From: Acidobacteriota bacterium
GTDB lineage: Bacteria > Acidobacteriota > Blastocatellia > RBC074
Length of the DNA: 64,000 bases
Direction: 5' to 3'
Assembly (NCBI GenBank): GCA_016196035.1
Contig: JACPYM010000035.1
Coordinates: 1-64,000 of the forward strand
Shown here: in pieces, positions 1 through 64,000 of the stretch
Layout of the letters: each line of letters starts with the position of its first letter
Position numbering within the stretch: the stretch's first letter is position 1
Notes under the pieces: generated by a model
Seen by the model: the letters and a program-made list of their open reading frames with translations, nothing else
Told to the model about the DNA's origin: nothing
Databases searched by the model: none
Program-made: the position numbers and the translations under genes

Positions 1-38
1 CAATCAAGGGCCTACCAAAGTGGCGGCCTGTGCCGCTC

Positions 39-66
39 GCACTCCAAAGACGCTGCGCGTCGAAAT
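39..66. repeat. Fragment of a dispersed repeat (GCACTCCAAAGACGC type)
   Basis: A 27-28 nt segment carrying GCACTCCAAAGACGC followed by GCGCGTCGAAA. It recurs nearly unchanged at 29140-29166, and its inverted counterpart (TTTGGAGTGCGGCGG) lies at 28834-28848. It sits just upstream of the symporter gene. It looks like the end of a dispersed repeat cut by the window edge. Confidence 0.5.
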
Positions 67-90
67 CAACCGGTCTGAGGTCTAAACAAA

Positions 91-1767
91 ATGCATTGGC
101 TCGATTGGGCAATTGTCGCGGCCTATCTGATTTACATCGTCTATGACGGCTTGCGGCTCACCAAAAAATCGAACGAGGTCGAAGGCTATTTCCTCGCCAA
201 CCGCAGCCTGCCGTGGTGGGCGGTCGGTTTATCCGTCATGGCGACACAGCTTTCAGCCATCACGATGGTTGGGACGACGGGGCAGGCTTATGCCGATGGC
301 ATGCGTTTCGTGCAGTTCTATTTCGGCTTGCCCTTCGCGATGATCGTTTTGTGCCTGACGGTCGTGCCGTTCTTTTACCGCGCCAGGGTTTACACGGCGT
401 ATGAATACCTGGAAAAACGCTTCGACGCGAAGACGCGGGCGCTGGCGAGTTTTTGCTTTCTGGTGCAACGCGCGTTGTCATGCGGCGTCATCATCGCCGC
501 GCCCTCGGTGATTCTGTCGCTGGTGCTGGGCTGGAACGAGCTGACGACGATTTTGGTGATGGGCCTGACGACGACGATTTACACGATGTTCGGCGGCGTC
601 CAGGCGGTGACGTGGACGGATGTGAAACAGATGGTCGTGATCTTCGTTGGCTTGGTCGTCTGTCTTTACATCATCGTCGGCAAGTTCCCGGCGGGCGTTT
701 CGTTGGGCGAAGCCGTCGCGCTGGCCGGGGCGACCGGGCGCTTGAAGATCGTGGATACCAGTTTCAACGTGAAGGAGACTTACACGTTGTGGTCGGGATT
801 GATCGGCGGCTTTTTCCTCGCGCTCTCCTATTTCGGCTGCGACCAAAGCCAGGTGCAGCGCTTCCTGACGGCGAAATCGGTTTCGCAGGGGCGCACCTCA
901 CTCTTGATGAGCGCCTTCATCAAAATCCCGATGCAGTTGCTGATTCTGTTCATCGGCGTGATGGTGTTTGTGTTTTATCAGTTCAACGCGCCGCCGCTGA
1001 TTTTTAAGGCGGATGACCGGGCGAAGGTCGAGCAGCGCGCCGAGTATCAAGAACTGAATGCTGATTACGCCACCGCCTTTACGACACGCAAACAAGCCGC
1101 GCTCAGCTTCGCCGAAGCCGCCGAGAACACCCCGCAGCGCGAATTCGCCCGCAACGTTTTTGTCACTGCGAACAAGGACATGACCGAGATTCGCAAACGC
1201 ACGGCGGATTTCGTCAAACAGACGACGGGCAAACCCTTCAACGACGTCAACTATGTCTTCCCAACCTTCGTGACAACCTATATGCCAGCGGGCGTCATCG
1301 GCCTGATCATCGCGGCCATCTTTGCGGCGGCGATGTCTTCCATCTCGGCGGAACTGGCTTCGCTCTCGACCGCGACGGTGATTGATTTTTACCGGCGGCA
1401 TTTCAAGAAAGAAGCGGCAGACGCGCATTACTTGCTAGTCTCGAAATGGGTCACAGGTTTTTGGGGCCTGTTCGCCTGCATCGTGGCGCTCTACGCCGGA
1501 CGGCTCGGTTCGCTGATCGAAGTCGTCAACAAATTTGGCTCGTATTTTTACGGCTCGCTGCTCGGCGTTTTCGTCTTGGCGATTGGGACGAAGCGCGCGA
1601 CCGGGCGGGGGGCGTTCTGGGGCCTGCTGGCGGGCGTCGCGGCGGTTTTCGTGGTGGACAGATTCTGGCCGATCAGTTTCTTGTGGTATAACTTGATTGG
1701 TTGCGTGGTGGTGTTTGTGGTTGGGATGTTGTTGAGTTTGACCGACAAAAAGCGAGGTAGCTTATGA
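91..1767 (+). CDS. Sodium:solute symporter (SSS family)
   Basis: A 558-residue integral membrane protein of the SSS family, which couples Na+ influx to uptake of a sugar, amino acid or organic anion. The N-terminal helix (residues 1-20) is followed by the linker ending in [17 protein letters not shown], typical of the family. Helices around 40-65, 75-95 and 125-150 follow, and helices from about 397 include the small-residue-rich [17 protein letters not shown] segment. A hydrophilic insert at about 300-395 separates two helices, as in the longer SSS members. The substrate cannot be told from sequence. The stop codon overlaps the start of the next gene in ATGA, which suggests translational coupling. 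Confidence 0.9.
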
Positions 1768-2012
1768 GTTCGATGTTGACGGCAATTCAGGAAAAGGTTC
1801 GGTTGCTTTCGCCGCAAAGACAGGCCGAGTTGGTAGACTTTGCCGATTTTTTATTGAGCAAAGAACAGGCACAACCGCCCACCAGAGGATTGGCTTTCGA
1901 TTGGGTAATTGACCCGGCTGAGCCGCCAGAACCGTTAAGCTCGGTTGAGCTGCAACATCAAGCCACCGCCTGGATGGTTGAAATGGCGGAAAAACACCTT
2001 GAGAAAAAATGA
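1764..2012 (+). CDS. DUF2281-like small protein, probable antitoxin
   Basis: An 82-residue protein. Its N-terminal half ([19 protein letters not shown], then DFLLSK) matches the DUF2281 type, a short helical module often encoded directly before PIN-domain toxins. It overlaps the symporter stop by ATGA and the next gene by ATGA, so all three may be co-transcribed. The probable role is to neutralise the downstream PIN nuclease. That role rests on the arrangement rather than on a DNA-binding motif, which I do not see. Confidence 0.65.
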
Positions 2013-2428
2013 AGCTGTTACTCGACACCAACGTATTTGCCGAAGTGATGTTTCGTCAGCGCCAAGCAGCCGTGGCGCAAAAGTTGTTGGATGACACCAG
2101 TCACGAGCTTTTCATCACTACTTTTGCGCTTTTTTCAATTGGCTTGCTATTGTTCCGGCGCGGTTATGCGACTTATTGGCCGCGCTTTATCAACGATCTG
2201 ATTGCTTCGGGCCGCGTGCAAGTCGTGTCCCTGGCGCATCAGGAACTGGCAACGCTGCTTCAGGTCGCGCAACAGCTTTCACTCGATTTTGATGATGCTT
2301 ACCAGTACGTTGCTGCTGAAAACTATGGCTTGACGCTGGTTAGTTTCGATGGCGACTTTGATCACACTCCGCACGGTCGCCAAACGCCGCAAGCAATCCT
2401 TCAGCTTCGCTCCCAAGGAAACATCTGA
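2009..2428 (+). CDS. PIN-domain ribonuclease, VapC-like toxin
   Basis: A 139-residue PIN-domain protein. It opens with [12 protein letters not shown], giving the first metal-binding acid Asp6 and a second at Glu12. Further acids follow in DFDDAYQY (about 92-98) and in SFDGDFD (about 112-118). PIN toxins of this kind are Mg2+-dependent ribonucleases acting on tRNA or rRNA. It overlaps the DUF2281-like gene by four bases, the usual order of antitoxin then toxin. Cellular target unknown. Confidence 0.75.
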   Translation: MKLLLDTNVFAEVMFRQRQAAVAQKLLDDTSHELFITTFALFSIGLLLFRRGYATYWPRFINDLIASGRVQVVSLAHQELATLLQVAQQLSLDFDDAYQYVAAENYGLTLVSFDGDFDHTPHGRQTPQAILQLRSQGNI

Positions 2429-2454
2429 GCCTGGCTGCGCGCGCGCCACATCCG

Positions 2455-3219
2455 ATGAACACAGTGGAACCAAGCCCTAGCTTTAGTCACGAACGCCTGC
2501 GGCGGCTGGCGCAAATTGAACGCTGGCATTTTTGGTTTGCCGGGCGGCGCGCGTTGGTGGAAGGCTGGCTGGCCGAATATGTGCCGCCTGCGGGGCAGCG
2601 CGTTTACGATGTGGGGTGTGGCACGGGCGCCTTGCTTGAAAGCTTGCAGCGGCGCGATTATTGGGTGGCAGGCTCCGATTTGCGCGCTGAGGGTTTGCAA
2701 GCCGTCAAGCAGAATTTGCCAGCGGTGCGTCTGGTGCAAGCCGATGCCACCCAGTTGCCGTGGCAGTCAGAAAGTTTTGACACGGTGTTGTTGCTGGATG
2801 TGTTGGAACACGTCAACGACTGCGCAGCCTTGCGTGAGCTTTACCGGATTTTGCAACCCGGCGGGCGGCTCATTCTTACCGTGCCCGCGTTGCCGTGGCT
2901 GTGGAGTTACCGCGATGAGGCGGCGGGCCATTTGCGCCGTTATACCCGCCGGCAGTTGCGGGCGGTGCTGAACGAAAGCGGTTTTGAGGTTCGGCAAATC
3001 CGCTATTACCAATTTTTGCTGTTGCCGTTGGTGCTGGCGACGCGCTGGTTGGGGCGGCGCCAACCGGTGTGGCGCGAAGTCGAGGATTTGCCCGCGCCTT
3101 GGTTGAATTGGGCATTGACCCGGGTAAATCTGTTTGAAGTGCGGTTGGGCCGTTGGCTGGCGTGGCCGTGCGGTTCATCGCTGGCAGCGGTCTGCCAGCG
3201 CAGGAAGGCGCACACATAG
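2455..3219 (+). CDS. Class I SAM-dependent methyltransferase
   Basis: A 254-residue Rossmann-fold methyltransferase. Motif I is YDVGCGTGALLES at about residues 51-63, followed by an acidic strand-2 end (GSDLRAEGL), the post-motif DATQLPW, and LLLDVLEHVND, typical of Methyltransf_11/23 proteins. The C-terminal part (YRDEAAGHLRRYTRRQL) resembles methyltransferases of surface-glycan clusters. It begins a run of closely spaced plus-strand genes (aldolase, epimerase, GT2, second methyltransferase, GT-C), so modification of a glycan or lipid carrier is plausible. Substrate not determinable. Confidence 0.85.
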   Translation: MNTVEPSPSFSHERLRRLAQIERWHFWFAGRRALVEGWLAEYVPPAGQRVYDVGCGTGALLESLQRRDYWVAGSDLRAEGLQAVKQNLPAVRLVQADATQLPWQSESFDTVLLLDVLEHVNDCAALRELYRILQPGGRLILTVPALPWLWSYRDEAAGHLRRYTRRQLRAVLNESGFEVRQIRYYQFLLLPLVLATRWLGRRQPVWREVEDLPAPWLNWALTRVNLFEVRLGRWLAWPCGSSLAAVCQRRKAHT

Positions 3220-3222
3220 GGG

Positions 3223-4059
3223 ATGATGGACGAGTTTCAATTCTTGTTGTTTACGATTGATCCGGCCTTGGCGCGGGCCGCCAGCGCCGCCGGGGTTAAT
3301 GGCATCATCATTGATTGGGAGCACTTTGGTAAAGCCGCGCGCCAATGCGGCGCTGACACGGAAATCAATCATCACACGGTGGATGACCTGCGCCGCGTGC
3401 GGGCCAGCACGGACGCGCTGATCGTTTGCCGGCTGAATCGTTACGGCGTCTGGACGGAGGCGGAAGTTGAAGCCGCGCTGGCCGGGGGCGCAGATGAATT
3501 GCTGTTGCCGATGGTGCGGCAGGTCGCCGAGGTCGAAGCCGTCCTGGCGCAAGTCGGGGCGCGGGGCCGGGTCGGCATCCTGGTTGAAACTGAAGAGGCC
3601 GTGCGTTTGTCCCCGGCCCTGGCGCGCTTGCCGCTGGCGCGGGTTTACCTGGGGCTGAATGATCTGGCGATTGGGCGCGGCGAATCGAACATCTTTACCG
3701 CCGTGATTGACGGCACGCTGGAAGCAGTGCGGCGGGCGTTCCGCGTGCCGTTCGGATTCGGCGGTCTGACCTTGCCCGAAGGCGGCAGCCCGATTCCTTG
3801 CCGGTTGTTGTTGGGCGAAATGGCACGGCTCAATTGCGGCTTCAGCTTTTTGCGCCGCTCGTTTCACCGCGACATCCGCGGGCGCAACTTACAACTTGAA
3901 GTCCCGCGCATGCGCGCCGCCTGGCAACAAGCGACCCGGCGTCCGGCGGCTGTGATCGAACAGGAGCGTCAGGCGCTGGCCAGCGCGATTGTGGCTGCCA
4001 GACCGTATTTTGAGCGCCAGTTGGCTGCTCAGGAGGTGCGTTGCGTTGCGGAGTCTTAG
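3223..4059 (+). CDS. HpcH/HpaI-type aldolase/citrate lyase family protein
   Basis: A 278-residue TIM-barrel protein of the HpcH/HpaI aldolase superfamily. These use a divalent metal to cleave or form C-C bonds in 2-oxo-acid substrates. Visible motifs are IIIDWEHFGK near the N-terminus, LPMVRQVAEV, the metal-ligand strand GILVETEEAV (about 119-128) and LGLNDLAIGRG (about 143-153). It starts three bases after the methyltransferase stop and its end overlaps the epimerase start, so it is clearly in the same operon. In this context it may supply or remove a keto-acid sugar precursor. That role is inference. Confidence 0.75.
   Translation: MMDEFQFLLFTIDPALARAASAAGVNGIIIDWEHFGKAARQCGADTEINHHTVDDLRRVRASTDALIVCRLNRYGVWTEAEVEAALAGGADELLLPMVRQVAEVEAVLAQVGARGRVGILVETEEAVRLSPALARLPLARVYLGLNDLAIGRGESNIFTAVIDGTLEAVRRAFRVPFGFGGLTLPEGGSPIPCRLLLGEMARLNCGFSFLRRSFHRDIRGRNLQLEVPRMRAAWQQATRRPAAVIEQERQALASAIVAARPYFERQLAAQEVRCVAES
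4031..4036 (+). promoter_or_regulatory. Consensus Shine-Dalgarno deciding a TTG start
   Basis: AGGAGG lies inside the 3' end of the aldolase gene, nine bases before the TTG at 4046. The TTG is in frame with the SDR epimerase and sits about 10 codons before its TGATGFIG dinucleotide-binding motif. The only upstream ATG in that frame (3989) has no such site and would add a 19-residue extension lying within the aldolase gene. Confidence 0.8.
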
Positions 4060-5005
4060 CGGCCAGCGCGTGTTGGTGACGGGCGCGACCGGATTCATCG
4101 GCGCCAACCTCGTGCGCGCGCTGTTACAGTCCAACGCGGAAATTCACGTCATCGCGCGGGCGGGCGCTGACCGCTGGCGACTAGCTGAAATCGCCGCTCA
4201 ACTCATCTGGCACGCCGCCGATCTGACCGCGCGTGCGCCGCTGGCGCGGGCTGTCGCCGCCGCCCAGCCCGACTTCATTTTTCATTCCGCCGCATTTGGC
4301 GGCCATTCGACGACGGCGGCGCAACGCGCCGCCGCGCTGGGCGACACCGTCGCCGGGACAGCCAATCTGCTCGAAGCGCTGGCGCCGCTGCCATATCGCC
4401 GTCTGGTGCATCTAGGCAGTTCGCTGGAATACGGGCCAAAAGCCCAGCCCTTGCGCGAAGACGACCTGTTGACGCCGAATACCTTTCGCGGCGCGACCAA
4501 AGCGGCAGCCGCGTTGTTGTGTTTGCAGGCGGCGCGGGCGGAACAAAAGCCCATCGTCGTGCTGCGGCCCTTTTCGGTTTATGGCCCGTGGGAAGCGCAC
4601 GGGCGTTTGTTGCCGACGTTGATGCTGGCCTTGTTGCGCGGCGGCGAGTTGCCTTTGACCGAAGCGGGCATCTACCGCGATTTCATTTTTGTCGAAGACG
4701 TGGTCGAGGCCTGTTTGCGGGCGGCGGCGACGGATGGGGTCGTGGGCGAGATCATCAATGCCGGCTCGGGCGAGCAATACAGCAACGAAGAAGTCGTGGC
4801 GCTGGCGCAGGAAGTCGCCGGCATCCGCCTGAAAGTCACGCCCGGCACGTTCCCGCGCCGGCCCTCCGACACGGCGCATTGGGTGGCCGACATCGGCAAA
4901 GCGCAACGCTTGTTGGATTGGCAGCCGCGTCACGACCTGCGTGTCGGCCTGACGAAAACCTTCGCCTGGTTTCGCGCGCATCAACAACTTTATCGTGAGC
5001 ATTAG
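4046..5005 (+). CDS. NAD-dependent epimerase/dehydratase (extended SDR)
   Basis: A 319-residue extended short-chain dehydrogenase/reductase acting on nucleotide sugars. The NAD(P)-binding motif is TGATGFIGANL (about residues 11-21), with SSLEYG as the catalytic Ser region and RPFSVYGPWE and DFIFVEDVVEA as the family's substrate-side motifs. The usual YxxxK appears as FRGATK near residue 147: the Lys is present but the Tyr position holds Arg. The start is the TTG at 4046, preceded by AGGAGG, so the gene overlaps the aldolase by 14 bases. It probably makes or modifies a sugar nucleotide for the adjacent glycosyltransferases. Confidence 0.8.
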   Translation: MRSLSGQRVLVTGATGFIGANLVRALLQSNAEIHVIARAGADRWRLAEIAAQLIWHAADLTARAPLARAVAAAQPDFIFHSAAFGGHSTTAAQRAAALGDTVAGTANLLEALAPLPYRRLVHLGSSLEYGPKAQPLREDDLLTPNTFRGATKAAAALLCLQAARAEQKPIVVLRPFSVYGPWEAHGRLLPTLMLALLRGGELPLTEAGIYRDFIFVEDVVEACLRAAATDGVVGEIINAGSGEQYSNEEVVALAQEVAGIRLKVTPGTFPRRPSDTAHWVADIGKAQRLLDWQPRHDLRVGLTKTFAWFRAHQQLYREH

Positions 5006-5019
5006 CCTTTGCTGCGCCT

Positions 5020-5844
5020 ATGGAACCACGCGACAGCCAGTCCGCCAGGCCGCCTGCTCTGAGCGTCGTGCTGCCGGTTTACGGCAACCGCGCAATGCTG
5101 CCCGAATTGTATCGGCGTTTGTGCGCGGCGCTCGTGGCGCAGTCCGGTGAATACGAATTGATTTTCGTCAACGATGCCTGCCCGCAAGGTTCGCTCGAAG
5201 TTCTGAAGGAACTGGCCGCCGCCGATGCGCGTGTCGCGGTGTTGGCGCTCGCGCGGAATCAGGGGCAGCATTGCGCGTTGCTGACCGGGCTGCGTTACGC
5301 GCGCGGCGCGTGTGTTGTGATGCTCGACGCCGATTTGCAAGACCCGCCCGAAACGATTCCGGCCTTGCTCGAAAAACTGGCGGAAGGTTACGGCGCGGTA
5401 TACGCGGGCCGTTCGGGACGGTATGAATCGGGCGGGCGGTTGTTGATGTCGCGGCTTTTCAAAGGACTGTTGCATGTGCTGGTGGGCTTGCCGGTGAACG
5501 CCGGGCTTTTCGTGGCGCTGTCACGGCCAACGATTGAACGCCTGTTGGCCTTTGCTGAACCGCGTCCGTATGTCACAGGCATGATCGCCTGGCTGGGCCG
5601 CCCCGTGGCGGTCGTGCCAATTGTGCGCGCCGCCCGGCCTCAGGGCGTATCGGCTTACACCACGTGGATGCGGGTGAAGCTGGGCGTGAATGCGGTCTGG
5701 CGCGTCTTGCGCTGGCGTTGCTGGCCGCGCCGCGTTGCAAAATCCACGCTCGCCACACCACTCATCGCTTGTATCGGCGCGCGCTTTACCCCCGCAGGGC
5801 TTTTGCAAAGTCGCCAGCGCTCGAACGGTTTAACTGACTCCTGA
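5020..5844 (+). CDS. Glycosyltransferase family 2
   Basis: A 274-residue GT-A fold glycosyltransferase resembling dolichol/polyprenyl-phosphate mannose or glucose synthases. Seen are SVVLPVYGN (about 15-23), FVNDACPQGS, the DXD-region motif MLDADLQDPPE (about 101-111) and GRSGRYESGG. It follows the epimerase by 14 bases. The last 20 or so residues (from about 250) look like translated repeat DNA, and the stop codon lies inside the palindrome at 5830-5933, so the natural C-terminus has probably been altered. It most likely loads a sugar onto a polyprenyl phosphate used by the GT-C enzyme downstream. Confidence 0.8.
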   Translation: MEPRDSQSARPPALSVVLPVYGNRAMLPELYRRLCAALVAQSGEYELIFVNDACPQGSLEVLKELAAADARVAVLALARNQGQHCALLTGLRYARGACVVMLDADLQDPPETIPALLEKLAEGYGAVYAGRSGRYESGGRLLMSRLFKGLLHVLVGLPVNAGLFVALSRPTIERLLAFAEPRPYVTGMIAWLGRPVAVVPIVRAARPQGVSAYTTWMRVKLGVNAVWRVLRWRCWPRRVAKSTLATPLIACIGARFTPAGLLQSRQRSNGLTDS

Positions 5845-5933
5845 TTCCTGACTCCTGATTCCTGCTAAACTGAAAATACTGGCTGATTTTCAATTTAGCA
5901 GGAATCAGGAGTCAGGAATCGGGAGTCAGTCAA
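5830..5933. repeat. 104-bp near-perfect palindrome
   Basis: Two 48-base arms (5830-5877 and 5886-5933) pair at 45 of 48 positions around an 8-base loop. Each arm is itself built from tandem copies of a CTGATTCCTGACTC-like unit. The left arm contains the stop codon of the GT2 gene. Outside the arms, the 15-mer GGCTTTTGCAAAGTC at about 5799-5813 recurs in inverted form at 5958-5972. The stem has no T-tract, so it is more a repeat element than a simple terminator. Confidence 0.85.
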
Positions 5934-6010
5934 AGGTCTTTGGCGGATGTTTTGAGGACTTTGCAAAAGCCATGTTTACTCCCGCCAAACGATTGACAAA
6001 GGATTGAACC

Positions 6011-6742
6011 ATGAGCACTACCCGCCCCGAATTCGAGGCGCACAATCAATATCAGCGGCAGTATTTTGACAACACCTTGAAACGGACGATGGTGCCGCGC
6101 GCCACGCCCTATGTGCAGCGGCAGGTCAACGAAGCCATGCGCAGCGGGCATTGGACGCCCACCGACCGCGTCCTGGAAGTTGGTTGCGGGATGGGACGCT
6201 ATACGCTGCCGCTGGCCGAACGCGGTGTGCGCGTCGAGGGGCTGGATTTATCGCCCGTCCTGCTCGAACGGTTGCGGGAATTCAATGCGGGCCGTTTTGA
6301 CATCCCGCTGTATGCCGCTGATCTGAGCGCGCCGCCCGCACAGTTGCTGGGGCAGTACGATCTTGTGCTGGGCTTTTTCATGCTGCATCACCTGCATTCG
6401 CTCGATGAATGTTTCGCCGGGCTGGCGCGCTTGCTCAAACCGGGCGGGCGCGTCGTCTTTCTGGAACCCAATCCCTTCAATCCGCTCTATTACGCCCAGA
6501 TTTTGCTGACGCCGCGCATGACCTGGCGGGCCGAACGCGGCATGTTGCAGATGCGGCGCACAACGCTGGCGCAAACGCTGGCGCGGCATGGCTTCATCAA
6601 TTTTACCTTGCGGCGCTTTGGCTTCTTTCCGCCGCTGCTGGCCAATCAAGGCTGGGGCGCGCCCGTCGAGCGCGTCTTAGAGCGCGTGCCCTTGTGGCGC
6701 GGCCTGTTGCCGTTTCAAATCTTCAGCGGAGAATTGCCGTGA
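6011..6742 (+). CDS. Class I SAM-dependent methyltransferase
   Basis: A 243-residue methyltransferase. It has motif I LEVGCGMGRYTLPL (about 55-68), GLDLSPVLLERLREF as the ribose-binding strand 2 region, and GFFMLHHLHSLDECF plus LKPGGRVVFLEPNPFNP as motifs II/III. An AAAGGA lies 8 bases before the ATG. The C-terminal half is hydrophobic (NFTLRRFGFFPPLL), suggesting a membrane-associated or lipid-linked substrate. Its stop overlaps the GTG start of the GT-C gene (GTGA). Confidence 0.85.
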   Translation: MSTTRPEFEAHNQYQRQYFDNTLKRTMVPRATPYVQRQVNEAMRSGHWTPTDRVLEVGCGMGRYTLPLAERGVRVEGLDLSPVLLERLREFNAGRFDIPLYAADLSAPPAQLLGQYDLVLGFFMLHHLHSLDECFAGLARLLKPGGRVVFLEPNPFNPLYYAQILLTPRMTWRAERGMLQMRRTTLAQTLARHGFINFTLRRFGFFPPLLANQGWGAPVERVLERVPLWRGLLPFQIFSGELP

Positions 6743-8289
6743 ACTGGCGCGCGGCAGTGGGGCTGTTGCTGTTTATCGGCGTCGGGCTTTGGTTCAGCAT
6801 TACAGCCGACGGTGTAGGGAATGACGAAGCCTGGTCGTTGCAGGTCGTCTGGCGCATGCAAACGGGCGAAACGCTTTACCGCGACATTTTTTGCGGCGTC
6901 TTGCCGCTGGCGTTTTACCTGACGCTGGCGCTGACGAAGTTGCTGGGCGCCGAGATCCTGGTCATCAAGCTGAGCGTGGTGTTGTGTCAGGCGCTGGCGG
7001 TGTGGACGGCCGCGCGCGTGATGCAGCAATTGACCGGCACATCACGCTATCAGGGCTTCCTGACGGGCGCGCTTTTGCTTTACGCCACGCCGCGCGCCAC
7101 CGCGTTGTATCAGCCGCTGGCGACGCTGTTTTTGCTGCTTTGCTATCACGCGGTGTTGGCCCACCAGCAAGCTGAATCGGAAACGCGGCAGGCTCGGCGT
7201 TGGCTGCTGGCGGCGGGTGTTTGGGCCGGTTGCTGTGTGGCCACGAAACAAAACGTGGGCGGTTATGCGTTGGCCGCCTTGTGGCTGGCGCTGGCATGCA
7301 AACATTGGCGGGGGGCGGACGCCGTTCCCGCTGCGCGCGCGTGGGGCGCGTTTGGGCGCGAGGCGCTCAGCGTCACGCTGGCTGCCGGGTTGACCGTCGG
7401 CTTGATTTTGTTGCCGGTGTGGTGGCGCGGCGGGTTGCCGGAGTTGTTTGATTACGCGGTTGCCAACAAGCAGACGTATCTGAAACTAGGCGGCATTTCC
7501 TATTTCGCGGGGCTGCGCGAACTCGGTCAGATGCTGGTTGCGCCGTTGTCTTGTTGCGCGTTGTTGCGCGTCTATGTTGATCTGATTTATTTGCTGCCGC
7601 CGCTGACACTGGGCGGGCTGGCGCTGCTTTGGCGGCGGCGGCTGGCAGTGGCGGAGCGGCAAGCCCTGGCCGTTGTAAGCTGTTTTCTGGGTGCCGCGTT
7701 GCTCACGCTTTACCCGCGCGCCGATCACCTGCACCTCGATTATATTGCGCCGGTTTTGCTGATTGGCGTGTTGGCGGGCTGGCAGCAATTGTGCGTGCAA
7801 TGGCGCACGCCCTGGGCGGCGTATGTTGAACGCGCGGCGGTGTTGTCGCTGGTGTTTGGCTTGGCGCTCTTTTTGGCGAGTTCGCTAAGAAATCTGCGCT
7901 CTGCCCAAACCGCCTGGGTAAATCTGCCGCATTACCGCTATAAGTTATTGCGCGCGGACGAACTGCTCTTAAAACAAACACAGGCTGAGCGGTTGCGCGC
8001 GCGCGCGGCGAGTGAACCCGTCTTGTTGTTGTCGGGTGCGGCGGGATTTTACTATCTTGTGACCGGACTGCCCAACCCCACGCCCTTTGATTATCCGCTG
8101 GCGACGGCCTTGGGCAGGCACGGCGAAACCGACATCATTGCGGCACTGGCGCAAAAACGCATCCGCGCGGTTTGTCTGGAACGGCGCGGCGACCAGTTGG
8201 CGCCGGCACGGCTGGAACATTACGTCATCGAAAATTTACAACGTGAAGAAGACCTGGGTGAATGCACGCTGTATCGCGTGCGCCCCTAA
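6739..8289 (+). CDS. GT-C family membrane glycosyltransferase (RgtA/ArnT/PMT-like)
   Basis: A 516-residue polytopic membrane protein with roughly 10-12 hydrophobic segments. The first helix is followed by the loop DGVGNDEAW (about residues 23-31), the acidic first-loop signature of polyprenyl-phosphate-sugar-dependent GT-C transferases, and later by [15 protein letters not shown], also typical. The GTG start overlaps the methyltransferase stop. An earlier in-frame ATG exists but lies deep inside the upstream gene. It most likely transfers a sugar from a polyprenyl-phosphate donor (made by the GT2) to an extracytoplasmic acceptor. Confidence 0.8.
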
Positions 8290-8329
8290 CAAGCTGGAAG
8301 GCAAAGCTGGAAGGCAAGAAGGATTAAAC

Positions 8330-11005
8330 ATGTATAAGCGCTTCGGAATTTGGTTGTCATTGTTTCTGGTTGCAGCACTCACGTGGGCGGCGGTGTCTTC
8401 CGCCGACACACGCCCCGCGCCCGAAGACCGCGGCGCAACCGGTCTGGCCTTGCTCTTGCGCCGTTTGCAAACCATCGCCAGCGTCTTGCACACCGCCGCG
8501 CATCCCGATGACGAAAGCACCGAGATGATGGCCTATTGCGCCCGCAAAGAAGGCGCGCGCACGGCCTATCTCTCGCTCAATCGCGGCGACGGCGGACAGA
8601 ATGGCATCGGGCCTGAACTGTGGGACATGCTGGGCGTGTTGCGCACCGAAGAGTTGCTGGCCTCGCGCAAGATTGACGGGGCGGAGCAGTACTTCACGCG
8701 CGCCTTTGATTTCGGCTTCACGCGTTCGCCCGAAGAGACGCTGCAAAAGTGGAATCGCGAAGAAATCCTCGGCGATATGGTGCGCGTGATTCGGCGCATG
8801 CGCCCGCTGGTGGTCGTCAACGGTTGGAGCGGCACCGCGCAAGACGGCCACGGCCAACACCAGGTCGCGGGCCTGCTCACGCCCGAAGCGATCAAAGCAG
8901 CGGCTGATCCGGCGCGCTTTCCCGAACAAGTCAAACAAGGCTTGCAACCGTGGCCGGTGCTGAAATTTTATGCGCGCCGGTTTGGCGGCGGACAGCAAGG
9001 GCCACAAGCCCAGTTTGACGTCGGCGCTTACGACCCGGTCATCGGGCGTTCGTACATGGAAATCGCCGCCGACGGGCGCAGCCGCCATCGCTCGCAGGAT
9101 TTCGGTCAGGTGCAACCGCGCGGTTCTTTTGTGCGCAGCTTCCCGCGCCTGGCTTCGCCCTTGGGCATCAACATCGAGACTCCGGCAGTCGAAGCTTCGC
9201 TTTTTGACGGACTGGACGTGACGCTGACCGGCGTCGCCAGGTTCGCGGGCAAAGACGGCGAACGCCTTTTGCCCGCGCTCACCAAAATCAAAGCACACGC
9301 CGCCCAGGCGCTCGGCGAATTCCGCCTCGAACATCCGGATTTGATCGCCCCGCATCTGGCCGCTGGGTTGCGCGAAGTGCGCGCCCTGCGGGCGTCACTG
9401 CACGGGCTTGACCCCGTCGCCCAAGCCAATGTTGAAGAAATGCTGGCGCGCAAAGAACACGAGTTCAACGACGCGCTGGCCCGCGCACACGGCGTCGTCG
9501 TGGACGCGCTCAGCAACACCGAAATCGCCGCGCCTGGTGAAGCAGTCGAGATCAGCGCCAACGTTTATCTAGGCGCGACGGGCAAAGCCGCCAAGACCAC
9601 CGCCCAATTCAAATTGCTCGCGCCCACCACCTGGCAAATCGCCAGCGCCGGCCCCGAAGTCGAGGCCCCCAGTTCGGTGCCCGCCTTCTTCCGCAACCGC
9701 GAAACAGCCGATGCCAGCGCCCGCTTTCGCGCGACCGTGCCCGCCAACGAAACGCCTTCGCAACCGTACTGGCTCGTCCAGCCGCGCACCAAAGATCAAT
9801 ACGACTGGCCCGCCATCGGCGCCGATTTCCCCTTCACGCAACCTTTCGCGCCGCCGCTCTTGCGCGCGCAAGTCACGCTCGAACTCAGCGGCGAACGCGT
9901 CGTGCTGACGCAACCCGTCGAATATCGCTACTCCGACAAAACCTTCGGCGAGTTCCGCCACGAATTGAAAGTCGCGCCCGCGCTCACGCTTAACGTCAGT
10001 CCGGCGCTCTTGATCGTGCCTTCGGGCGCGCCCAATCGCACCCGCGAAATCACCGTCGAGATCACGCACAATGCCCGCCGCGCGACCAACGGCACGCTCA
10101 AACTCGAAGCCCCCGCTGGCTGGAAAGTCGAAAGCGCCGCCGCGCCGCTCGCCTTCACCAAACAAGGCGAAAAGACCTCGCGCACCTTCAAAGTCACCCC
10201 GCCCCCCGGCGCAAACGGCAACGTTGAACTTAAAGCCGTCGCCACGGCGGACGGCGTTGCTTACGCGAACGGCTACACCAAGATCGAATACACGCATATC
10301 GAACCGCGCTATGTCTACAAACCCGCGACGGCGAAGCTCGAACTCTTTGACGTGAACGTCGCGGCCAATTTGAACGTCGGTTATGTGATGGGCAGCGGCG
10401 ACGACGGCCCCGAAGTGCTGCGCCAACTCGGCGTCAACGTGCACCTCATCGGCCCGGCGGAACTCGCCGCCAGCGACCTCTCCGGCTACGACACCATCGT
10501 GCTCGGCATCCGTGTCTATGAAGTCAACGACGCCGTGATGGCGAATAACAAACGACTGCTTGATTACGTCAGCAATGGCGGCACGCTGATCGTGCAATAC
10601 AACAAGAACGAGATTGTGCAAGGCAACTTCCTGCCCTACCCGGCGAAGATGGGCAATGGCGCGCGCGTCACGGACGAAACCGCGCCCATCACTGTGCAAC
10701 AACCGGAACATCCGCTGTTCAACGCTCCGAACAAGATCACCGCCGCAGACTGGCAAGGCTGGGTGCAAGAACGCGGTTTGTATTTTATGACCGAATTCGA
10801 CGCGCACTATACGTCGCTGCTGGCCGCGCCGGACGACACCGGCAAAGTGCTCAATGGTGGAGAGCTGATCGCTCAGTACGGCAAGGGCACATACATCTTT
10901 ACCGGTTACGCCTGGTTCCGCCAATTTCCCGCCGGCGTGCCAGGCGCGTATCGGTTGTTTGCGAATTTGGTGAGTTTGCCGAAAGCGTCTGCGCTGAAAA
11001 AGTAG
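8330..11005 (+). CDS. Exported PIG-L (LmbE-like) deacetylase with C-terminal beta domains
   Basis: An 891-residue protein. A signal peptide ([20 protein letters not shown]) is followed by a PIG-L domain with AHPDDE (57-62) and the second zinc-site motif HGQHQ (about 174-178). PIG-L enzymes remove N-acetyl groups from GlcNAc-type substrates using Zn2+. Residues 400-650 look like Ig-like/NEW3 beta domains, and the last 250 ([20 protein letters not shown], then a GATase-like segment with [11 protein letters not shown]) resemble the ThuA/GATase-like end of large PIG-L proteins. The ATG at 8330 has an AAGAAGGA site. The same frame extends 81 codons upstream into the GT-C gene but lacks a signal there. 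Confidence 0.85.
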
Positions 11006-11077
11006 CTGTTTCCCGCTTGCGGGCTTGACGAAACAACGCAGCGCTTGCTGAAGTTATAGACCTCAAGAAAATGTAAA

Positions 11078-11183
11078 CACGAAGAAACGAAGCGAACGAA
11101 GTGAAGACAAGGGAAGGTAAAGAAGGGCAAGGCGGTACTGTTGACACTGCTTGGTCTTTCTTTGTTCGCTTCGTTTCTTCGTG
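11078..11183. repeat. Inverted repeat, CACGAAGAAACGAAGCG type
   Basis: Two 24-base arms (11078-11101 and 11160-11183) match at 23 of 24 positions around a 58-base spacer. It lies downstream of the PIG-L gene. The 481-base gap 11006-11486 otherwise contains repeat copy A and no gene I can support. Confidence 0.75.
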
Positions 11184-11207
11184 GTGAAGTTTCTTTTGCT
11201 TGAATCC

Positions 11208-11388
11208 TAGGTCGGATTCAATTGCGTGTACGGTAAGGGTGCGTAACTCTGGGACAGTACCGCGCGCGTGAGCAAGCGGGGCCTGCGTCGCTACTCCAGT
11301 GCGCCAAACTTGACGCGCCGCTTGCTCACGCGCGCGGTACTGTCCCGTTGCGCGGCTTTTGCCCTACCCCGAAGTGAAAACCGATCTA
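11208..11388. repeat. Palindromic element family 1, copy A
   Basis: A 181-bp imperfect palindrome. Its ends are TAGGTCGG and CCGATCTA, and its inner arms GGGACAGTACCGCGCGCGTG and the complement form a long stem around a loop ending in TTGACGCG. The outer arms carry ATTGCGTGTACGG on the left and CCCCGAAGTGAAAACC on the right. It belongs to the seven-member family in this window and lies between the PIG-L and amidohydrolase genes. The 5' frame of the amidohydrolase reads through it, which is why the longest frame gives a false N-terminus. Confidence 0.85.
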
Positions 11389-11486
11389 TTGCTACGAACG
11401 TGAGTGCGAAAGGCGCGCCTTCGCTTCATTCTGCTTGCCCTTTGACTGCGCTCAGATTGATCGAATCTCGAACCAGGACGACCCTT

Positions 11487-12794
11487 ATGAAACAACGTAC
11501 CTTGATCGTGATGTTTGTTGCTCTGTGTTTATTGAGCAACGTTTCGGCTCAGCAAAAGTATGACCTGCTCTTAAAAGGCGGCCACGTCATTGACCCTAAA
11601 AACAAGCTCAGCGCCGTTCGTGATGTTGCGATTGCGAACGGGAAAGTCGCCGCCGTCGCGGCCAACATCAATCCGGCTGAGGCGTTCAAAGTCGTGGACG
11701 TTGCGGGCTATTACGTTACGCCGGGACTGATTGATATTCACGTTCACGTCTTTGCCGGGATGGGCGAACGCGCTTCTTACGCGGGTGATAACAGCCTTTA
11801 TCCCGACGGCTTCACCTTTCGCGTGGGCGTCACTACCGTGGCCGACGCGGGCTGTGCGGGCTGGCGCAATTTCGAGGACTTCAAACAGCGCATCATTGAC
11901 CGTTCCAAAACGCGCGTGCTGGCTTTTCTTAACATCGTCGGTAATGGCATGCGCGGCGGAAAGTGGGAGCAGGATTTGAACGATATGGAAGCCCAGCCAA
12001 CAGCAGAGATGGCGCTGCGTTATCCGGGCTTGATCGTCGGCGTCAAGACGGCGCATTACGCTGGCCCCGAATGGGCACCGGTCGAACGCGCCGTCGAAGC
12101 GGGCACGAAGGCGAATATCCCGGTGATGGTGGACTTCGGCATCAATCATCCCGACACGCGCCCCTTGAGCGAACTCGTCACCAAGAAGCTGCGGCCCGGC
12201 GACATTTACACGCATGTTTTTTCGGGCTTGCGTAACGAACAACTCGAAAACGGCAAACTCAATCCCGCGCTCTGGGAAGCCCGCAAGCGCGGCGTGATCT
12301 TTGACGTAGGCCACGGCGGCGGCAGCTTCCTCTGGCGCCTTGCCGTCCCCGCGTTGAAAGAAGGCTTCGTGCCCGATTCGATTTCTACCGACATACACAT
12401 TGGGAGCATGAATGCCGGGATGAAAGACATGCTCAATGTGATGGACAAGTTTCTGGCAATGGGGATGTCGGTGGACGATGTGATTTCGCGCTCGACGTGG
12501 AACCCCGCGCGCGAAATCAAACGCGAAGACTTGGGCAATCTCTCCACTGGCGCGGTCGCAGACATTGCCGTGTTCAGTCTCGAAAAAGGCAAGTTCGGCT
12601 TTACCGATATGAACGGCGCACGGATGAAAGGCACGCAAAAGCTGACCTGCGAGTTGACGCTGCGCGACGGCAAAGTGGTTTACGATCTGAATGGAATCAC
12701 ACGGCCGGATTGGACTACGTTGCCGCCCAATTATCCGCGCGTAGGCGATGCCCGTTGGGATGCGGTGACGCCCGCCCCTCGTAGACCACAGTAA
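11487..12794 (+). CDS. Exported amidohydrolase/deacetylase family metallohydrolase
   Basis: A 435-residue protein with signal peptide (TLIVMFVALCLLSNVSAQ) and an amidohydrolase-superfamily TIM barrel. Seen are GLIDIHVHVFAG with metal ligands His85 and His87, VGVKTAHYAGPE (candidate carboxylated Lys near 188), GINHPDTRP, IFDVGHGGGSF and SISTDIH. This pattern matches the dihydroorotase-like EF_0837/AHA_3915 group, whose members are often encoded next to a SelA-like PLP enzyme, as here. The ATG at 11487 is chosen because it directly precedes the signal peptide. The longer frame is repeat-derived. Export of such an enzyme is unusual. Confidence 0.8.
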   Translation: MKQRTLIVMFVALCLLSNVSAQQKYDLLLKGGHVIDPKNKLSAVRDVAIANGKVAAVAANINPAEAFKVVDVAGYYVTPGLIDIHVHVFAGMGERASYAGDNSLYPDGFTFRVGVTTVADAGCAGWRNFEDFKQRIIDRSKTRVLAFLNIVGNGMRGGKWEQDLNDMEAQPTAEMALRYPGLIVGVKTAHYAGPEWAPVERAVEAGTKANIPVMVDFGINHPDTRPLSELVTKKLRPGDIYTHVFSGLRNEQLENGKLNPALWEARKRGVIFDVGHGGGSFLWRLAVPALKEGFVPDSISTDIHIGSMNAGMKDMLNVMDKFLAMGMSVDDVISRSTWNPAREIKREDLGNLSTGAVADIAVFSLEKGKFGFTDMNGARMKGTQKLTCELTLRDGKVVYDLNGITRPDWTTLPPNYPRVGDARWDAVTPAPRRPQ

Positions 12795-12819
12795 CGAGCC
12801 TGGCAATCATTTCAGGTAG

Positions 12820-13335
12820 TGCTAAAAATGTAGGGCCGAATTTGCAGTCGCGTTAGCGACGACCTGAATTTAGCCCGGCGTTTTCAACGCCGGGAAGACG
12901 ACGAAAATGCTTTGCGTCGCGTCAGCGACGCCTGAATTCAGGCGTCGCTGACGCGACGCAAAGATCACGCACCGGTTTTCCGTGGGTTGAAAACCTTGTC
13001 ATTACCCAAATCTTTCGCGTTTAGCGATTCGGGCTTTTGGCCCTGAAAGGGCTGTGGATATTAGCCAGTGGTGAAGCGCTGCGCGGAACCACCGGAAAAG
13101 ATGCCACCATTTTCGCGCCCTGAAGGGGCGCTGGGACCGAAGCTGATTTACGAATAAATCAGAGTCCGGCGTCCCAGCCGGGACGCAACCCCAAAAACGA
13201 CGCGGTTCCGGTGGTTTCACCACCGGCTAATGTCCGTCGCGCCTTCAGCGCGCAACTGAAAAGATTTGGGTAATGACAAGGGTTGAAAACCCACGGCTAA
13301 ATTCAACCGCCGCTAAGCGGCAAAATCATTGCGAC
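12820..13335. repeat. Mosaic of nested palindromes
   Basis: The 602-bp gap between the amidohydrolase and the SelA-like gene is almost wholly palindromic. Seen are GTCGCGTTAGCGAC (12847-12860), CCCGGCGTTTTCAACGCCGGG (12874-12894), the 54-bp palindrome at 12910-12963, and GCGCCCTGAAGGGGCGC (13115-13131). A pair of about 35-base arms (12980-13014 and 13261-13296) encloses 246 bases of smaller hairpins, including a GGTTCCGGTGGTTTCACCACC motif. No protein-coding signal was found. Confidence 0.8.
12910..12963. repeat. Perfect 54-bp palindrome without loop
   Basis: Every base of the 27-base left half pairs with the right half around a central GAATTC (12934-12939). The half-site contains TTTGCGTCGCGTCAGCGACG. 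It could be cruciform-forming DNA or a head-to-head joint of two identical repeat ends. Confidence 0.9.
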
Positions 13336-13396
13336 TTTACCTTTTATTACTACCAAGGGTTTTCGGTCGTAATTACGCATAGGAGGGACTTCATTT

Positions 13397-15031
13397 ATGA
13401 GTTCATCGAAAAAGGCATGGGAGTGGTTTGGTAGCGGCCTTAGTCGGCGCGACCTGTTTCGCCGAGGCGGATTGTTGGCGGGTTTCGCAGGTCTCTGGCC
13501 CAACGCTGCCAATGCCAACCCTGCCTCCACCGAAGCAATGCAAGCAGGGCAGAAGATTTATCAAGCGCTGGGTATCCACCCGCTCATCAATTGCCGCGGC
13601 ACGTTCACCATCATTGGGGGCTCACTTGAGCTGCCAGAGGTAAGAGCCGCGAAAGAAGCCGCTGCCATGCACTACGTCCACTTGGATGAGTTGATGGACG
13701 TGGTTGGTCAACGACTGGCTGAATTGACCCAAGCGGAATATGGCCTCGTCACTTCAGGCTGTGCGGCGGCCCTGGCGCACGCCACGGCGGCCTGCGTTGC
13801 CGGAGCCAATCCCGACAAACACGTGCGCATTCCCAATCTCAGCGGCTTTGCCAAAGACGAAGTGATCATGCCCAAGCACTCGCGCAACGTTTATGACGCG
13901 GCGGTGCGCTCCGTCGGCATCCGCGTGATCGAAGCCAACACGCCCGAAGAATTTGAAGCGGCACTCGGGCCCCGCACGGCGATGGTGTATGTGCTGGCTG
14001 GGCCGCGCGCCGAAACCGGCCCGATGGCGCTGGAAGTCCTGACCGGCCTTGCGAATAAGAAAAACGTGCCCGTGCTGGTAGACGCAGCGGCTGAAATCCT
14101 GACCATTCCCAACGTACACCTGCAAAAAGGCGCGTCCCTGGTCGGTTACAGCGGCGGCAAATGCCTGCGCGGCCCGCAATGCGCTGGAATCTTGCTGGGA
14201 CGCAAAGACTTGGTCAAGGCCGCCTGGGTTCACAGCGCCCCGCATCACGGTTTTGGCCGCAGCATGAAAATCGGCAAGGAAGAAATCATGGGCATGCTCG
14301 CCGCCGTCGAGATGTGGGTGAAGCGCGACCACCAAGCCGAATGGAACCAATGGCTCGCCTGGATGGAACACATCGCCAAGCGCGTTTCCGCCGTCGCGGG
14401 CGTTACGGCTACGGTACAGGCAGATAATCGCCCACTTTCCAACCGCAGCCCCGGCCTAAGCATTCGCTGGGACAGCGCCAAGCTGGGTATCACCGGCGCA
14501 GACCTGACCAAGCTTCTTTTTACCACCGAACCGCGCATCACAGTCGCTGGCGGCGGCAGGGGAGCAAATGCGAGTGCCACCGAAACCGGCATCTCGATAA
14601 CGGCTTACATGATGTCGCCCGGTGATGAAAAAGTCGTAGCCGACCGGCTGCACACGCTGCTTTCCAATCCGCCGCGCACTGCGCCCCAACCACCTCCGAA
14701 ACCGCCCGTGACCGATCTGAGCGGCCAATGGGATGTGCAAATTGACTTCATCGGCAGCAACTCCGAACACATCCTCCATATCAGGCAGCAGGGCAGTCAG
14801 ATCACAGGCTCGCATCAGGGCGATTACGTCTCCCGCGAGCTTTACGGCACAATCGAAGGCGATGCCGTCCGGCTCGCAAGCTCCTATACCGAAGAGCACG
14901 GAGATAATCTTTCCTACACGTTTACTGGCACGGTGAATGGCGATGCGCTTTCTGGCGCGCTCGATCTGGGCGAGTATCTGACGGCGAAGTGGACGGCCAA
15001 GCGGCATGGCTTTCGCCGGGCAGGTCGGTAG
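13397..15031 (+). CDS. Tat-exported SelA-like PLP-dependent enzyme with C-terminal beta domain
   Basis: A 544-residue protein. The twin-arginine signal SRRDLFRRGGLLAGFAGL (about 16-33) precedes a fold-type I PLP domain. GIHPLINCRGTFT, the SGCAAALAHATAA glycine/serine loop, VDAAAEIL and SGGKCLRGPQ (PLP-Lys near 255) match selenocysteine-synthase-like enzymes such as D-glucosaminate-6-phosphate ammonia-lyase relatives, not true SelA. From about residue 440, after a Pro-rich linker, a 100-residue all-beta domain (LSGQWDVQIDF ... YGTIEGDAVRL) resembles a lipocalin-like module. An AGGAGGG site precedes the ATG. It probably acts in the periplasm with the exported amidohydrolase upstream. Confidence 0.8.
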   Translation: MSSSKKAWEWFGSGLSRRDLFRRGGLLAGFAGLWPNAANANPASTEAMQAGQKIYQALGIHPLINCRGTFTIIGGSLELPEVRAAKEAAAMHYVHLDELMDVVGQRLAELTQAEYGLVTSGCAAALAHATAACVAGANPDKHVRIPNLSGFAKDEVIMPKHSRNVYDAAVRSVGIRVIEANTPEEFEAALGPRTAMVYVLAGPRAETGPMALEVLTGLANKKNVPVLVDAAAEILTIPNVHLQKGASLVGYSGGKCLRGPQCAGILLGRKDLVKAAWVHSAPHHGFGRSMKIGKEEIMGMLAAVEMWVKRDHQAEWNQWLAWMEHIAKRVSAVAGVTATVQADNRPLSNRSPGLSIRWDSAKLGITGADLTKLLFTTEPRITVAGGGRGANASATETGISITAYMMSPGDEKVVADRLHTLLSNPPRTAPQPPPKPPVTDLSGQWDVQIDFIGSNSEHILHIRQQGSQITGSHQGDYVSRELYGTIEGDAVRLASSYTEEHGDNLSYTFTGTVNGDALSGALDLGEYLTAKWTAKRHGFRRAGR

Positions 15032-15154
15032 CATTTGGTGGATTGGGTCGGCAAATAGCACGAGCCTCAATTTTATCTTTGCGCGGTGAAGACTCTTTTG
15101 GCATTTGAATCCTCAGCCAGACGCAGACGCATTGCCTCTTTGGGTGAATTCAAC

Positions 15155-15263
15155 CTAGTACTCCATCAAGCTGTAAGTGATGGATGCTGAGAGCGCATCC
15201 GGGATGTAGGGCGGGATTAAATCCCGCCCTACATCCCTCATTTTCAGCTTGATGGAGTACTAG
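15155..15263. mobile_element. 109-bp CTAG-flanked palindromic element, copy 1
   Basis: Bounded by CTAGTACTCCATCAAGCTG and its inverted complement, with an inner near-perfect palindrome GGGATGTAGGGCGGGATT/AATCCCGCCCTACATCCC. It is identical over 109 bases to the element at 17505-17613 and in the same orientation. CTAG at both borders is consistent with a 4-bp target duplication. It has no coding capacity, so it is a MITE-like non-autonomous element. It lies 83 bases before the disrupted TIR-NTPase gene. The rest of the gap 15032-15346 shows nothing further. Confidence 0.85.
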
Positions 15264-15346
15264 ACTGCGCCCGTCTTTCAGCAGTACCCAAGCGCGTTTG
15301 CCCCGTCGCTTTTGTTTCAACCATATTCGCAGGATGGTTATTTTCT

Positions 15347-17855
15347 ATGACTACAAAACGCTTTCGCATTGCCTTCTCGTTTGCCGGAGAAAAACGGGCT
15401 TACGTAGCGCAAGTCCTTGCTCGCAGCCAAGTTTGGCAAAGACAAAATCCTCTACGACAAATATCACGAAGCCGAGTTTGCGCGGTATGACCTCGGCATT
15501 TACCTGCCCAAGCTTTACCGCGAGCAGGCCGATTTGGTCGTAGCCGTCATTTGCCCGAGCTACGATCAAAAGCAATGGACGGGTTGGGAATGGATGGCGA
15601 TCTATGCGCAACTCACCAAACGCGAAGGCCAAAACATCATGCTCACGAGGTTTGATTACGCGCAGGTTGAAGGACTGTTTGACGCGGCAGCCTTTGTCGA
15701 ACTCGATGAAAAATCGCCTGAACAAACCGCCAAGCTCATTCTCGAACGCCTCGCGCTGAACGAAAACAAACCGAAAGATCATTACACTAAACCTGCCGCT
15801 GAGCCGTCCGTACTCAAAACGGCTGTGCCGAATAATCTGCCGCGCTTGCAATCGTTCTTTGGCCGCACCGAAGAATTGAAACAGATTGCCGAAGCGCTTG
15901 ACCCTGAGGCGCGCACGTGGGGCGTGTTGATTGATGGGCCGGGCGGGATGGGGAAGACTTCGCTGGCGGTACGCGCGGCGTATGAATGCACGCTTGAGCA
16001 GTTTCAACGCATCATCTTTTTGTCGGTAAAAGACCGCGAGATGGAAGACGACGGCGAGCGCAAGCTGGTGGGGTTCATCCTGCCGGGCTTTTTAGAAATG
16101 CTCAACGAACTCGCCCGCGAATTGGGCAAGCCCGAAATCAACAAGTCACCCGAAGATCAGCGTGTCAAGTTGTTGCTCGAAGCGTTGCGTCCGGTGCAGG
16201 CGTTGCTGATTCTCGACAATCTCGAATCGCTGACCAAAGACGATCGCGACCAGCTTTTCACCTTCGTCAAACGCCTGCCGCAAGGTTGCAAGGCGATTTT
16301 GACCAGCCGCCGCCGCATCGGTTCTGGCTCTGAATTGCTGATTCTCGAACAACTCGACGAAGCCGCCGCGCTTGCCACGCTCGACGATCTGGCGCGACAC
16401 AACAAGTTGCTGGCGAAAACCAGCGAAGCCGAACGCCGCGCGTTGTACCAGCAAACCGGCGGCAAGCCGTTGCTGTTACGTTGGGTCGCCGGTCAACTCG
16501 GACGCGGAAGCTGTCGCACGCTGGCCGACGCGCTGACGTTTTTGCGCAATTGTCCGCCCGACAATGATCCACTCGAATTCACCTTCGGCGACCTGGCGCG
16601 CGACTTTACCGATGACGAAACCAAAGTGCTGTGCGCGCTCAGCTATTTCAGCCTGCCCGCTGAAGTTGAACATCTGGCCGAGTTGGCGGAACTGGAAAAA
16701 GCCGCCGCCGAGGTCGCGTTGCGCGCACTCGCCAATCGCTCGCTGGTGAATCCCGATCAGGAAGAAACGAATTTTGTGCTGGTGCCGATGGTGGCTGACT
16801 TCCTGCGGCGCGCGCAGCCTGAAGCCGTAGCGGAAACTGGCAACCGACTGGAAAAGCGCGCCTACGCCTTGATCGTAGAAAATGGCGGCCACGAAAATTA
16901 CGACCTCTTTCCGGTGCTTGACGCTGTGTGGCCTACGGTCTTGCCTGCCTTACCGCTCTTTATCGCAGGCCCGAATCAGCAACTCCAAACTATGTGCGAT
17001 GCGCTATCCAATTTTCTCAATTTTACGGGCCGCTGGGATGAATGGCTTTCCATAAGCCAACAAGCAGAATCCAAAGCCTTAGTGGCGAACGATTACGACA
17101 ACGCAGGTCGGCGGGCCTATCAAGCAGGTGCTGTTCATTCCCTACGTCGGCAGGCAGACGCCTTGCTGGCTTGTGCTGACCGCGCAGCGGCGCACTGGCA
17201 AACCGCTCATGCTCGTGCCCGCGAGCGTGCTATCGCCATTCGCTTGCGTGGTTACGGTTACCAGTTGAAGAAGGAATACTCCGCCGCCACCACCGCTTTC
17301 AGGGAAGCATTTATGCTTGATCGTAGCCTGTCCGCCGAAAGCGAGGATGTAGCCAACGACCTGAACGACCTCGCAGACACTGAACGACTCTCCGGCGATT
17401 TTACGGCGGCAGAGCGAGATTACTGTGAGGCGGTACGCATTGCCCGCGTTATCGGTGATGCCGAGGGGGAAGCCGTCTATCTAGGCAATTTGGCTGAATT
17501 AGTTCTAGTACTCCATCAAGCTGTAAGTGATGGATGCTGAGAGCGCATCCGGGATGTAGGGCGGGATTAAATCCCGCCCTACATCCCTCATTTTCAGCTT
17601 GATGGAGTACTAGGCCAGAAAGACTGGCCGCGAGCAGAGACGCTGGCGCGCGAAGCACTATCCTTGTCCGAAAAAGTAGGTCGTAAGGAATTGATTGCTC
17701 ATGACTGTAGTCGTCTTGCAGAGGCATTAATGCAGCAGGGACAGTCCGCCGAAGCTTTGCCCTATGCCCAACGTGCGGTGGAAATCTTCACCCGGCTCGG
17801 TGTCGCCCCAGACATCGAAAAAGCCCGTGCGACGCTGGACGAGTGCAAGGGCTGA
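15347..17855 (+). pseudogene. TIR-NTPase-TPR protein (STAND-like), frameshifted and interrupted
   Basis: The reading starts at ATG 15347 with TIR-like strand 1 (FRIAFSFAGEKRAYVAQV). It must shift frame near 15415 to continue as LLAAKFGKDKILYDKYHEAEFARYD in the +1-shifted frame. Then come a TIR-like core (VVAVICPSYDQKQWTGWEW), an NTPase with Walker A GPGGMGKTS and Walker B ALLILDNLES, winged-helix-like segments and TPR helices. At 17505 the 109-bp CTAG element is inserted and brings a stop. Removing 105 bases restores ELVLGQKDWPRAETLAREAL and continues to the stop at 17855. An intact relative would be a roughly 830-residue signalling or cell-death ATPase. Confidence 0.8.
17505..17613. mobile_element. 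109-bp CTAG-flanked palindromic element, copy 2 (in gene)
   Basis: Identical in all 109 bases to 15155-15263. It is inserted in codon-phase within the TPR region of the TIR-NTPase gene. Deleting one copy of CTAG plus the element (105 bases, a multiple of 3) rejoins GTT-CTA-GGC-CAG and restores the frame. That makes CTAG the most likely target duplication. IS5-group transposases use 4-bp CTAG-like targets, so mobilisation in trans by such an enzyme is a reasonable guess. No transposase gene was seen in the window. Confidence 0.9.
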
Positions 17856-17952
17856 AGCCTTCGTTGGCGGGGCGCGCTGGATAGGAAAAGGTGTGCGGCC
17901 CGCGTCTTTCACACGATTGGAGCTTGCTCCGATGGATCGTTAATGGCGTTGG

Positions 17953-18093
17953 CCTGGGCGCGTAGGCATCCTTGCCTGTCATAAGTAAATGCCGCGCAGC
18001 TTCCAAATCAGCACCTTCGCCAATGTAAGTAATCGAGATAAGGAGCGCTGTGCGACTTCTTTTCCAGCAGGCAAGGATGCCTGCGCTCCCAGG
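17953..18093. repeat. Palindromic repeat family 2, copy 1
   Basis: Left end CCTGGGCGCGTAGGCATCCT (17953 on) and right end ending GATGCCTGCGCTCCCAGG (18093) are inverted complements with a few changes. The variable base in GCATCC-T-TGCC is matched by A on the other arm. It lies in the 432-bp gap 17856-18287 downstream of the pseudogene, next to family 1 copy B. No gene was found there. Confidence 0.75.
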
Positions 18094-18149
18094 GGCAGCC
18101 GAAGGGGTTCTGGGTGCGCGAAACCGCAAATTGACAGCAGGAAAAATCT

Positions 18150-18287
18150 TAGATCGGGTTGCACTTCGGTGTACGGGAAAACCGTGCAGCGGGGCAGTAC
18201 CGCGCGCGTGAGCAAGCGGAGCTTTGGCGGTTCAGCCGAGCAGGCAAGGTTGACGCGCCGCTTGCTCACGCGCGCGGTACTGTCCCA
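18150..18287. repeat. Palindromic element family 1, copy B (right end missing)
   Basis: Starts TAGATCGG and has inner arms GGCAGTACCGCGCGCGTGAG and complement, with loop ending TTGACGCG. It stops after TGTCCCA exactly at the stop codon of the minus-strand Nif3-like gene, so the outer right arm ending CCGATCTA is absent. Either the end was deleted or the gene border was rebuilt. Confidence 0.8.
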
Positions 18288-19172
18288 TTACCCCTTGGGT
18301 CGCCAGAACGGGTCGCCGCCCGGCAGGTATTGAATCGGCACTTCGGGCACAAAGGTCTTCAGCCACTTGGCGCACTCTTCCATCCCGCGTTCTTCCGAAG
18401 GGACGTGGCCGAGGATGATGAAGCCTTTCTTTTTACCGGCGGTCAGCACGTCGCGGGCGTATTCGATCCCTTCCCATTCGCGGGTTTCCCCGATGACGAG
18501 GACGTCTACGGCGGGGTTGTCGAGGGCGGCTTTGATGCCGGGGAAGTTGTTGAAGCCGGGCGAGAGGGCTACGCGGCGGACGAGGAGTTGCGGGTCGCCG
18601 ATGACGCGCAGCGCGCCTGCTTTGAGGCTGGTTTGCATGCTTTGCGCAAGCTGGGTGAGCGTCGTCGCAGGCAGCGTGAACTGGCGCCGCTGGTCAGGGG
18701 AAAGATACTTTTCCCAGCCCAGCGCGGCGGCCATACCGGTGAAGACGCCATCGGGTTGGCGTGCGTGCCAGTGATCGTGGAAGCGCCAAACGACGAGGCC
18801 GTTCTTTTCGATAAAGTTGCGCTTGGTTTCGTAAATCTCGCCGCTCAAGGTCGCCGTTTCGTCGTTGTGGTTATAAAACGTCGGTTCGTGGACGATGAGC
18901 AGGTTCAGCCCGGCGGCGTGGGAGCGCTGGCATACGTCAAGCGTGGCGCTGAACGAAGTCGCGATGCCTTTGACGGCGTTGTCGGGGTTGCCGATTTTGA
19001 AGGTGTCTACGGTATCTTTGCGCCACTCAACGCCGACCTGTTTTTGGATGCGTTCGATGACTTGGCGCGCGGTGAGGGCGGTGCAGGCCGACGCGCGGTT
19101 GACGGCGTAAAGTCCGGCTCCGGCGGCGGCGAGAAAGTGGCGGCGTGAATAGGGCGTGTGCAGTGCGTTCAT
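18288..19172 (-). CDS. Nif3-like dinuclear metal protein with Tat signal
   Basis: A 294-residue protein. The N-terminus has SRRHFLAAAGAGLYAVNRASA, a twin-arginine signal (RR at 10-11). The rest matches the Nif3/YbgI type: LLIVHEPTFYNH with metal-ligand His, FHDHWHARQPDG, VALSPGFNNF, VDVLVIGETREWEG and IILGHVPSEERGMEE. Nif3 proteins form hexameric rings with a dinuclear metal site, biochemical role unsettled. The start at 19172 is preceded by GAAAGGA. A longer frame runs into the repeat at 19263-19353 and is rejected. It is convergent with the pseudogene and divergent from recQ. Confidence 0.8.
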   Translation of the reverse strand: MNALHTPYSRRHFLAAAGAGLYAVNRASACTALTARQVIERIQKQVGVEWRKDTVDTFKIGNPDNAVKGIATSFSATLDVCQRSHAAGLNLLIVHEPTFYNHNDETATLSGEIYETKRNFIEKNGLVVWRFHDHWHARQPDGVFTGMAAALGWEKYLSPDQRRQFTLPATTLTQLAQSMQTSLKAGALRVIGDPQLLVRRVALSPGFNNFPGIKAALDNPAVDVLVIGETREWEGIEYARDVLTAGKKKGFIILGHVPSEERGMEECAKWLKTFVPEVPIQYLPGGDPFWRPKG

Positions 19173-19262
19173 GGATGTCCTTTCGTGCTCGTTGGAAAGT
19201 TGGTGAATGTTGTGGGGAAAGTATCGGCGGTGTGGTGCGTTTGGTAAAGGTGGTCTTGTTGT

Positions 19263-19353
19263 TGTCCGACAAGCTGCCAGCTTGTCGCTGTCTTGGCTGG
19301 CGAACAATGGGTGCCACTGCCAAGCGTTCGACAAGCTGGCAGCTTGTCGGACA
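19263..19353. repeat. Inverted repeat family 3, copy 1
   Basis: Perfect 25-base arms (19263-19287, 19329-19353) built on GTCCGACAAGCTGCCAGCTTG. Each arm is internally palindromic. The 41-base loop contains GGCTGGCGAACAATGGGT, also seen in the copy at 28954-29044. It lies in the 227-bp divergent gap between the Nif3-like gene and recQ, so it may sit between or over their promoters. Confidence 0.85.
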
Positions 19354-19399
19354 GTCGCAGGCAGTTGCAGGAAAACATTTGTGCTAGACTTCGCGCCGC

Positions 19400-21646
19400 A
19401 TGCCGACACTCACAGACGCTCAAACCGCGCTTGAACGCTACTTCAATTTCAGCCGCTTCCGCGAAGGGCAGGCCGAGGTGATTCGCGCCTTGTTTGATGG
19501 GGTCGACACCATCGCCGTGATGCCGACGGGCGGGGGGAAATCGCTCTGCTATCAATTGCCCGCCTTGTTGTTGCCGGGGACGACCATCGTGATTTCGCCG
19601 CTGATTGCCTTGATGAAAGATCAAGTGGATGCGCTCACCGCGCGTGAGATTGCGGCGACTTTCATCAACAGTTCGGTTTCGGTCGAAGAGCAACGCGCGC
19701 GCGTGCGGGCGATGCAGCAGGGCAAGTACAAGCTGGTTTACATCGCGCCGGAACGCTTCCGCAACGAACGCTTTGTCGAGGCCTTGCGCGGCGTCGAGGT
19801 GTCGCTGTTTGCGGTGGATGAGGCGCATTGCATTTCGCAATGGGGGCACGATTTCCGGCCCGATTACCGGCGGCTAAAAGAGGCCGTTGAGAAGATGACC
19901 CAAGCTGGCGAAAGGCCACAGGTCATCGCGTTGACGGCGACCGCTACGCCAGCGGTGCGCGAGGACATCGCCAAACAACTTGAATTGAAAAATCCTGCCA
20001 GCTTTGTCGCCGGGTTTGACCGGCACAACCTGACGCTGCGTGTGATCGGGTGCAAGAACGAGCACGAGCGCTTGAACCGTGCCGCGCAGATTGCCGAACA
20101 CGCAACCGGGCCAGGCATCATTTACGCCGCGACGCGCAAGGTGGTCGAAGAGGTCGCGGGCAAGTTGCAGGCGCGCGGGGTCAAGGTCATGGCCTATCAC
20201 GCGGGCCTCGGCGATCAGACGCGGGCGCGCATTCAGGAACGTTTCATGGGCGATGAACTCAAGGCCATCGTGGCGACCAATGCGTTTGGGATGGGCATTG
20301 ATAAAAGCGACCTGCGCTTTGTGACGCATTACAACGTGCCGGGTTCGATTGAGGCGTATTACCAGGAAGTCGGGCGCGCGGGTCGCGATGGCTTGCCGTC
20401 GGTGTGCACCTTGCTGTTCAACTACGTTGATAAGCGCGTGCACGAATTCTTTCTCGAAGGCAGCCATCCGGGGCGCGACATCATTGAAACGGTTTACAGT
20501 TGTCTCTTGGCGACGGGCTTGGAAACAGTGCGGCTGTCGGTCAAAGAACTGAGCGGACGCACGGGCATCAAAAACGAGATCGCCATCAATTCGGCGTTGG
20601 TGGCGTTGGAAAAAGCCGGGCATTTGGAACGTGTGAGCGGGATGGACGAGTCGCAATGGCGCGGCGCGCGGTTGGTGGATCGCGTTGGCGTGACCGAACT
20701 CCAAGTGGATTGGGGCGAGATGAAACGGCGCGAAGAACTGGATCGGCGTAAGCTGCGCGAGATGCTCGCTTATGCCTATCACGAAGAGTGTCTGCGCAAA
20801 TACATCTTGAAATACTTTGGCGACCGCAAAGAGGTAACGGGTTGCCGCTGTTCCAATTGTCATCCTGGCCTGTTCGTGCCGAAGATCGAGCCGGGCGAAT
20901 TGCAGGTGCAGTCCGCGCCAAATGACGCGGCGGTTATCGCCGAACCATCCGTCCCGCGCGCGTTGAGCCAAGTCGAGCATCTGGCCGTGCGCAAGATTCT
21001 GAGTTGCATTGCGCGGCTTGATGGCAAATACGGCAAAGGGACGGTCGCGGGCGTGCTGCGCGGTTCAAAAGCCAAAAGCATTCTCAGCCATCAACTCGAA
21101 CAGCTTTCGACCTACGGCATCTTGAGCGAATACTCGCAGGACGAACTGACGCGCTTCATCAACGCGCTGATCGTGGCGGGCTGCGTCAAACAGAGCGGCG
21201 GCGCTTACCCGACCATCAGCCTGTTGCCGCTGGGCAAAGAAGTGATGCACAACCGCGCGCGCGTCGAACTCGATCTGGAAGGCGTCGAGGCCGACACCAG
21301 CGAAGATTTCGACACCCTCGCCGACGTCAAACCGCGCAGCGAAACGCACGAACAGACTTACGAACTTTACAAACGCGGCTTGAACATTGCCGACATTGCG
21401 GCGGAACGTAATTTGAAACCGCTGACTATCGAACAGCATCTGGCCGAATTGCTCGAACAGGGGCGTGAGGTGCGCGTCGAAGATTTCGTCAACGAAGTGG
21501 ATCGCGCGTTGATCGAAAGCGCGGCGCGCGAACACGGCTTGGAAAAGCTGCGTCCGATCAAAGACGCTGTGCCGGAAAGCATCGGCTATACGGAAATTCG
21601 GTTTGTCGTGGCGGCGCTGCGGGCGCAACAGAAGGCGCAGGCTTGA
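19400..21646 (+). CDS. recQ: ATP-dependent DNA helicase RecQ
   Basis: A 748-residue RecQ-family 3'-5' helicase. Superfamily 2 motifs are [16 protein letters not shown] (Walker A, about 44-59), [15 protein letters not shown] (about 140-154), LTATATP and the motif V/VI region [16 protein letters not shown] with [12 protein letters not shown]. The zinc-binding cysteines lie in [14 protein letters not shown] and GCRCSNC (about 463-490), followed by RQC-like winged helix sequence. A C-terminal helix-turn-helix ([19 protein letters not shown], about 650-700) matches the HTH_40 type seen in many bacterial RecQs. Involved in recombination repair and fork restart. Divergent from the Nif3-like gene. 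Confidence 0.95.
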
Positions 21647-21761
21647 GCGCGTTCGGAAAATCAGGTGCAGCCGGGAAAATGATGATGGTATGATGAGTTC
21701 CGTTTTTGGCGTTGCAACGCCGCTTCCAAAACACAAAGCCTTAGAAAGTGAGAAGTACAGA

Positions 21762-22286
21762 ATGACTACTGCTGCAACCGCACCGGCCCTGGCCAAGCGC
21801 AAAAGCGCGGGCGACAAATTGATTCGCACGATTGTGCTGACCGTCCAGCCGCTGACGCGCGAGGCCTTTGCACCCTACGGCGAACTGATCAACGAGCGCG
21901 GGCACATCGAATTAGACTTGGATGGCGGGCGCGCCAGCGTCTTTGCGCAAACCAACGAGGCGCATCCGTTCGAGTTCGATTTTCTGGGACGCCACTTGCG
22001 CACCGAACAGGTGTTTTCGCCGTTGGGCAATACTCAGTCCATCATTGCCGTCGCGCCGCCTTGCGCAGAAGGCACGGCGCTGCCGGACGAACGGCGGTTG
22101 GCGGCGTTTTTGGTGGATGGCTCGTGCGCCTTCAAATTACATCGCGGCACCTGGCACACCAGCGCGTTTCCGTTGGGCGAACGCGCGACCTTCCTGGTGC
22201 TGGATCGCGAAGGCACGCTCGAAGAGGATTACGATCTGCGCGATTTGAAAACGGCGCTGGGCGTCGTGGTCGAGATTCAACGTTAA
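21762..22286 (+). CDS. Ureidoglycolate lyase (AllA)-like protein
   Basis: A 174-residue cupin-type protein resembling ureidoglycolate lyase, which releases urea and glyoxylate from ureidoglycolate. Visible are LTREAFAPYGELI, AHPFEFDFLGRHLRTEQVF, IIAVAPP and HRGTWHTSAFPL, a typical AllA C-terminal histidine segment. No other allantoin-pathway gene is in the window, so the substrate may differ. The ATG at 21762 was chosen because upstream in-frame ATGs near 21690 would add sequence unlike the family. The Shine-Dalgarno is weak (GAGAAG). Confidence 0.7.
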   Translation: MTTAATAPALAKRKSAGDKLIRTIVLTVQPLTREAFAPYGELINERGHIELDLDGGRASVFAQTNEAHPFEFDFLGRHLRTEQVFSPLGNTQSIIAVAPPCAEGTALPDERRLAAFLVDGSCAFKLHRGTWHTSAFPLGERATFLVLDREGTLEEDYDLRDLKTALGVVVEIQR

Positions 22287-22290
22287 TAGT

Positions 22291-22312
22291 GGGACGGACT
22301 TTAGTCTGTCCT
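22291..22312. repeat. Small hairpin GGGACGGACT type
   Basis: Arms GGACGGACT and AGTCTGTCC pair with one mismatch around TT, immediately downstream of the AllA-like gene and before the lipoprotein RBS. There is no T-tract, so termination is uncertain. Confidence 0.5.
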
Positions 22313-22340
22313 ACCGATTTCATTCGGAGGAAGTTTATAA

Positions 22341-22688
22341 ATGCATCGTTTGTTTCCGCTCTTATTGATTTCAACTGCTGTGCTCGCCGGCGCGTGCCGC
22401 GAAAAGGCGCAGACGAATACGCCGCCCAATGCGCAAGCCGCGCCAACACCGGCGGCGGCTGTCGTCACCGTTTCGCCGCAACCTGCCGGTTCGGTCAATC
22501 CGAATCAAGCCGTCGCCGTGCCGGGGCAGATGCCGAAAAACCTGAACGACATACCGGAACGGTTGCGTCGTCCGTTGACGCTGGAAGAGATCAAGCAATT
22601 GCCGCCCGAAACGCGCGATATGATCCTGAAGGCCATTGGCCAGCCGGTGCCTACCGGATCACCCGCGCCTTCGCCCAAGAAGAAATAA
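22341..22688 (+). CDS. Small proline/alanine-rich lipoprotein
   Basis: A 115-residue protein with a lipoprotein signal peptide: RLFPLLLISTAVLAGAC, lipobox Cys at about residue 19. A Pro/Ala/Thr-rich low-complexity linker follows, then a short charged segment (ERLRRPLTLEEIKQLPPE). CGGAGGAAG lies 9 bases before the ATG. The gene is one base before atpZ and 217 bases before rmlD, so it is probably co-transcribed. Function unknown. Confidence 0.75.
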   Translation: MHRLFPLLLISTAVLAGACREKAQTNTPPNAQAAPTPAAAVVTVSPQPAGSVNPNQAVAVPGQMPKNLNDIPERLRRPLTLEEIKQLPPETRDMILKAIGQPVPTGSPAPSPKKK

Positions 22689-22901
22689 ATGCCGCGCAAA
22701 CTTTCCGAGGAAACCAAACTGGGGTTGGTTATGTCCGCCGGTATCGCCGTCGCGGGCAGTGTGATCGGCGGAACGTTGCTCGGCTATTACCTGGATGCCT
22801 GGCTGGGCACAGGGCCGTGGCTGTTGATCGTGGGCGTGATTCTCGGAACGGCGGGCGCGCTCATCTGGTTGTACCGGTTGGTCGCCCGCATACAACAATG
22901 A
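22689..22901 (+). CDS. AtpZ/AtpI-family small membrane protein
   Basis: A 70-residue protein with two hydrophobic helices (about 15-35 and 43-63). The pattern GLVMSAGIAVAGSVIGGTLL ... YYLDAWLGTGPWLLIVGVILG is typical of AtpZ/AtpI proteins that accompany F-type ATP synthase operons. No atp genes are seen nearby. It directly follows a lipoprotein gene and precedes rmlD by four bases. A lone copy may act independently of the ATPase. That is inference. Confidence 0.75.
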   Translation: MPRKLSEETKLGLVMSAGIAVAGSVIGGTLLGYYLDAWLGTGPWLLIVGVILGTAGALIWLYRLVARIQQ

Positions 22902-22905
22902 ACCT

Positions 22906-23769
22906 ATGAAAATTGCCATCACCGGCGCAGGTGGATTGGTTGGACAAAGCTTGCAGCAACATTGGGCGCGCACCTTCGCAACCGAATGCGAGGTGCGCGC
23001 CTTGTCGCATCAGGCTTTGGACATCACCGACGGCGCGGCGGTGCGCCACTGGTGCGAACGCGAACGCCCCACGCTGCTCATCAATTGCGCCGTCATTGAC
23101 GTAGACCTTTGCGAACGCGACCTCGCCCTGGCCCAAGCGGTCAACGTGGACGGGCCGCGCCACCTGGCCGCAGCAGCGGCGGACATTGGCGCGGAGGTGC
23201 TGCATTTCAGCACCAATTACGTATTTGACGGGCGCACCCAGGGGCGCGTTTATACGCAGGCGGACAAAGCCTCGCCGATCAACAACTACGGACGAACAAA
23301 ACTGGCGGGCGAACGGGCCGTGCAGACGGCCAATGCGCACAGTTACATCGTGCGCACGTCGTGGGTATTTGGGCCGGGCAAGGAAAGCTTCCTGGCAACG
23401 CTGCCGCGCAAGTTGCGCGCGGGTGAGCGTGTGCGGGCGATCACGGATGTGTGGGCGAGTGCGACGTATGTGAATGATCTGGTGGCGCGTGTGGCCGAAT
23501 TGCTGGCGCGGCGGCGTTACGGCGTTTATCACGTCGTCAACGGCGGTGTTTGTTCCTATCACGATTACGCGCTGGAATGCGCGCGGCTGCTTGGATTGGA
23601 TGAAGCAAGGATTTCCGCTTTGATCGAAGCCGTCAGCGAAGACGAGGCGCGGCGCTTGGCTGAACGACCGCGCTATACGCCGATGCAATGTTCGCTATCC
23701 GCCGAGTTGGGCCTGCCGCCGTTGTGTGATTGGCGGGCGGCCTTGGCGGCTTATGTTCAACAAAGCTAA
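22906..23769 (+). CDS. rfbD: dTDP-4-dehydrorhamnose reductase (RmlD-like)
   Basis: A 287-residue SDR of the RmlD/RfbD type, which reduces dTDP-4-keto-L-rhamnose to dTDP-L-rhamnose. Seen are MKIAITGAGGLVGQSL (nucleotide binding), NCAVIDVDLCERD, HFSTNYVFDG, the catalytic NNYGRTKLAGE (Tyr near 129, Lys near 133) and RTSWVFGPG. The partner rmlA/B/C genes are not in the window. Some SDRs of this form are annotated RmlD-like without rhamnose activity, so the exact sugar is not certain. Confidence 0.8.
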   Translation: MKIAITGAGGLVGQSLQQHWARTFATECEVRALSHQALDITDGAAVRHWCERERPTLLINCAVIDVDLCERDLALAQAVNVDGPRHLAAAAADIGAEVLHFSTNYVFDGRTQGRVYTQADKASPINNYGRTKLAGERAVQTANAHSYIVRTSWVFGPGKESFLATLPRKLRAGERVRAITDVWASATYVNDLVARVAELLARRRYGVYHVVNGGVCSYHDYALECARLLGLDEARISALIEAVSEDEARRLAERPRYTPMQCSLSAELGLPPLCDWRAALAAYVQQS

Positions 23770-23785
23770 AACGCGAGCGATACCG

Positions 23786-24598
23786 ATGTTAATGCGTCAT
23801 TACATTCCCGCGCCGCCGCTATCCGATTTTGTCGGCCTGTTCTGGCTTTACGAAGGCTATCGGCAGTCACATGCATTGGAACGCTGCCTGCCGACCGGCA
23901 CGACGGAACTGGTCATCAATTTGCGCGAAGACCGCGTGCGCATTTACGACCGGCAGGATGTGCGGCGCTTTCAAACCTTACCCGGCGCGCTGGTGTGCGG
24001 CACGCATTCGGAATTTTTCGTGATTGATACCGACGAGCAATTCGCCGTGCTGGGCGTGCATTTCAAACCGGGCGGCGCGTTCCCGTTTTTCAACCTGCCC
24101 GCCAGCGAAGTACGCAATCAACACGTTGCGCTGGCCGATCTGTGGGGCGCGCGGGCGGGCGAATTGCGCGAACGTTTGCTGGCCGCGCCCACGCCCGAAG
24201 CCAAGTTCCGTGTGCTCGAAACGATTTTGCTGGCCCAACTCGCGCGTCCGCTGGAGCGGCATCCAGCGGTGAAATTCGCCCTGCGGCACTTGCCGCGCGC
24301 ACGTTCGATGGCCGCCGTGACCGAGCAAATCGGCCTCAGTCGGCGCCGGTTCATTCAACTGTTTGACGCGCAGGTTGGGTTGACGCCGAAGCTATACGCC
24401 CGCGTGCAGCGCTTTCAGCAGGTGTTGCGCCTGACCCAGCGCCAGGCCGAAGTGGATTGGGCCGAGGTCGCGTTGCAATGCGGCTATTTCGATCAAGCGC
24501 ATTTCAGCCACGATTTCAAAGCCTTCTCCGGTTTCACGCCGACGGCTTATCTGGCGTTGCGCGGCGCGAACCTCAACCACGTGCGCTTGCCGGATTGA
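23786..24598 (+). CDS. AraC-family transcriptional regulator
   Basis: A 270-residue protein with an N-terminal sensor domain of about 150 residues (SDFVGLFWLYEGYRQSHALE, FAVLGVHFKPGGAFPFF) and a C-terminal AraC-type double helix-turn-helix. The latter includes ITEQIGLSRRRFIQLFDAQ-like and CGYFDQAHFSHDFKAFSGF motifs, the second being the AraC signature. The N-terminal type is seen in regulators next to small-molecule or efflux genes. A VOC protein and a TetA-like exporter lie downstream. The ATG at 23786 avoids overlap with rmlD. 23792 is an alternative. Confidence 0.8.
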   Translation: MLMRHYIPAPPLSDFVGLFWLYEGYRQSHALERCLPTGTTELVINLREDRVRIYDRQDVRRFQTLPGALVCGTHSEFFVIDTDEQFAVLGVHFKPGGAFPFFNLPASEVRNQHVALADLWGARAGELRERLLAAPTPEAKFRVLETILLAQLARPLERHPAVKFALRHLPRARSMAAVTEQIGLSRRRFIQLFDAQVGLTPKLYARVQRFQQVLRLTQRQAEVDWAEVALQCGYFDQAHFSHDFKAFSGFTPTAYLALRGANLNHVRLPD

Positions 24599-24650
24599 GC
24601 CGCAGTCAAATTTCTACAAGAGGAACCCAATGGTGGTGTGCCAGAATCGT

Positions 24651-24729
24651 CTTGCCCACGAAACCACACGAAGCAGCGCGAAGAAGAAACAAAACCTTCG
24701 TGTTTTCTTCGTGTGACTTCGCGGGCAAG
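24651..24729. repeat. Inverted repeat CTTGCCCACGAA type
   Basis: Arms 24651-24673 and 24707-24729 match at 20 of 23 positions (CTTGCCCACGAAACCACACG and complement). The right arm ends just before the Shine-Dalgarno of the VOC gene. It could act as a 5' leader hairpin but resembles other dispersed repeats here. Confidence 0.65.
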
Positions 24730-24753
24730 ATATTCGACCCAAAGGAGCATTGT

Positions 24754-25212
24754 ATGGCAGACAAAGTAAACCCCGTTCCCGCAGGCTTTCACACTGTGAC
24801 GCCGTATCTGATCGTTAATGATGGCCACCGCGCGCTGGCCTTTTATCAACAGGCGTTCGGTGCAACCGTAAACCACTTGGACACCATGCCTGATGGGAAA
24901 TTCCTGAACGCCGAATTCCGCATTGGCGATTCCAATCTGATGATGGGCGAGCACGAGAGGGACGCGCCCGAGGCTGGCAAATTGCCGCGCCTGAGCATTT
25001 ATCTTTACGTCCCGGATTCCGGTGCGCTGCAGGCGGCGGCCATTGCGGCGGGCGCGAAGGAAATCTACCCGGTCAGCACCAAGTTTTATGGCAATCGTGA
25101 AGGCGGCGTCGAAGACCCCTTCGGCATTACCTGGTGGATCAGCACGCACGTGGAAGATTTGACGCCCGAAGAAATGCTGCAACGCATGGCAGAGATGAAG
25201 CCGCCTTCATAA
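24754..25212 (+). CDS. VOC (glyoxalase/PhnB-like) family protein
   Basis: A 152-residue vicinal oxygen chelate-fold protein. Seen are VTPYLIVNDGHRALAFYQQA, MPDGKFLNAEFRIGDSNLMM, LYVPDSGALQAAAI and DPFGITWWIST, characteristic of the PhnB/YdeR-like subgroup, commonly metal-binding or antibiotic-binding proteins. AAAGGAG seven bases before the ATG fixes the start. The earlier in-frame region lies within the repeat and AraC gene. Confidence 0.8.
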   Translation: MADKVNPVPAGFHTVTPYLIVNDGHRALAFYQQAFGATVNHLDTMPDGKFLNAEFRIGDSNLMMGEHERDAPEAGKLPRLSIYLYVPDSGALQAAAIAAGAKEIYPVSTKFYGNREGGVEDPFGITWWISTHVEDLTPEEMLQRMAEMKPPS

Positions 25213-25236
25213 ACCAATCAACGTAGGGAGCAAAGA

Positions 25237-26478
25237 ATGCAAAATAAACCAGCGGCTGTCCGTTTCATCCTCGTCACCGTCTTGCTGGATATGCTTGGCA
25301 TCGGCCTGATTATCCCGGTACTGCCCAAGCTAGTGACCTCGCTTTATGGCGGCGATCTGAGCGAAGGCTCGCACGTCTTCGGCTGGTTTGTCGCTTCGTA
25401 TGCGCTGATGCAGTTTCTGTTCGCGCCGACGCTGGGCAATCTGAGCGATGCTTACGGACGGCGGCCTGTGTTGTTGGTGTCGCTGTTGGGCTCGAGCTTG
25501 GATTATCTGATGATGGCCTTTGTGCCGACTTGGAAATGGCTGTTTTTGGGGCGTGTCGTTTCCGGCGTGACGGGGGCGAATATCGCCGTCGCCAACGCCT
25601 ACATTGCGGATGTCACCTCGCCCGAAGAGCGTGCCAAGAGCTTCGGGCTACTCGGCGCGTGTTTTGGCGTAGGTTTCATCCTCGGCCCGGCGGTGGGCGG
25701 ATTGCTGGGGCAGTACGGCTTGCGCGTGCCGTTTCTGGCGGCGGCGGCCTTGAATCTGTGCAACACGCTGTACGGCTTTTTCGTGCTGCCCGAATCGCAC
25801 GCGCGCGCAAACCGGCGGCCTTTTGATTGGAGCCGCGTCAATCCGCTGGCTTCGTTGCGAACATTGGCGCGCTTTCCGGTCGTGCTGGGTTTGACGGCAA
25901 CCATCGCGCTCGACCGCATCGCGCACGATTCCTTGCCGAGCACTTGGGTGCTGTTCACAACGTATCGCTTCAACTGGACGGAATTACAGAATGGCATGTC
26001 GCTGACGCTGGTGGGCATTATGTTTGCCATGGTATCGGGTGTTTTGACGGGCAGGATTGTTGGCAAACTGGGCGAACGGCGCACGCTGATCTTTGGCTTG
26101 TGCGTCAGCGCCACGGGCTATTTGATGTATGGGCTGGCGACGCGCGGCTGGATGCTTTACGCCACCATCGCGGCCACCAGCATTGGCGGCGTCGCGGGCG
26201 CGGCGCTGATGGCGCTGATTACCAAACTGGTGCCCGCGAATGAACAAGGCGCGTTGCAAGGCGCGCTGGGCAGTGTGCAAAGCGTGGCGGCGATCATTGG
26301 GCCGTTGATGGCGACCAGTCTGTTTGGCTATTTCACATCACCGCGGGCGCCGGTGCATTTACCGGGCGCGGCGTTTTTGGCGAGTTCGCTGCTGGTGGTG
26401 ATTGCAATGTTGTTGGCGGTGCGCAGTGCGCCAGCAAGCCCCGTTGAGAAAGCGGAAGTCCGCGCCGCCGCGCTCTGA
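25237..26478 (+). CDS. MFS drug exporter, TetA-like
   Basis: A 413-residue major facilitator with 12 predicted helices. It opens with FILVTVLLDMLGIGLIIPVLP, the D-containing helix 1 motif of TetA-type drug:H+ antiporters. It also has loop 2-3 motif A GNLSDAYGRRPVLLVS (about 66-81) and motif C-like GACFGVGFILGPAVGGLLG (about 147-165). These features match the TCR/Tet group. Tetracycline itself is not certain as substrate. It follows the VOC gene by 24 bases with AGGGAG before the ATG. Confidence 0.8.
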   Translation: MQNKPAAVRFILVTVLLDMLGIGLIIPVLPKLVTSLYGGDLSEGSHVFGWFVASYALMQFLFAPTLGNLSDAYGRRPVLLVSLLGSSLDYLMMAFVPTWKWLFLGRVVSGVTGANIAVANAYIADVTSPEERAKSFGLLGACFGVGFILGPAVGGLLGQYGLRVPFLAAAALNLCNTLYGFFVLPESHARANRRPFDWSRVNPLASLRTLARFPVVLGLTATIALDRIAHDSLPSTWVLFTTYRFNWTELQNGMSLTLVGIMFAMVSGVLTGRIVGKLGERRTLIFGLCVSATGYLMYGLATRGWMLYATIAATSIGGVAGAALMALITKLVPANEQGALQGALGSVQSVAAIIGPLMATSLFGYFTSPRAPVHLPGAAFLASSLLVVIAMLLAVRSAPASPVEKAEVRAAAL

Positions 26479-26582
26479 TGAAGTGCGGCGATTGAGCTTT
26501 TTGAGCAAGCCCTCTAAGATCAACCGGCGGTTTTGGCAAGACTGAGCCTTGAATCAACAGCAACCTAACAAGGGAGTAACGT

Positions 26583-27191
26583 ATGAAGCGTGCTCAATCA
26601 AATGGCTTTTTCTATTCTTCCGTTCGCACAGTTCTGGTTTTGGCTATTTCATCTTTGCTCTCCCAGGTTTCACCAAGCACAACTGCTGCCAATTCGTACT
26701 TGCCAGCTAAATTTCAAACACAAGAACCAATAAAAAGAAAACTATCGCTCGCCTATGATCCTCCTCCGGTCATTAAGTTGACCCGAATCAGCGGCGTTGA
26801 TTCAGCAGATTTCCCGAATGATTTTGAAGTTGAGATCAAAAACATAGGGGACAAGCCCATCTATTTTATGTATTTGTACCTCGATTTGCCTGAGGTTGAA
26901 ATTGGCGGATCACACTGGGTGTTTATCATTCAATATGGCAGAGGCGAATTGCTCGAGTTGAGGAACACAGCCAACGCGGACGATGTGCCAATCAAACCTG
27001 GCGAGGTGCATACTCTCAAGATACCAACGAATCAACTGAATAACTTTGCCAAACTTATGAAAGAGTTGGAGCCCACGAGAAGTGAAGCCCTTAAAATTAC
27101 CAAAGTGCAGCTTAGTCCGTTCCTGATTAATTTTGGCGATGGCACGGGTTACATTCTTGGCAAACCAAATGGTAAGCAAGTCGGTCAATAG
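26583..27191 (+). CDS. Secreted protein of unknown function
   Basis: A 202-residue protein with a predicted signal peptide (SSVRTVLVLAISSLLSQV). No family was recognised. The middle (FPNDFEVEIKNIGDKPIYFM and LYLDLPEVEI) reads like an immunoglobulin-type beta domain. The sequence is distinctly less GC-rich than its neighbours (roughly 45%), with A/T-ending codons, suggesting a different history. AACAAGGGAG lies upstream of the ATG. Confidence 0.7.
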   Translation: MKRAQSNGFFYSSVRTVLVLAISSLLSQVSPSTTAANSYLPAKFQTQEPIKRKLSLAYDPPPVIKLTRISGVDSADFPNDFEVEIKNIGDKPIYFMYLYLDLPEVEIGGSHWVFIIQYGRGELLELRNTANADDVPIKPGEVHTLKIPTNQLNNFAKLMKELEPTRSEALKITKVQLSPFLINFGDGTGYILGKPNGKQVGQ

Positions 27192-27490
27192 CCCAATCAA
27201 GAAGCTGGAATTCAAAATAACCTGAAGCATTCCTCTTACTGCTATGACGCAAACTGCTAGGCCTTAGCTTGACGCCAGCGGACGGCGTGCAGTAAAAGTC
27301 CGGCGCGGCGGTGCTGCTCCCGCCTGACCTTCTGACCGGATGCCCGCGCGTTCCGGCCTGTGCGAGGGTAAAGGGGATGGATGTCCTCGAGTTTGGTAGA
27401 CATTGTTGATTGGCTACTCATCTTTTGGTTCGGAGTGGGCCACGGCGCGCGGGGTTGTGGTTTGTTCCGGGCACGTGAGGAGAGTCAACA
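27192..27490. other. Intergenic region, no gene found
   Basis: About 300 bases between the secreted protein and the BtrH-like gene. Small hairpins such as CGCCAGCGGACGGCG appear, but no ORF, tRNA, recognised riboswitch or family repeat. AGGAGAG lies just before the ATG at 27491. Confidence 0.5.
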
Positions 27491-28819
27491 ATGACCGCAC
27501 AAAAACACCTGAAACAACTCATCCGCGCTCGTATGCAAAAGACCGGTGAGCGTTACGCCACCGCCCGCCGCCACCTAATCGGCACAATTCAAACAGACAA
27601 TTCAGACCCAAGCACGCGCTGGCATTTTCCCGGTAATGTCCCGGCGACGACGGCTTTGCGCATCATGCTCGCGCACCATGGCGTGCGCGCACCGCATACG
27701 GGCGAACCATTTACCGAAGCGATGCTGTTCGGCTTGGCGGGCGGCATTGGCATCGGCGTCTTTGCATTTTATTACCAGCGTGAGGACCACGCTTCGTTTT
27801 TCCTGGCGGGGCGGCATCAATGGCACGACGACGCGGCCTATCTTGCCGAAGCGTTGCAACGCTTTGGCATCAAACCGGTGATTCAGGAAAGCGGCGGGGC
27901 CAAAGCCGCTGAACAGCAATTACGCGCGGCCCTGGCCCACGGCCCTTGCATCGCCTGGGTAGACATGGCCGAGTTGCCGCACCGCGCCATGCCCAGCGAA
28001 TTCAGTGGCGGCGGCTATCACGTGATCGTCGTCTATCGCGTGAACGACGAAGATGGCACAGCGTTGATTGGCGATCTGACTGACGCGCCGATCAGCATTC
28101 CGCTGGCCGATCTGGCGCGCAGCCGCGCGCGCATCAAGAAACAAAAACAGCGGCTCTTGTCGCTCGACGCCAAGCCAGCCAAACCAAATTTGAATTTGGA
28201 TTCGCTGGTGCGCGTCGGTTTGCAGCGTTGTCACGAAGTGCTGCAACACCCCACGCTGCCCGGGATGAAAAGCAACGGCAAGCTCGAAGCGCTGCGCACC
28301 TGGGCGCAGCGTTTGCACGGCGGCAAAGACAAAGAAGCGTGGGGGACAATTTTCAAACCGGGCGCGAATCTCTGGCGCGGGCTGACCTGGATTTATGATT
28401 GCATCGAAAATTACGGCACGGGCGGCGGCCTGTGCCGTCCGTTGTTTGCCGAGTTCCTGCAAGAAGCCGCGTCGGCGCTGGGCCAGCCAAAATTCGCGGC
28501 GCTGGGCGAACAGTACGCCGCACTGGGCCGTCAATGGAGCGAACTGGCTGAAGCCGCCTTGCCCGATGACGTACCGTTGATGCGCGCAGCCAAAGAGCTT
28601 TACATTCGCCGCCGCGAATTGCTGCACGATGGCGCACCCGTGGCCGATGTCCGCGCGGTATGGCAAGAACTGGGCGCCTTGGCACAGCAGGCGGGCGCAC
28701 AGTTTCCGCTGACGGACACGGATTGCGGGGCGTTGCGGGCACAACTTCAGACGCGAGTGTTGGCACTGTATGAAGGTGAAGTGGCGGCGCAAGCGGCGTT
28801 GCTCACGACGCTTGCTTGA
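27491..28819 (+). CDS. BtrH N-terminal/DUF4872-like protein
   Basis: A 442-residue protein resembling BtrH-type acyltransferase/cysteine peptidase-like proteins. Seen are TTALRIMLAHHG, TEAMLFGLAGGIGIGVFAFY, GPCIAWVDMAELPHR and GGGYHVIVVYRV (His), followed by the DUF4872-like helical C-terminus. The family usually has HC before the TTAL helix. Here the sequence is NVPATTAL, so the Cys is absent. An N-terminal KHLKQLIRARMQKTGERYA segment precedes it and is not part of the domain. AGGAGAG lies 7-8 bases before the start. Confidence 0.65.
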   Translation: MTAQKHLKQLIRARMQKTGERYATARRHLIGTIQTDNSDPSTRWHFPGNVPATTALRIMLAHHGVRAPHTGEPFTEAMLFGLAGGIGIGVFAFYYQREDHASFFLAGRHQWHDDAAYLAEALQRFGIKPVIQESGGAKAAEQQLRAALAHGPCIAWVDMAELPHRAMPSEFSGGGYHVIVVYRVNDEDGTALIGDLTDAPISIPLADLARSRARIKKQKQRLLSLDAKPAKPNLNLDSLVRVGLQRCHEVLQHPTLPGMKSNGKLEALRTWAQRLHGGKDKEAWGTIFKPGANLWRGLTWIYDCIENYGTGGGLCRPLFAEFLQEAASALGQPKFAALGEQYAALGRQWSELAEAALPDDVPLMRAAKELYIRRRELLHDGAPVADVRAVWQELGALAQQAGAQFPLTDTDCGALRAQLQTRVLALYEGEVAAQAALLTTLA

Positions 28820-28828
28820 GACTGTGCT

Positions 28829-29168
28829 TAACCTTTGGAGTGCGGCGGTACGGCGCCGCTTTTCATTTGCGGCTAACTGGCGCAAGGGATTCTGAAGCCC
28901 TCAAGAGCAAACGAAAAGTGGGGTCGAGCGATACCGCTGGCGATGCGCCAAGTTGTCCGACAAGCTGCCAGCTTGTCGTGGTCGTGGATGGCGAACATTG
29001 GGTTTAACGGCCAGGCGTCCGACAAGCTGGCAGCTTGTCGGACATTCGCCAGCGGTATCTCGAGCCACGACGTGCCAGAGTGGCCCATCTATCGGGAACT
29101 GAGCTTGTCGGACATTCGCCAGCGGTATCTCAAACCACCGCACTCCAAAGACGCGGCGCGTCGAAAAG
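28829..29168. repeat. Composite repeat region between the BtrH-like and GH35-like genes
   Basis: The outer ends CCTTTGGAGTGCGGCGGTA and ACCACCGCACTCCAAAG are inverted. Inside lies family 3 copy 2 (arms 28954-28978 and 29020-29044), extended outward by GATACCGCTGGCGA and its complement. A 30-base segment beginning AGCTTGTCGGACATTCGCCA is repeated directly at 29032-29061 and 29103-29132. Upstream frames of the GH35-like gene run into this DNA. Confidence 0.8.
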
Positions 29169-29196
29169 CACTCAAGCATCGGCTAAGATACGCGCG

Positions 29197-32100
29197 ATGC
29201 GCACAGCAAATTTCAAATCTCATCAAGCTGGTAGGGCGCGGTTTAGCGTGCGCTTTTCCTTCATTGCCTTACTTGCCATGCTTGTCCTCAACGGCAAACC
29301 GGGCGACACCCAGGTGCAACGCAACCAGCGCCAGCCGATCCAAATCGTCAACGGCTACCCCGAATTCCAATTCCACGGTCAACCCTTCTTTCCGCACAGC
29401 ACGGCGTTTTTCTACAACCGCCTGCCGCGCAGCGAATGGGCGGCGTCGCTGGTCAAGCTGAAAGAGCTGGGCATCAACACGATTGACCTGTATCTCACCT
29501 GGAGCTGGCACGAGCCGGAAGAGGGCCAACTTGATTTCGACGGGCACAGCAATCCGCGCCGCGATGTCAAAGCCTTGCTGGCGATGCTCGACGCGATGGG
29601 GTTCGCGGTGATTGCGCGGCCGGGGCCGGTGATTTTGAACGAGTGGCGCAATGGCGGCTATCCCGACTGGCTGCTCAAACGGCCTGAGTATGCGATGCAC
29701 GAGGTCGCGCGGCTCGATGGGCATTACCCGCCGCTGTCGGGCCTGAGCGCCAGCAATTCCGAAGAGGCGAGCAAGCAATGGCTGGCGAATGCAACGCACT
29801 TGAGCTACACGCGCAAATGGTTCGGCGAGGTGATGCGCGAGTTGCTGAAAGACCGGCAGGCGACGCAGGGCGGCAATGTGATTGCCATTCAGCTTGATGA
29901 TGATCAGGCGATCAATCGGGCGAATTATAACGGGCCGGTGTTCTGGCAGTACATGACGACGCTCGCCGGTTATTTGCGCGCGGCGGGCGCGACGGTGCCG
30001 CTTTACATCAATCCGACCGATATGCGCGTCTCGGCTGCCGGAGCGCCGCACAACATCGGCGCGATGGGGCAGTGGTATTTCAACTTCGGCAACGACCCGG
30101 CTTTGCGTTGGGAAGACACGGCGGTCTTGCAGCTTTACGCCGAGACACTCAAGACCCAGCCGCGCTTCCCGCCGATGCTGATCGAATATCAAGCCGGTTG
30201 GTACGGCACGGGCGATGATACATACGCCAAGACGGCGGACACGACCAACACGCTGCTCTCGTCGCGTGTGTTGTTGGGGCACGGCTTGAAGGGGCTGAAT
30301 TACTTTCCCGTGCAAGACACGCTCTATCCGGCGGGTTACGAAGTGCCGTGGGCGAATCATTACTACACCTGGGAATCGGCGCTGAATCTGGCCGGGCAGG
30401 AGCGCCCGCGCGCCGAGGCGGTGCATCGCAACGGACGTTTGATTGCGGGCTTGGGGCGCGAATTGGCGCAGATGCACAAGGTGGCCGATGTCGGATTGGT
30501 CTATCCGATCAGTTCGTTCGAGCAGGCGATGTTGACGCGCGAAGACGTGCTGCGCATTTCGCGCGCGACGCTGCAAATCCAGCAGTATTGCCAACTCAAT
30601 CAGGTCGCGGTCGAGTATCTGGATTTGGAATTCCAACCGCTGGAACACCTGCAACGGCACAAGGCGCTGTTGTTGCCGGTCTTTGATGACGCGGCGTTGG
30701 CGCGGACGGCGGCGACGGGCAGGGAAGAGATCACGGCGGCGAATGAAACGGCGGCGGCAGGAGAGACGCGAAAGGGCGGCAAGCTGCAATTGTCGCGGGC
30801 GGCGCAGCAGAAGCTGGCGGATTACGTGCGCGCGGGCGGCAAGCTGATTTGTTCGCCGCGCGCGCCGCAGGGCGAAATCATCGGACGGTTGGCGGGCAAT
30901 GCGAACGTGCTGGTGTTGCCGGAGGCGTGGTGGCGCGACGTGCCGCTGGAACCGGGCCAGGTGACGGCGTTGCGGGTGTCAGCAGGCATTGCGCAGTTCG
31001 CCGGACAGTTTGCGGATTTGCTGTGGCGCGCGGGGGGGACGCCAATCGGGCCAAGCGTGGTGAATGCCGCCACGCCGTTGGCTACGGCGACGGTGCTGAC
31101 GCTGGGTGAGGGCGCGCCGCGCGGCTTGCTCTGCCTGACCAATTTCGACGAGCACGAGGCGGCGCGGCTGACGTTGCGCGAGTTCGGTGCCCGTGTTTGG
31201 CTGCGCCCGCGCGAGGCGCTGCTGTTGCCGTATCACTTGCCGTTGTTCAACCGCGAGGAAGAGCCTGCCCGTAGCGCGGCGCGCGAAGAGATCGTCTGGG
31301 CGACGGGTGAATTGGTCAGCCGGGAATTTGCTAACGGGCGGCTGGCGCTGCGGTTTTATGCGCCGGATGAAATGGCGGTTGCGCTCAAGCTGGCGTACAA
31401 ACCGGCGGGCGCGGTCACGGTGGACGGCGCGCCCGCGCAAGCGGACTTTGATGAACAGCGCGGCCAATTGCGGATTGCGCTCGCCACGCCGAAAGCCGGC
31501 GGCGCACCTGAACGCGAGGTGTTGATCGAATACGAACGGCCCGTCACTGAATTGAATGTCAAGACCACCAGGCTGCTGGTTGGGCAGGACAATCAAATCA
31601 GCGTTGAGATCAACAATCGCTCCGGCGCTCTATTGCGCGGCACGCTGACGCTGCTTGTGCAAAATGGTTTGAAACAACAGCGTCTGACGCAAACCGAAGT
31701 CACCGCGCCGCCGGGGCAACACACGTTGAGTTTTAGTTTGCCGGTCGGCGCGGCGGCGGTCGCGGGCGATTGGTATGACTTGCGAGCGCTGTTCGTGGAC
31801 AACGGACACTCGTATTTCTCGCCCACCCAACGCGCTGAAATCTCGCGCCGTTTCAGTTGGGAAATCCTGCCGCCTGTGACTTGGCCGTTGCGCGCCGATA
31901 CGGCACAGCGCATTACGCCGCCGTTGTTCTATCCTACTGACGACAACGCGACCGAAGCGAAATTGAAATTGCAAATGACCAATCACAGCCCGCAACCGTT
32001 GACGCTCAATCGTTCGGCCTTGGGCGTGGCTTCCGAGCCGCTCAAGCTGAAGCCGGATGAAGTGGTTGTGGCCGATTACACCTACAGCTTTGCGCCCGGT

Positions 32101-32973
32101 GCGCCGCAGGTGCTCAATCCGTTTGAGATCGCCATCAGTGACGGCGCGACGACCGAGGTAGCCAAGGCGGCTTTCGTCGCATTGAAAAAAGGCGCGGCGG
32201 TGGCGTTTGCCTACGACGTGGATCAGGACGGCTTTGACGATTACGTGCTGGAAAACGAACACCTGCGCTTGATCGTTTCGCCGAATGCGGGCGCGCGGGC
32301 GTTTGCCTTGATAGACAAACACAGCGGCGTGAATGCCTTTACCAGCGTGGGCGGCTTGCGCGATAAATTCGTAGAGCTTGATCCGACCGACCCGACGCGC
32401 AATGCGCGCCGCAAGCGTGGGATGTATGGCACCTTCAATCGTCCTTACGCTGCTGAAATCTTATCAGCGCAAGGCGCGCGGGCGGCGTTGCGGCTAAGTT
32501 ATTACGCGGCGGATGCCTACCCGGATGGCGCGCGCATTGAGCGGTTCATCGTGCTGGCAGGTGGGGCGGACTATTTCACGGTGGATTATCTGGTGACGCC
32601 CAAAACGCCCGATGGTGTGCAGGCCTTTTGGTCCTCGAATTCGCTGGCGATTGGCGATCCGGTCTTGCAAACGAAACGCTGGGTTGTGGTCACCGGTGCA
32701 TTCGCTTTTACGGCGGCGCAAACCAAGACGCTGGACGTAAACAGCGGCTGGGTGGCGGCGCCCGTGAATCCGACTGCAACCTTGGCAGTGTTGTGGCGTT
32801 CAAGCGAAGTTCAGACGGCGGAGGTTGAGATGAAAGACTTTTCGTCTTTCATCAATTTGAAATTCAAACCGTTCGTGACCCGCGAGCCGCAGGCTTATCG
32901 CGTGGCCTTTGCGCTGGGTGCGTGGACGCCAGCGCGCTTACTGGCGGAGCGGGCGCGGATTTTGGGGCGGTAG
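29197..32973 (+). CDS. Exported GH35-like beta-galactosidase family protein
   Basis: A 1258-residue protein. A hydrophobic N-terminus (RFSFIALLAMLVLNG) is followed by a GH35-type TIM barrel: HSTAFFYNRLPRSEWAASL, YLTWSWHEPEEG, VIARPGPVILNEWRNGG, VIAIQLDDDQAIN (about 226-238) and LIEYQAGWYG (nucleophile Glu near 329). The usual acid/base motif IENEYG reads LDDDQA here. About 700 residues of beta-rich C-terminal domains follow. GH35 enzymes release terminal beta-galactose. The ATG at 29197 lacks a strong Shine-Dalgarno and was chosen because earlier sequence is repeat-derived. Confidence 0.75.
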   Translation: MRTANFKSHQAGRARFSVRFSFIALLAMLVLNGKPGDTQVQRNQRQPIQIVNGYPEFQFHGQPFFPHSTAFFYNRLPRSEWAASLVKLKELGINTIDLYLTWSWHEPEEGQLDFDGHSNPRRDVKALLAMLDAMGFAVIARPGPVILNEWRNGGYPDWLLKRPEYAMHEVARLDGHYPPLSGLSASNSEEASKQWLANATHLSYTRKWFGEVMRELLKDRQATQGGNVIAIQLDDDQAINRANYNGPVFWQYMTTLAGYLRAAGATVPLYINPTDMRVSAAGAPHNIGAMGQWYFNFGNDPALRWEDTAVLQLYAETLKTQPRFPPMLIEYQAGWYGTGDDTYAKTADTTNTLLSSRVLLGHGLKGLNYFPVQDTLYPAGYEVPWANHYYTWESALNLAGQERPRAEAVHRNGRLIAGLGRELAQMHKVADVGLVYPISSFEQAMLTREDVLRISRATLQIQQYCQLNQVAVEYLDLEFQPLEHLQRHKALLLPVFDDAALARTAATGREEITAANETAAAGETRKGGKLQLSRAAQQKLADYVRAGGKLICSPRAPQGEIIGRLAGNANVLVLPEAWWRDVPLEPGQVTALRVSAGIAQFAGQFADLLWRAGGTPIGPSVVNAATPLATATVLTLGEGAPRGLLCLTNFDEHEAARLTLREFGARVWLRPREALLLPYHLPLFNREEEPARSAAREEIVWATGELVSREFANGRLALRFYAPDEMAVALKLAYKPAGAVTVDGAPAQADFDEQRGQLRIALATPKAGGAPEREVLIEYERPVTELNVKTTRLLVGQDNQISVEINNRSGALLRGTLTLLVQNGLKQQRLTQTEVTAPPGQHTLSFSLPVGAAAVAGDWYDLRALFVDNGHSYFSPTQRAEISRRFSWEILPPVTWPLRADTAQRITPPLFYPTDDNATEAKLKLQMTNHSPQPLTLNRSALGVASEPLKLKPDEVVVADYTYSFAPGAPQVLNPFEIAISDGATTEVAKAAFVALKKGAAVAFAYDVDQDGFDDYVLENEHLRLIVSPNAGARAFALIDKHSGVNAFTSVGGLRDKFVELDPTDPTRNARRKRGMYGTFNRPYAAEILSAQGARAALRLSYYAADAYPDGARIERFIVLAGGADYFTVDYLVTPKTPDGVQAFWSSNSLAIGDPVLQTKRWVVVTGAFAFTAAQTKTLDVNSGWVAAPVNPTATLAVLWRSSEVQTAEVEMKDFSSFINLKFKPFVTREPQAYRVAFALGAWTPARLLAERARILGR

Positions 32974-33107
32974 AAAATCGCCGCCGCTTCGTGTAGCCTA
33001 ACGGTGGAAAAAGTCGGCAGTTACCCCTGGCCGATCAAATAAGAGACTCGCACATTTGATCCCCTGACGTGAGCGAGCGACGCAAGAGAAGAAACGGGAG
33101 TTACGCA

Positions 33108-35642
33108 GTGAACGCATTACATCATCGTTATTCTGCCAGCCTTTGCCTGGCCTTATTTCTGGCTGCGCTTTCTTTTGCCACCACGCCGCGCGCCATCTTT
33201 GCTCAACAACAAAGAACCACCCGGCAAATTCATGTCACCGTTGTGGATGACGCGGGCGCGGCAGTGCCTGAAGCGACCGTGCAATTCAAACGCAAGGGCG
33301 AAGTCGTCGGCGTCGTCGCCACCGATGCCAAGGGCGAAGTCGTCGCCAATAATTTCCCGCCGGGCAGTTATGAGGTCATCGTCACCAAAGACGGTTTTGA
33401 AGCCAAAAGCTACAAGGACATTTTGTTGACCGAGGAGATGTCGCCCGCCATCAAGTTCGAATTGAAGGTGAAGGGCCTCTCGGACAAGGTCGAAATCAGC
33501 GCCAGCGCCGCGCCGACGGCGTTGCCCGAACAGTCCGCCACGACAGCGGCGGCGGAAGTCAGCGCGGAGCAGGTGCGCTATTTGCCGAACAAGCCGACCC
33601 AGGTGAGCGATGCCTTGCCGCTGATTCCGGGCGTGTTTCGCACCTTTCAAGGCGAGATCAAGATTTCGGGCAGCGGCGAAAATCGCAGCGCCTTTATCGT
33701 CAACGCGCACGATGTCACTGACCCAGCGACAGGGCAGTTCGGCATGACCGTGCCGGTGGATAGCGTGCGCACGATCAGCGTTTACAAGACACCGTACCTG
33801 GCGCAATACGGGCGCTACACCGCCGGGGTCGTTTCGGTCGAAACCAAACGCGGCGGCGACAAATGGAATTTTGAGTTGAATGACCCGCTCCCGGAGTTCC
33901 GCATTCTCGACGGCGGTTTGCGGGGTCTGCGCGAAGCCACACCGCGCATCGTTTTCAACGGGCCGCTGATCAAGAACAAGCTTTATCTTTCGGAAGGCAC
34001 CGAATATGCGATCCGCAAGCGCCCCGTGCAAACGCTGGAATATCCGAACAAAGAAACGAAGTCGGAATACATCAATTCGTTCACGCAACTCGATTACATC
34101 GTCAATGATCTGCACCAAATCACGGGTACCTTCCATTTCGCGCCGCGCAAAGACCAATACGTCAATCTGGACTTTTTCAACCGCCGCCCGGTCACACCGA
34201 ACTGGAAAGGCCGCGATTTCACCGGCACCTTGATTGACCGCTACACCCTCGGCACCAGCCTGCTGGAAAGCGGATTGTCGGCCAAGAGCTTCACGATTGA
34301 TGTGTGGGGCCAGGGGCGCGCCGAGATGAACATCTCGCCGGTGGGCAACACGGGCAACTATTTCAGCGAACAGAACCGCGCCGCCTCGCGGGTGGAATGG
34401 ACGGAAACGCTGGCGCTCTCGCCGATCAATGCGTTGGGCGCGCACAATCTGAAATTCGGCACGGTGCTGGCGCGCACGACCAATGACGGCCAGTTTTTGG
34501 CGCGCCCGGTCAACATCACGGATGCGCAAAACCGCCTCTTGCGCCGCCTCGAATTCACGGGCGGGCAGCCCTTTGATTTAAGCGACACCGAAGTCGCCGG
34601 CTTTGGGCAGGATCACTGGAACCTGACGCCGAAGCTCTCACTCGACGCAGGACTGCGGTTTGAGCGGCAGGGCATTTCGGGCGTTTACCGCTTTGCGCCG
34701 CGTGTGGGATTGGCCTGGACGCCGTTTGCCGATCAGAAGACGGTGGTGCGCACTGGGTACGGCATCTTTTTCGACCGCGTGCCGTTGAGCGTTTACGCCT
34801 TTGGCCAATTCCCTGAGCAGCTTCAGTCGAATTACGATTTGAATGGTAACCTGATTGGCGTGCCGGTGCGTTTTGCCAATCTGATCGGGGTTTCGGGACA
34901 AACGGGGACGACCTTTATCGGCGGCAGCGAGCGCGCGGGCAACTTCGCGCCTTCGAGCGAAACCTGGAGCGTGGAGATCGAACACGCGCTTTCCGCCAAC
35001 CTGAAGCTGCGCGCCAATTACCAGCACAGCGATTCGGATGGCATCGTGACGATAGCCCCCCGCACGACGCCGGGGCAAGAGGCGCTGCTGCTCAACGGCA
35101 ACGGCACTTCGCGCTATCGCCAATTGGAGCTGACCGCGCGCGTCACCTTGCGCGAAGGGCGGCATCAGTTTTTCCTGTCTTATGTCAACAGCCGGGCGCG
35201 CGGCGATGTGAACGAGTTCAACAGCTACATCGGCAATTACCCGTTCCCGGTGGTGCGGCAAAACCAATACGCGCGGCTGAACGCCGATTTGCCGCATCGG
35301 TTTTTGGCGTGGGGCACGCTGAATCTGCCGCGGAAGATTCGCTTTTCGCCCACTGTCGAATATCGCAGCGGCTTGCCATTTTCGACCACTGATGCGCGGC
35401 AGGATTTCATCGGGCAAATCAATGCGCTGCGCTTCCCGCGCTTTCTTTCCATTGATGCGCGCGTGACCAAAGACTTTCAGTTGTCGCCGAAATATGGGCT
35501 GCGTGTGTCGGTGCGCGGGTTTAATTTGACGAACCATTTCAATGCGCTGGATGTGCATCGCAATCTGGGTGATCCGCTGTATGGCGCTTTCTTTGGCAAT
35601 TATCAGCGGCGGTTCATGCTGGATTTTGATGTGTTGTTCTAA
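33108..35642 (+). CDS. TonB-dependent receptor with carboxypeptidase-regulatory-like domain
   Basis: An 844-residue outer-membrane transporter. A signal peptide (LCLALFLAALSFATTPRAIFA) is followed by a CarboxypepD_reg-like beta domain (RQIHVTVVDDAGAAVPEATV, about 40-120), a plug (VSDALPLIPGVFRTFQGEI, with NAHDVTDPATGQFG) and a beta barrel ending in DFDVLF, an aromatic C-terminus. This architecture is typical of Acidobacteriota Oar-like/SusC-like receptors for glycans. The GTG at 33108 is chosen over 33069 because GGGAG lies seven bases upstream and it directly precedes the signal peptide. It follows the GH35-like gene, suggesting glycan uptake. Confidence 0.85.
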   Translation: MNALHHRYSASLCLALFLAALSFATTPRAIFAQQQRTTRQIHVTVVDDAGAAVPEATVQFKRKGEVVGVVATDAKGEVVANNFPPGSYEVIVTKDGFEAKSYKDILLTEEMSPAIKFELKVKGLSDKVEISASAAPTALPEQSATTAAAEVSAEQVRYLPNKPTQVSDALPLIPGVFRTFQGEIKISGSGENRSAFIVNAHDVTDPATGQFGMTVPVDSVRTISVYKTPYLAQYGRYTAGVVSVETKRGGDKWNFELNDPLPEFRILDGGLRGLREATPRIVFNGPLIKNKLYLSEGTEYAIRKRPVQTLEYPNKETKSEYINSFTQLDYIVNDLHQITGTFHFAPRKDQYVNLDFFNRRPVTPNWKGRDFTGTLIDRYTLGTSLLESGLSAKSFTIDVWGQGRAEMNISPVGNTGNYFSEQNRAASRVEWTETLALSPINALGAHNLKFGTVLARTTNDGQFLARPVNITDAQNRLLRRLEFTGGQPFDLSDTEVAGFGQDHWNLTPKLSLDAGLRFERQGISGVYRFAPRVGLAWTPFADQKTVVRTGYGIFFDRVPLSVYAFGQFPEQLQSNYDLNGNLIGVPVRFANLIGVSGQTGTTFIGGSERAGNFAPSSETWSVEIEHALSANLKLRANYQHSDSDGIVTIAPRTTPGQEALLLNGNGTSRYRQLELTARVTLREGRHQFFLSYVNSRARGDVNEFNSYIGNYPFPVVRQNQYARLNADLPHRFLAWGTLNLPRKIRFSPTVEYRSGLPFSTTDARQDFIGQINALRFPRFLSIDARVTKDFQLSPKYGLRVSVRGFNLTNHFNALDVHRNLGDPLYGAFFGNYQRRFMLDFDVLF

Positions 35643-35969
35643 TGTCGGGACGGGTGTTGGGCTGCCTTTCATTAACATACTCTGTGCGCCAGAGATGGGT
35701 GGCAACGTTGATTGAAAGCCTGGGGGTGATGAAGTATGATGCGCCGCGTTTGCAGAACTGGATTCCCAGCCGCAACGTGCGCGGCGACCATTTGAAACGC
35801 AAGCGCGCACGACATCCCACGCAACAAACGACGATTCAAAACGGGCAGTACAAGCGGTTCAGGCAAAAAGTAGTCGCAGCGGTGCAGACGCTTGATCTTC
35901 GAGAGGGCGAAAGCGTGCAAGCTGAGTTCGATCCCCCGGATCAGCACAGCGTTGAGGAGACGAAGCAAG
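35643..35969. other. Intergenic region, no gene found
   Basis: About 330 bases between the TonB receptor and the Clp-type ATPase. No supported ORF, RNA or repeat. GAGGAG at 35954-35959 serves the ATG at 35970. Confidence 0.5.
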
Positions 35970-37157
35970 ATGAGCAATCAAACAGGTCAAAAAACGGCAT
36001 TGAGTCCACACTATCTGAACCCCGATCTGAAAAGCCCACTGGCGCAGGAATTCGAGGACAAGCTCACGGCGCTGATCGTCGGGCAGGATCGCGCCGTGCG
36101 CCGCTTGACTGGCTTATATCAAATCTATTTGGCGGGCCTCTCGCATCCGGGCCGCCCCATCGGCACGATGATCTTTCTAGGGCCGACCGGCTCAGGCAAG
36201 ACGCGCGTCGTCGAAGCCGCCGCGCAGGTGCTCTTTGGCGATCCCATGCTGGTTACCAAGATTGATTGCGCCGAGTTTCAGCACTCGCATGAGATCGCCA
36301 AACTGATCGGCTCGCCGCCGGGCTATCTGGGGCACCGCGAAACTTCGCCGATGCTGACGCAGGAAAATCTGGATCGTTCGCACAACGAGACGCACAAGCT
36401 TTCGCTGCTGCTGTTTGACGAGATCGAAAAGGCCAGCGATGCGCTCTGGCAATTGCTGCTCGGCATTCTGGACAAAGCGACGCTGACGCTGGGCGACAAC
36501 CGGCGGGTGGATTTTTCGCGCACGATCGTGGTGCTGACGTCCAATCTGGGCGCGCGCGAGATGAGCGAATTGATTTCGGGTGGCATCGGCTTCGCGCCGA
36601 AATCCGGCGTGATTGACGCCGAGGTGGATCAGAAGATTTACCGTACCGCGCTCGAAGCCGCGCGCCGTAAATTCTCGCCGGAATTCATGAACCGCATTGA
36701 CCGCGTGGTGGTATTCCGCAGTCTGCGCGATGAACATTTGCGGCAGATTCTGGAAATCGAACTCAGGGCCGTGCAGCATCGCGTGATTGAGGGCACCGGC
36801 ACGAAATTCATCTTCCGCTGTTCTGACGCCGCCAAACAGTTCCTGCTCGACGAAGGCATTGATTTCAAATACGGCGCGCGCCATCTGAAACGCGCCATCG
36901 AACGCTTCCTGGTCTATCCGTTGTCGAATCTGATTGCGACCGATCAGGTGGCCTATGGTGATTTGCTGTCGGTGGATTTCTCGCCCGAAGTCGGCAAACT
37001 GGTTTTTGCCAAAGAACACGGCGGCGCGTTGGTGATGACCGAAGGCGGCGAGCGCGTTTTGTCTGAACAGGCGGTCGCCAATCACAGCACCAGTTCGTTT
37101 GCGTTGGCCATGCCCGAAGCGGCCCCTGCGCGTGCGCGCGTCAAAGAGGAAGATTGA
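35970..37157 (+). CDS. Single-domain Clp-type AAA+ ATPase
   Basis: A 395-residue AAA+ protein resembling the second ATPase domain of ClpA/ClpB. Walker A is GPTGSGKT (70-77), the [11 protein letters not shown] and LLFDEIEKA (Walker B, about 147-155) motifs follow, then [25 protein letters not shown] (Arg finger region) and a C-terminal D2-small domain with [13 protein letters not shown]. The N-terminal and first AAA domains of ClpA/B are absent, so it is not a usual protease or disaggregase subunit. It may act as a standalone remodelling ATPase. A hairpin terminator follows. Confidence 0.8.
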
Positions 37158-37182
37158 GGACGCTTTTGACCGACAGGAACCA

Positions 37183-37219
37183 AAGGGGCAAAGACCCAGC
37201 CAGTCTTTGCCCCTTTCTT
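37183..37219 (+). terminator. Rho-independent terminator
   Basis: A perfect 13-bp stem (AAGGGGCAAAGAC and complement, 37183-37195/37203-37215) with a 7-base loop, followed by TCTT. It lies downstream of the Clp-type gene and before the Shine-Dalgarno of the next gene. Confidence 0.75.
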
Positions 37220-37237
37220 GCTTATGAGGAGGAGAGG

Positions 37238-38002
37238 ATGAAACGGCTGCTCTTACAAGTTGCTTTTGTCTGTTGCGTGGCTGGCGTCGTCCTGGCGCAA
37301 GACCCGCTGAAGGTTGCCCCGGACGCTTACAAACTGGAATTTGAGAATGCGTATGTCAAAGTGCAGCGCGTGCATTACGCCGCGCACAGCAAAGTGCCCG
37401 AACACGACCACACGGCGTTTGGCGCGGCGTATGTTTACCTGAACGACGCCGGGCCGGTGATCTTCAAACACATCGGCCTGAGTTACGGCGCCGTCACCCG
37501 CCCGGCGGTCAAAGCGGGCAGCTTCCGCCTTTACAAAGCCGTCAAAGAAACGCACGAAGTCGAAAACCCCGGCGACACGCCCAGCGACTTTCTGCGCGTC
37601 GAATTCAAAACCGAACCCGCCAAAGACGCCAACACATTACGCGGCAAATTCTTTCGTGAAGACGTTCCCGCTGGCGAGAATTTTCAAAAGGTGCAATTCG
37701 AGAACGAACAAGTGCGCATCACGCGGCTGGTTTGCGCGCCGGGCAAGCCGTGCGAAGTGAAGACCAATGTCACCGAACCCGCGTTGCTCATTGCGCTCAC
37801 GCCCGCCCAAGTCGCGCAATCGAAAACTGCCTGGACAAAGTTGGAAACGGGAAAGACGCGCTGGCTGGCGGCTGGAAAAGCGCAGCAATTGGGGGCGGTC
37901 AACAACACGGCGGCGGAATGGCTGCGCTTCGATTTCAAAACGCCGCCGTTGAAAATCGGCGGTGCGGAGAAAGACAAACCGCACGTGCATCCGCAACAGT
38001 AA
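37238..38002 (+). CDS. Exported cupin-like protein with duplicated half
   Basis: A 254-residue protein with a signal peptide ([18 protein letters not shown]). Two similar halves follow. The first ([20 protein letters not shown], then [13 protein letters not shown]) has a cupin-like histidine pair. The second ([20 protein letters not shown]) keeps the strand pattern but loses the histidines. It is probably a periplasmic bicupin, function unknown. GAGGAGGAG precedes the ATG at 37238. A longer frame begins in the terminator region and is rejected. Confidence 0.7.
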
Positions 38003-38055
38003 AACCAGTGTGAGCGAAGAAAATATGCGGCGCGTCAAAAGCGTCAAGTCCGCAG

Positions 38056-38382
38056 TCAATTCAACCCATCCGCCACTTCGATTTCCATCCGCAACAGCGC
38101 CGAACTCAGCGTCTTGCCCTGCGGATCGGTCTTGAGCGAAACCGTCCCGCCGCCGCCCAGGCTCTCGTGCAAGAGAAAGTTCAACGACTTCAGATTGGGC
38201 AGTTCGTAGCGTTCGACCGCACCTTGGCAGATGCCGGCGAAATGCTGTTTGACACGCGCGGCGGTGACCTCGGCGACTAGCAGCGGGTAATACTCCGGTT
38301 TGAGCGCGATCAAACCGATGTTGGCGGTGTCGCCTTTGTCGCCGGAGCGGGCGTGGGCGATTTGTAGCAGTTGGATTTTCAT
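38056..38382 (-). CDS. AtuA ferredoxin-fold-like small protein
   Basis: A 108-residue protein matching the C-terminal ferredoxin-like domain of AtuA (acyclic terpene utilisation) proteins: ARSGDKGDTANIGLIA and FLLHESLGGGGTVSLKTD are characteristic. In other genomes the domain is either fused to the DUF1446 domain or encoded beside it. No DUF1446 gene is present here. It follows the MBL-fold gene by five bases on the same strand, so it is co-transcribed with it. Confidence 0.75.
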   Translation of the reverse strand: MKIQLLQIAHARSGDKGDTANIGLIALKPEYYPLLVAEVTAARVKQHFAGICQGAVERYELPNLKSLNFLLHESLGGGGTVSLKTDPQGKTLSSALLRMEIEVADGLN

Positions 38383-38387
38383 AGTCC

Positions 38388-39431
38388 TTATTTCACCGGA
38401 AAAGTTTGGCTCTTGCCAGTGCGTCCATTCGTTACCGCAAACGACTTCTTCCCCGCGTCCACCGACACGGTAATCATATTCGCCGCATCGTTCTTGTCGT
38501 CCACATTGGCGATGAACTCTTCGGCCACATTCTGTTCCGCCGTCAGCGTGATGTTGCGGTGCCCTTGATAGAGCGCCTTGAGCGACGGCAATTCGCGCAA
38601 CGCCTTGATCGTCGTGGCCGAACCGCCTTTGCGCGGGCCGTTGTTCATGATCGCCACCGTCGGTTTGACCGAGGCGAGCAGCGCCGTGTTGTTGCTGGTG
38701 TCCAGGCCATGATGCGTGACTTGGTACAAGTCCACTTCGCCGATCAGGTTGGCGGGGCAGGCGAGTTTGTGTTCGATGTTCCAGGTCAGGTCGCCGCCAT
38801 CGAAGAAATCGAACGCGCCGTAACGCAGCAAAAAGGCCACGCTGCGCGCATTGTCCGACGGGTCTTCGGCTTGTGTCGTGGCGGTGGCACAGGCCGGATT
38901 TTTCGCGCCCGCCATACCTTTTTCCGCGACGATTTCGCGCGCGGCGGCCAGTACCTGCAAGGTGACGGGCGGCAGTCCGGCGGCGCGTTTCAGCTTGATC
39001 GAATCACCCGGTTTGAGCGTGATCGTCTTGTCTTTGGCGGCGGCGCGATAGGCGGCGTATTTCGGGGCGAAGTCTTTATCTTCGGTCAACTCGGTCATTG
39101 GCCCGTGGTCATAAAAGTTGATGACCTTCACGCGCTTTGCCAGTTCGGGGATGCCGCCGAAATGGTCTACGTGATAATGGGTCATGATCAAGTGGTCAAT
39201 TTGCGTGAGGCCCGCCTGCTTCAGCGCCTTTTCGATGCGCGTCGCGTCACGCCCGTCAAAGCCCGGCCAACCCGCATCCACCAGGATGGATTCGCCGGCG
39301 GGCGTGACGATCAGCGTGGAGGCGCCGCCTTCGACGTCAACGTAGTAAATGTCGAGCGTGGTGCGGTTGCCTTGCGCCAGTGTGAGCGCGGGCATTGCCA
39401 GCAAGACCAAAATTGCTAAAAACTGTTTCAT
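38388..39431 (-). CDS. Exported MBL-fold metallohydrolase
   Basis: A 347-residue metallo-beta-lactamase-fold protein with a signal peptide (FLAILVLLAMPALTLAQ). The metal-binding motif is THYHVDHFGG (84-93), with VDAGWPGFDG before it, and GGDLTWNIEHKL and YQVTHHGLDTSNN supply later ligands. This resembles ComEC/Rec2-type MBL domains without the channel. GGAGAAC precedes the ATG at 39431. The likely partner is the AtuA-like gene that follows. Confidence 0.8.
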   Translation of the reverse strand: MKQFLAILVLLAMPALTLAQGNRTTLDIYYVDVEGGASTLIVTPAGESILVDAGWPGFDGRDATRIEKALKQAGLTQIDHLIMTHYHVDHFGGIPELAKRVKVINFYDHGPMTELTEDKDFAPKYAAYRAAAKDKTITLKPGDSIKLKRAAGLPPVTLQVLAAAREIVAEKGMAGAKNPACATATTQAEDPSDNARSVAFLLRYGAFDFFDGGDLTWNIEHKLACPANLIGEVDLYQVTHHGLDTSNNTALLASVKPTVAIMNNGPRKGGSATTIKALRELPSLKALYQGHRNITLTAEQNVAEEFIANVDDKNDAANMITVSVDAGKKSFAVTNGRTGKSQTFPVK

Positions 39432-39482
39432 CGTAATGTTCTCCAAAATTGAGGTTGTTTTAGACAAGCTGGATAGGCTAGC

Positions 39483-39795
39483 CCTGGGAGCGCAGGCATC
39501 CGTGCCTGCTGGGAAAAAGTTGCGCCGCGTTCCTTTTTCTCAGCTTTGCCTCGGCCTAGATCGGCTTTCACTTCACTGTGCGGGAAAACCGCGCAGCAGT
39601 GCGGTACCGCGCGCGTGAGCAAGCGGAGGTTTGGCGGTTCAGCCAATGGCACAAGCTTGTCGCACCGCTTGCTCACACGCGCGGTACCGCACCAGCGCCA
39701 TCTGCCCCCGTATACGCAATTGCAAACCGATCTAAGTGGCGCTGCGGAAGCCACGCAGCTTCTTTTACAGCAGGCACGGATGCCTGCGCTCCCAG
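39483..39795. repeat. Palindromic repeat family 2, copy 2 (split by family 1 copy C)
   Basis: Left end CCTGGGAGCGCAGGCATCCG (39483 on) and right end ending GATGCCTGCGCTCCCAG (39795) are inverted complements. The variable base is G on the left and C on the right. The complete family 1 copy C lies between them, in the loop of this element. It fills most of the 400-bp gap 39432-39831. Confidence 0.8.
39557..39734. repeat. Palindromic element family 1, copy C (nested)
   Basis: A 178-bp element with termini TAGATCGG and CCGATCTA. The inner arms read GTGCGGTACCGCGCGCGTGA on the left and a matching TCACACGCGCGGTACCGCAC on the right. Both arms differ from the family consensus in a paired way. The loop ends in TTGTCGCA. 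It is located inside the family 2 copy at 39483-39795, showing it arrived later. Confidence 0.85.
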
Positions 39796-39831
39796 TATCC
39801 TGCCCATCCTGTCAAAATTTACCTGGACGGT

Positions 39832-40893
39832 TCAGACCGCTTCATTTGCCGAAGCTGACTGCAAAAACGCCAGCGTCTCTTCCTGCTTCGCCTTTGTCCA
39901 TGCCGTCGCCGGATCGCTGCCGCGCGCCGACCACAGGAACGCCGCCGGGTAGCCTTTTTCAGCAACATTCGCCAACCGGTGCTGAATCGTTTGCTGCAAG
40001 CCTTGCCGTTTCAACTCCGGCCAATCACGTTCGACAGCCGAAGCAAATTCGCCGATGAAGCAGGGGTATTCGCCGGAATAGCTATGCTCCGGCAGCTTGC
40101 GTTTGTTTTGCGCGTAGTAGTGAAACTGGTGCAGCGTCACACCCAAACCGGGCGAATCCCATTCGGCCAGCGTCTCGTGATGCGCAAAGCCGATAGTCGA
40201 ACGAAAGGCATTTTTGGAATTGATGCGCCGGACGCCTTCGGCAATGAAATCGCGCATGATTTCTTGCGGCACTTGCTGTTTGTCATCCGCCGGGATTTGT
40301 GACGGCGCGAGGTTGCGCGGATTGGTGCACCACTCCGGCTCGTTGATCAATTCCCACGCATAAATCGTGTCTTTGTATTGGGCCGAAATTTCCAGCAACG
40401 GTTCCAGCACGCGGTCAAAGAAGGCTTCGCGTTTGGCCGGGTCAATCACGATGTCGGCGCGGCCTTGTTTGACGACAGGCGTGTTCGCGACCGGCTCACC
40501 TGGAAAGCCCCAATGAAAATCGAGCAGCACCGGAACGAATTTCAGCTTCAAGTCGGCGCAGGTTTCGAGCACAAAGGCGAAATCCTCGAACAACTGCGGA
40601 TAAAACGGATGCGCTGCGGGCAAGACTTCGGCGTGCCAGCGCTGGTCTTCCAACTGCGGCGCGTCTGGCCCGAAGCCGTAATTCGTGCCATCGCCCAGCA
40701 CGAACCAGCGCACAGCGAAAAGGCCCATTGCAGCGAATTGCGACAAATCAGCCACGATGTCGCGGCGTTGTTGCGCACGCCATTCAGCCACCGGCTTGCC
40801 GCCCGTCCAACCCGGCGGCGGATCGCCGAAATCCCAGCCGTAATTGATCCAGGGATAGTTGATGCCAACTTGTAGCGAAGGGTTTTGGATCAT
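39832..40893 (-). CDS. GH5-like (clan GH-A) glycoside hydrolase
   Basis: A 353-residue protein resembling cellulase-type TIM-barrel hydrolases. It has PVLLDFHWGFPGE, the acid/base motif YAWELINEPEW (Glu185) and the nucleophile motif YPCFIGEFAS (Glu282). No signal peptide is evident, and the sequence begins MIQNPSLQVGINYPWINYGW, as in cytoplasmic or surface GH5-like proteins. Substrate not determinable. No good Shine-Dalgarno was found. Confidence 0.75.
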   Translation of the reverse strand: MIQNPSLQVGINYPWINYGWDFGDPPPGWTGGKPVAEWRAQQRRDIVADLSQFAAMGLFAVRWFVLGDGTNYGFGPDAPQLEDQRWHAEVLPAAHPFYPQLFEDFAFVLETCADLKLKFVPVLLDFHWGFPGEPVANTPVVKQGRADIVIDPAKREAFFDRVLEPLLEISAQYKDTIYAWELINEPEWCTNPRNLAPSQIPADDKQQVPQEIMRDFIAEGVRRINSKNAFRSTIGFAHHETLAEWDSPGLGVTLHQFHYYAQNKRKLPEHSYSGEYPCFIGEFASAVERDWPELKRQGLQQTIQHRLANVAEKGYPAAFLWSARGSDPATAWTKAKQEETLAFLQSASANEAV

Positions 40894-40961
40894 AGTGTGC
40901 GGAGTCAGGAATAAGAACTTGTAATTACAGGACTGTGCAGTGTGTCGAAAACGCTGCGCGA

Positions 40962-41216
40962 TTAATCGTATGTGTCACGAATCCGGCCAATGTGAATAAT
41001 GGTAATGCTCTGCCGTTCGTCATCAATTTTGTAGACCACTCGGATATTACCTACACGCAAATGCCAACCGTCGCGTCCGACAAGATAAAGACAACCGTAT
41101 GGCTTTGGCTCTTTGGCGAGAGCCGTTATGGCATCGCGCACGTGCAGATAATCTTCGGCTGGCAACCGTCCGAATTGATCCAACGCGTAGTTGGTGAGGA
41201 GCAAGCTATAAATCAT
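40962..41216 (-). CDS. RelE/ParE-family toxin
   Basis: An 84-residue protein of the RelE/ParE superfamily. It has the pattern LPAEDYLHVRDAITALAKEP then GCLYLVGRDGWHLRVGNIRVVYKID, the basic RNA-binding beta-sheet of these mRNA interferases, and the C-terminal IIHIGRIRD. It overlaps the upstream antitoxin-like gene by 11 bases, order antitoxin then toxin. Confidence 0.85.
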   Translation of the reverse strand: MIYSLLLTNYALDQFGRLPAEDYLHVRDAITALAKEPKPYGCLYLVGRDGWHLRVGNIRVVYKIDDERQSITIIHIGRIRDTYD

Positions 41217-41415
41217 TTCGGCTGCTTTCGATCTCTTTTATCGCTTGCTCAAAAGGAATCAATTTGCCCGGATTGACCATTGCCTCGTCGAAGGCGCGGA
41301 TGGCGTCGGTCATTTCCAACTCGGCCAGCATTTTTTGATAGGTTTCAATATCCAGGATCACCGCTGTGCGGTTACCTTGTGTATCCGTAACAAACTGGGT
41401 TTTTGCTCCGATCAT
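41206..41415 (-). CDS. Phd/YefM-type antitoxin-like protein
   Basis: A 69-residue protein. The N-terminus FVTDTQGNRTAVILDIETYQ is similar to Phd/RelB-type antitoxins, and an acidic C-terminal half follows. AGGAGAAAAGGC precedes the ATG at 41415. The gene is followed by the RelE-like toxin in overlapping frame. Both lie downstream of a response regulator on the same strand. Confidence 0.75.
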   Translation of the reverse strand: MIGAKTQFVTDTQGNRTAVILDIETYQKMLAELEMTDAIRAFDEAMVNPGKLIPFEQAIKEIESSRNDL

Positions 41416-41462
41416 TGCCTTTTCTCCTAAAACTCAGGATTGCTGCTGCGATTCTCTCTCAA

Positions 41463-42926
41463 TCAACCTTCCACATTCAATTCGTTAATCAGCCGGTGCA
41501 AATACTGGCGGCTGATCTTCAGCCGGTGCGCCGCTTCAGACCGCGAGTTATTGCATTCGCGCAGGGCCTGCCGCACCAGATCGCGTTTGAGCGATTGAAT
41601 TGCCGTCTCAAACGACAGGTCGGGCGGCAGCGCGTCGTTGATGAGCGCGACGCCCAATGTCGGCTGGTTGGCGGCGATGGGCACGATGGTGCCGCTGCCC
41701 GATGGCGTAGACGATGTGACGGGCGCGGCGCTCGATTCGGCCAGCACTTTGTTGGGCAGCACGGATTCATCCATGACGGGCGCAGTGCTGATGACGACGG
41801 CGCGTTCGATCACGTTTTCCAGTTCGCGGATGTTGCCGGGCCAGCGGTAATTTTGCAGCCGGTTCAAAAACGCGGGCGTGAAGCTGGGCGTATTGCGCCC
41901 GTGTTTGCGCGCCGCCTTGAGCGCGAAATGATTCGCCAGAATCGGCACGTCGTCCGGGCGTTCGCGCAACGGCGGCAGTTCCAGATTGACGATGTTGAGG
42001 CGGTAATAAAGATCGGCGCGGAACTGACCGTTCTCGACCATCTCTTCCAGATTGCGATTGGTCGCGGCGATGACGCGGATGTCCACGGTCAGCAATTCCT
42101 TGCCACCCAGGCGCTCGAATTGGCGTTCTTGCAGCACGCGCAACAGCTTGACCTGCATCGCCGGCGTGAGTTCGCCGATCTCATCCAGAAACAAGGTGCC
42201 GCCGTCAGCGAGTTCAAAACGGCCTTGCCGTCGCGTCTGCGCGCCGGTATAGGCACCTTTCTCGTGGCCGAAAAGCTCCGATTCGATCAGCGATTCGGGC
42301 AGGGCGGCGATGTTGCAGGCGATGAACGGCTTCGTCGCACGCGGGCTGGTGTTGTGTATGAAGCGCGCCAGGACTTCTTTGCCGGTGCCCGATTCGCCGG
42401 TAATCAGCACCGTCGCGCTGGTGTCGGAAACGGCGTGCGCCTGATCCAGAATGCGCGTGAGCGCCGGGCTGGAACCAACGACATCGTGTTTGCTGCGGTC
42501 TTCGCTGCGTAGCGCGATGTTGTCTTGGTAAAGCCGGTAAAAATTAGCGGCGCGGCGGACGATATATTCAACTTGTTCGACGTTGAAGGGTTTCTGGAAG
42601 AAATCATAAGCGCCTTTCTGAATAACCACTTTGATCGCGGTTTCGTGCTCGTCGTCACCAGAGATCACGATGACTGGCAGCGCGGGGTTGAGACGGCGCG
42701 CGGCTTCGAGCACCCCCAAGCCCTCACTGATGTCTTGATCGTTGGGCGGCATATGCAAGTCGGTCAACACCACATCCACGAGTTCGCGTTCGAGAATTTG
42801 GATGGCCTGAGTACGTGAGGAAGCTTGCAGCACGTTATAGTTTTCTTCGAGCGCCCAGTAGAGTTGGTTGCGAATGGCTTGCTGGTCGTCAATGACAAGG
42901 ATGGTTTGTTTGAGTGGGTCGGACAT
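41463..42926 (-). CDS. Sigma-54-dependent response regulator (NtrC-type)
   Basis: A 487-residue protein with a receiver domain (phospho-acceptor Asp56 in VVLTDLHMPP, Lys near 112), a sigma-54 AAA+ domain (Walker A TGESGTGKE 176-184, GAYTGA 224-229, LADGGTLFLDEIGEL) and a C-terminal Fis-type HTH (CNNSRSEAAHRLKISRQYLH). GAYTGA is the sigma-54-contacting loop. It probably pairs with the histidine kinase at 43542-45419, from which it is separated by two small genes. No sigma-54 promoter was identified by eye. Confidence 0.9.
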   Translation of the reverse strand: MSDPLKQTILVIDDQQAIRNQLYWALEENYNVLQASSRTQAIQILERELVDVVLTDLHMPPNDQDISEGLGVLEAARRLNPALPVIVISGDDEHETAIKVVIQKGAYDFFQKPFNVEQVEYIVRRAANFYRLYQDNIALRSEDRSKHDVVGSSPALTRILDQAHAVSDTSATVLITGESGTGKEVLARFIHNTSPRATKPFIACNIAALPESLIESELFGHEKGAYTGAQTRRQGRFELADGGTLFLDEIGELTPAMQVKLLRVLQERQFERLGGKELLTVDIRVIAATNRNLEEMVENGQFRADLYYRLNIVNLELPPLRERPDDVPILANHFALKAARKHGRNTPSFTPAFLNRLQNYRWPGNIRELENVIERAVVISTAPVMDESVLPNKVLAESSAAPVTSSTPSGSGTIVPIAANQPTLGVALINDALPPDLSFETAIQSLKRDLVRQALRECNNSRSEAAHRLKISRQYLHRLINELNVEG

Positions 42927-42990
42927 TTTTGGGTCGGTAGTCAGTGGATAGTAGTCCGTGAGTAATAGGCAACTTGTTTATCGCGTTTTC

Positions 42991-43031
42991 TTTTCCACTA
43001 GCCAAGCCGCGAACGGCTGGGTTAGTGAAAA
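42991..43031. repeat. Hairpin between small gene and response regulator
   Basis: TTTTCCACTAGCCAAGCCG and CGGCTGGGTTAGTGAAAA form an imperfect stem with a CGAA loop. Without a T-tract in either direction it is a structural leader rather than a clear terminator. Confidence 0.55.
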
Positions 43032-43051
43032 GGTGGTGAGTGGCGATGTAC

Positions 43052-43285
43052 TCAAGCCGCCTGTAACAGGGCTTGTTCTACTGCTGGTGCGAACTCCGCA
43101 AAGATGAAATAGGACGCCGGATAAAGGTAATCTTCACCCTCGTCGTCAATTACACGGAGGTAGTTTGACTTGGCCGCCTGCTCGTCGGGCAAGACCTGAT
43201 AAATACGCCGTGGCGTTAGCAACGTGTCGTTGTCAGCGTTGATGCAGATAACAAATCGCGTTGCTTGGTGTGGTTGATTTGTCAT
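43052..43285 (-). CDS. Small conserved hypothetical protein
   Basis: A 77-residue protein, no domain recognised. It opens with a basic segment and RFVICINADNDTLL, then RRIYQVLPDEQAAKSNYLRV and EGEDYLYPASYFIF. Its pattern recalls small proteins of cyanobacteria and other bacteria that are usually annotated as hypothetical. It lies four bases after the next small gene on the same strand, within the kinase/regulator operon. Confidence 0.7.
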   Translation of the reverse strand: MTNQPHQATRFVICINADNDTLLTPRRIYQVLPDEQAAKSNYLRVIDDEGEDYLYPASYFIFAEFAPAVEQALLQAA

Positions 43286-43289
43286 AAGT

Positions 43290-43523
43290 CTAATCCAGAA
43301 GACGTTTGATTCTCATCAGCCTTTTGCCAATGCCGTGTGCTTCGAACCAGTGGAGTTCGGCGTGATGCGTCGTTCCATCTATTAGGCGAACCGTTGCAAT
43401 TCCTTTGCGCTTGCGCCAGCGTGCATTGCCAAAGCGCTTCCGCAATACAGGCAAGATGCGAATGCCGCTGCCTGTAGCGATAGTTTCAATATCCGTGATT
43501 AAGCCGATAATTTCAAAGTTCAT
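43290..43523 (-). CDS. Small basic hypothetical protein
   Basis: A 77-residue basic protein. The sequence MNFEIIGLITDIETIATGSGI then RILPVLRKRFGNARWRKRKG and RLIDGTTHHAELHWFEAHGI suggests a small beta-alpha domain. It recalls proteins common in cyanobacteria. It starts 18 bases after the kinase stop and is followed by the second small gene. Function unknown. Confidence 0.7.
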   Translation of the reverse strand: MNFEIIGLITDIETIATGSGIRILPVLRKRFGNARWRKRKGIATVRLIDGTTHHAELHWFEAHGIGKRLMRIKRLLD

Positions 43524-43541
43524 GGCTGGCTACCCCAGCGG

Positions 43542-45419
43542 CTATACAGTCATCACCTGTTTCTCCGCAACCTTACCTTGCTCCGCCTGCAACGGCAACG
43601 TGATCCGAAATTCCGTCCCCACATCCACCTGACTATTCACATCAATGCGTCCGCCGTGCTGTTCGATGATTTCGCGGCAGGAGTACAGGCCCAGGCCGAT
43701 GCCTTTTTTCTTGGTGGTGGCGAAGGGCTGGAAGAGGCGGTTGCGCATGAACTCTTCGGTCATGCCTTTGCCGGTGTCGCCGACTGAAAGGAGGGCCTGG
43801 CCTTTCTCGATGCCGGTCAGGATGAAGAGGGTGCCGCCATCGGGCATGGCTTCGAGGGCGTTGATGACGAGGTTTTCGATGACGCGCTCGATGGCTTTGC
43901 CGTCGGCGATGGCCATGACGCTGGGCGTGAGTTTGGCGGTGATGTTGTATTTGCCGGTGGCCTGTTTGGCGGTGCGCTGTAGGACGCGCTCGACCAGATG
44001 TGTGAGGTCGGATTGTTCGCGCACACGTTTGGTGGGTGTGCGCGGGTCTGAGAGTTTGGCAACCAGGTTGGTCAGATTCTCCACCGTGTCGGAAAGCGTG
44101 CGCATGGCGTCTTCGCGGAAGCCTTCGCGGTGGAATTTCTTTTCCATGTTCTTGACCAGCAACGAGAGCGAGAGGATTTGGTTCTTCAAGTCGTGAGTCA
44201 GTACAGCAGAGAGGCGGGCGAAGGATTCGAACTGTTTCTGTTCGCCCTCCTTGCGCAACATCTCGCGCAACTTGGCGGCCATGCGGTTGAAGGCGTGGGC
44301 CAGCACGCGCGTTTCGTCGTTGGTGCGCACGACGATCTGGTGGTTGAGATCGCCTGAAGCGATGGCTTTGGCGCCGACGGTGACGCGGCGAATCGAATTG
44401 GTGATGTTGCTGATCAGATAATAGACCGTGAGCGCCGCAACGGTCGCCAGCAAGGTCGTCACCAGCAGCATCACGGCGCTGTTGCGTTCGAGATCGGCGA
44501 TGGCCTGGTCGTAGCGTTCGAGGATGATGATCGAAAGCTTGGGCGCGGTCGTGTGTATGCGGCGGCGCAAAATCCAATCGTCCCACTGCTGGTCTTCGCG
44601 GCCTGCGTCCAGCATTTGCGCGAGCGGTGTTTGCAAGGCCGGAAAAGCTTTGGCGTAAGGCTGGCCGAGCAACGCCGCGTCATTGGCGTAAAGCACCGCG
44701 CCTTGCGGACTGAGGATGATGCTTTCGCGCCAGGTCGCGCCAGTTGGGCGGCTGGCGCTGGTTTCTCCCTGGGCTGAATAACGCGGCTGAATTCCCGGCG
44801 GGCCTGCCGCGTCACGCAACAATGGATTCACGCGCACTTTGGCCGCCAACGCGCCGGGGGCGGTCTTGTCATCGGCTTGCAAGGGCACCAGCAGCCAGAG
44901 ATAGGCGCCTTGCGGCGCTTCGATGATTTCGGAAACGTGGACGGTTTGCGTGGTCAGGAAGGCGGCCAGGCTGTTGAATTTGTCTTCGGCGGCCAAATCG
45001 CCGCTGGCAAAAAGCGGTTGCGGGATGCCGTAAGCGTTCGTTTGCGTGTCGAGTTTGAAGACCGGCTCACCCGTCTGATTCAACGCGAGCAGGGTTTTGT
45101 AATGCTGTTGATGCGCCAGCAGGAACGCTGACAGTTCCAGCCGCAATTGGCTGTCGGGCAAGGTGCGATTGTTTTGCGTCAGCAGGTTGGCGTAAATCCG
45201 CAACGGAGCTTGTTGCGTCAATTCGGTCAAGCGTGTTTGCTGTTCCTGCACGGCGCGGTCAAGTTGTTCTGAGATTTCGCGCGCCCGATTGTTGGCGTCG
45301 CGCCGCAACATCGAAGTGATCGTGCCGACAGCCGTGCCCTGCCAACGCGCCCAGAGCAAAAACATCGGCAGGATGGCGAAGACAAAGACGACGATAACAA
45401 GCTTGGCGCGAATGGGCAT
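43542..45419 (-). CDS. Membrane sensor histidine kinase
   Basis: A 625-residue kinase. Transmembrane helices at about 5-25 and 311-336 flank a large periplasmic sensor. A HAMP domain follows (NSIRRVTVGAKAIASGDLNH), then a HisKA-like dimerisation helix with the phospho-acceptor His near 408 (LSAVLTHDLKNQILSLSLL), and an HATPase_c domain with N-box LVINALEAMPDGG and G-boxes VGDTGKGM and KKKGIGLGLYS. It resembles PrsK-type kinases. The ATG at 45419 (residues MPIRAKLVIVVFV) is chosen because the longer frame is repeat-derived. Confidence 0.85.
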   Translation of the reverse strand: MPIRAKLVIVVFVFAILPMFLLWARWQGTAVGTITSMLRRDANNRAREISEQLDRAVQEQQTRLTELTQQAPLRIYANLLTQNNRTLPDSQLRLELSAFLLAHQQHYKTLLALNQTGEPVFKLDTQTNAYGIPQPLFASGDLAAEDKFNSLAAFLTTQTVHVSEIIEAPQGAYLWLLVPLQADDKTAPGALAAKVRVNPLLRDAAGPPGIQPRYSAQGETSASRPTGATWRESIILSPQGAVLYANDAALLGQPYAKAFPALQTPLAQMLDAGREDQQWDDWILRRRIHTTAPKLSIIILERYDQAIADLERNSAVMLLVTTLLATVAALTVYYLISNITNSIRRVTVGAKAIASGDLNHQIVVRTNDETRVLAHAFNRMAAKLREMLRKEGEQKQFESFARLSAVLTHDLKNQILSLSLLVKNMEKKFHREGFREDAMRTLSDTVENLTNLVAKLSDPRTPTKRVREQSDLTHLVERVLQRTAKQATGKYNITAKLTPSVMAIADGKAIERVIENLVINALEAMPDGGTLFILTGIEKGQALLSVGDTGKGMTEEFMRNRLFQPFATTKKKGIGLGLYSCREIIEQHGGRIDVNSQVDVGTEFRITLPLQAEQGKVAEKQVMTV

Positions 45420-45423
45420 AAAG

Positions 45424-45590
45424 TCAGGCAGTCTGGGAAGCCTTGAGAAGTCCGATGAAGTCTGGAGCAGTCTGGTGAAGTCGCAGCCGCTGCGCTGCTT
45501 TGCGTGACTATAAAAGCAGAAAGTCTGGAAAGGTTTCGGCGGACTTCCCAGACTTTTCAAGACTGCGCTGGACTTCGCCAGCCTTTGTTT
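45424..45590. repeat. GAAGTCTGG-type imperfect inverted repeat
   Basis: Multiple degenerate GAAGTCTGG/AGTCTGG units run left of about 45480 and their complements (CCAGACTT, GGACTTC) run right of about 45540, giving a long imperfect stem upstream of the kinase. The 5' end of the kinase's longest frame reads through it. Confidence 0.6.
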
Positions 45591-46516
45591 TACTGCTTGG
45601 CCGTTTCGGACGGCTTGTTGGCATTTTCGGCCAGAAAGCTTTTTTCTTCCATCTGTACGTTATACGCCACCTCGATCACCTTGCGCTCCTCAATCACCTT
45701 GTCGTTGGCATACACGCGAATGCTGCGGGGGACAATCGTATTTTGCACCGGGAGGAAGTCCGTGAAATAGAGCCGGTATTTGACCGGCGCGGCTTCGGGC
45801 GCAGGCTGCTCTTCATAATGCAAGTAGATGATGCGTCCGGTGCGACGGCTGATTTCGTAGCGCGTCTTGGTGCCGGAAGGCAGCGTCATCTCAACCAAAT
45901 CCGTTTCGATGGGGCCGATTTTATTGTTGCCGACGAGTTCGAGCTTTGCCTCGTTTTCTTTATAACGGAGCAGTGCTTCGTAGCTGTGTTCGTGCGCCGC
46001 GCGAAAGGCGCGGACGGTTTCGGCGCTCGGCTCCTGCACTTCGCCGTTGCTGATGCTCCAGGTTTTCTGGCCGTCAAACCCCAGCAAATAACGTGTGCCC
46101 GGCAGGTCGAGATCAATCAGAATCAAATCTTCGGCGAGTTTGGGTTTGCGCAGGAATTTGCTGGTGATGCGGCCTTCGCGTTCGCCTTCGGGCGTGAAGA
46201 ATTTGACGTTGGCGCGCATCGTTCCGTTTTTCTGAATCGTCTGCATCACGGGGCGGCTGCCATACGCGTAAATGGCCCGCTCGACCAGGTCTTCCGGTTT
46301 GACGTTTTTGGGTAAGGGTTTCGCCGTCTCCTGTTTGGCTGCTTCCTGTTTACCCGTTTCTGGTTTAGCAGTTGGCGGTTTAGAAGCTGGCGACGTGGCC
46401 GGTTGCTGAACGGGTTTGGCAGGAGCGGCCTGTGACCGCGCCACTGCATTACCGCCAGCCAAGAGCAGGCCCAGGGCCACACAAAGTATGCCGCGCTGTT
46501 GGTTGTTAAGAATCAT
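45590..46516 (-). CDS. Exported protein with Pro/Lys-rich linker, LolA/DUF4292-like
   Basis: A 308-residue protein. The signal peptide (RGILCVALGLLLAGGNAVAR) is followed by an Ala/Pro/Lys/Thr-rich linker with repeated K-Q-E-A/T-A-K segments. The C-terminal 220 residues are a beta-rich domain (GSRPVMQTIQKNGTMRANVK, DLDLPGTRYLLGFDGQKTWS) resembling LolA/LolB-type lipoprotein-binding folds. The GAGGTG eight or nine bases before the ATG at 46516 decides the start over an in-frame GTG. It may deliver lipoproteins or lipids at the envelope, uncertain. Confidence 0.65.
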   Translation of the reverse strand: MILNNQQRGILCVALGLLLAGGNAVARSQAAPAKPVQQPATSPASKPPTAKPETGKQEAAKQETAKPLPKNVKPEDLVERAIYAYGSRPVMQTIQKNGTMRANVKFFTPEGEREGRITSKFLRKPKLAEDLILIDLDLPGTRYLLGFDGQKTWSISNGEVQEPSAETVRAFRAAHEHSYEALLRYKENEAKLELVGNNKIGPIETDLVEMTLPSGTKTRYEISRRTGRIIYLHYEEQPAPEAAPVKYRLYFTDFLPVQNTIVPRSIRVYANDKVIEERKVIEVAYNVQMEEKSFLAENANKPSETAKQ

Positions 46517-46667
46517 TTCGTTTGACACCTCTAAATACGCTACCTAGACTGCACGTTTTAATTTTCCAGATCATAGCCTACTGAACGTGCCTGCCGCTAC
46601 CCCTTGCGCACACAGGGGGCGGGCAGGGCAGCAAACATACAAGCAATTAATGCAATAGGAGAAGCGC

Positions 46668-47771
46668 ATGAAAATCGGAATCCTGGTCGGCATGGAAAAC
46701 ACCTTTCCTCCGGCCCTGATCGAAAAAATCAACAGTCTGGACGCGGGCGTGACCGCCGAATACGTCACGATTGGCGGCGTCCGCATGGATCAGCCCAGCG
46801 AATACCGCGTCATTTTTGACCGCATCTCGCACGAAATCCCGTTCTATCGTTCGTACCTCAAACACGCCGTGCTCAACGGCACAATTGTCGTCAACAATCC
46901 GTTCTGGTGGTCGGCAGACGAGAAGTTCTTCGGCTATTCGCTCGCCAATAAACTCGGCCTAGCCGTGCCGAAAACGGTGCTGCTGCCGCAAAAGGCGTAT
47001 ATCAAAGGCGTCACCGATGCCAGCCTGCGCAACCTGGAATTTCCGCTCGATTGGGACGGCATTATTGAACACATCGGAATGCCGGCTTTCCTGAAACCGC
47101 ACGATGGCGGCGGCTGGAAGGATGTTTACAAGGTGCATACGAAAGAAGAACTCTGGCAGGATTACGACCGCACGGGCACGCTGGCGATGACTTTGCAGGA
47201 GTTCATTGACTTCGACGTTTACACGCGTTGTTACTGTGTCGCGCGCAAAGAAGTGCTGGTGATGCCTTACGATCCCAAACATCGCCGCTACATTCCGCGC
47301 GACGAATACCATCTGCCGCAAGAACTGGAAGACCGCATGATCCGCGATACGATTTTGATCAACGAGGCGCTCGGTTACGATCTCAACACGGTCGAATTCG
47401 CAGTGCGCGACGGCGTGCCTTACGCGATTGATTTTACCAACCCCGCGCCCGATGCCGACATCTGGTCGGTGACCGAACCCTATCACCGCTGGGTGGTGGA
47501 TGCCGTTGCGCGGATGCTGGTGGATTATGCGATCAACGGCGCGCCCACGCTCAAGCACCATCGTTGGCATCGCTTTCTCAATCCTGAGATCAACGAACAG
47601 CCGGTGCACCTGAGCGGCGCGGCCCAAATCGCGACTTCCGCCACGGCTGCGTTGTCCGCCATGGTGGATGAAATCAGCGAACCCGTGCAGCCCAAGCGCA
47701 CGGTCAAGAAGGCCGCCGGCGAAGTCAAAAAGCCCGCGAAGGCGGCGAAGAAGGCCGTCAAGAAAGACTGA
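46668..47771 (+). CDS. ATP-grasp ligase-like protein with basic tail
   Basis: A 367-residue ATP-grasp-type protein. Recognisable parts are GLAVPKTVLLPQKAY, FLKPHDGGGWKDVYKV (nucleotide-binding loop), LQEFIDFDVYTRCYCVARKE and LNTVEFAVRDGVPYAIDFTN, where the Glu and Asn occupy metal-ligand positions. ATP-grasp ligases form amide or peptide bonds. The final 30 residues are Lys/Ala-rich (VKKPAKAAKKAVKKD in part), resembling histone H1-like tails. AATAGGAGAA precedes the ATG. A strong terminator follows. A carboxylate-amine ligase that often accompanies such genes lies 10 kb downstream. Confidence 0.75.
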   Translation: MKIGILVGMENTFPPALIEKINSLDAGVTAEYVTIGGVRMDQPSEYRVIFDRISHEIPFYRSYLKHAVLNGTIVVNNPFWWSADEKFFGYSLANKLGLAVPKTVLLPQKAYIKGVTDASLRNLEFPLDWDGIIEHIGMPAFLKPHDGGGWKDVYKVHTKEELWQDYDRTGTLAMTLQEFIDFDVYTRCYCVARKEVLVMPYDPKHRRYIPRDEYHLPQELEDRMIRDTILINEALGYDLNTVEFAVRDGVPYAIDFTNPAPDADIWSVTEPYHRWVVDAVARMLVDYAINGAPTLKHHRWHRFLNPEINEQPVHLSGAAQIATSATAALSAMVDEISEPVQPKRTVKKAAGEVKKPAKAAKKAVKKD

Positions 47772-47795
47772 CGAGCGCGTCAGCAAATCGTCTGA

Positions 47796-47846
47796 GCCGT
47801 AGAGTGAGCCTGTGGCTAAAACGCAGGCTCACTCTACGGCTTTTTT
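47796..47846 (+). terminator. Strong Rho-independent terminator
   Basis: A perfect 17-bp stem (GCCGTAGAGTGAGCCTG and complement, 47796-47812/47824-47840) with an 11-base loop, followed by TTTTTT. It ends transcription of the ATP-grasp gene. Confidence 0.9.
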
Positions 47847-47961
47847 CGTGTCTGCCTCAGCGTTATCCCGCCCATTTCCTTTCACCTGATTTTGCGCAGT
47901 AATGTTCAGCCCTCCTACGCCACCATTCAGTGGACAAAACTGGCAGCAGTCCGTGAAAAGC

Positions 47962-48142
47962 TAGATCGGTTTTCACTTCGGTGTATGGCAAAAGCCGCGC
48001 AAGCGGGACAGTACCGCGCGCGTGAGCAAGCGGCGCTTCGGCGTTGCGCCAGTCCAGCTGTACTTGACGCGCCGCTTGCTCACACGCGCGGTACTGTCCC
48101 GGCGCGGCGCGCCTACCGTACACGCAAATGAAAACCGATCTA
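47962..48142. repeat. Palindromic element family 1, copy D
   Basis: A 181-bp element with both termini intact (TAGATCGG...CCGATCTA) and arms GGGACAGTACCGCGCGCGTG and complement around a 38-base loop ending TTGACGCG. It lies 115 bp after the ATP-grasp terminator. The longest frame of the CHAT gene starts in its right arm. Confidence 0.9.
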
Positions 48143-48283
48143 AGCTGCTGCCCTCGCTCAAGTGTTCGGAATGGAAAAGGGAAGGGTGCCGTGATGAGTG
48201 GTGAAATTCGTAAGGCTTGCCGTGTGGCAGTGAACATCCAACTGCCGCAAAAAAATGCTTCCTGTAAAAAAAACGAGACCCCT

Positions 48284-48423
48284 CCTGGGAGCGCAGGCAT
48301 CCCTGCCTGCTGGAAAAGAAGCCACGTAGCGCGCCTTTTTCCAAATCTAAAGCGGGCGGAATACTTGGTTAAGGAAGCTGCGCGGCTTCTTTTCCAGCAG
48401 GCAGGGATGCCTGCGCTCCCAGG
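48284..48423. repeat. Palindromic repeat family 2, copy 3
   Basis: Perfect 40-base arms (48284-48323, 48384-48423) with a 60-base spacer. The arms begin CCTGGGAGCGCAGGCATCCC. The variable base is C here with G on the other arm. It is close to the CHAT gene start and codes for a repetitive false N-terminus in the longest frame. The remaining bases of the 701-bp gap 47772-48472 contain the terminator and copy D and no gene. Confidence 0.9.
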
Positions 48424-48472
48424 GGACAAGCAGCGCTTTACCAGTCCGGGAAAGTTTACGGGAAGAAACTTC

Positions 48473-51400
48473 GTGCAGTTGCGTGCGTGGCGTTGTGTGT
48501 TTGTTACTGCGCTGGTTTGTTCATGGTTTGCCTTGGGCAGTGGGCTGGGTTGGCTGTCTGTTCACGCCAACGACTTCGCCGAATTGGTCGTGGGTCAACC
48601 GGTTGAAGCGGTGCTGACCGGCAGCGAGCCGCACAGCTACCCGCTGGCGCTCATGGCGGGTCAATACGTCGAAGCGGTCGTCGAGCAGCGCGGCGTGGAT
48701 GTGATCGTGACCTTGCAAGGGCCGGACGGCAAGGCTCTGGCGCAATTCGATACTGACAAGCGCCCACGCGGCAGAGAGGTCGCGGCGCACATCGTCAATG
48801 CCACCGGCGCCCACCGGTTATTGGTCGAGACGCGCGCCACTGAGGTCATGGCGGGGCAATACACGATTCAGCTTGTCGCCCTGCGCGCAGCCACCGCGCA
48901 AGATCGCAGCTTGCAGGAAGCGCGCAGCCAAAGCGCTGAGGTGCAGCGTTTGATCAGCGCCGGAAAATTCCCCGAAGCACAACCCTTGGCGGAACGCGCG
49001 TTGGCTGGGCAGGAACAGGTGCTGGGGCCAGCACATCCCGAAGTCGCCTCCGCGCTGACCCGCTTGGCCACGATCTTGCGCAACCGGCGCGAACTGGCGC
49101 GGGCCGATACGCTCAATCAGCGGGCGCTGGCGATTGCGGAAAGCACGCCGGAGCCGGGGCATCCCGACCTGGCGCAAATTCTCAGCGAGATGGGCGCGCT
49201 CGCGTTGTCCCGCGCCGATTTCGTGAAGGCCGAGCCGTTCTATCAGCGCGCCATTGCGATTTGGGAGCAAACCTTGGGGCCAAATCACCCCAACGTCGCC
49301 AAAGGTCTGAGCAATCTGGCCTCCGTTTACGGCCAACGCGGGAATTACGCCAAAGCGGAACCCGCCTTGCGCCGCGCGCTCGCCATTCGCGAACAAGCTT
49401 TGGGGGCAGAGCATCCCGATTTGAATGTCACGCTCACCTTGCTGGGCAATGTTTATTTCGCGCAGAAACGTTACGACCAAGCTGCGCCGTATTACCAACG
49501 TGTGTTGCGCGTGCTGGATCAAGCACCCGCCCAGGCCAATCCGCAACAACTCATCCCGGTGCTCAACAACCTGGCAAGTATTTATACTGAGCAAGGCAAA
49601 TATGCGCAGGCCGAAAGCCTGTATCGCCGCTTGCAGCCGTTGCAGGAAAAAACGCTGGAGCCGAATCATCCGCAAACGTTGATGACGCAATTCAATCTTG
49701 CCACGCTCGCCGCCTATGAGGGCGATTTTGCGCGCGCGCAGCAACTGCATCAGCGCGTGCTGTTGTTGCGCGAACAGACCTTGGGGCCGGATCATCCGGA
49801 CGTGGCGAATTCCTTGCGCAACCTGGCGCACGTTTACACGGCGCAAGGCGCACTGACACAAGCCATCACCACGCTGGCCAGAGCCAATGCAGTCATCGAA
49901 CGCAATCTCGCCTACAACCTGACGGTGGGGTCGGAAAGCGCCAAGCGCGCTTATCTCGACACGGCGGCGGAAGAGACCGACCGGGCCATCTCGTTGCATC
50001 TGCGTGCCGCGCCCAAGGATGCCGAGGCGCAACGGCAGGCGCTGACGGTGATCTTGCAACGCAAAGGTCGCGCGCTCGACGCGATGGTTGACAGCCTGGC
50101 GAACTTGCGCCGCCGCGCGACGCCGGAAGACCGCGCCCCGCTCGATCAATTGAAAACCGCGCGCACCGAAATCGCCCGCCAGTCATTGGCTGGGCCGCCC
50201 GCGCGCACTCCGCTGGCCGAACACCGCGCGCGCATCAAGGCCCTGGAAGAGAAACGCGAGCAACTCGAAGATCAAATCAGCCGCCGCAGCGCCGAGTTGC
50301 GCGCCCAAACGCAGCCCGTCACTTTAGCCGCCGTGCAAGCCGCCATCCCCAGCGAAGCGGCCTTGATCGAATTCGCCAGTTTCCGGCCTTTCAACGCCCG
50401 CTATACCAAACAGAGCGAAGCTTATGGCGCGCCGCGTTACGTGGCCTATGTGTTGCGCCACACGGGCGAGCCGCAAGCGCTGGAACTCGGCGATCAGCAA
50501 ACGATTGATGCGGCGATTGAACGCTGGCGCAAAGCCTTGCGCGATGCGCATGCAACCGAGGTCAAAAAATATGGGCGCGCGGTTGACCGGTTGGTGATGC
50601 AACCGTTGCGTCCCTTGCTGGGGCAAACGCGCCGCGTCTTGCTTGCGCCGGACGGCTCATTGAATCTGATTCCCTTTGCGGCGCTGGTGGATGGGCGCAA
50701 CGAATACCTGATCAAGCGCTACCATTTCAGCTATCTGACCAGCGGGCGCGACTTGCTGCGGTTGCAGGTCAAACAGCCGAGCCGGCAGGGCGCATTGATC
50801 ATCGCCAATCCGGATTTTGGCGAAAGCGCCGCGAATGCTAGCTCGACGCAGCGCGCGCTGGTGGCGCGTCCCGTGATTGCGCCGGCGGAGGATGGCGTTT
50901 CGATCCTTTCGGTCGCCTTTTTCCCCGCCTTGCCGGGCACGGCGGGTGAAGCTGCGGCGCTCAAGGAACTCTGGCCTGATGCGGCGGTTTACAGCGCGCA
51001 GCAGGCCACCGAGACGCAACTCAAACAGGCCGACGGCCCCGCCATTTTGCACATTGCGACGCACGGTTTCTTTTTACCGGATGCCACACCAGGCACGCGC
51101 TCAGCCGCAGCCGACCCGCTGGCGCGCTTGCAACTCGACAATCCGCTGCTGCGTTCGGGGCTGGCGTTGGCCGGGGCGAATCAGCTCAAAGGCGGGCCCA
51201 CTCAGGAAGACGACGGCATTTTTACCGCGCTCGAAGCCGCTGGACTCGATCTGTGGGGCACGCGCTTGGTTGTGCTCTCGGCCTGCGACACGGGCGTCGG
51301 CGAAGTGAAAACCGGCGAGGGCGTTTATGGGTTGCGCCGGGCGTTGGTGCTGGCCGGTTCAGAGACGCAGGTGATGAGCCTCTGGCCGGTGTCGGACGCC

Positions 51401-51649
51401 GTCACGCGCGACATGATGATTGCCTACTATCGCGGTTTGCAGCAGGGCGAAGCGCGCGCCGCCGCCTTGCAGCAGGTGCAGTTGCGCATGCTGGAACGCG
51501 CCGAACGCGGGCTGACGCCCGATGGCCGCAAGCAGCACCCGCAACGCGCGCGCGATTACAGCCATCCGTTTTACTGGGCCAGCTTTATCCTCTCCGGCGA
51601 AGACGCCAAGCTGGATTGGCAGGGCGGTTCTCAATTGTCCATTCGCTAG
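48473..51649 (+). CDS. Exported TPR-CHAT domain protein (caspase-like protease)
   Basis: A 1058-residue protein. The GTG at 48473 has GGAAGAA seven bases upstream and directly precedes a signal peptide (LRAWRCVFVTALVCSWFALG). An N-terminal beta domain is followed by about nine TPR units with the LGPAHPEVASAL pattern (about 160-480) and a coiled stretch. The C-terminal CHAT domain (about 720-1045) has the catalytic His in ILHIATHGFF and Cys in VVLSACDTGVGEVKTGEG. CHAT proteins are caspase-fold peptidases activated through TPRs. The TAG stop is also the first three bases of family 1 copy E. Confidence 0.85.
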   Translation: MQLRAWRCVFVTALVCSWFALGSGLGWLSVHANDFAELVVGQPVEAVLTGSEPHSYPLALMAGQYVEAVVEQRGVDVIVTLQGPDGKALAQFDTDKRPRGREVAAHIVNATGAHRLLVETRATEVMAGQYTIQLVALRAATAQDRSLQEARSQSAEVQRLISAGKFPEAQPLAERALAGQEQVLGPAHPEVASALTRLATILRNRRELARADTLNQRALAIAESTPEPGHPDLAQILSEMGALALSRADFVKAEPFYQRAIAIWEQTLGPNHPNVAKGLSNLASVYGQRGNYAKAEPALRRALAIREQALGAEHPDLNVTLTLLGNVYFAQKRYDQAAPYYQRVLRVLDQAPAQANPQQLIPVLNNLASIYTEQGKYAQAESLYRRLQPLQEKTLEPNHPQTLMTQFNLATLAAYEGDFARAQQLHQRVLLLREQTLGPDHPDVANSLRNLAHVYTAQGALTQAITTLARANAVIERNLAYNLTVGSESAKRAYLDTAAEETDRAISLHLRAAPKDAEAQRQALTVILQRKGRALDAMVDSLANLRRRATPEDRAPLDQLKTARTEIARQSLAGPPARTPLAEHRARIKALEEKREQLEDQISRRSAELRAQTQPVTLAAVQAAIPSEAALIEFASFRPFNARYTKQSEAYGAPRYVAYVLRHTGEPQALELGDQQTIDAAIERWRKALRDAHATEVKKYGRAVDRLVMQPLRPLLGQTRRVLLAPDGSLNLIPFAALVDGRNEYLIKRYHFSYLTSGRDLLRLQVKQPSRQGALIIANPDFGESAANASSTQRALVARPVIAPAEDGVSILSVAFFPALPGTAGEAAALKELWPDAAVYSAQQATETQLKQADGPAILHIATHGFFLPDATPGTRSAAADPLARLQLDNPLLRSGLALAGANQLKGGPTQEDDGIFTALEAAGLDLWGTRLVVLSACDTGVGEVKTGEGVYGLRRALVLAGSETQVMSLWPVSDAVTRDMMIAYYRGLQQGEARAAALQQVQLRMLERAERGLTPDGRKQHPQRARDYSHPFYWASFILSGEDAKLDWQGGSQLSIR

Positions 51650-51820
51650 AGCGGTTTTCACTTCCGTGTATGGGAAAACCACTGAACGGTGGGACGGTAC
51701 CGCGCGCGTCAGCAAGCGGAGGCGATGCCTTTATACCAAATCGCCTAACTTGACGCGCCGCTTGCTGACGCGCGCGGTACTGTCCCTACACGCTGCCCGC
51801 AAATGCAATTGTACCCTGAT
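51647..51820. repeat. Palindromic element family 1, copy E
   Basis: Starts TAGAGCGG at the stop codon of the CHAT gene. Arms GGGACGGTACCGCGCGCGTC and complement carry a GTC/GAC exchange (against GTG/CAC in A-D) on both arms. The loop ends TTGACGCG. The right outer arm is degenerate (GCAAATGCAATTGTACCCTG instead of GCAAATGAAAACCGATCTA). Confidence 0.8.
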
Positions 51821-52035
51821 GCAATGTAAAGAGTTCGTAAAGGGCTGGTTAAGCGTCAGTAAAAGAGCCTCAGCCGTGTGTAATCAAACAGCCGCTCCGC
51901 TCACTTAAGGCGTAGTGTGCAGCATTCCCCGCCCGCGCTTCAGCGGCGTCACGTAACACACCGATCTTCCAAAGGCTTTGGCCGAAGGCTATGGCCCCGC
52001 CCGCCTTCGACCCGACAACTCTAAAAGGTAATGCC
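51821..52035. other. Leader of the giant secreted protein
   Basis: Between element E and the ATG at 52036. GGCTTTGGCCGAAGGCTATGGCC forms a weak hairpin. Otherwise I see no gene or repeat. Confidence 0.45.
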
Positions 52036-55000
52036 ATGCAAAATGCCCTCCCACGTGCGTTTTTGGTTACGCTGCTTTGCGCAGCGTTGATGCTGATGGT
52101 TTGGAGTCTTCAGCCCGTGCCTTGGCGTGTGGCCAAGTCCGCCGCCGCGTTCAACGTCATCACTGTCACGACCGCCAATGACGTTTACGGCGAAGATGGT
52201 CATTGCTCGTTGCGCGAAGCCATCGAAGCGGCCAATACCAATACGGTAGTTTGGGAATGCGCCGCCGGGGTCAGCGGCCTGGATACGATTCAATTCAATC
52301 TGGGCACGGGGACGCCGGTGATTAACGTGTCCATGTCCGCCTTACCGAACATCACCGAGCCGCTGTTGATTGATGGCGCGACGGGCGGCGCGACGCGGGT
52401 GGAGTTGAATGGTTTGGGCGCGGGGGCCGATGCCAGCGGATTGGTGGTTGACGGCGGCGGTACGACGATCAAAAGCCTGGTCATCAACCGCTTCACCGCT
52501 TTTGGGATTTACGTGCGCAGCAGCGGCAATGTGGTGCGGGACTGTTACATCGGCGTCAACGCGGCGGGCACAACGGCGCTGGGTAACATGTATGACGGCA
52601 TCGTGCTCGAAGGCGCTGACGGCAACACCCTCGGTGGAACAGTTGCGGGACAAGGCAATATGATTGCCGGCAATGGCAACAACGGCGTGATTCTGACCGG
52701 CTCGTCGAACAATCTGATCCAGGGCAATTTCATCGGCACGAACGCGGCGGGGGCGGCGCTGGGCAACGGCCAGGACGGCGTTCATCTGGATAGCATTGAC
52801 GCGCCTTCGACCGGCAATACGCTGGGCGGCACGGCAACCGGGGCGGGCAATACGATTACCTTTAACACCGGCAATGGGGTACTGCTCCAGGACAATGCGA
52901 CGCTCAACAACCGCCTCGCGTCCAATCTGATTTTTTCCAATAGCCTGTTGGGGATTGACCTTAAATCCGACGCCAAGTTCAGCGGCCAGACAACCGCCAA
53001 CGATGCAGGCGATCCCGACACGGGGCCGAACAATGTGCAAAACTTTCCGGTGCTGGCATCCGTGAGCGCCACAGGCACGATCAGCGGCACGCTTGACAGC
53101 ACGGCGGGCAACAGCGCTTATCCGGTGCGGCTCGAATTTTTTGCGAACGCCGCATGCGCTGCCAGCGGCAACGGTGAGGGCGAAGTCTATTTGGGTTCAA
53201 CGACGCTCGCCGCGCCGGGCAGTTTCACCTTCAACGCCACACTGGTCGCGGGCAAGAATTTCATCACGGCGACGGCCACCGACAACAACGGCAATACGTC
53301 TGAATTTTCGGCCTGCCGTATGGTGACGCTCAACAACGCGCCGACGATCACAGCCAGTTCGCCACTGGCGCGTCAGCAGGCCAGCCCCGGCTTCAATTCC
53401 CAAATTGCCACCGTCTCCGATGTTGAACAGGCCGCCGGTACGCTGACGGTGTTGGCCAACGACGAAACGCTTTTCACGCTCAATGGCGTGACCATTTCCA
53501 ACCTCGCCGTCAATGCCAGCGGCCAGGTGACAGCGGACTTGGTCGCCTCGTGCACAGCCACCGACGCCACCTTTACGCTGAAGGTGATTGATAGCCTGGG
53601 TGCGTCGAATACGGCGGCGCTGACGATCAACGTCACGGACAATGGGTTGCCCGTGTTGAATTACGCCGCGCAAACGGTGGCGGCGGGCGCGGCGTTGACG
53701 GTGAGTCCCGCGGCGGGGCCGAACGATAACGGTGCGGTCAGCACGATTGCCTTGCTCAGTCAGGGCACGTATACGGGAACGATCAGCGTCAACAACGGCA
53801 CGGGCGTTGTTTCGTTCAGCAATGCGAAGCCGGGCGGGACGCATACGATCACTCTGCGCGTAACCGACAATTGTGGTGCCTCCACCGATGCCTCCTTCTC
53901 GTTAGAAGTGACCTGCCCGACAATCTATCTAGGCCCGGCAGACTTGCCCAGCGGCACGACGACGGCGGCTTACAGCGAGACGCTCACGGCCAATGGCGGC
54001 GTGGGGCCATACACCTTCAGCACGGGCCGCGACCCGTTGCCGCCGGGATTGAGTTTGTCTTCGAGCGGCTTGCTGAGCGGTACGCCCAGCTCGGCGGGCG
54101 TCTTCAATTTTGTCGCCGTCGCGACGGACGCGAATGGTTGCGTGGGAAATCGCGCGTACACCCTGCTGGTCAATTGCGTTACGTTCACGCCAACCAGCCA
54201 TGACTTCGATGAAGTCGGCGGCACGGGGACGATCAATCTCAGCGCGCCCGGCGGTTGCACCTGGACGGCGGTCAGCAATGCCGCCTGGATCACTGTCACC
54301 GGCGGCGCGAGCGGCGCGGGCAATGGCACGGTCAGCTATACGGTCGCGGCGAACGCGGGCAACGCACCGCGCACCGGCACGATCACCATCGGCAACAATC
54401 TTTTTGCCGTGGAGCAAGACGCGCCCGGCGTCGAACTGGAAGAGGATTTAGGCAACGGACTTCCGCCCGGTTGGACGGTGGTGGATGAAGGCGTGGGCGG
54501 CGGCAATGCGGCCACCTGGACGACGGCCAATCCTTGCAGCCAGTCGTTTCCGTCGTTGATCAATGGCCCGTTTTTGAGCGTGGATGTCTCGTGCTCCGGC
54601 CCGGGTTCCGTGCAGGATGAATTTTTGCTCCTGCCGCTGCTCAATCTCAGCGGCGCAGGGCGCGTGGTGCTGCAATTCAGCACGCAATTCAAATTGGATT
54701 TGGGGCCGACGCACACCGGCGATGTGGATGTCAGCCTGAATGGCGGCGCGAGTTGGGTCAATGTTCTGCGCTTGCAAACTGCCGATGCCACGCCTGTCAC
54801 GAAAAGCGTTGACCTAACCAGCGCCATTGCCGCCAGCCCTGCCAACGTGCTGCTCCGGTTTCATTACTACGGGCAATTACCAGCCCGGCCCGGCGCGGGC
54901 AAAGGGGGGAATCGGCCCACCGGCGGCACCGATGTCATCTGGCCGATTGATAACGTGGTGCTGCACAGTTACGCCATTGACCCGGCCAGCGTGAACGTGG

Positions 55001-57675
55001 CCGTGGCGGGCGGCAGCGGTAACATCAATGTCCAAGTCGCCAGCAACACCGTTTGGACGGCGCAAAGCAACGTCGGTTGGATTACGGCGCTCACGACGGG
55101 CGGTACCGGCAGCGGCTCGGCGGCCTATCGCGTGGACGCCAATCTGACCGGCGCGCCGCGCACGGGCACCATGTTTATCGCGGAAAACGTCTTCACGGTG
55201 AATCAAGCGGCTTGCACGGCGCTGGCGTTGACGCCCACCAGCCTGAACAACGGCGCGCTGGGCACGACATTCAACCAGTCGCTGAGTGCCAGCGGCGGCA
55301 CGGCTCCTTACGACTACTCCATTCTCAACGGCGCTTTGCCCAACGGCGTCAGCTTTACGGCGGGCGGCGTGCTGTCAGGCACTCCCACGCAAACCGGCGC
55401 GTTCAATTTCACCGTCAAGGCGCAAGACGCGGTCGGTTGCACGGGCACGCAGGCCTATACGTTGACGATCAATTGCCCGGCCCTCAGCGTGAATCCCGCG
55501 ACACTTGGAGCCGCCACAGCAGGCGCTGCCTTCAATCAAACGTTCACGCAAACCGGCGGCACGGGGGCAATTGCCTGGAGCTTCACGGGCACGCTGCCTG
55601 CGGGGTTGACGCTGAATGCCGCGACCGGTGAATTGGCTGGGACGCCCAGCGTGACAGGCAATTTCAGTTTCACCATCACTGCCACCGATGCCAACAACTG
55701 CACGGGCAGCCGCGCCCTTTCGCTGACGGTCAACTGTCCGACCATCACGCTGACGCCCGGCAATCTAACCAACGGCGGTGTCGGCCTGCCCTATAACCAA
55801 ACGATTTCAGCCAGTCCGGCGGGCGCGTATAGCTACACTGTGACGGCGGGGAACTTGCCTGCGGGGCTGACGCTCAACAGTTCGACAGGCGTGCTCAGCG
55901 GTACGCCCAGCACGGCGGGCGCGGCGAATTTCACGATCACGGCCACCGGCTTTGGCGCCTGTGTGGGAAGTCAGGCGTATGCACTGACCACCAATTGCCC
56001 GGCCATCACCGTGAATCCGGCGACGCTGGGAGCGGGCACGGCGGGTACCGCATTCAGCCAGACGTTTACGCAAACCGGCGGCAGCGGCACGATTATTTGG
56101 AGTTCCACCGGCGCGCTGCCTGCGGGCCTGACGCTGAACGCCGTGACCGGTGAACTGGCCGGAACGCCCACCGTGGCGGGCAATTTCAGTTTCAACATCA
56201 TCGCCACGGACGCCAACAACTGCACGGGCAGCCGTTCACTTTCACTGACGATCAACTGTCCGGCCATCACGCTGACGCCCGCCACGCTGTCCTCCGGCTC
56301 CGAAGGCGCGCCTTACAGCCAGGCCCTGACGCAAACCGGAGCGACGGGCACGGTGACGTGGAGCGTCAGCGCGGGCACGTTGCCCAACGGGCTTTCGCTC
56401 AACGCGGGGAGCGGGTTGCTCTCCGGTTCAACTTTGGCGGCGGGCACGTTTAACTTCACGGTGCGCGCCACAGGCGGCAATGGTTGTTTCGGCGAGCGGG
56501 CCTATGCGTTGGTGGTGGCGAATTGTCCGGCGCTCACACTCACGCCCGGTTCGTTGCCGAATGTTCGTTTGGGCAATGCCTACAGCCAGACGCTGACGGC
56601 CAGCGGCGGTCAAACGCCCTATGCCTTCAGCGTGACGACAGGCATCTTGCCGACGGGCGTCACACTTGCCACAAATGGATTGCTGGCCGGGACGCCCACG
56701 CAAAGCGGGACATTCGCATTTACGGTGACGGTGCGCGATGCCAATCATTGCAGCGGCACGCTGAGCTACACGCTGATGGTCGAACGTGGGTTGGTACAAG
56801 CCGATTTCGATGGAGATGGGCGCACCGATCTGAGTGTTTGGCGGCCTGGCAACGGGGCCTGGTATTCCCTCAACAGTTCCAATGACGCCGCGCGGGTACA
56901 GAGTTGGGGCGCGGGCTATGCGCCGTACAACGACGTCATCGTGCCGGGCGATTACGATGGCGACGGCAAAACCGATTACGCCGTTTGGCGCGGGCAGACT
57001 TCGGTTTGGTACATACGGCCCAGCGCCACGCCGGAGGCGCCTATCCTACGCGAATTCGGGGCGGCTTATGCGCCCTACTTCGATGTGCCGGTGCCGGGCG
57101 ATTATGATGGCGATGGCAAGACCGACATCGCGGTTTGGCGGCCCACCACGGGGACTTGGTTTGTGTGGAAGAGTTCCGATGGCGGCTATCTGATCACGGC
57201 TTGGGGCACACAGGGCGACATCCCGGTGCCCGGCGATTACGATGGCGATGGCAAGACCGACATCGCGCAGTGGCGGCCCAGCGACGGCGTCTGGTACATC
57301 AAAAACAGCAGCGGCGGAACGCAAATCATTGAATGGGGCGCGGGGGTTGCGCCGTACTTTGATGTGCCCGTGCCCGCCGATTATGACGGCGACGGCAAGA
57401 CCGATTGCGCCGTTTGGCGGAAACAGAGCGGCACCTGGTATATCCGCCAGAGCGCGGATGCGAAACCCCTGGTGCAAGCCTTTGGCGCACCCTACGCGCC
57501 ATATAACGACCTCGCCGCGCCGGGCGATTACGACGGTGACGGGAAAGCCGATATTGCCGTGTGGCGGTCATCCGACGGCAATTGGTATGTGCTGCGCAGC
57601 TCGACCGGCACGGCTTTGGTGAAAGCCTTTGGCCAACTGGGCGACATGCCGGTGCCAGCCAGCGGGGCGCGCTAA
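52036..57675 (+). CDS. Giant multidomain exported protein (CSLREA, He_PIG, BACON, VCBS)
   Basis: An 1879-residue exported protein. A signal peptide (RAFLVTLLCAALMLMVWSLQ) is followed by a CSLREA motif (EDGHCSLREAIEAAN, about 50-64) and a right-handed beta-helix region with repeated N-G/GN-T turns (about 90-330). Ig-like domains, one He_PIG domain, two BACON domains and a jelly-roll-like domain come next. Then come six consecutive He_PIG repeats (about 1055-1590), each ending in a conserved NCP, and six calcium-binding DxDGDGxxD VCBS repeats (about 1590-1879). It has a predicted calcium-stabilised surface or adhesive role. AAAAGGT precedes the ATG. Confidence 0.85.
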   Translation: MQNALPRAFLVTLLCAALMLMVWSLQPVPWRVAKSAAAFNVITVTTANDVYGEDGHCSLREAIEAANTNTVVWECAAGVSGLDTIQFNLGTGTPVINVSMSALPNITEPLLIDGATGGATRVELNGLGAGADASGLVVDGGGTTIKSLVINRFTAFGIYVRSSGNVVRDCYIGVNAAGTTALGNMYDGIVLEGADGNTLGGTVAGQGNMIAGNGNNGVILTGSSNNLIQGNFIGTNAAGAALGNGQDGVHLDSIDAPSTGNTLGGTATGAGNTITFNTGNGVLLQDNATLNNRLASNLIFSNSLLGIDLKSDAKFSGQTTANDAGDPDTGPNNVQNFPVLASVSATGTISGTLDSTAGNSAYPVRLEFFANAACAASGNGEGEVYLGSTTLAAPGSFTFNATLVAGKNFITATATDNNGNTSEFSACRMVTLNNAPTITASSPLARQQASPGFNSQIATVSDVEQAAGTLTVLANDETLFTLNGVTISNLAVNASGQVTADLVASCTATDATFTLKVIDSLGASNTAALTINVTDNGLPVLNYAAQTVAAGAALTVSPAAGPNDNGAVSTIALLSQGTYTGTISVNNGTGVVSFSNAKPGGTHTITLRVTDNCGASTDASFSLEVTCPTIYLGPADLPSGTTTAAYSETLTANGGVGPYTFSTGRDPLPPGLSLSSSGLLSGTPSSAGVFNFVAVATDANGCVGNRAYTLLVNCVTFTPTSHDFDEVGGTGTINLSAPGGCTWTAVSNAAWITVTGGASGAGNGTVSYTVAANAGNAPRTGTITIGNNLFAVEQDAPGVELEEDLGNGLPPGWTVVDEGVGGGNAATWTTANPCSQSFPSLINGPFLSVDVSCSGPGSVQDEFLLLPLLNLSGAGRVVLQFSTQFKLDLGPTHTGDVDVSLNGGASWVNVLRLQTADATPVTKSVDLTSAIAASPANVLLRFHYYGQLPARPGAGKGGNRPTGGTDVIWPIDNVVLHSYAIDPASVNVAVAGGSGNINVQVASNTVWTAQSNVGWITALTTGGTGSGSAAYRVDANLTGAPRTGTMFIAENVFTVNQAACTALALTPTSLNNGALGTTFNQSLSASGGTAPYDYSILNGALPNGVSFTAGGVLSGTPTQTGAFNFTVKAQDAVGCTGTQAYTLTINCPALSVNPATLGAATAGAAFNQTFTQTGGTGAIAWSFTGTLPAGLTLNAATGELAGTPSVTGNFSFTITATDANNCTGSRALSLTVNCPTITLTPGNLTNGGVGLPYNQTISASPAGAYSYTVTAGNLPAGLTLNSSTGVLSGTPSTAGAANFTITATGFGACVGSQAYALTTNCPAITVNPATLGAGTAGTAFSQTFTQTGGSGTIIWSSTGALPAGLTLNAVTGELAGTPTVAGNFSFNIIATDANNCTGSRSLSLTINCPAITLTPATLSSGSEGAPYSQALTQTGATGTVTWSVSAGTLPNGLSLNAGSGLLSGSTLAAGTFNFTVRATGGNGCFGERAYALVVANCPALTLTPGSLPNVRLGNAYSQTLTASGGQTPYAFSVTTGILPTGVTLATNGLLAGTPTQSGTFAFTVTVRDANHCSGTLSYTLMVERGLVQADFDGDGRTDLSVWRPGNGAWYSLNSSNDAARVQSWGAGYAPYNDVIVPGDYDGDGKTDYAVWRGQTSVWYIRPSATPEAPILREFGAAYAPYFDVPVPGDYDGDGKTDIAVWRPTTGTWFVWKSSDGGYLITAWGTQGDIPVPGDYDGDGKTDIAQWRPSDGVWYIKNSSGGTQIIEWGAGVAPYFDVPVPADYDGDGKTDCAVWRKQSGTWYIRQSADAKPLVQAFGAPYAPYNDLAAPGDYDGDGKADIAVWRSSDGNWYVLRSSTGTALVKAFGQLGDMPVPASGAR

Positions 57676-57702
57676 ACGAGAATTGCAGATTGCGGATTGG
57701 CG

Positions 57703-57844
57703 TAGCGGGACGGTACCGCGCGCGTCAGCAAGCGGAGGGGTGGGGTGCTCGGCCAATGGCATAAGCTTGACGCGCCGCTTGCTGACGCGCGCGGTACCAT
57801 CCCGGCACAAGGCGCTCCCGTAAACACAATTGCAAACCGCTCTA
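57703..57844. repeat. Palindromic element family 1, copy F (left end shortened)
   Basis: TAG is followed directly by CGGGACGGTACC: the outer left arm is deleted. The right terminus CCGCTCTA is intact apart from one base. Arms contain GTCAGCAAGCGG and complement, as in E. The flanks carry a further inverted motif AGATTGCGGATTG/CAATCCGCAATCT. It fills the gap 57676-57986. Confidence 0.8.
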
Positions 57845-57986
57845 GTGAATCCGCAATCCGCAATCTTGCTTCACCTCAGCAAAAGCCTTACCATCGCGGC
57901 GCTTTTCAAACGTTCGTTGCCCGCAGACGCTGTCAATTCGTAGGCAATTCAAATTTCAACCAAGCTCGAAAAGGGGGACTGCGCCG

Positions 57987-59099
57987 ATGCCGTTCGACAA
58001 CGCCTTCACACTCGGAATTGAAGAGGAATTTCAGATCATTGACCCCAACACGCGCGAGTTGCGTTCGCGCGTCAACGAGATGCTCGAAGAGGGTCAGATG
58101 ATCCTGGGCGAACAGGTCAAACCTGAAATGCACCAGTCCATGATCGAAGTCGGCACCGGCATCTGCGCCAACATCAAAGAAGCGCGTGCCGATGTGACTC
58201 GCTTGCGCCGCACCATCGGCGAACTCGCGCAACGCCAGGGTCTGGCGTTTGCCGCCGCCTCGACCCATCCGATTTCGCACTGGCAAGACCAGGAGATCAC
58301 CGAACACGAACGCTATTCGCAAATGATCGAAGAGTTGCAGCAATCGGCGCGCGCGCTGCTCATCTTCGGTATGCACGTCCACGTCGGCATGCAGGATCGC
58401 GAAGCCGCTATCGCCGTGATGAACGCCGCGCGCTATATGCTGCCACACGTTTACGCGCTCTCGACCAGTTCGCCGTTCTGGATCAAGCGCAACACGGGGA
58501 TGAAAAGTTACCGTTACGAAGTTTTCAAACAATTCCCACGCACGGGCATTCCCGAATACTTCAGTTCGGTGGGCGAATTCGACAACTTCGTCAACCTGCT
58601 GATCAAGACGGGCTGCATTGATAACGGCAAAAAGATTTGGTGGGACGTGCGCCCGCATCCGTTTTTCCCGACGCTTGAGTTCCGCATCTGCGACATCCCG
58701 ACCAAGGTGGACGAAACCATCGCCATCGCCGCGCTCATTCAGGCCATCGTCGCCAAGCTTTACAAACTCCATCGGCAAAATTTGAGCTTCCGGCTCTATC
58801 GCCGCGCTTTGATCGAAGAGAACAAATGGCGCGCGGCCCGTTACGGCCTGGACGGCAAGATGATTGATTTCGGTAAGCGTGCAGAAGTGCCCACGCGCGC
58901 GTTGATTAAAGAGTTGCTCGAATTTGTAGATGACGTGGTGGATGACCTGGGCAGCCGCGACGAGATCAATTACATCTACACGATTCTCGACAACGGCACG
59001 AGCGCCGACCGCCAGTTGCGCGTGTACCGCGAATCGGGCGGCGACCTGCAAGCCGTGGTGGATTTGCTGAAGAAAGAAACGCTGGAAGGCGTGATGTAA
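57987..59099 (+). CDS. Carboxylate-amine ligase (YbdK/GCS2 family)
   Basis: A 370-residue protein of the glutamate-cysteine ligase type 2 (YbdK) family. It has [19 protein letters not shown] (about 7-25), a typical N-terminal motif, then [25 protein letters not shown] (His pair) and [19 protein letters not shown]. YbdK-like enzymes couple a carboxylate to an amine with ATP. Elsewhere the gene is often near an ATP-grasp ligase. Here the ATP-grasp gene is 10 kb upstream with a CHAT and a giant protein gene between. AAAAGGGGGA precedes the ATG. Confidence 0.85.
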
Positions 59100-59120
59100 C
59101 GGGCGCACGGCAAAAATAGG

Positions 59121-59190
59121 ATTGCCACGGAGGCACAGAGCCACAGAGAGTTTCAAAAGAATACTCTGTGTCGCTGTGCCTCTGTGGCAA
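59121..59190. repeat. Inverted repeat GCCACGGAGGCACAGAG type
   Basis: Arms 59121-59148 and 59164-59190 pair at about 24 of 27 positions around a 15-base loop. It lies between the carboxylate-amine ligase and STAND genes. Some early frames of the STAND gene begin in it. Confidence 0.7.
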
Positions 59191-59233
59191 AGAGCCAGCG
59201 GCGGCCGCTCCTGTTAGGCCAGAAAATTTACCG

Positions 59234-61654
59234 ATGAAGAAAGGGCTGACCATCAGTTTTACCTTGCTTGCTTTTGGAGCGCTGGCGCTGGTGCTGCTGC
59301 GCTGGCTGTTGCCACTGATGGGCCTGGCGGGCGCGGGCAATGAAATGATTCAACCGCTCGAAGGCTTATTGCCTTGGCTGGTCTGGGTCTTGATTGCGGC
59401 GCTGGCGTTGTTGTTGATCAATCTGCGCTGGGATCGCATTTTTCGCGGGAAAAAAGCGCGCCGGCTGGTGGATGAAGCCGAAGAATGGAGCGACGATTTC
59501 CGCATTGGCAATGACGCGCCGCTGACGCGGGCACAGCCGCCCGCGCCGCCACAACACCCCGTGCCCGCCATCCCGCGCTCAAAAGTCCGGCTCTTTCCCG
59601 AACAACTCGAACCGGTCGAACGCCAGGAAGCCGTGCCTGTGGCCGCCGCTACGCCGCCGCCCGCGACAGAAAAGGCCCGCGAGCTGCCCGGCCCCGCACC
59701 TGCGTTGCCGCCGCCCGCCGCGCCGCTGCCCAAAACCCGCGACCGCGTCACGGTGGCCTTTGCCGAAGAACCTGAATCCCAAGTCGTGGCCTTGCCGAAT
59801 TCCGGCGCGCTGAGGCCGCTCGACCCCCGGCAGGAAGCCGACACGATCACCCCTTCGGACATTGCCAAAGCCGCCACCATGGCCCAAACCGAGAGCCTTT
59901 CCACCACCTACCACCAGCTTCCGCCACGGCCTGAAGCCTTCACCGGGCGCGCCGCCGCGCTGGTCGCGTTGGATAGCGCGCTCATCCGTCACGCGCAACT
60001 GCTGCTGCACGGCCCTGGTGGCATTGGCAAAACCGCGCTGGCCCTGGCGCTGGCACAGCAACTGACACCGCACTATCCCGACGCACAGTTTTATCTCGAC
60101 CTCAGAGGCACCAGCGCGCATCCGCTCACGACCACCGAGGCGCAAACGCAATTGCTGCGCGCGCAACCACACCACCTGCCCGCTGATTTGCCGGCGGCAT
60201 ATCAAGCCGCCTTCGCGGGCAAACGCGCCTTGCTCGTGCTCGATAACGTCGCTGATTTGCAACAACTACAACCGCTGCTGCCGCCCGAAGATTGTCTGGT
60301 CATCGTGACCGCGCGCCAGCCGCTGACCTTGCCCGACGCCTTCGCGCTCAAGCTCGAACCGCTCAGCGCCAACGAGGCCACCGAACTGTTAAGCCGCCTC
60401 GTTCCGCGTTGCGCCGAAGCCGCCGCCGCTCTCGCGGAACCTTGCGGCGGGCTGCCCCTGGCCTTGCGCCTGGTGGCCAGCGCGCTGGCCCAGCATCCTG
60501 AACTCACCGCAGCCAATTTCGCCGCCAAGTTCGCGCAACTCGTGACGCGCTTGCCTGACGCGACGCCCCTCGAAACGGCCCTGACGTTGAGTTACGAAAT
60601 GCTCAGCCACGGCTTGCAAAAGCTCTGGCGCATGTTGGCCGTTTTCCCCGACACCTTTGACGTCACGGGCGCGGCGGCGCTCTGGACGCTACACCCCGAA
60701 CGCGCGCTCAAAGCCTTGCACCGCTTGATGGAATTTGAATTGGTCGAAGGCCAACTCGCCACGGGCCGTTACCGCCTGCACGATCTCAAACACGCCTTCG
60801 CCGCCAAGCTGCTTTCCGAACCCGACCGCCAGGCCGCCCAGCAAAGCCACGCCGAGTATTATCAAAGCGTCCTGCACGAAGCCGACGCCCTTTACGAACA
60901 AGGCGGCGACGCCCTGCAACGCGGCCTCGGCCTAGTCACCCGCGACTGGCACAACATCCAGGCAGGTCAGGCGTGGGCCGCCGCCCACGCTGCCGCCAAT
61001 CAAGCTGCCGCCGAATTGTGCGCCTCCTATCCCGACGCCGGGCGTTATGTATTGGAACTGCGCCAACCGCCACGCGAACGGCTGCGCTGGTGCGAAACCG
61101 CGCTCGCCGCCGCCGCCCGCCTGGGTCGCCACAAAGCCGAAGGCCGCCATCTGTTGGCAATGGGCCAAGCCTGTTTGCGCTTGGGCGAATACGAAAACGC
61201 CCGCCCGCATTTTGACCGCGCCCTGACCATCGCGCAGGAATTCACCGACCACAGCGGCACGGCGCGCGCCCTGAACGGCCTGGGCGCGCTCAGCTACGAA
61301 GCCGGTGAATTTGCCCGCGCGTTCGACCAACACACGCAAGCCCTCGAAGCCGCCCGTCTCGCTAACGACCCGCGTGCCGCCGCTCAAGCGCTCGGCGGTC
61401 AGGGCCTGGCGCACGCGGCAATGGGTATGCCAGATGAAGCGCAAGCCACATTTGAACTAGCACTCGCAATTACCCGCGAAATCGGCGATCTGGCCGGACA
61501 GGGGCAGGCGCACTTCCACTTCGCGCTGGCACATGAAAAGGCTGGTGAACGCGCCCAAGCCGTGGCCCAAGCGCAAACGGCGCTGGCGTTATTGCAGCAA
61601 GTGGAAAGCAATTTGGTTGACGCTGTGCGCGAGCAGCTTGCCCGCTGGCGGTAA
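59234..61654 (+). CDS. Membrane STAND NTPase with TPR repeats
   Basis: An 806-residue protein. Two N-terminal transmembrane helices (about 3-24 and 44-64) are followed by a Pro/Ala-rich linker (100-200) and an NB-ARC/STAND NTPase with GPGGIGKTALALALA (about 262-276, Walker A), LLVLDNVADLQQL (about 333, Walker B) and PCGGLPLALRLVASAL (GLPL motif). Winged-helix-like and TPR helices follow to the end. STAND proteins are signal-triggered oligomerising switches. The ATG at 59234 precedes the first helix. It lies between a ligase and a caspase gene. Confidence 0.8.
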   Translation: MKKGLTISFTLLAFGALALVLLRWLLPLMGLAGAGNEMIQPLEGLLPWLVWVLIAALALLLINLRWDRIFRGKKARRLVDEAEEWSDDFRIGNDAPLTRAQPPAPPQHPVPAIPRSKVRLFPEQLEPVERQEAVPVAAATPPPATEKARELPGPAPALPPPAAPLPKTRDRVTVAFAEEPESQVVALPNSGALRPLDPRQEADTITPSDIAKAATMAQTESLSTTYHQLPPRPEAFTGRAAALVALDSALIRHAQLLLHGPGGIGKTALALALAQQLTPHYPDAQFYLDLRGTSAHPLTTTEAQTQLLRAQPHHLPADLPAAYQAAFAGKRALLVLDNVADLQQLQPLLPPEDCLVIVTARQPLTLPDAFALKLEPLSANEATELLSRLVPRCAEAAAALAEPCGGLPLALRLVASALAQHPELTAANFAAKFAQLVTRLPDATPLETALTLSYEMLSHGLQKLWRMLAVFPDTFDVTGAAALWTLHPERALKALHRLMEFELVEGQLATGRYRLHDLKHAFAAKLLSEPDRQAAQQSHAEYYQSVLHEADALYEQGGDALQRGLGLVTRDWHNIQAGQAWAAAHAAANQAAAELCASYPDAGRYVLELRQPPRERLRWCETALAAAARLGRHKAEGRHLLAMGQACLRLGEYENARPHFDRALTIAQEFTDHSGTARALNGLGALSYEAGEFARAFDQHTQALEAARLANDPRAAAQALGGQGLAHAAMGMPDEAQATFELALAITREIGDLAGQGQAHFHFALAHEKAGERAQAVAQAQTALALLQQVESNLVDAVREQLARWR

Positions 61655-61711
61655 TTAGCTGAAGCGTGTGGAGAATTAGAACCCAAGCCTTCAATCAGTT
61701 GAAGAGGCAGT

Positions 61712-61847
61712 GCCACCTGGGTACGCACCGCTTCCAGCGTGCAGACTTGGCAGCGGACGGGGTTGGCCAGTAGTTCTGATTTGACGCCTGCACGCTGGAA
61801 GCGGTGCGTACCCAGGTGGCCTGCGCCTCCCGATGCAAACCGATCTA
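61712..61847. repeat. Family 1-related element, subtype G
   Basis: Perfect 32-base arms (61712-61743, 61789-61820) with sequence CCACCTGGGTACGCACCGCT, unlike the other family members. Yet the 45-base loop ends TTGACGCC and the right terminus is CCGATCTA with preceding GATGCAAA, as in copy C. It lies in the 296-bp gap 61655-61950. The left outer end is not recognisable. Confidence 0.8.
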
Positions 61848-61950
61848 AGTCTAAAGAACGGATTCGTCAGTCCTCATTCACGAAATGCTATACTCCCGGC
61901 CGTGCGGGCCATTCCGCGCACGTCTCGCAAGCCGATAAAGGAGTCAAAGC

Positions 61951-63876
61951 GTGAAATTCAAATCCCTCATCACGATAATCGTGGCGGCGCTGGCCTTGGC
62001 GTGGCTGGTACCCCGCGCGGCAACTCAACCAGCGGGTCAACCAGCAGGGCAACAAGCAGGCAATGATCGGGGGCAAGGTGTGAAACCGCCCGCCGAGCGG
62101 CGCGTGGCGCTGGTGCTTGGCAATGGCGCGTATGCCGATAACTCGCTCGAAAACCCCGCCAACGACGCGCGTGGCGTGGCGGCGGCTTTGCGCGAACTCG
62201 GTTTCGAGGTCATCACCGACGTGGACAAAGACCTGACCGGGATGCGGCGCTTGATCCGCACCTTTGGTGAACGTTTGCGCGGCAGCAGTGTCGCGTTGTT
62301 CTTTTTCGCGGGGCACGGCGTGCAAGTGAACGGCGTGAATTACCTGATCCCCATCGGCCACCAGATTGAACGCGAGGCCGACGTGCGCCTCGAAGCTGTT
62401 TCTGCCGACGACGTGCTGGCGCAGATGGAAGAGGCTGGCACGGGCGTCAATCTGATGATCCTGGACGCTTGCCGCGACAATCCGTTCCGGTCGTTGCGTC
62501 GTTCGCAGGGGCAGCGCGGGCTGGCCCTGGTGACCGCGCCGTCGGGGACGTTGATCGCCTATGCCACCGCGCCCGGCAATACGGCGGCGGATGGCAAGGG
62601 GCGGCCCAACAGCCCGTATACGACCAATCTGTTGCAACACATCCGCACGCCGGGGCTGAAGATCGAAGACTTTTTCAAACGTGTGCGGCGCGGCGTCGAA
62701 GACCTGACCCAGCGCAAACAGACGCCGTGGGAAGCGTCATCACTGCGCGGCGATTTCTATTTTGCTGCGCCCCTGCCGGAGCCGCCAGTCAATCCGTTGC
62801 CGGTTTATAGCGGCGAGCAGGCGTATTGGCGCGCCATCGAAGACAGCAGCGATGCGCAGGATTTCCGCGATTACCTGAAGCAGCATCCGACTGGCGTTTA
62901 TGCGAGTGCGGCGCGGGTGAAGCTGCGGCGGTTGGAAGCAGTGGCGAACACGAACAGCGCGCCGGTGACCAATCCAAATCCAACTGCCACGCCGCCGCCG
63001 AAACCTACGCCGACACCGGCGCCCGCGCTTGCCGACGCCAAAGTGGGTGGGCCGTCCGTGCGGTTGGTGGCCATGCCATTCACGACGGCGGAGGTGGATG
63101 CGGGCGGCATGGTGCGGAAGTTCGCGGGGCAACCAGCGCAGGGCTTTGTCGAGGAGTTGGGCAATGGTGTGAAGCTGGAAATGGTTGAACTGCTTGGCGG
63201 GACGTTCGACATGGGTTCTCCCAGCACGGAAGCGAATCATAACAGTGATGAAGTGGTGCGGCGCGGCGTGCGCATCAATGCGCTTTATGTTGGGCGCTAT
63301 GAAGTGACGCAGGCGCAATGGAAGGCCGTGATGAGCAGCCTGCCGAAGGTCGGGTTTAGTGGCGATGATTTGCCAGTAGAGAGTGTGTCGTGGGAGGAGG
63401 CTGTCAAATTTTGCAAGAAGCTATCCGCGAAAACCGGGCGCGAGTACCGGCTGCCCACTGAAGCCGAGTGGGAGTATACGGCGCGCGCCGGGGCGCAAAC
63501 GCCGTTTGCGTTTGGTGCAACGATTACACCGGAAATTGTCAACTACAACGGCAACTATCCCTATGGCAACGCGCCGAAGGGTAGTTACCGCGAGAAGACC
63601 GTGCCAGTAGGCAGCATGGGTGTGGCGAATGCGTGGGGTTTGTTCGATATGCATGGCAACGTGTGGGAGTGGTGTCAGGATTGGTATGGCACGTATGACG
63701 CGAAGCAATTCGATAATCCGAAGGGGCCGTCGTCGGGGCAGAGCCGGGTGCTGCGGGGCGGCTCGTGGAACTACAATGCAGACAATTGCCGTTCTGCTTC
63801 CCGCAGCAACAATCGGCCCGCCATCGACCTCAGCGATTTCGGTTTTCGTGTCGTTGTCTCTGCGAGGACTCAGTAA
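61951..63876 (+). CDS. Exported caspase-like protease fused to FGE-sulfatase domain
   Basis: A 641-residue protein with a signal peptide (LITIIVAALALAWLVPRA). The peptidase C14 (caspase) domain at about 50-270 has VALVLGNGAYAD, the catalytic His in FFFAGHGVQVNG (about 118-128) and Cys in MILDACRDNPF (about 169-179). A Pro/Thr-rich linker (330-370) leads to a C-terminal formylglycine-generating-enzyme-like domain (MVELLGGTFDMGS, then RLPTEAEWEYTARAG, then HGNVWEWCQDWYG). FGE-like domains often serve binding roles. The GTG at 61951 has AAAGGAG seven bases upstream. Confidence 0.9.
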   Translation: MKFKSLITIIVAALALAWLVPRAATQPAGQPAGQQAGNDRGQGVKPPAERRVALVLGNGAYADNSLENPANDARGVAAALRELGFEVITDVDKDLTGMRRLIRTFGERLRGSSVALFFFAGHGVQVNGVNYLIPIGHQIEREADVRLEAVSADDVLAQMEEAGTGVNLMILDACRDNPFRSLRRSQGQRGLALVTAPSGTLIAYATAPGNTAADGKGRPNSPYTTNLLQHIRTPGLKIEDFFKRVRRGVEDLTQRKQTPWEASSLRGDFYFAAPLPEPPVNPLPVYSGEQAYWRAIEDSSDAQDFRDYLKQHPTGVYASAARVKLRRLEAVANTNSAPVTNPNPTATPPPKPTPTPAPALADAKVGGPSVRLVAMPFTTAEVDAGGMVRKFAGQPAQGFVEELGNGVKLEMVELLGGTFDMGSPSTEANHNSDEVVRRGVRINALYVGRYEVTQAQWKAVMSSLPKVGFSGDDLPVESVSWEEAVKFCKKLSAKTGREYRLPTEAEWEYTARAGAQTPFAFGATITPEIVNYNGNYPYGNAPKGSYREKTVPVGSMGVANAWGLFDMHGNVWEWCQDWYGTYDAKQFDNPKGPSSGQSRVLRGGSWNYNADNCRSASRSNNRPAIDLSDFGFRVVVSARTQ

Positions 63877-64000
63877 CCCTCTGCCCTCTTACCCTCTTAC
63901 TCTTTCACCTTATGCGCGAAGCGCCTGAAATTTTTGCGGGAGGCTTCAAGTTGAAGCGTCACCCGTAACCGAAACCAATGTCCGAGCTAACCAATCCGCC
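63877..64000. other. Downstream end, no gene
   Basis: The final 124 bases after the caspase-FGE gene show only a short GGCTTCAAGTTGAAGC hairpin near 63940-63960. Nothing further is supported. Confidence 0.5.

Follow-up and report, generated by a model that had tools for sequence, protein, structure and literature searches.

REP dimers lying inside longer palindromes are already known from Anabaena variabilis, where they are of the GTAG-15 type (PMC3733652). In that case the outer palindrome was not found without REPs, and the account of these dimers names neither another core nor a transposon. It also describes tyrosine transposases flanked either by REPs or by long inverted repeats, with Acidobacteria among the cases with long inverted repeats, and reports that REPs favour unidirectional and convergent gaps. 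For palindromic elements of another origin, the accessible part of PMC2817692 names Correia and RUP as MITEs derived from IS630.

The window, which is the whole 64-kb stretch of DNA that was analysed, is part of contig C35 of a draft genome (9.59 Mb, 139 contigs, 97% complete). The initial annotation had seen in it a family of seven palindromic copies, all in the same orientation. Following our analyses, we consider it very likely that the element is a composite of two layers, a REPIN inside the shell of an IS630-type MITE, that it was amplified through the shell ends, and that its loop has flipped repeatedly. Inverted repeats are indeed present at all seven sites, but the seventh copy has other arms and its own repeat family, and the set therefore mixes two families, one of six copies (family I) and one represented by the copy at 61712 (family G).

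The six family-I copies have in common the arm GTACCGCGCGCGTSAGCAAGCGG and a 38-base loop (39 bases in the copy at 57703), the 3' end of which reads TTGACGCG, or TTGTCGCA at 39557, on the plus strand in every one of them. Around the arms lie outer ends, present in part, of the form TAGATCGG...CCGATCTA, and alignment of the copies separates the outer arms into two kinds, A (GATCGGTTTTCACTTC...) and B (GAGCGGTTTGCAATTG...). The first copy (11208..11388, plus strand) is a two-ended IS630-type MITE shell with a B-like end on the left, written TAGGTCGG, and an A end on the right, enclosing a family-I REPIN core (arms 11257-11279 and 11318-11340, loop 11280-11317); its shell faces opposite to those of the other five. 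The second copy (18150..18287, plus strand) consists of a clear left shell end and a REPIN with arms at 18197-18219 and 18258-18280; the right end is absent, and a minus-strand gene call terminates at 18288. Both ends are kept in the third copy (39557..39734, plus strand; A left, B right; arms 39604-39626 and 39665-39687), which interrupts a third palindrome family (CCTGGGAGCGCAGGCATCC..., 39483..39798) by lodging in its loop; unoccupied relatives of that family lie at 48284-48423 and 17953-18095. The fourth copy (47962..48142, plus strand; arms 48011-48033 and 48072-48094) is again two-ended, and its pair of end types was seen 180-181 bp apart on contigs C7, C8, C37, C45, C47 and C91. In the fifth (51647..51825, plus strand; arms 51697-51719 and 51758-51780) the left end is clear and the right end has decayed, its boundary being approximate. 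The sixth (57703..57844, plus strand; arms 57713-57735 and 57775-57797) has a clear right end of kind B and no left end. The three palindromes that were folded are far more stable than their shuffled versions.

The seventh copy (61712..61847, plus strand) is a family-G REPIN with arms of 33 bases (61712-61744 and 61788-61820) that are 100% complementary to each other and unlike those of family I. It has in common with the six the 14-base outer end TAGATCGGTTTGCA and the motif TTGACGC in the loop. The former, at 61834-61847, corresponds to the outermost 14 bases of a right shell end and scores just 11 bits over the whole 27-base end matrix described below, and the latter occurs, on either strand, in 3 of the 27 family-G loops in the fetched sequence, copy 7 included. 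Family-G arms match the genome 139 + 142 times.

At genome scale the family-I arm, allowing up to 3 mismatches, was found 346 times forward and 342 times in reverse, and a reversed control pattern was not found at all, so that the repeat far exceeds what chance would give. A sample of 2.40 Mb, taken from 15 contigs whole or in part and including the window, was used for the detailed analysis. It holds 121 groups of arms, namely 95 inverted pairs and 26 single arms; the starts of the two arms are 61 bases apart in 65 of the 95 pairs, and the variable S position is complementary between the arms in 85. We could orient 79 pairs, having dropped 7 for atypical loop length and 9 for a score margin below 8 bits, and the single arms were excluded from the orientation test. 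As seeds for the orientation matrix we took 54 loops with ends like TTGACGCG, which makes the direction less certain for bare copies whose loops differ.

Inverted pairing, high copy number and intergenic location (only 2 of the 79 copies fall within predicted genes) are the features by which REPINs are recognized. The inner layer is accordingly described here as a probable REPIN, with two inverted 23-base REP-type repeats separated by a loop of about 38 bases, such as a RAYT would process. Bare REPINs without shell ends make up 22 of the 79 copies, and their loops are more varied. The head tetranucleotide is GTAC rather than GTAG in both families, but since GTAG is described as present 'most often' in the accessible part of PMC8266576, this is a variant and not a reason for exclusion. 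Two arms from the window fold into a 4-bp stem, a 2x2 mismatch (GC/AA), a 2-bp stem and a tetraloop, and 50 and 27 of 200 shuffles fold as well, single arms being no more stable than shuffled sequence. A related arm from genome G149 does not take this fold, and the one at locus L230 forms an 11-bp stem. Exact copies of the family-I arm were found in 37 stretches of named species genomes, most of them titled as Acidobacteria MAGs. With up to 1 mismatch it occurs in 4 of 162 genomes of the class, all from the window's own family, among them G151 with 77 arms and G153 with 20.

The outer layer has ends TAGAKCGGTTTKCAMTT..GTGTACGG with TA at both outer edges in a YTAR context, and among the 79 copies both ends are present in 41, one in 16 and none in 22. 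A 27-base matrix of these ends found 136 sites above 13 bits in the 2.40 Mb, versus 2 on the reversed sequence. A family-I arm lies inside, within 130 bases, at 110 of the 136, a share that is biased upward because 100 ends of family-I copies in this very sequence had served to train the matrix. The remaining 26 sites include family-I remnants, a family-G core (C91:167867), a few possible chance sites, and the other cores GTAGTCCCGGC, AGTTCCGCC-type arms, TCAGTAGCCCGCGCGTAAGCAAGGGC and ACCGGTAGGGAGCG. A nearly empty shell of 64 bp at C66:95275 and the IS630 end on C117 described below also belong to these 26. By its coordinates a 96-bp derivative is present on C5, C34, C86 and C88, and the sequence on C88 shows that most of the core is deleted.

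TA is found at both edges of 43 of the 51 two-ended elements, preceded by C or T in 49 and followed by A or G in 50. Empty sites were compared inside the genome. The one fairly clean comparison of a filled with an empty site, at C11:82167, gives TA...TA versus a single CA, in an element that sits within another repeat; two other nested cases align too loosely. Together with the copy at 39557-39734 inside the third palindrome family, the element at C11:82167 supports insertion of the composite as a unit. A search for an orthologous empty site, made with one 9.2-kb piece against the family members, gave no flanking-gene match that crossed either element.

The ends of this shell match those of full-length IS630-type elements. 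At C117:66053 a shell end (29.6 bits) adjoins the 3' end of a decayed DDE_3 transposase, the only one of four DDE_3 matches in the genome to have a shell end; those on C1 and C65 were considered as partners of the shell and set aside, as they have no good matching ends. A search for an intact IS630 transposase bearing these ends found none in this draft genome, which is 97% complete. Using an open 76-residue piece of the C117 transposase as query, we found relatives in 28 of 158 genomes of the class. When 30 of these loci were scanned, four (L248, L249, L250 and L275) had a shell end on each side, scoring 33-43 bits and spaced 1.01-1.02 kb, with matches to IS630-type transposases between them; two more (L254 and L274) had both ends at 20-31 bits, and the other 24 had one end, weak ends or none. 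In L248 and L249 an HTH and a DDE_3 reading frame lie between the ends as two separate frames. The DDE_3 domain was confirmed in both, and HTH_Tnp_IS630 scores 24.2 in L248, above the cut-off of 21.3, and 20.0, just below it, in L249. These results suggest that the outer layer derives, as a MITE, from an IS630-type transposon, to whose family the match with full-length ends assigns it. The IS630-type nature of the outer ends was absent from the proposals of the initial annotation.

Kinship with REP/RAYT systems had been proposed earlier, and a RAYT gene bears it out. We examined 15 Y1/HUH transposase genes in the genome, and one of them, an open reading frame at G000:C64:88282-88821 with a Y1_Tnp domain, carries the family-I arms on both sides, at a distance of 10 bp beside the stop and of 53 bp beside the start. 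The start-side repeat is atypical, its arms being 155 bases apart. For 15 such genes, the chance of flanking on both sides within 60 bp is about 7e-5 if copies fall anywhere and roughly 0.004 if they are confined to the 14% of bases that are intergenic. The protein matches PF01797 at 29.3 bits (cut-off 23), and the residues H99 and H101 of the HUH motif and Y159, the putative catalytic tyrosine, are invariant in 10 aligned sequences drawn from 21 RAYT loci. It reaches 25.5 bits with the REP transposase model NF047646, far below the cut-off of 80, and a comparison of its profile with solved structures returned no REP transposase structure and nothing useful. The closest foreign homologue found (59%) lies in G149, and the repeat flanking it (GTACGGGGAGCGTMAGCGACCTG) is related to the family-I repeat but not the same, which would be expected of a gene and a repeat that change together. 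G151 and G153, which have family-I repeats but no detected homologue, speak against this.

Four more Y1 genes, on C59, C70, C97 and C18 (with a single arm on one side), are flanked by repeats of their own. The gene on C59, a RAYT, is flanked by the family-G arms of copy 7; its protein scores 87.1 bits with NF047646, above the cut-off, and matches the TnpA_REP structure 4er8 at E 1.2e-9. Other genes were considered as partners and rejected. L031-L034, L036-L039 and L043 have no nearby family-I arms and no matching pair of flanking palindromes (exact arms of at least 11), L043 on C29 being above the NF047646 cut-off at 83.3 bits. In L035 the inverted repeats on the two sides are unlike each other, and one of them, about 560 bp away, is of the C18 type.

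From these findings a course of events can be proposed in which the shell was invaded at its centre by REPINs from more than one family, with both ends left intact. Entry at the centre spares the shell ends, and the composite could then spread by the IS630 route: the family-I form of about 180 bp would have been amplified through its shell ends, the presumed agent being an IS630 transposase acting in trans, supplied by a copy that has since decayed or from elsewhere. The bare REPINs would have been spread by the RAYT. The loop would flip between the long inverted arms, with strand switching or recombination at the hairpin as the presumed mechanism, and repeated flips would make its direction random with respect to replication, transcription and insertion.

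An alternative is that the REPIN core is carried along as a dead passenger, with the IS630 shell responsible for all amplification in this genome and the RAYT playing no role at present. At least one shell end is kept in 57 of the 79 copies, shell-end patterns match 333 times here versus 0-12 times in each of ten family members, and the 96-bp derivative occurs on several contigs, in the C88 case with its core mostly deleted. No homologue of the C64 RAYT was detected in G151 or G153 at E <= 0.001 despite their family-I repeats, so that the gene may be unneeded for upkeep of the repeats, or may have been lost or missed there. However, bare REPINs are common and have the more varied loops, and the RAYT frame is open with the same repeats on both sides, and for these reasons we regard a dead core as unlikely, though it is an account to be taken seriously.

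The loop does not keep a constant direction relative to the outer arms. In 37 two-ended copies with a shell direction it faces one way in 24 and the other way in 13; the other 4 of the 41 two-ended copies were left out of this count (two with A-A ends, one with B-B and one with a B and an unclear end). A tree of shells and loops requires 9 changes of direction in its best form and 8-9 over bootstraps. This is near the result for shuffled labels, where the mean was 10.9 changes and 66-72 of 500 shuffles were as low. The tree is short and modestly supported, with 8 of 34 inner branches starred and rows that include a few bases outside the element, and the starred branches alone force 3 changes. 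The near-twins C33:81572 and C64:64524 have the same shell variant (GTGGATGGGAAAAGTTGCGC) and 95% of the loop in common and face opposite ways in the loop; likewise C91:10577 and C91:187593 have 97% of the loop in common, in opposite directions. With such twins, and with cores found facing either way, the core apparently inverts in place within the element. In chloroplast DNA small inversions occur at hairpin loops, where the loop flips between inverted arms, and the in-place flip is alike; here it is found in a multicopy mobile element of bacteria.

The two orientations of core and shell might instead stem from separate captures of REPINs in opposite directions. Related loops do occur both bare and inside shells (e.g. 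C29:75389 and C88:28583), so more than one capture is possible. However, the core-shell junctions look alike in both orientations, and separate captures, which would have to reuse the same junction, are disfavoured. The near-twins, with their common shell and loop variants, also speak for inversion in place, and separate opposite captures are quite unlikely.

A further possibility is that the elements are kept as terminators or as structures at mRNA 3' ends, with a direction that follows the genes. The hairpins are strong, and convergent gaps hold 23 of 78 copies versus 12% of the intergenic bases, divergent gaps 8 of 78 versus 25%. However, the direction of the nearest gene is the same as that of the copy in 39 cases and opposite in 39, the placement would also be expected from the removal of insertions from promoters, and the arm was found in no more than 4 of 162 genomes in the class. 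We therefore judge a terminator role very unlikely.

The initial annotation had used the asymmetric loop end as a marker of direction and had proposed insertion biased towards one replication strand. Because loop direction varies relative to the outer arms, the loop is an unsafe marker, and in the window the shells face five to one whereas all six loops agree. The agreement in direction holds for the six family-I copies, the copy at 61712 belonging to another family, and its odds, put earlier at 1 in 64, are 2 in 64 for six copies, in a pattern noticed after the fact. The wider count is even. Genome-wide the asymmetric loop end with its arm occurs 131 times forward and 146 in reverse, its 96 exact matches divide into 48 plus and 48 minus, and the 79 orientable copies in the 2.40 Mb into 39 plus and 40 minus. 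Contig direction is arbitrary in a draft, and tests within contigs were therefore needed. Neighbours agree in 22 of 38 pairs among the exact matches (expected 18.8, p 0.20). In the set of 79, copies on one contig agree in 104 of 188 pairs versus 92.9 when shuffled (p 0.06-0.07), and once the window's contig is removed in 89 of 173 versus 86.1 (p 0.32).

With contig GC skew as a stand-in for replichore in the draft assembly, the loop matches the G-richer strand in 41 of 79 copies (95% interval 0.40-0.63), which in this sample excludes a bias above about 63 percent; the skew is weak (-0.036 to +0.035), so that small orientation biases remain possible. Bare REPINs agree with the G-richer strand in 13 of 22 cases and shells in 30 of 53. 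By GC skew, in the 2.40 Mb, no preference of family-I copies for a replication strand was found, and strand bias by skew, gene direction or contig was rejected for that sequence. Equal numbers in the two orientations on one replichore had been put forward as the outcome that would refute biased insertion, and equal numbers were found, as far as GC skew stands for replichore. Insertion of a REP- or IS200-type element with one orientation on one replication strand can thus be dismissed as extremely improbable, having on its side the six agreeing loops of the window and a slightly high agreement within contigs, and against it the even counts and a loop that varies relative to its own shell. Since both orientations occur elsewhere and the centre flips inside the element, the shared direction in the window looks like chance.

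The composite reading can be widened, more tentatively. Among 26 relative loci, some of them representing the same element twice, most shells enclose hairpins of various sequences when inspected by eye. Perhaps, though this is less likely than not, the IS630 ends are a general shell in this Acidobacteria family, with a central slot entered repeatedly by exchangeable hairpin cores, both other palindromes and REPINs belonging to several RAYT families, so that both DDE and HUH transposases could move the elements, and with a core that flips often. It may be the loading with such a core that enables a 60-bp MITE to amplify.

This one genome contains, side by side, nearly empty shells, bare cores and shells with different cores, which makes it testable which layer is responsible for the spread and whether the mobility of a very short MITE gains from a hairpin core. 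Two unrelated transposition systems are here clearly nested within a single short element, hundreds of copies of which can be compared, and the outer layer of this element is tied to a named type of transposon. The apparent inversion of the loop makes loop sequence a risky marker of orientation for palindromic repeats. Among the titles and openings of abstracts listed, mainly from the open-access literature, neither REPIN cores in IS630 shells nor loop inversion in REPINs was found described.

Compared with REPINs and their RAYTs, as set out in the accessible parts of PMC3116915, PMC2817692 and PMC8266576, the inner layer is alike in its two inverted REPs, variable spacer, hundreds of copies and intergenic location, and in having a Y1/HUH transposase gene flanked on both sides by its repeats; the bulge described for the E. 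coli REP also resembles the 2x2 mismatch in the two window arms above, which fold no more stably than many shuffles. It is unlike them in its GTAC head, in that most copies lie inside the ends of another mobile element, and in a family-I RAYT too diverged for the NCBIfam REP transposase cut-off. The outer layer, set beside the IS630-derived MITEs Correia and RUP, agrees in the TA edges, the inverted ends of about 25 bp, the lack of coding capacity and the existence of full-length IS630-type relatives with the same ends. It differs in that the centre is filled by REPINs or other hairpins of several families. The closest published precedent is the A. variabilis GTAG-15 dimer, for which the accessible part of PMC3733652 describes REP dimers in a longer palindrome with TATAGGA...TCCTATA ends, whereas the shell described here is tied to IS630, takes several cores and occurs nearly empty.

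Shells of 96 bp, with IS630-type MITE ends of a single type, were found on four contigs of the genome containing the window, G000 (C5:94997-95092, C34:78031-78126, C86:84432-84527 and C88:157327-157422). The core, that is the hairpin inside the shell, is mostly deleted in the C88 shell, while those on C5, C34 and C86 are known by coordinates only. The core loss seen in the C88 shell suggests a core-poor derivative that nevertheless spread. Most IS630-type shells read in family members (loci L276-L305) also carry a central hairpin; the hairpin sequences are of many kinds, unrelated to one another, and GTAGCGCGGATTACTAATCCGCGCTAC in the related genome G146 is one of them.

Four more Y1/RAYT-type genes of G000 (L040, L041, L044 and L203) are each flanked on both sides by their own repeat family; one flank of L203 is a single arm only, and one repeat copy lies about 310 bp from L044. 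Another gene, L043 (G000:C29:237232-237471), scored above the cut-off of the NCBIfam REP transposase model (83.3 versus 80 bits), and no flanking palindromes were found at this locus.

Within the window, a third palindrome family (CCTGGGAGCGCAGGCATCC...) has three copies (39483-39798, 48284-48423 and 17953-18095), one of which is interrupted by palindromic element copy 3. A 125-bp repeat occurs twice (15139-15263 and 17489-17613; 96% identity), both copies containing the self-complementary GGGATGTAGGGCGGGATTAAATCCCGCCCTACATCCC, and a small repeat family with GTCCGACAAGCTGGCAGCTTGTCGGAC-type palindromes lies at 19261-19365 and 28952-29056 (also 29102). Inverted repeats were located at 5829-5934 (49-nt arms, 94% paired) and 12984-13291 (43-nt arms, 79% paired).

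At 51641-51655, a long plus-strand reading frame ending at 51649 takes its TAG stop codon from the left end of the shell of copy 5. A frame of 1894 residues (51991-57675) contains in its 3' part five 86-nt repeats, GDYDGDGKTD-like when translated by hand, which we take to be FG-GAP/VCBS-like.

The 23-base family-I arm was also found in the Acidobacteria bin Go_SlAct_bin_180, close to contig ends (L063 3033-3133 and L074 3978-4078). At both loci it forms three direct repeats with a period of 39, whereas the usual form of family I is an inverted pair.
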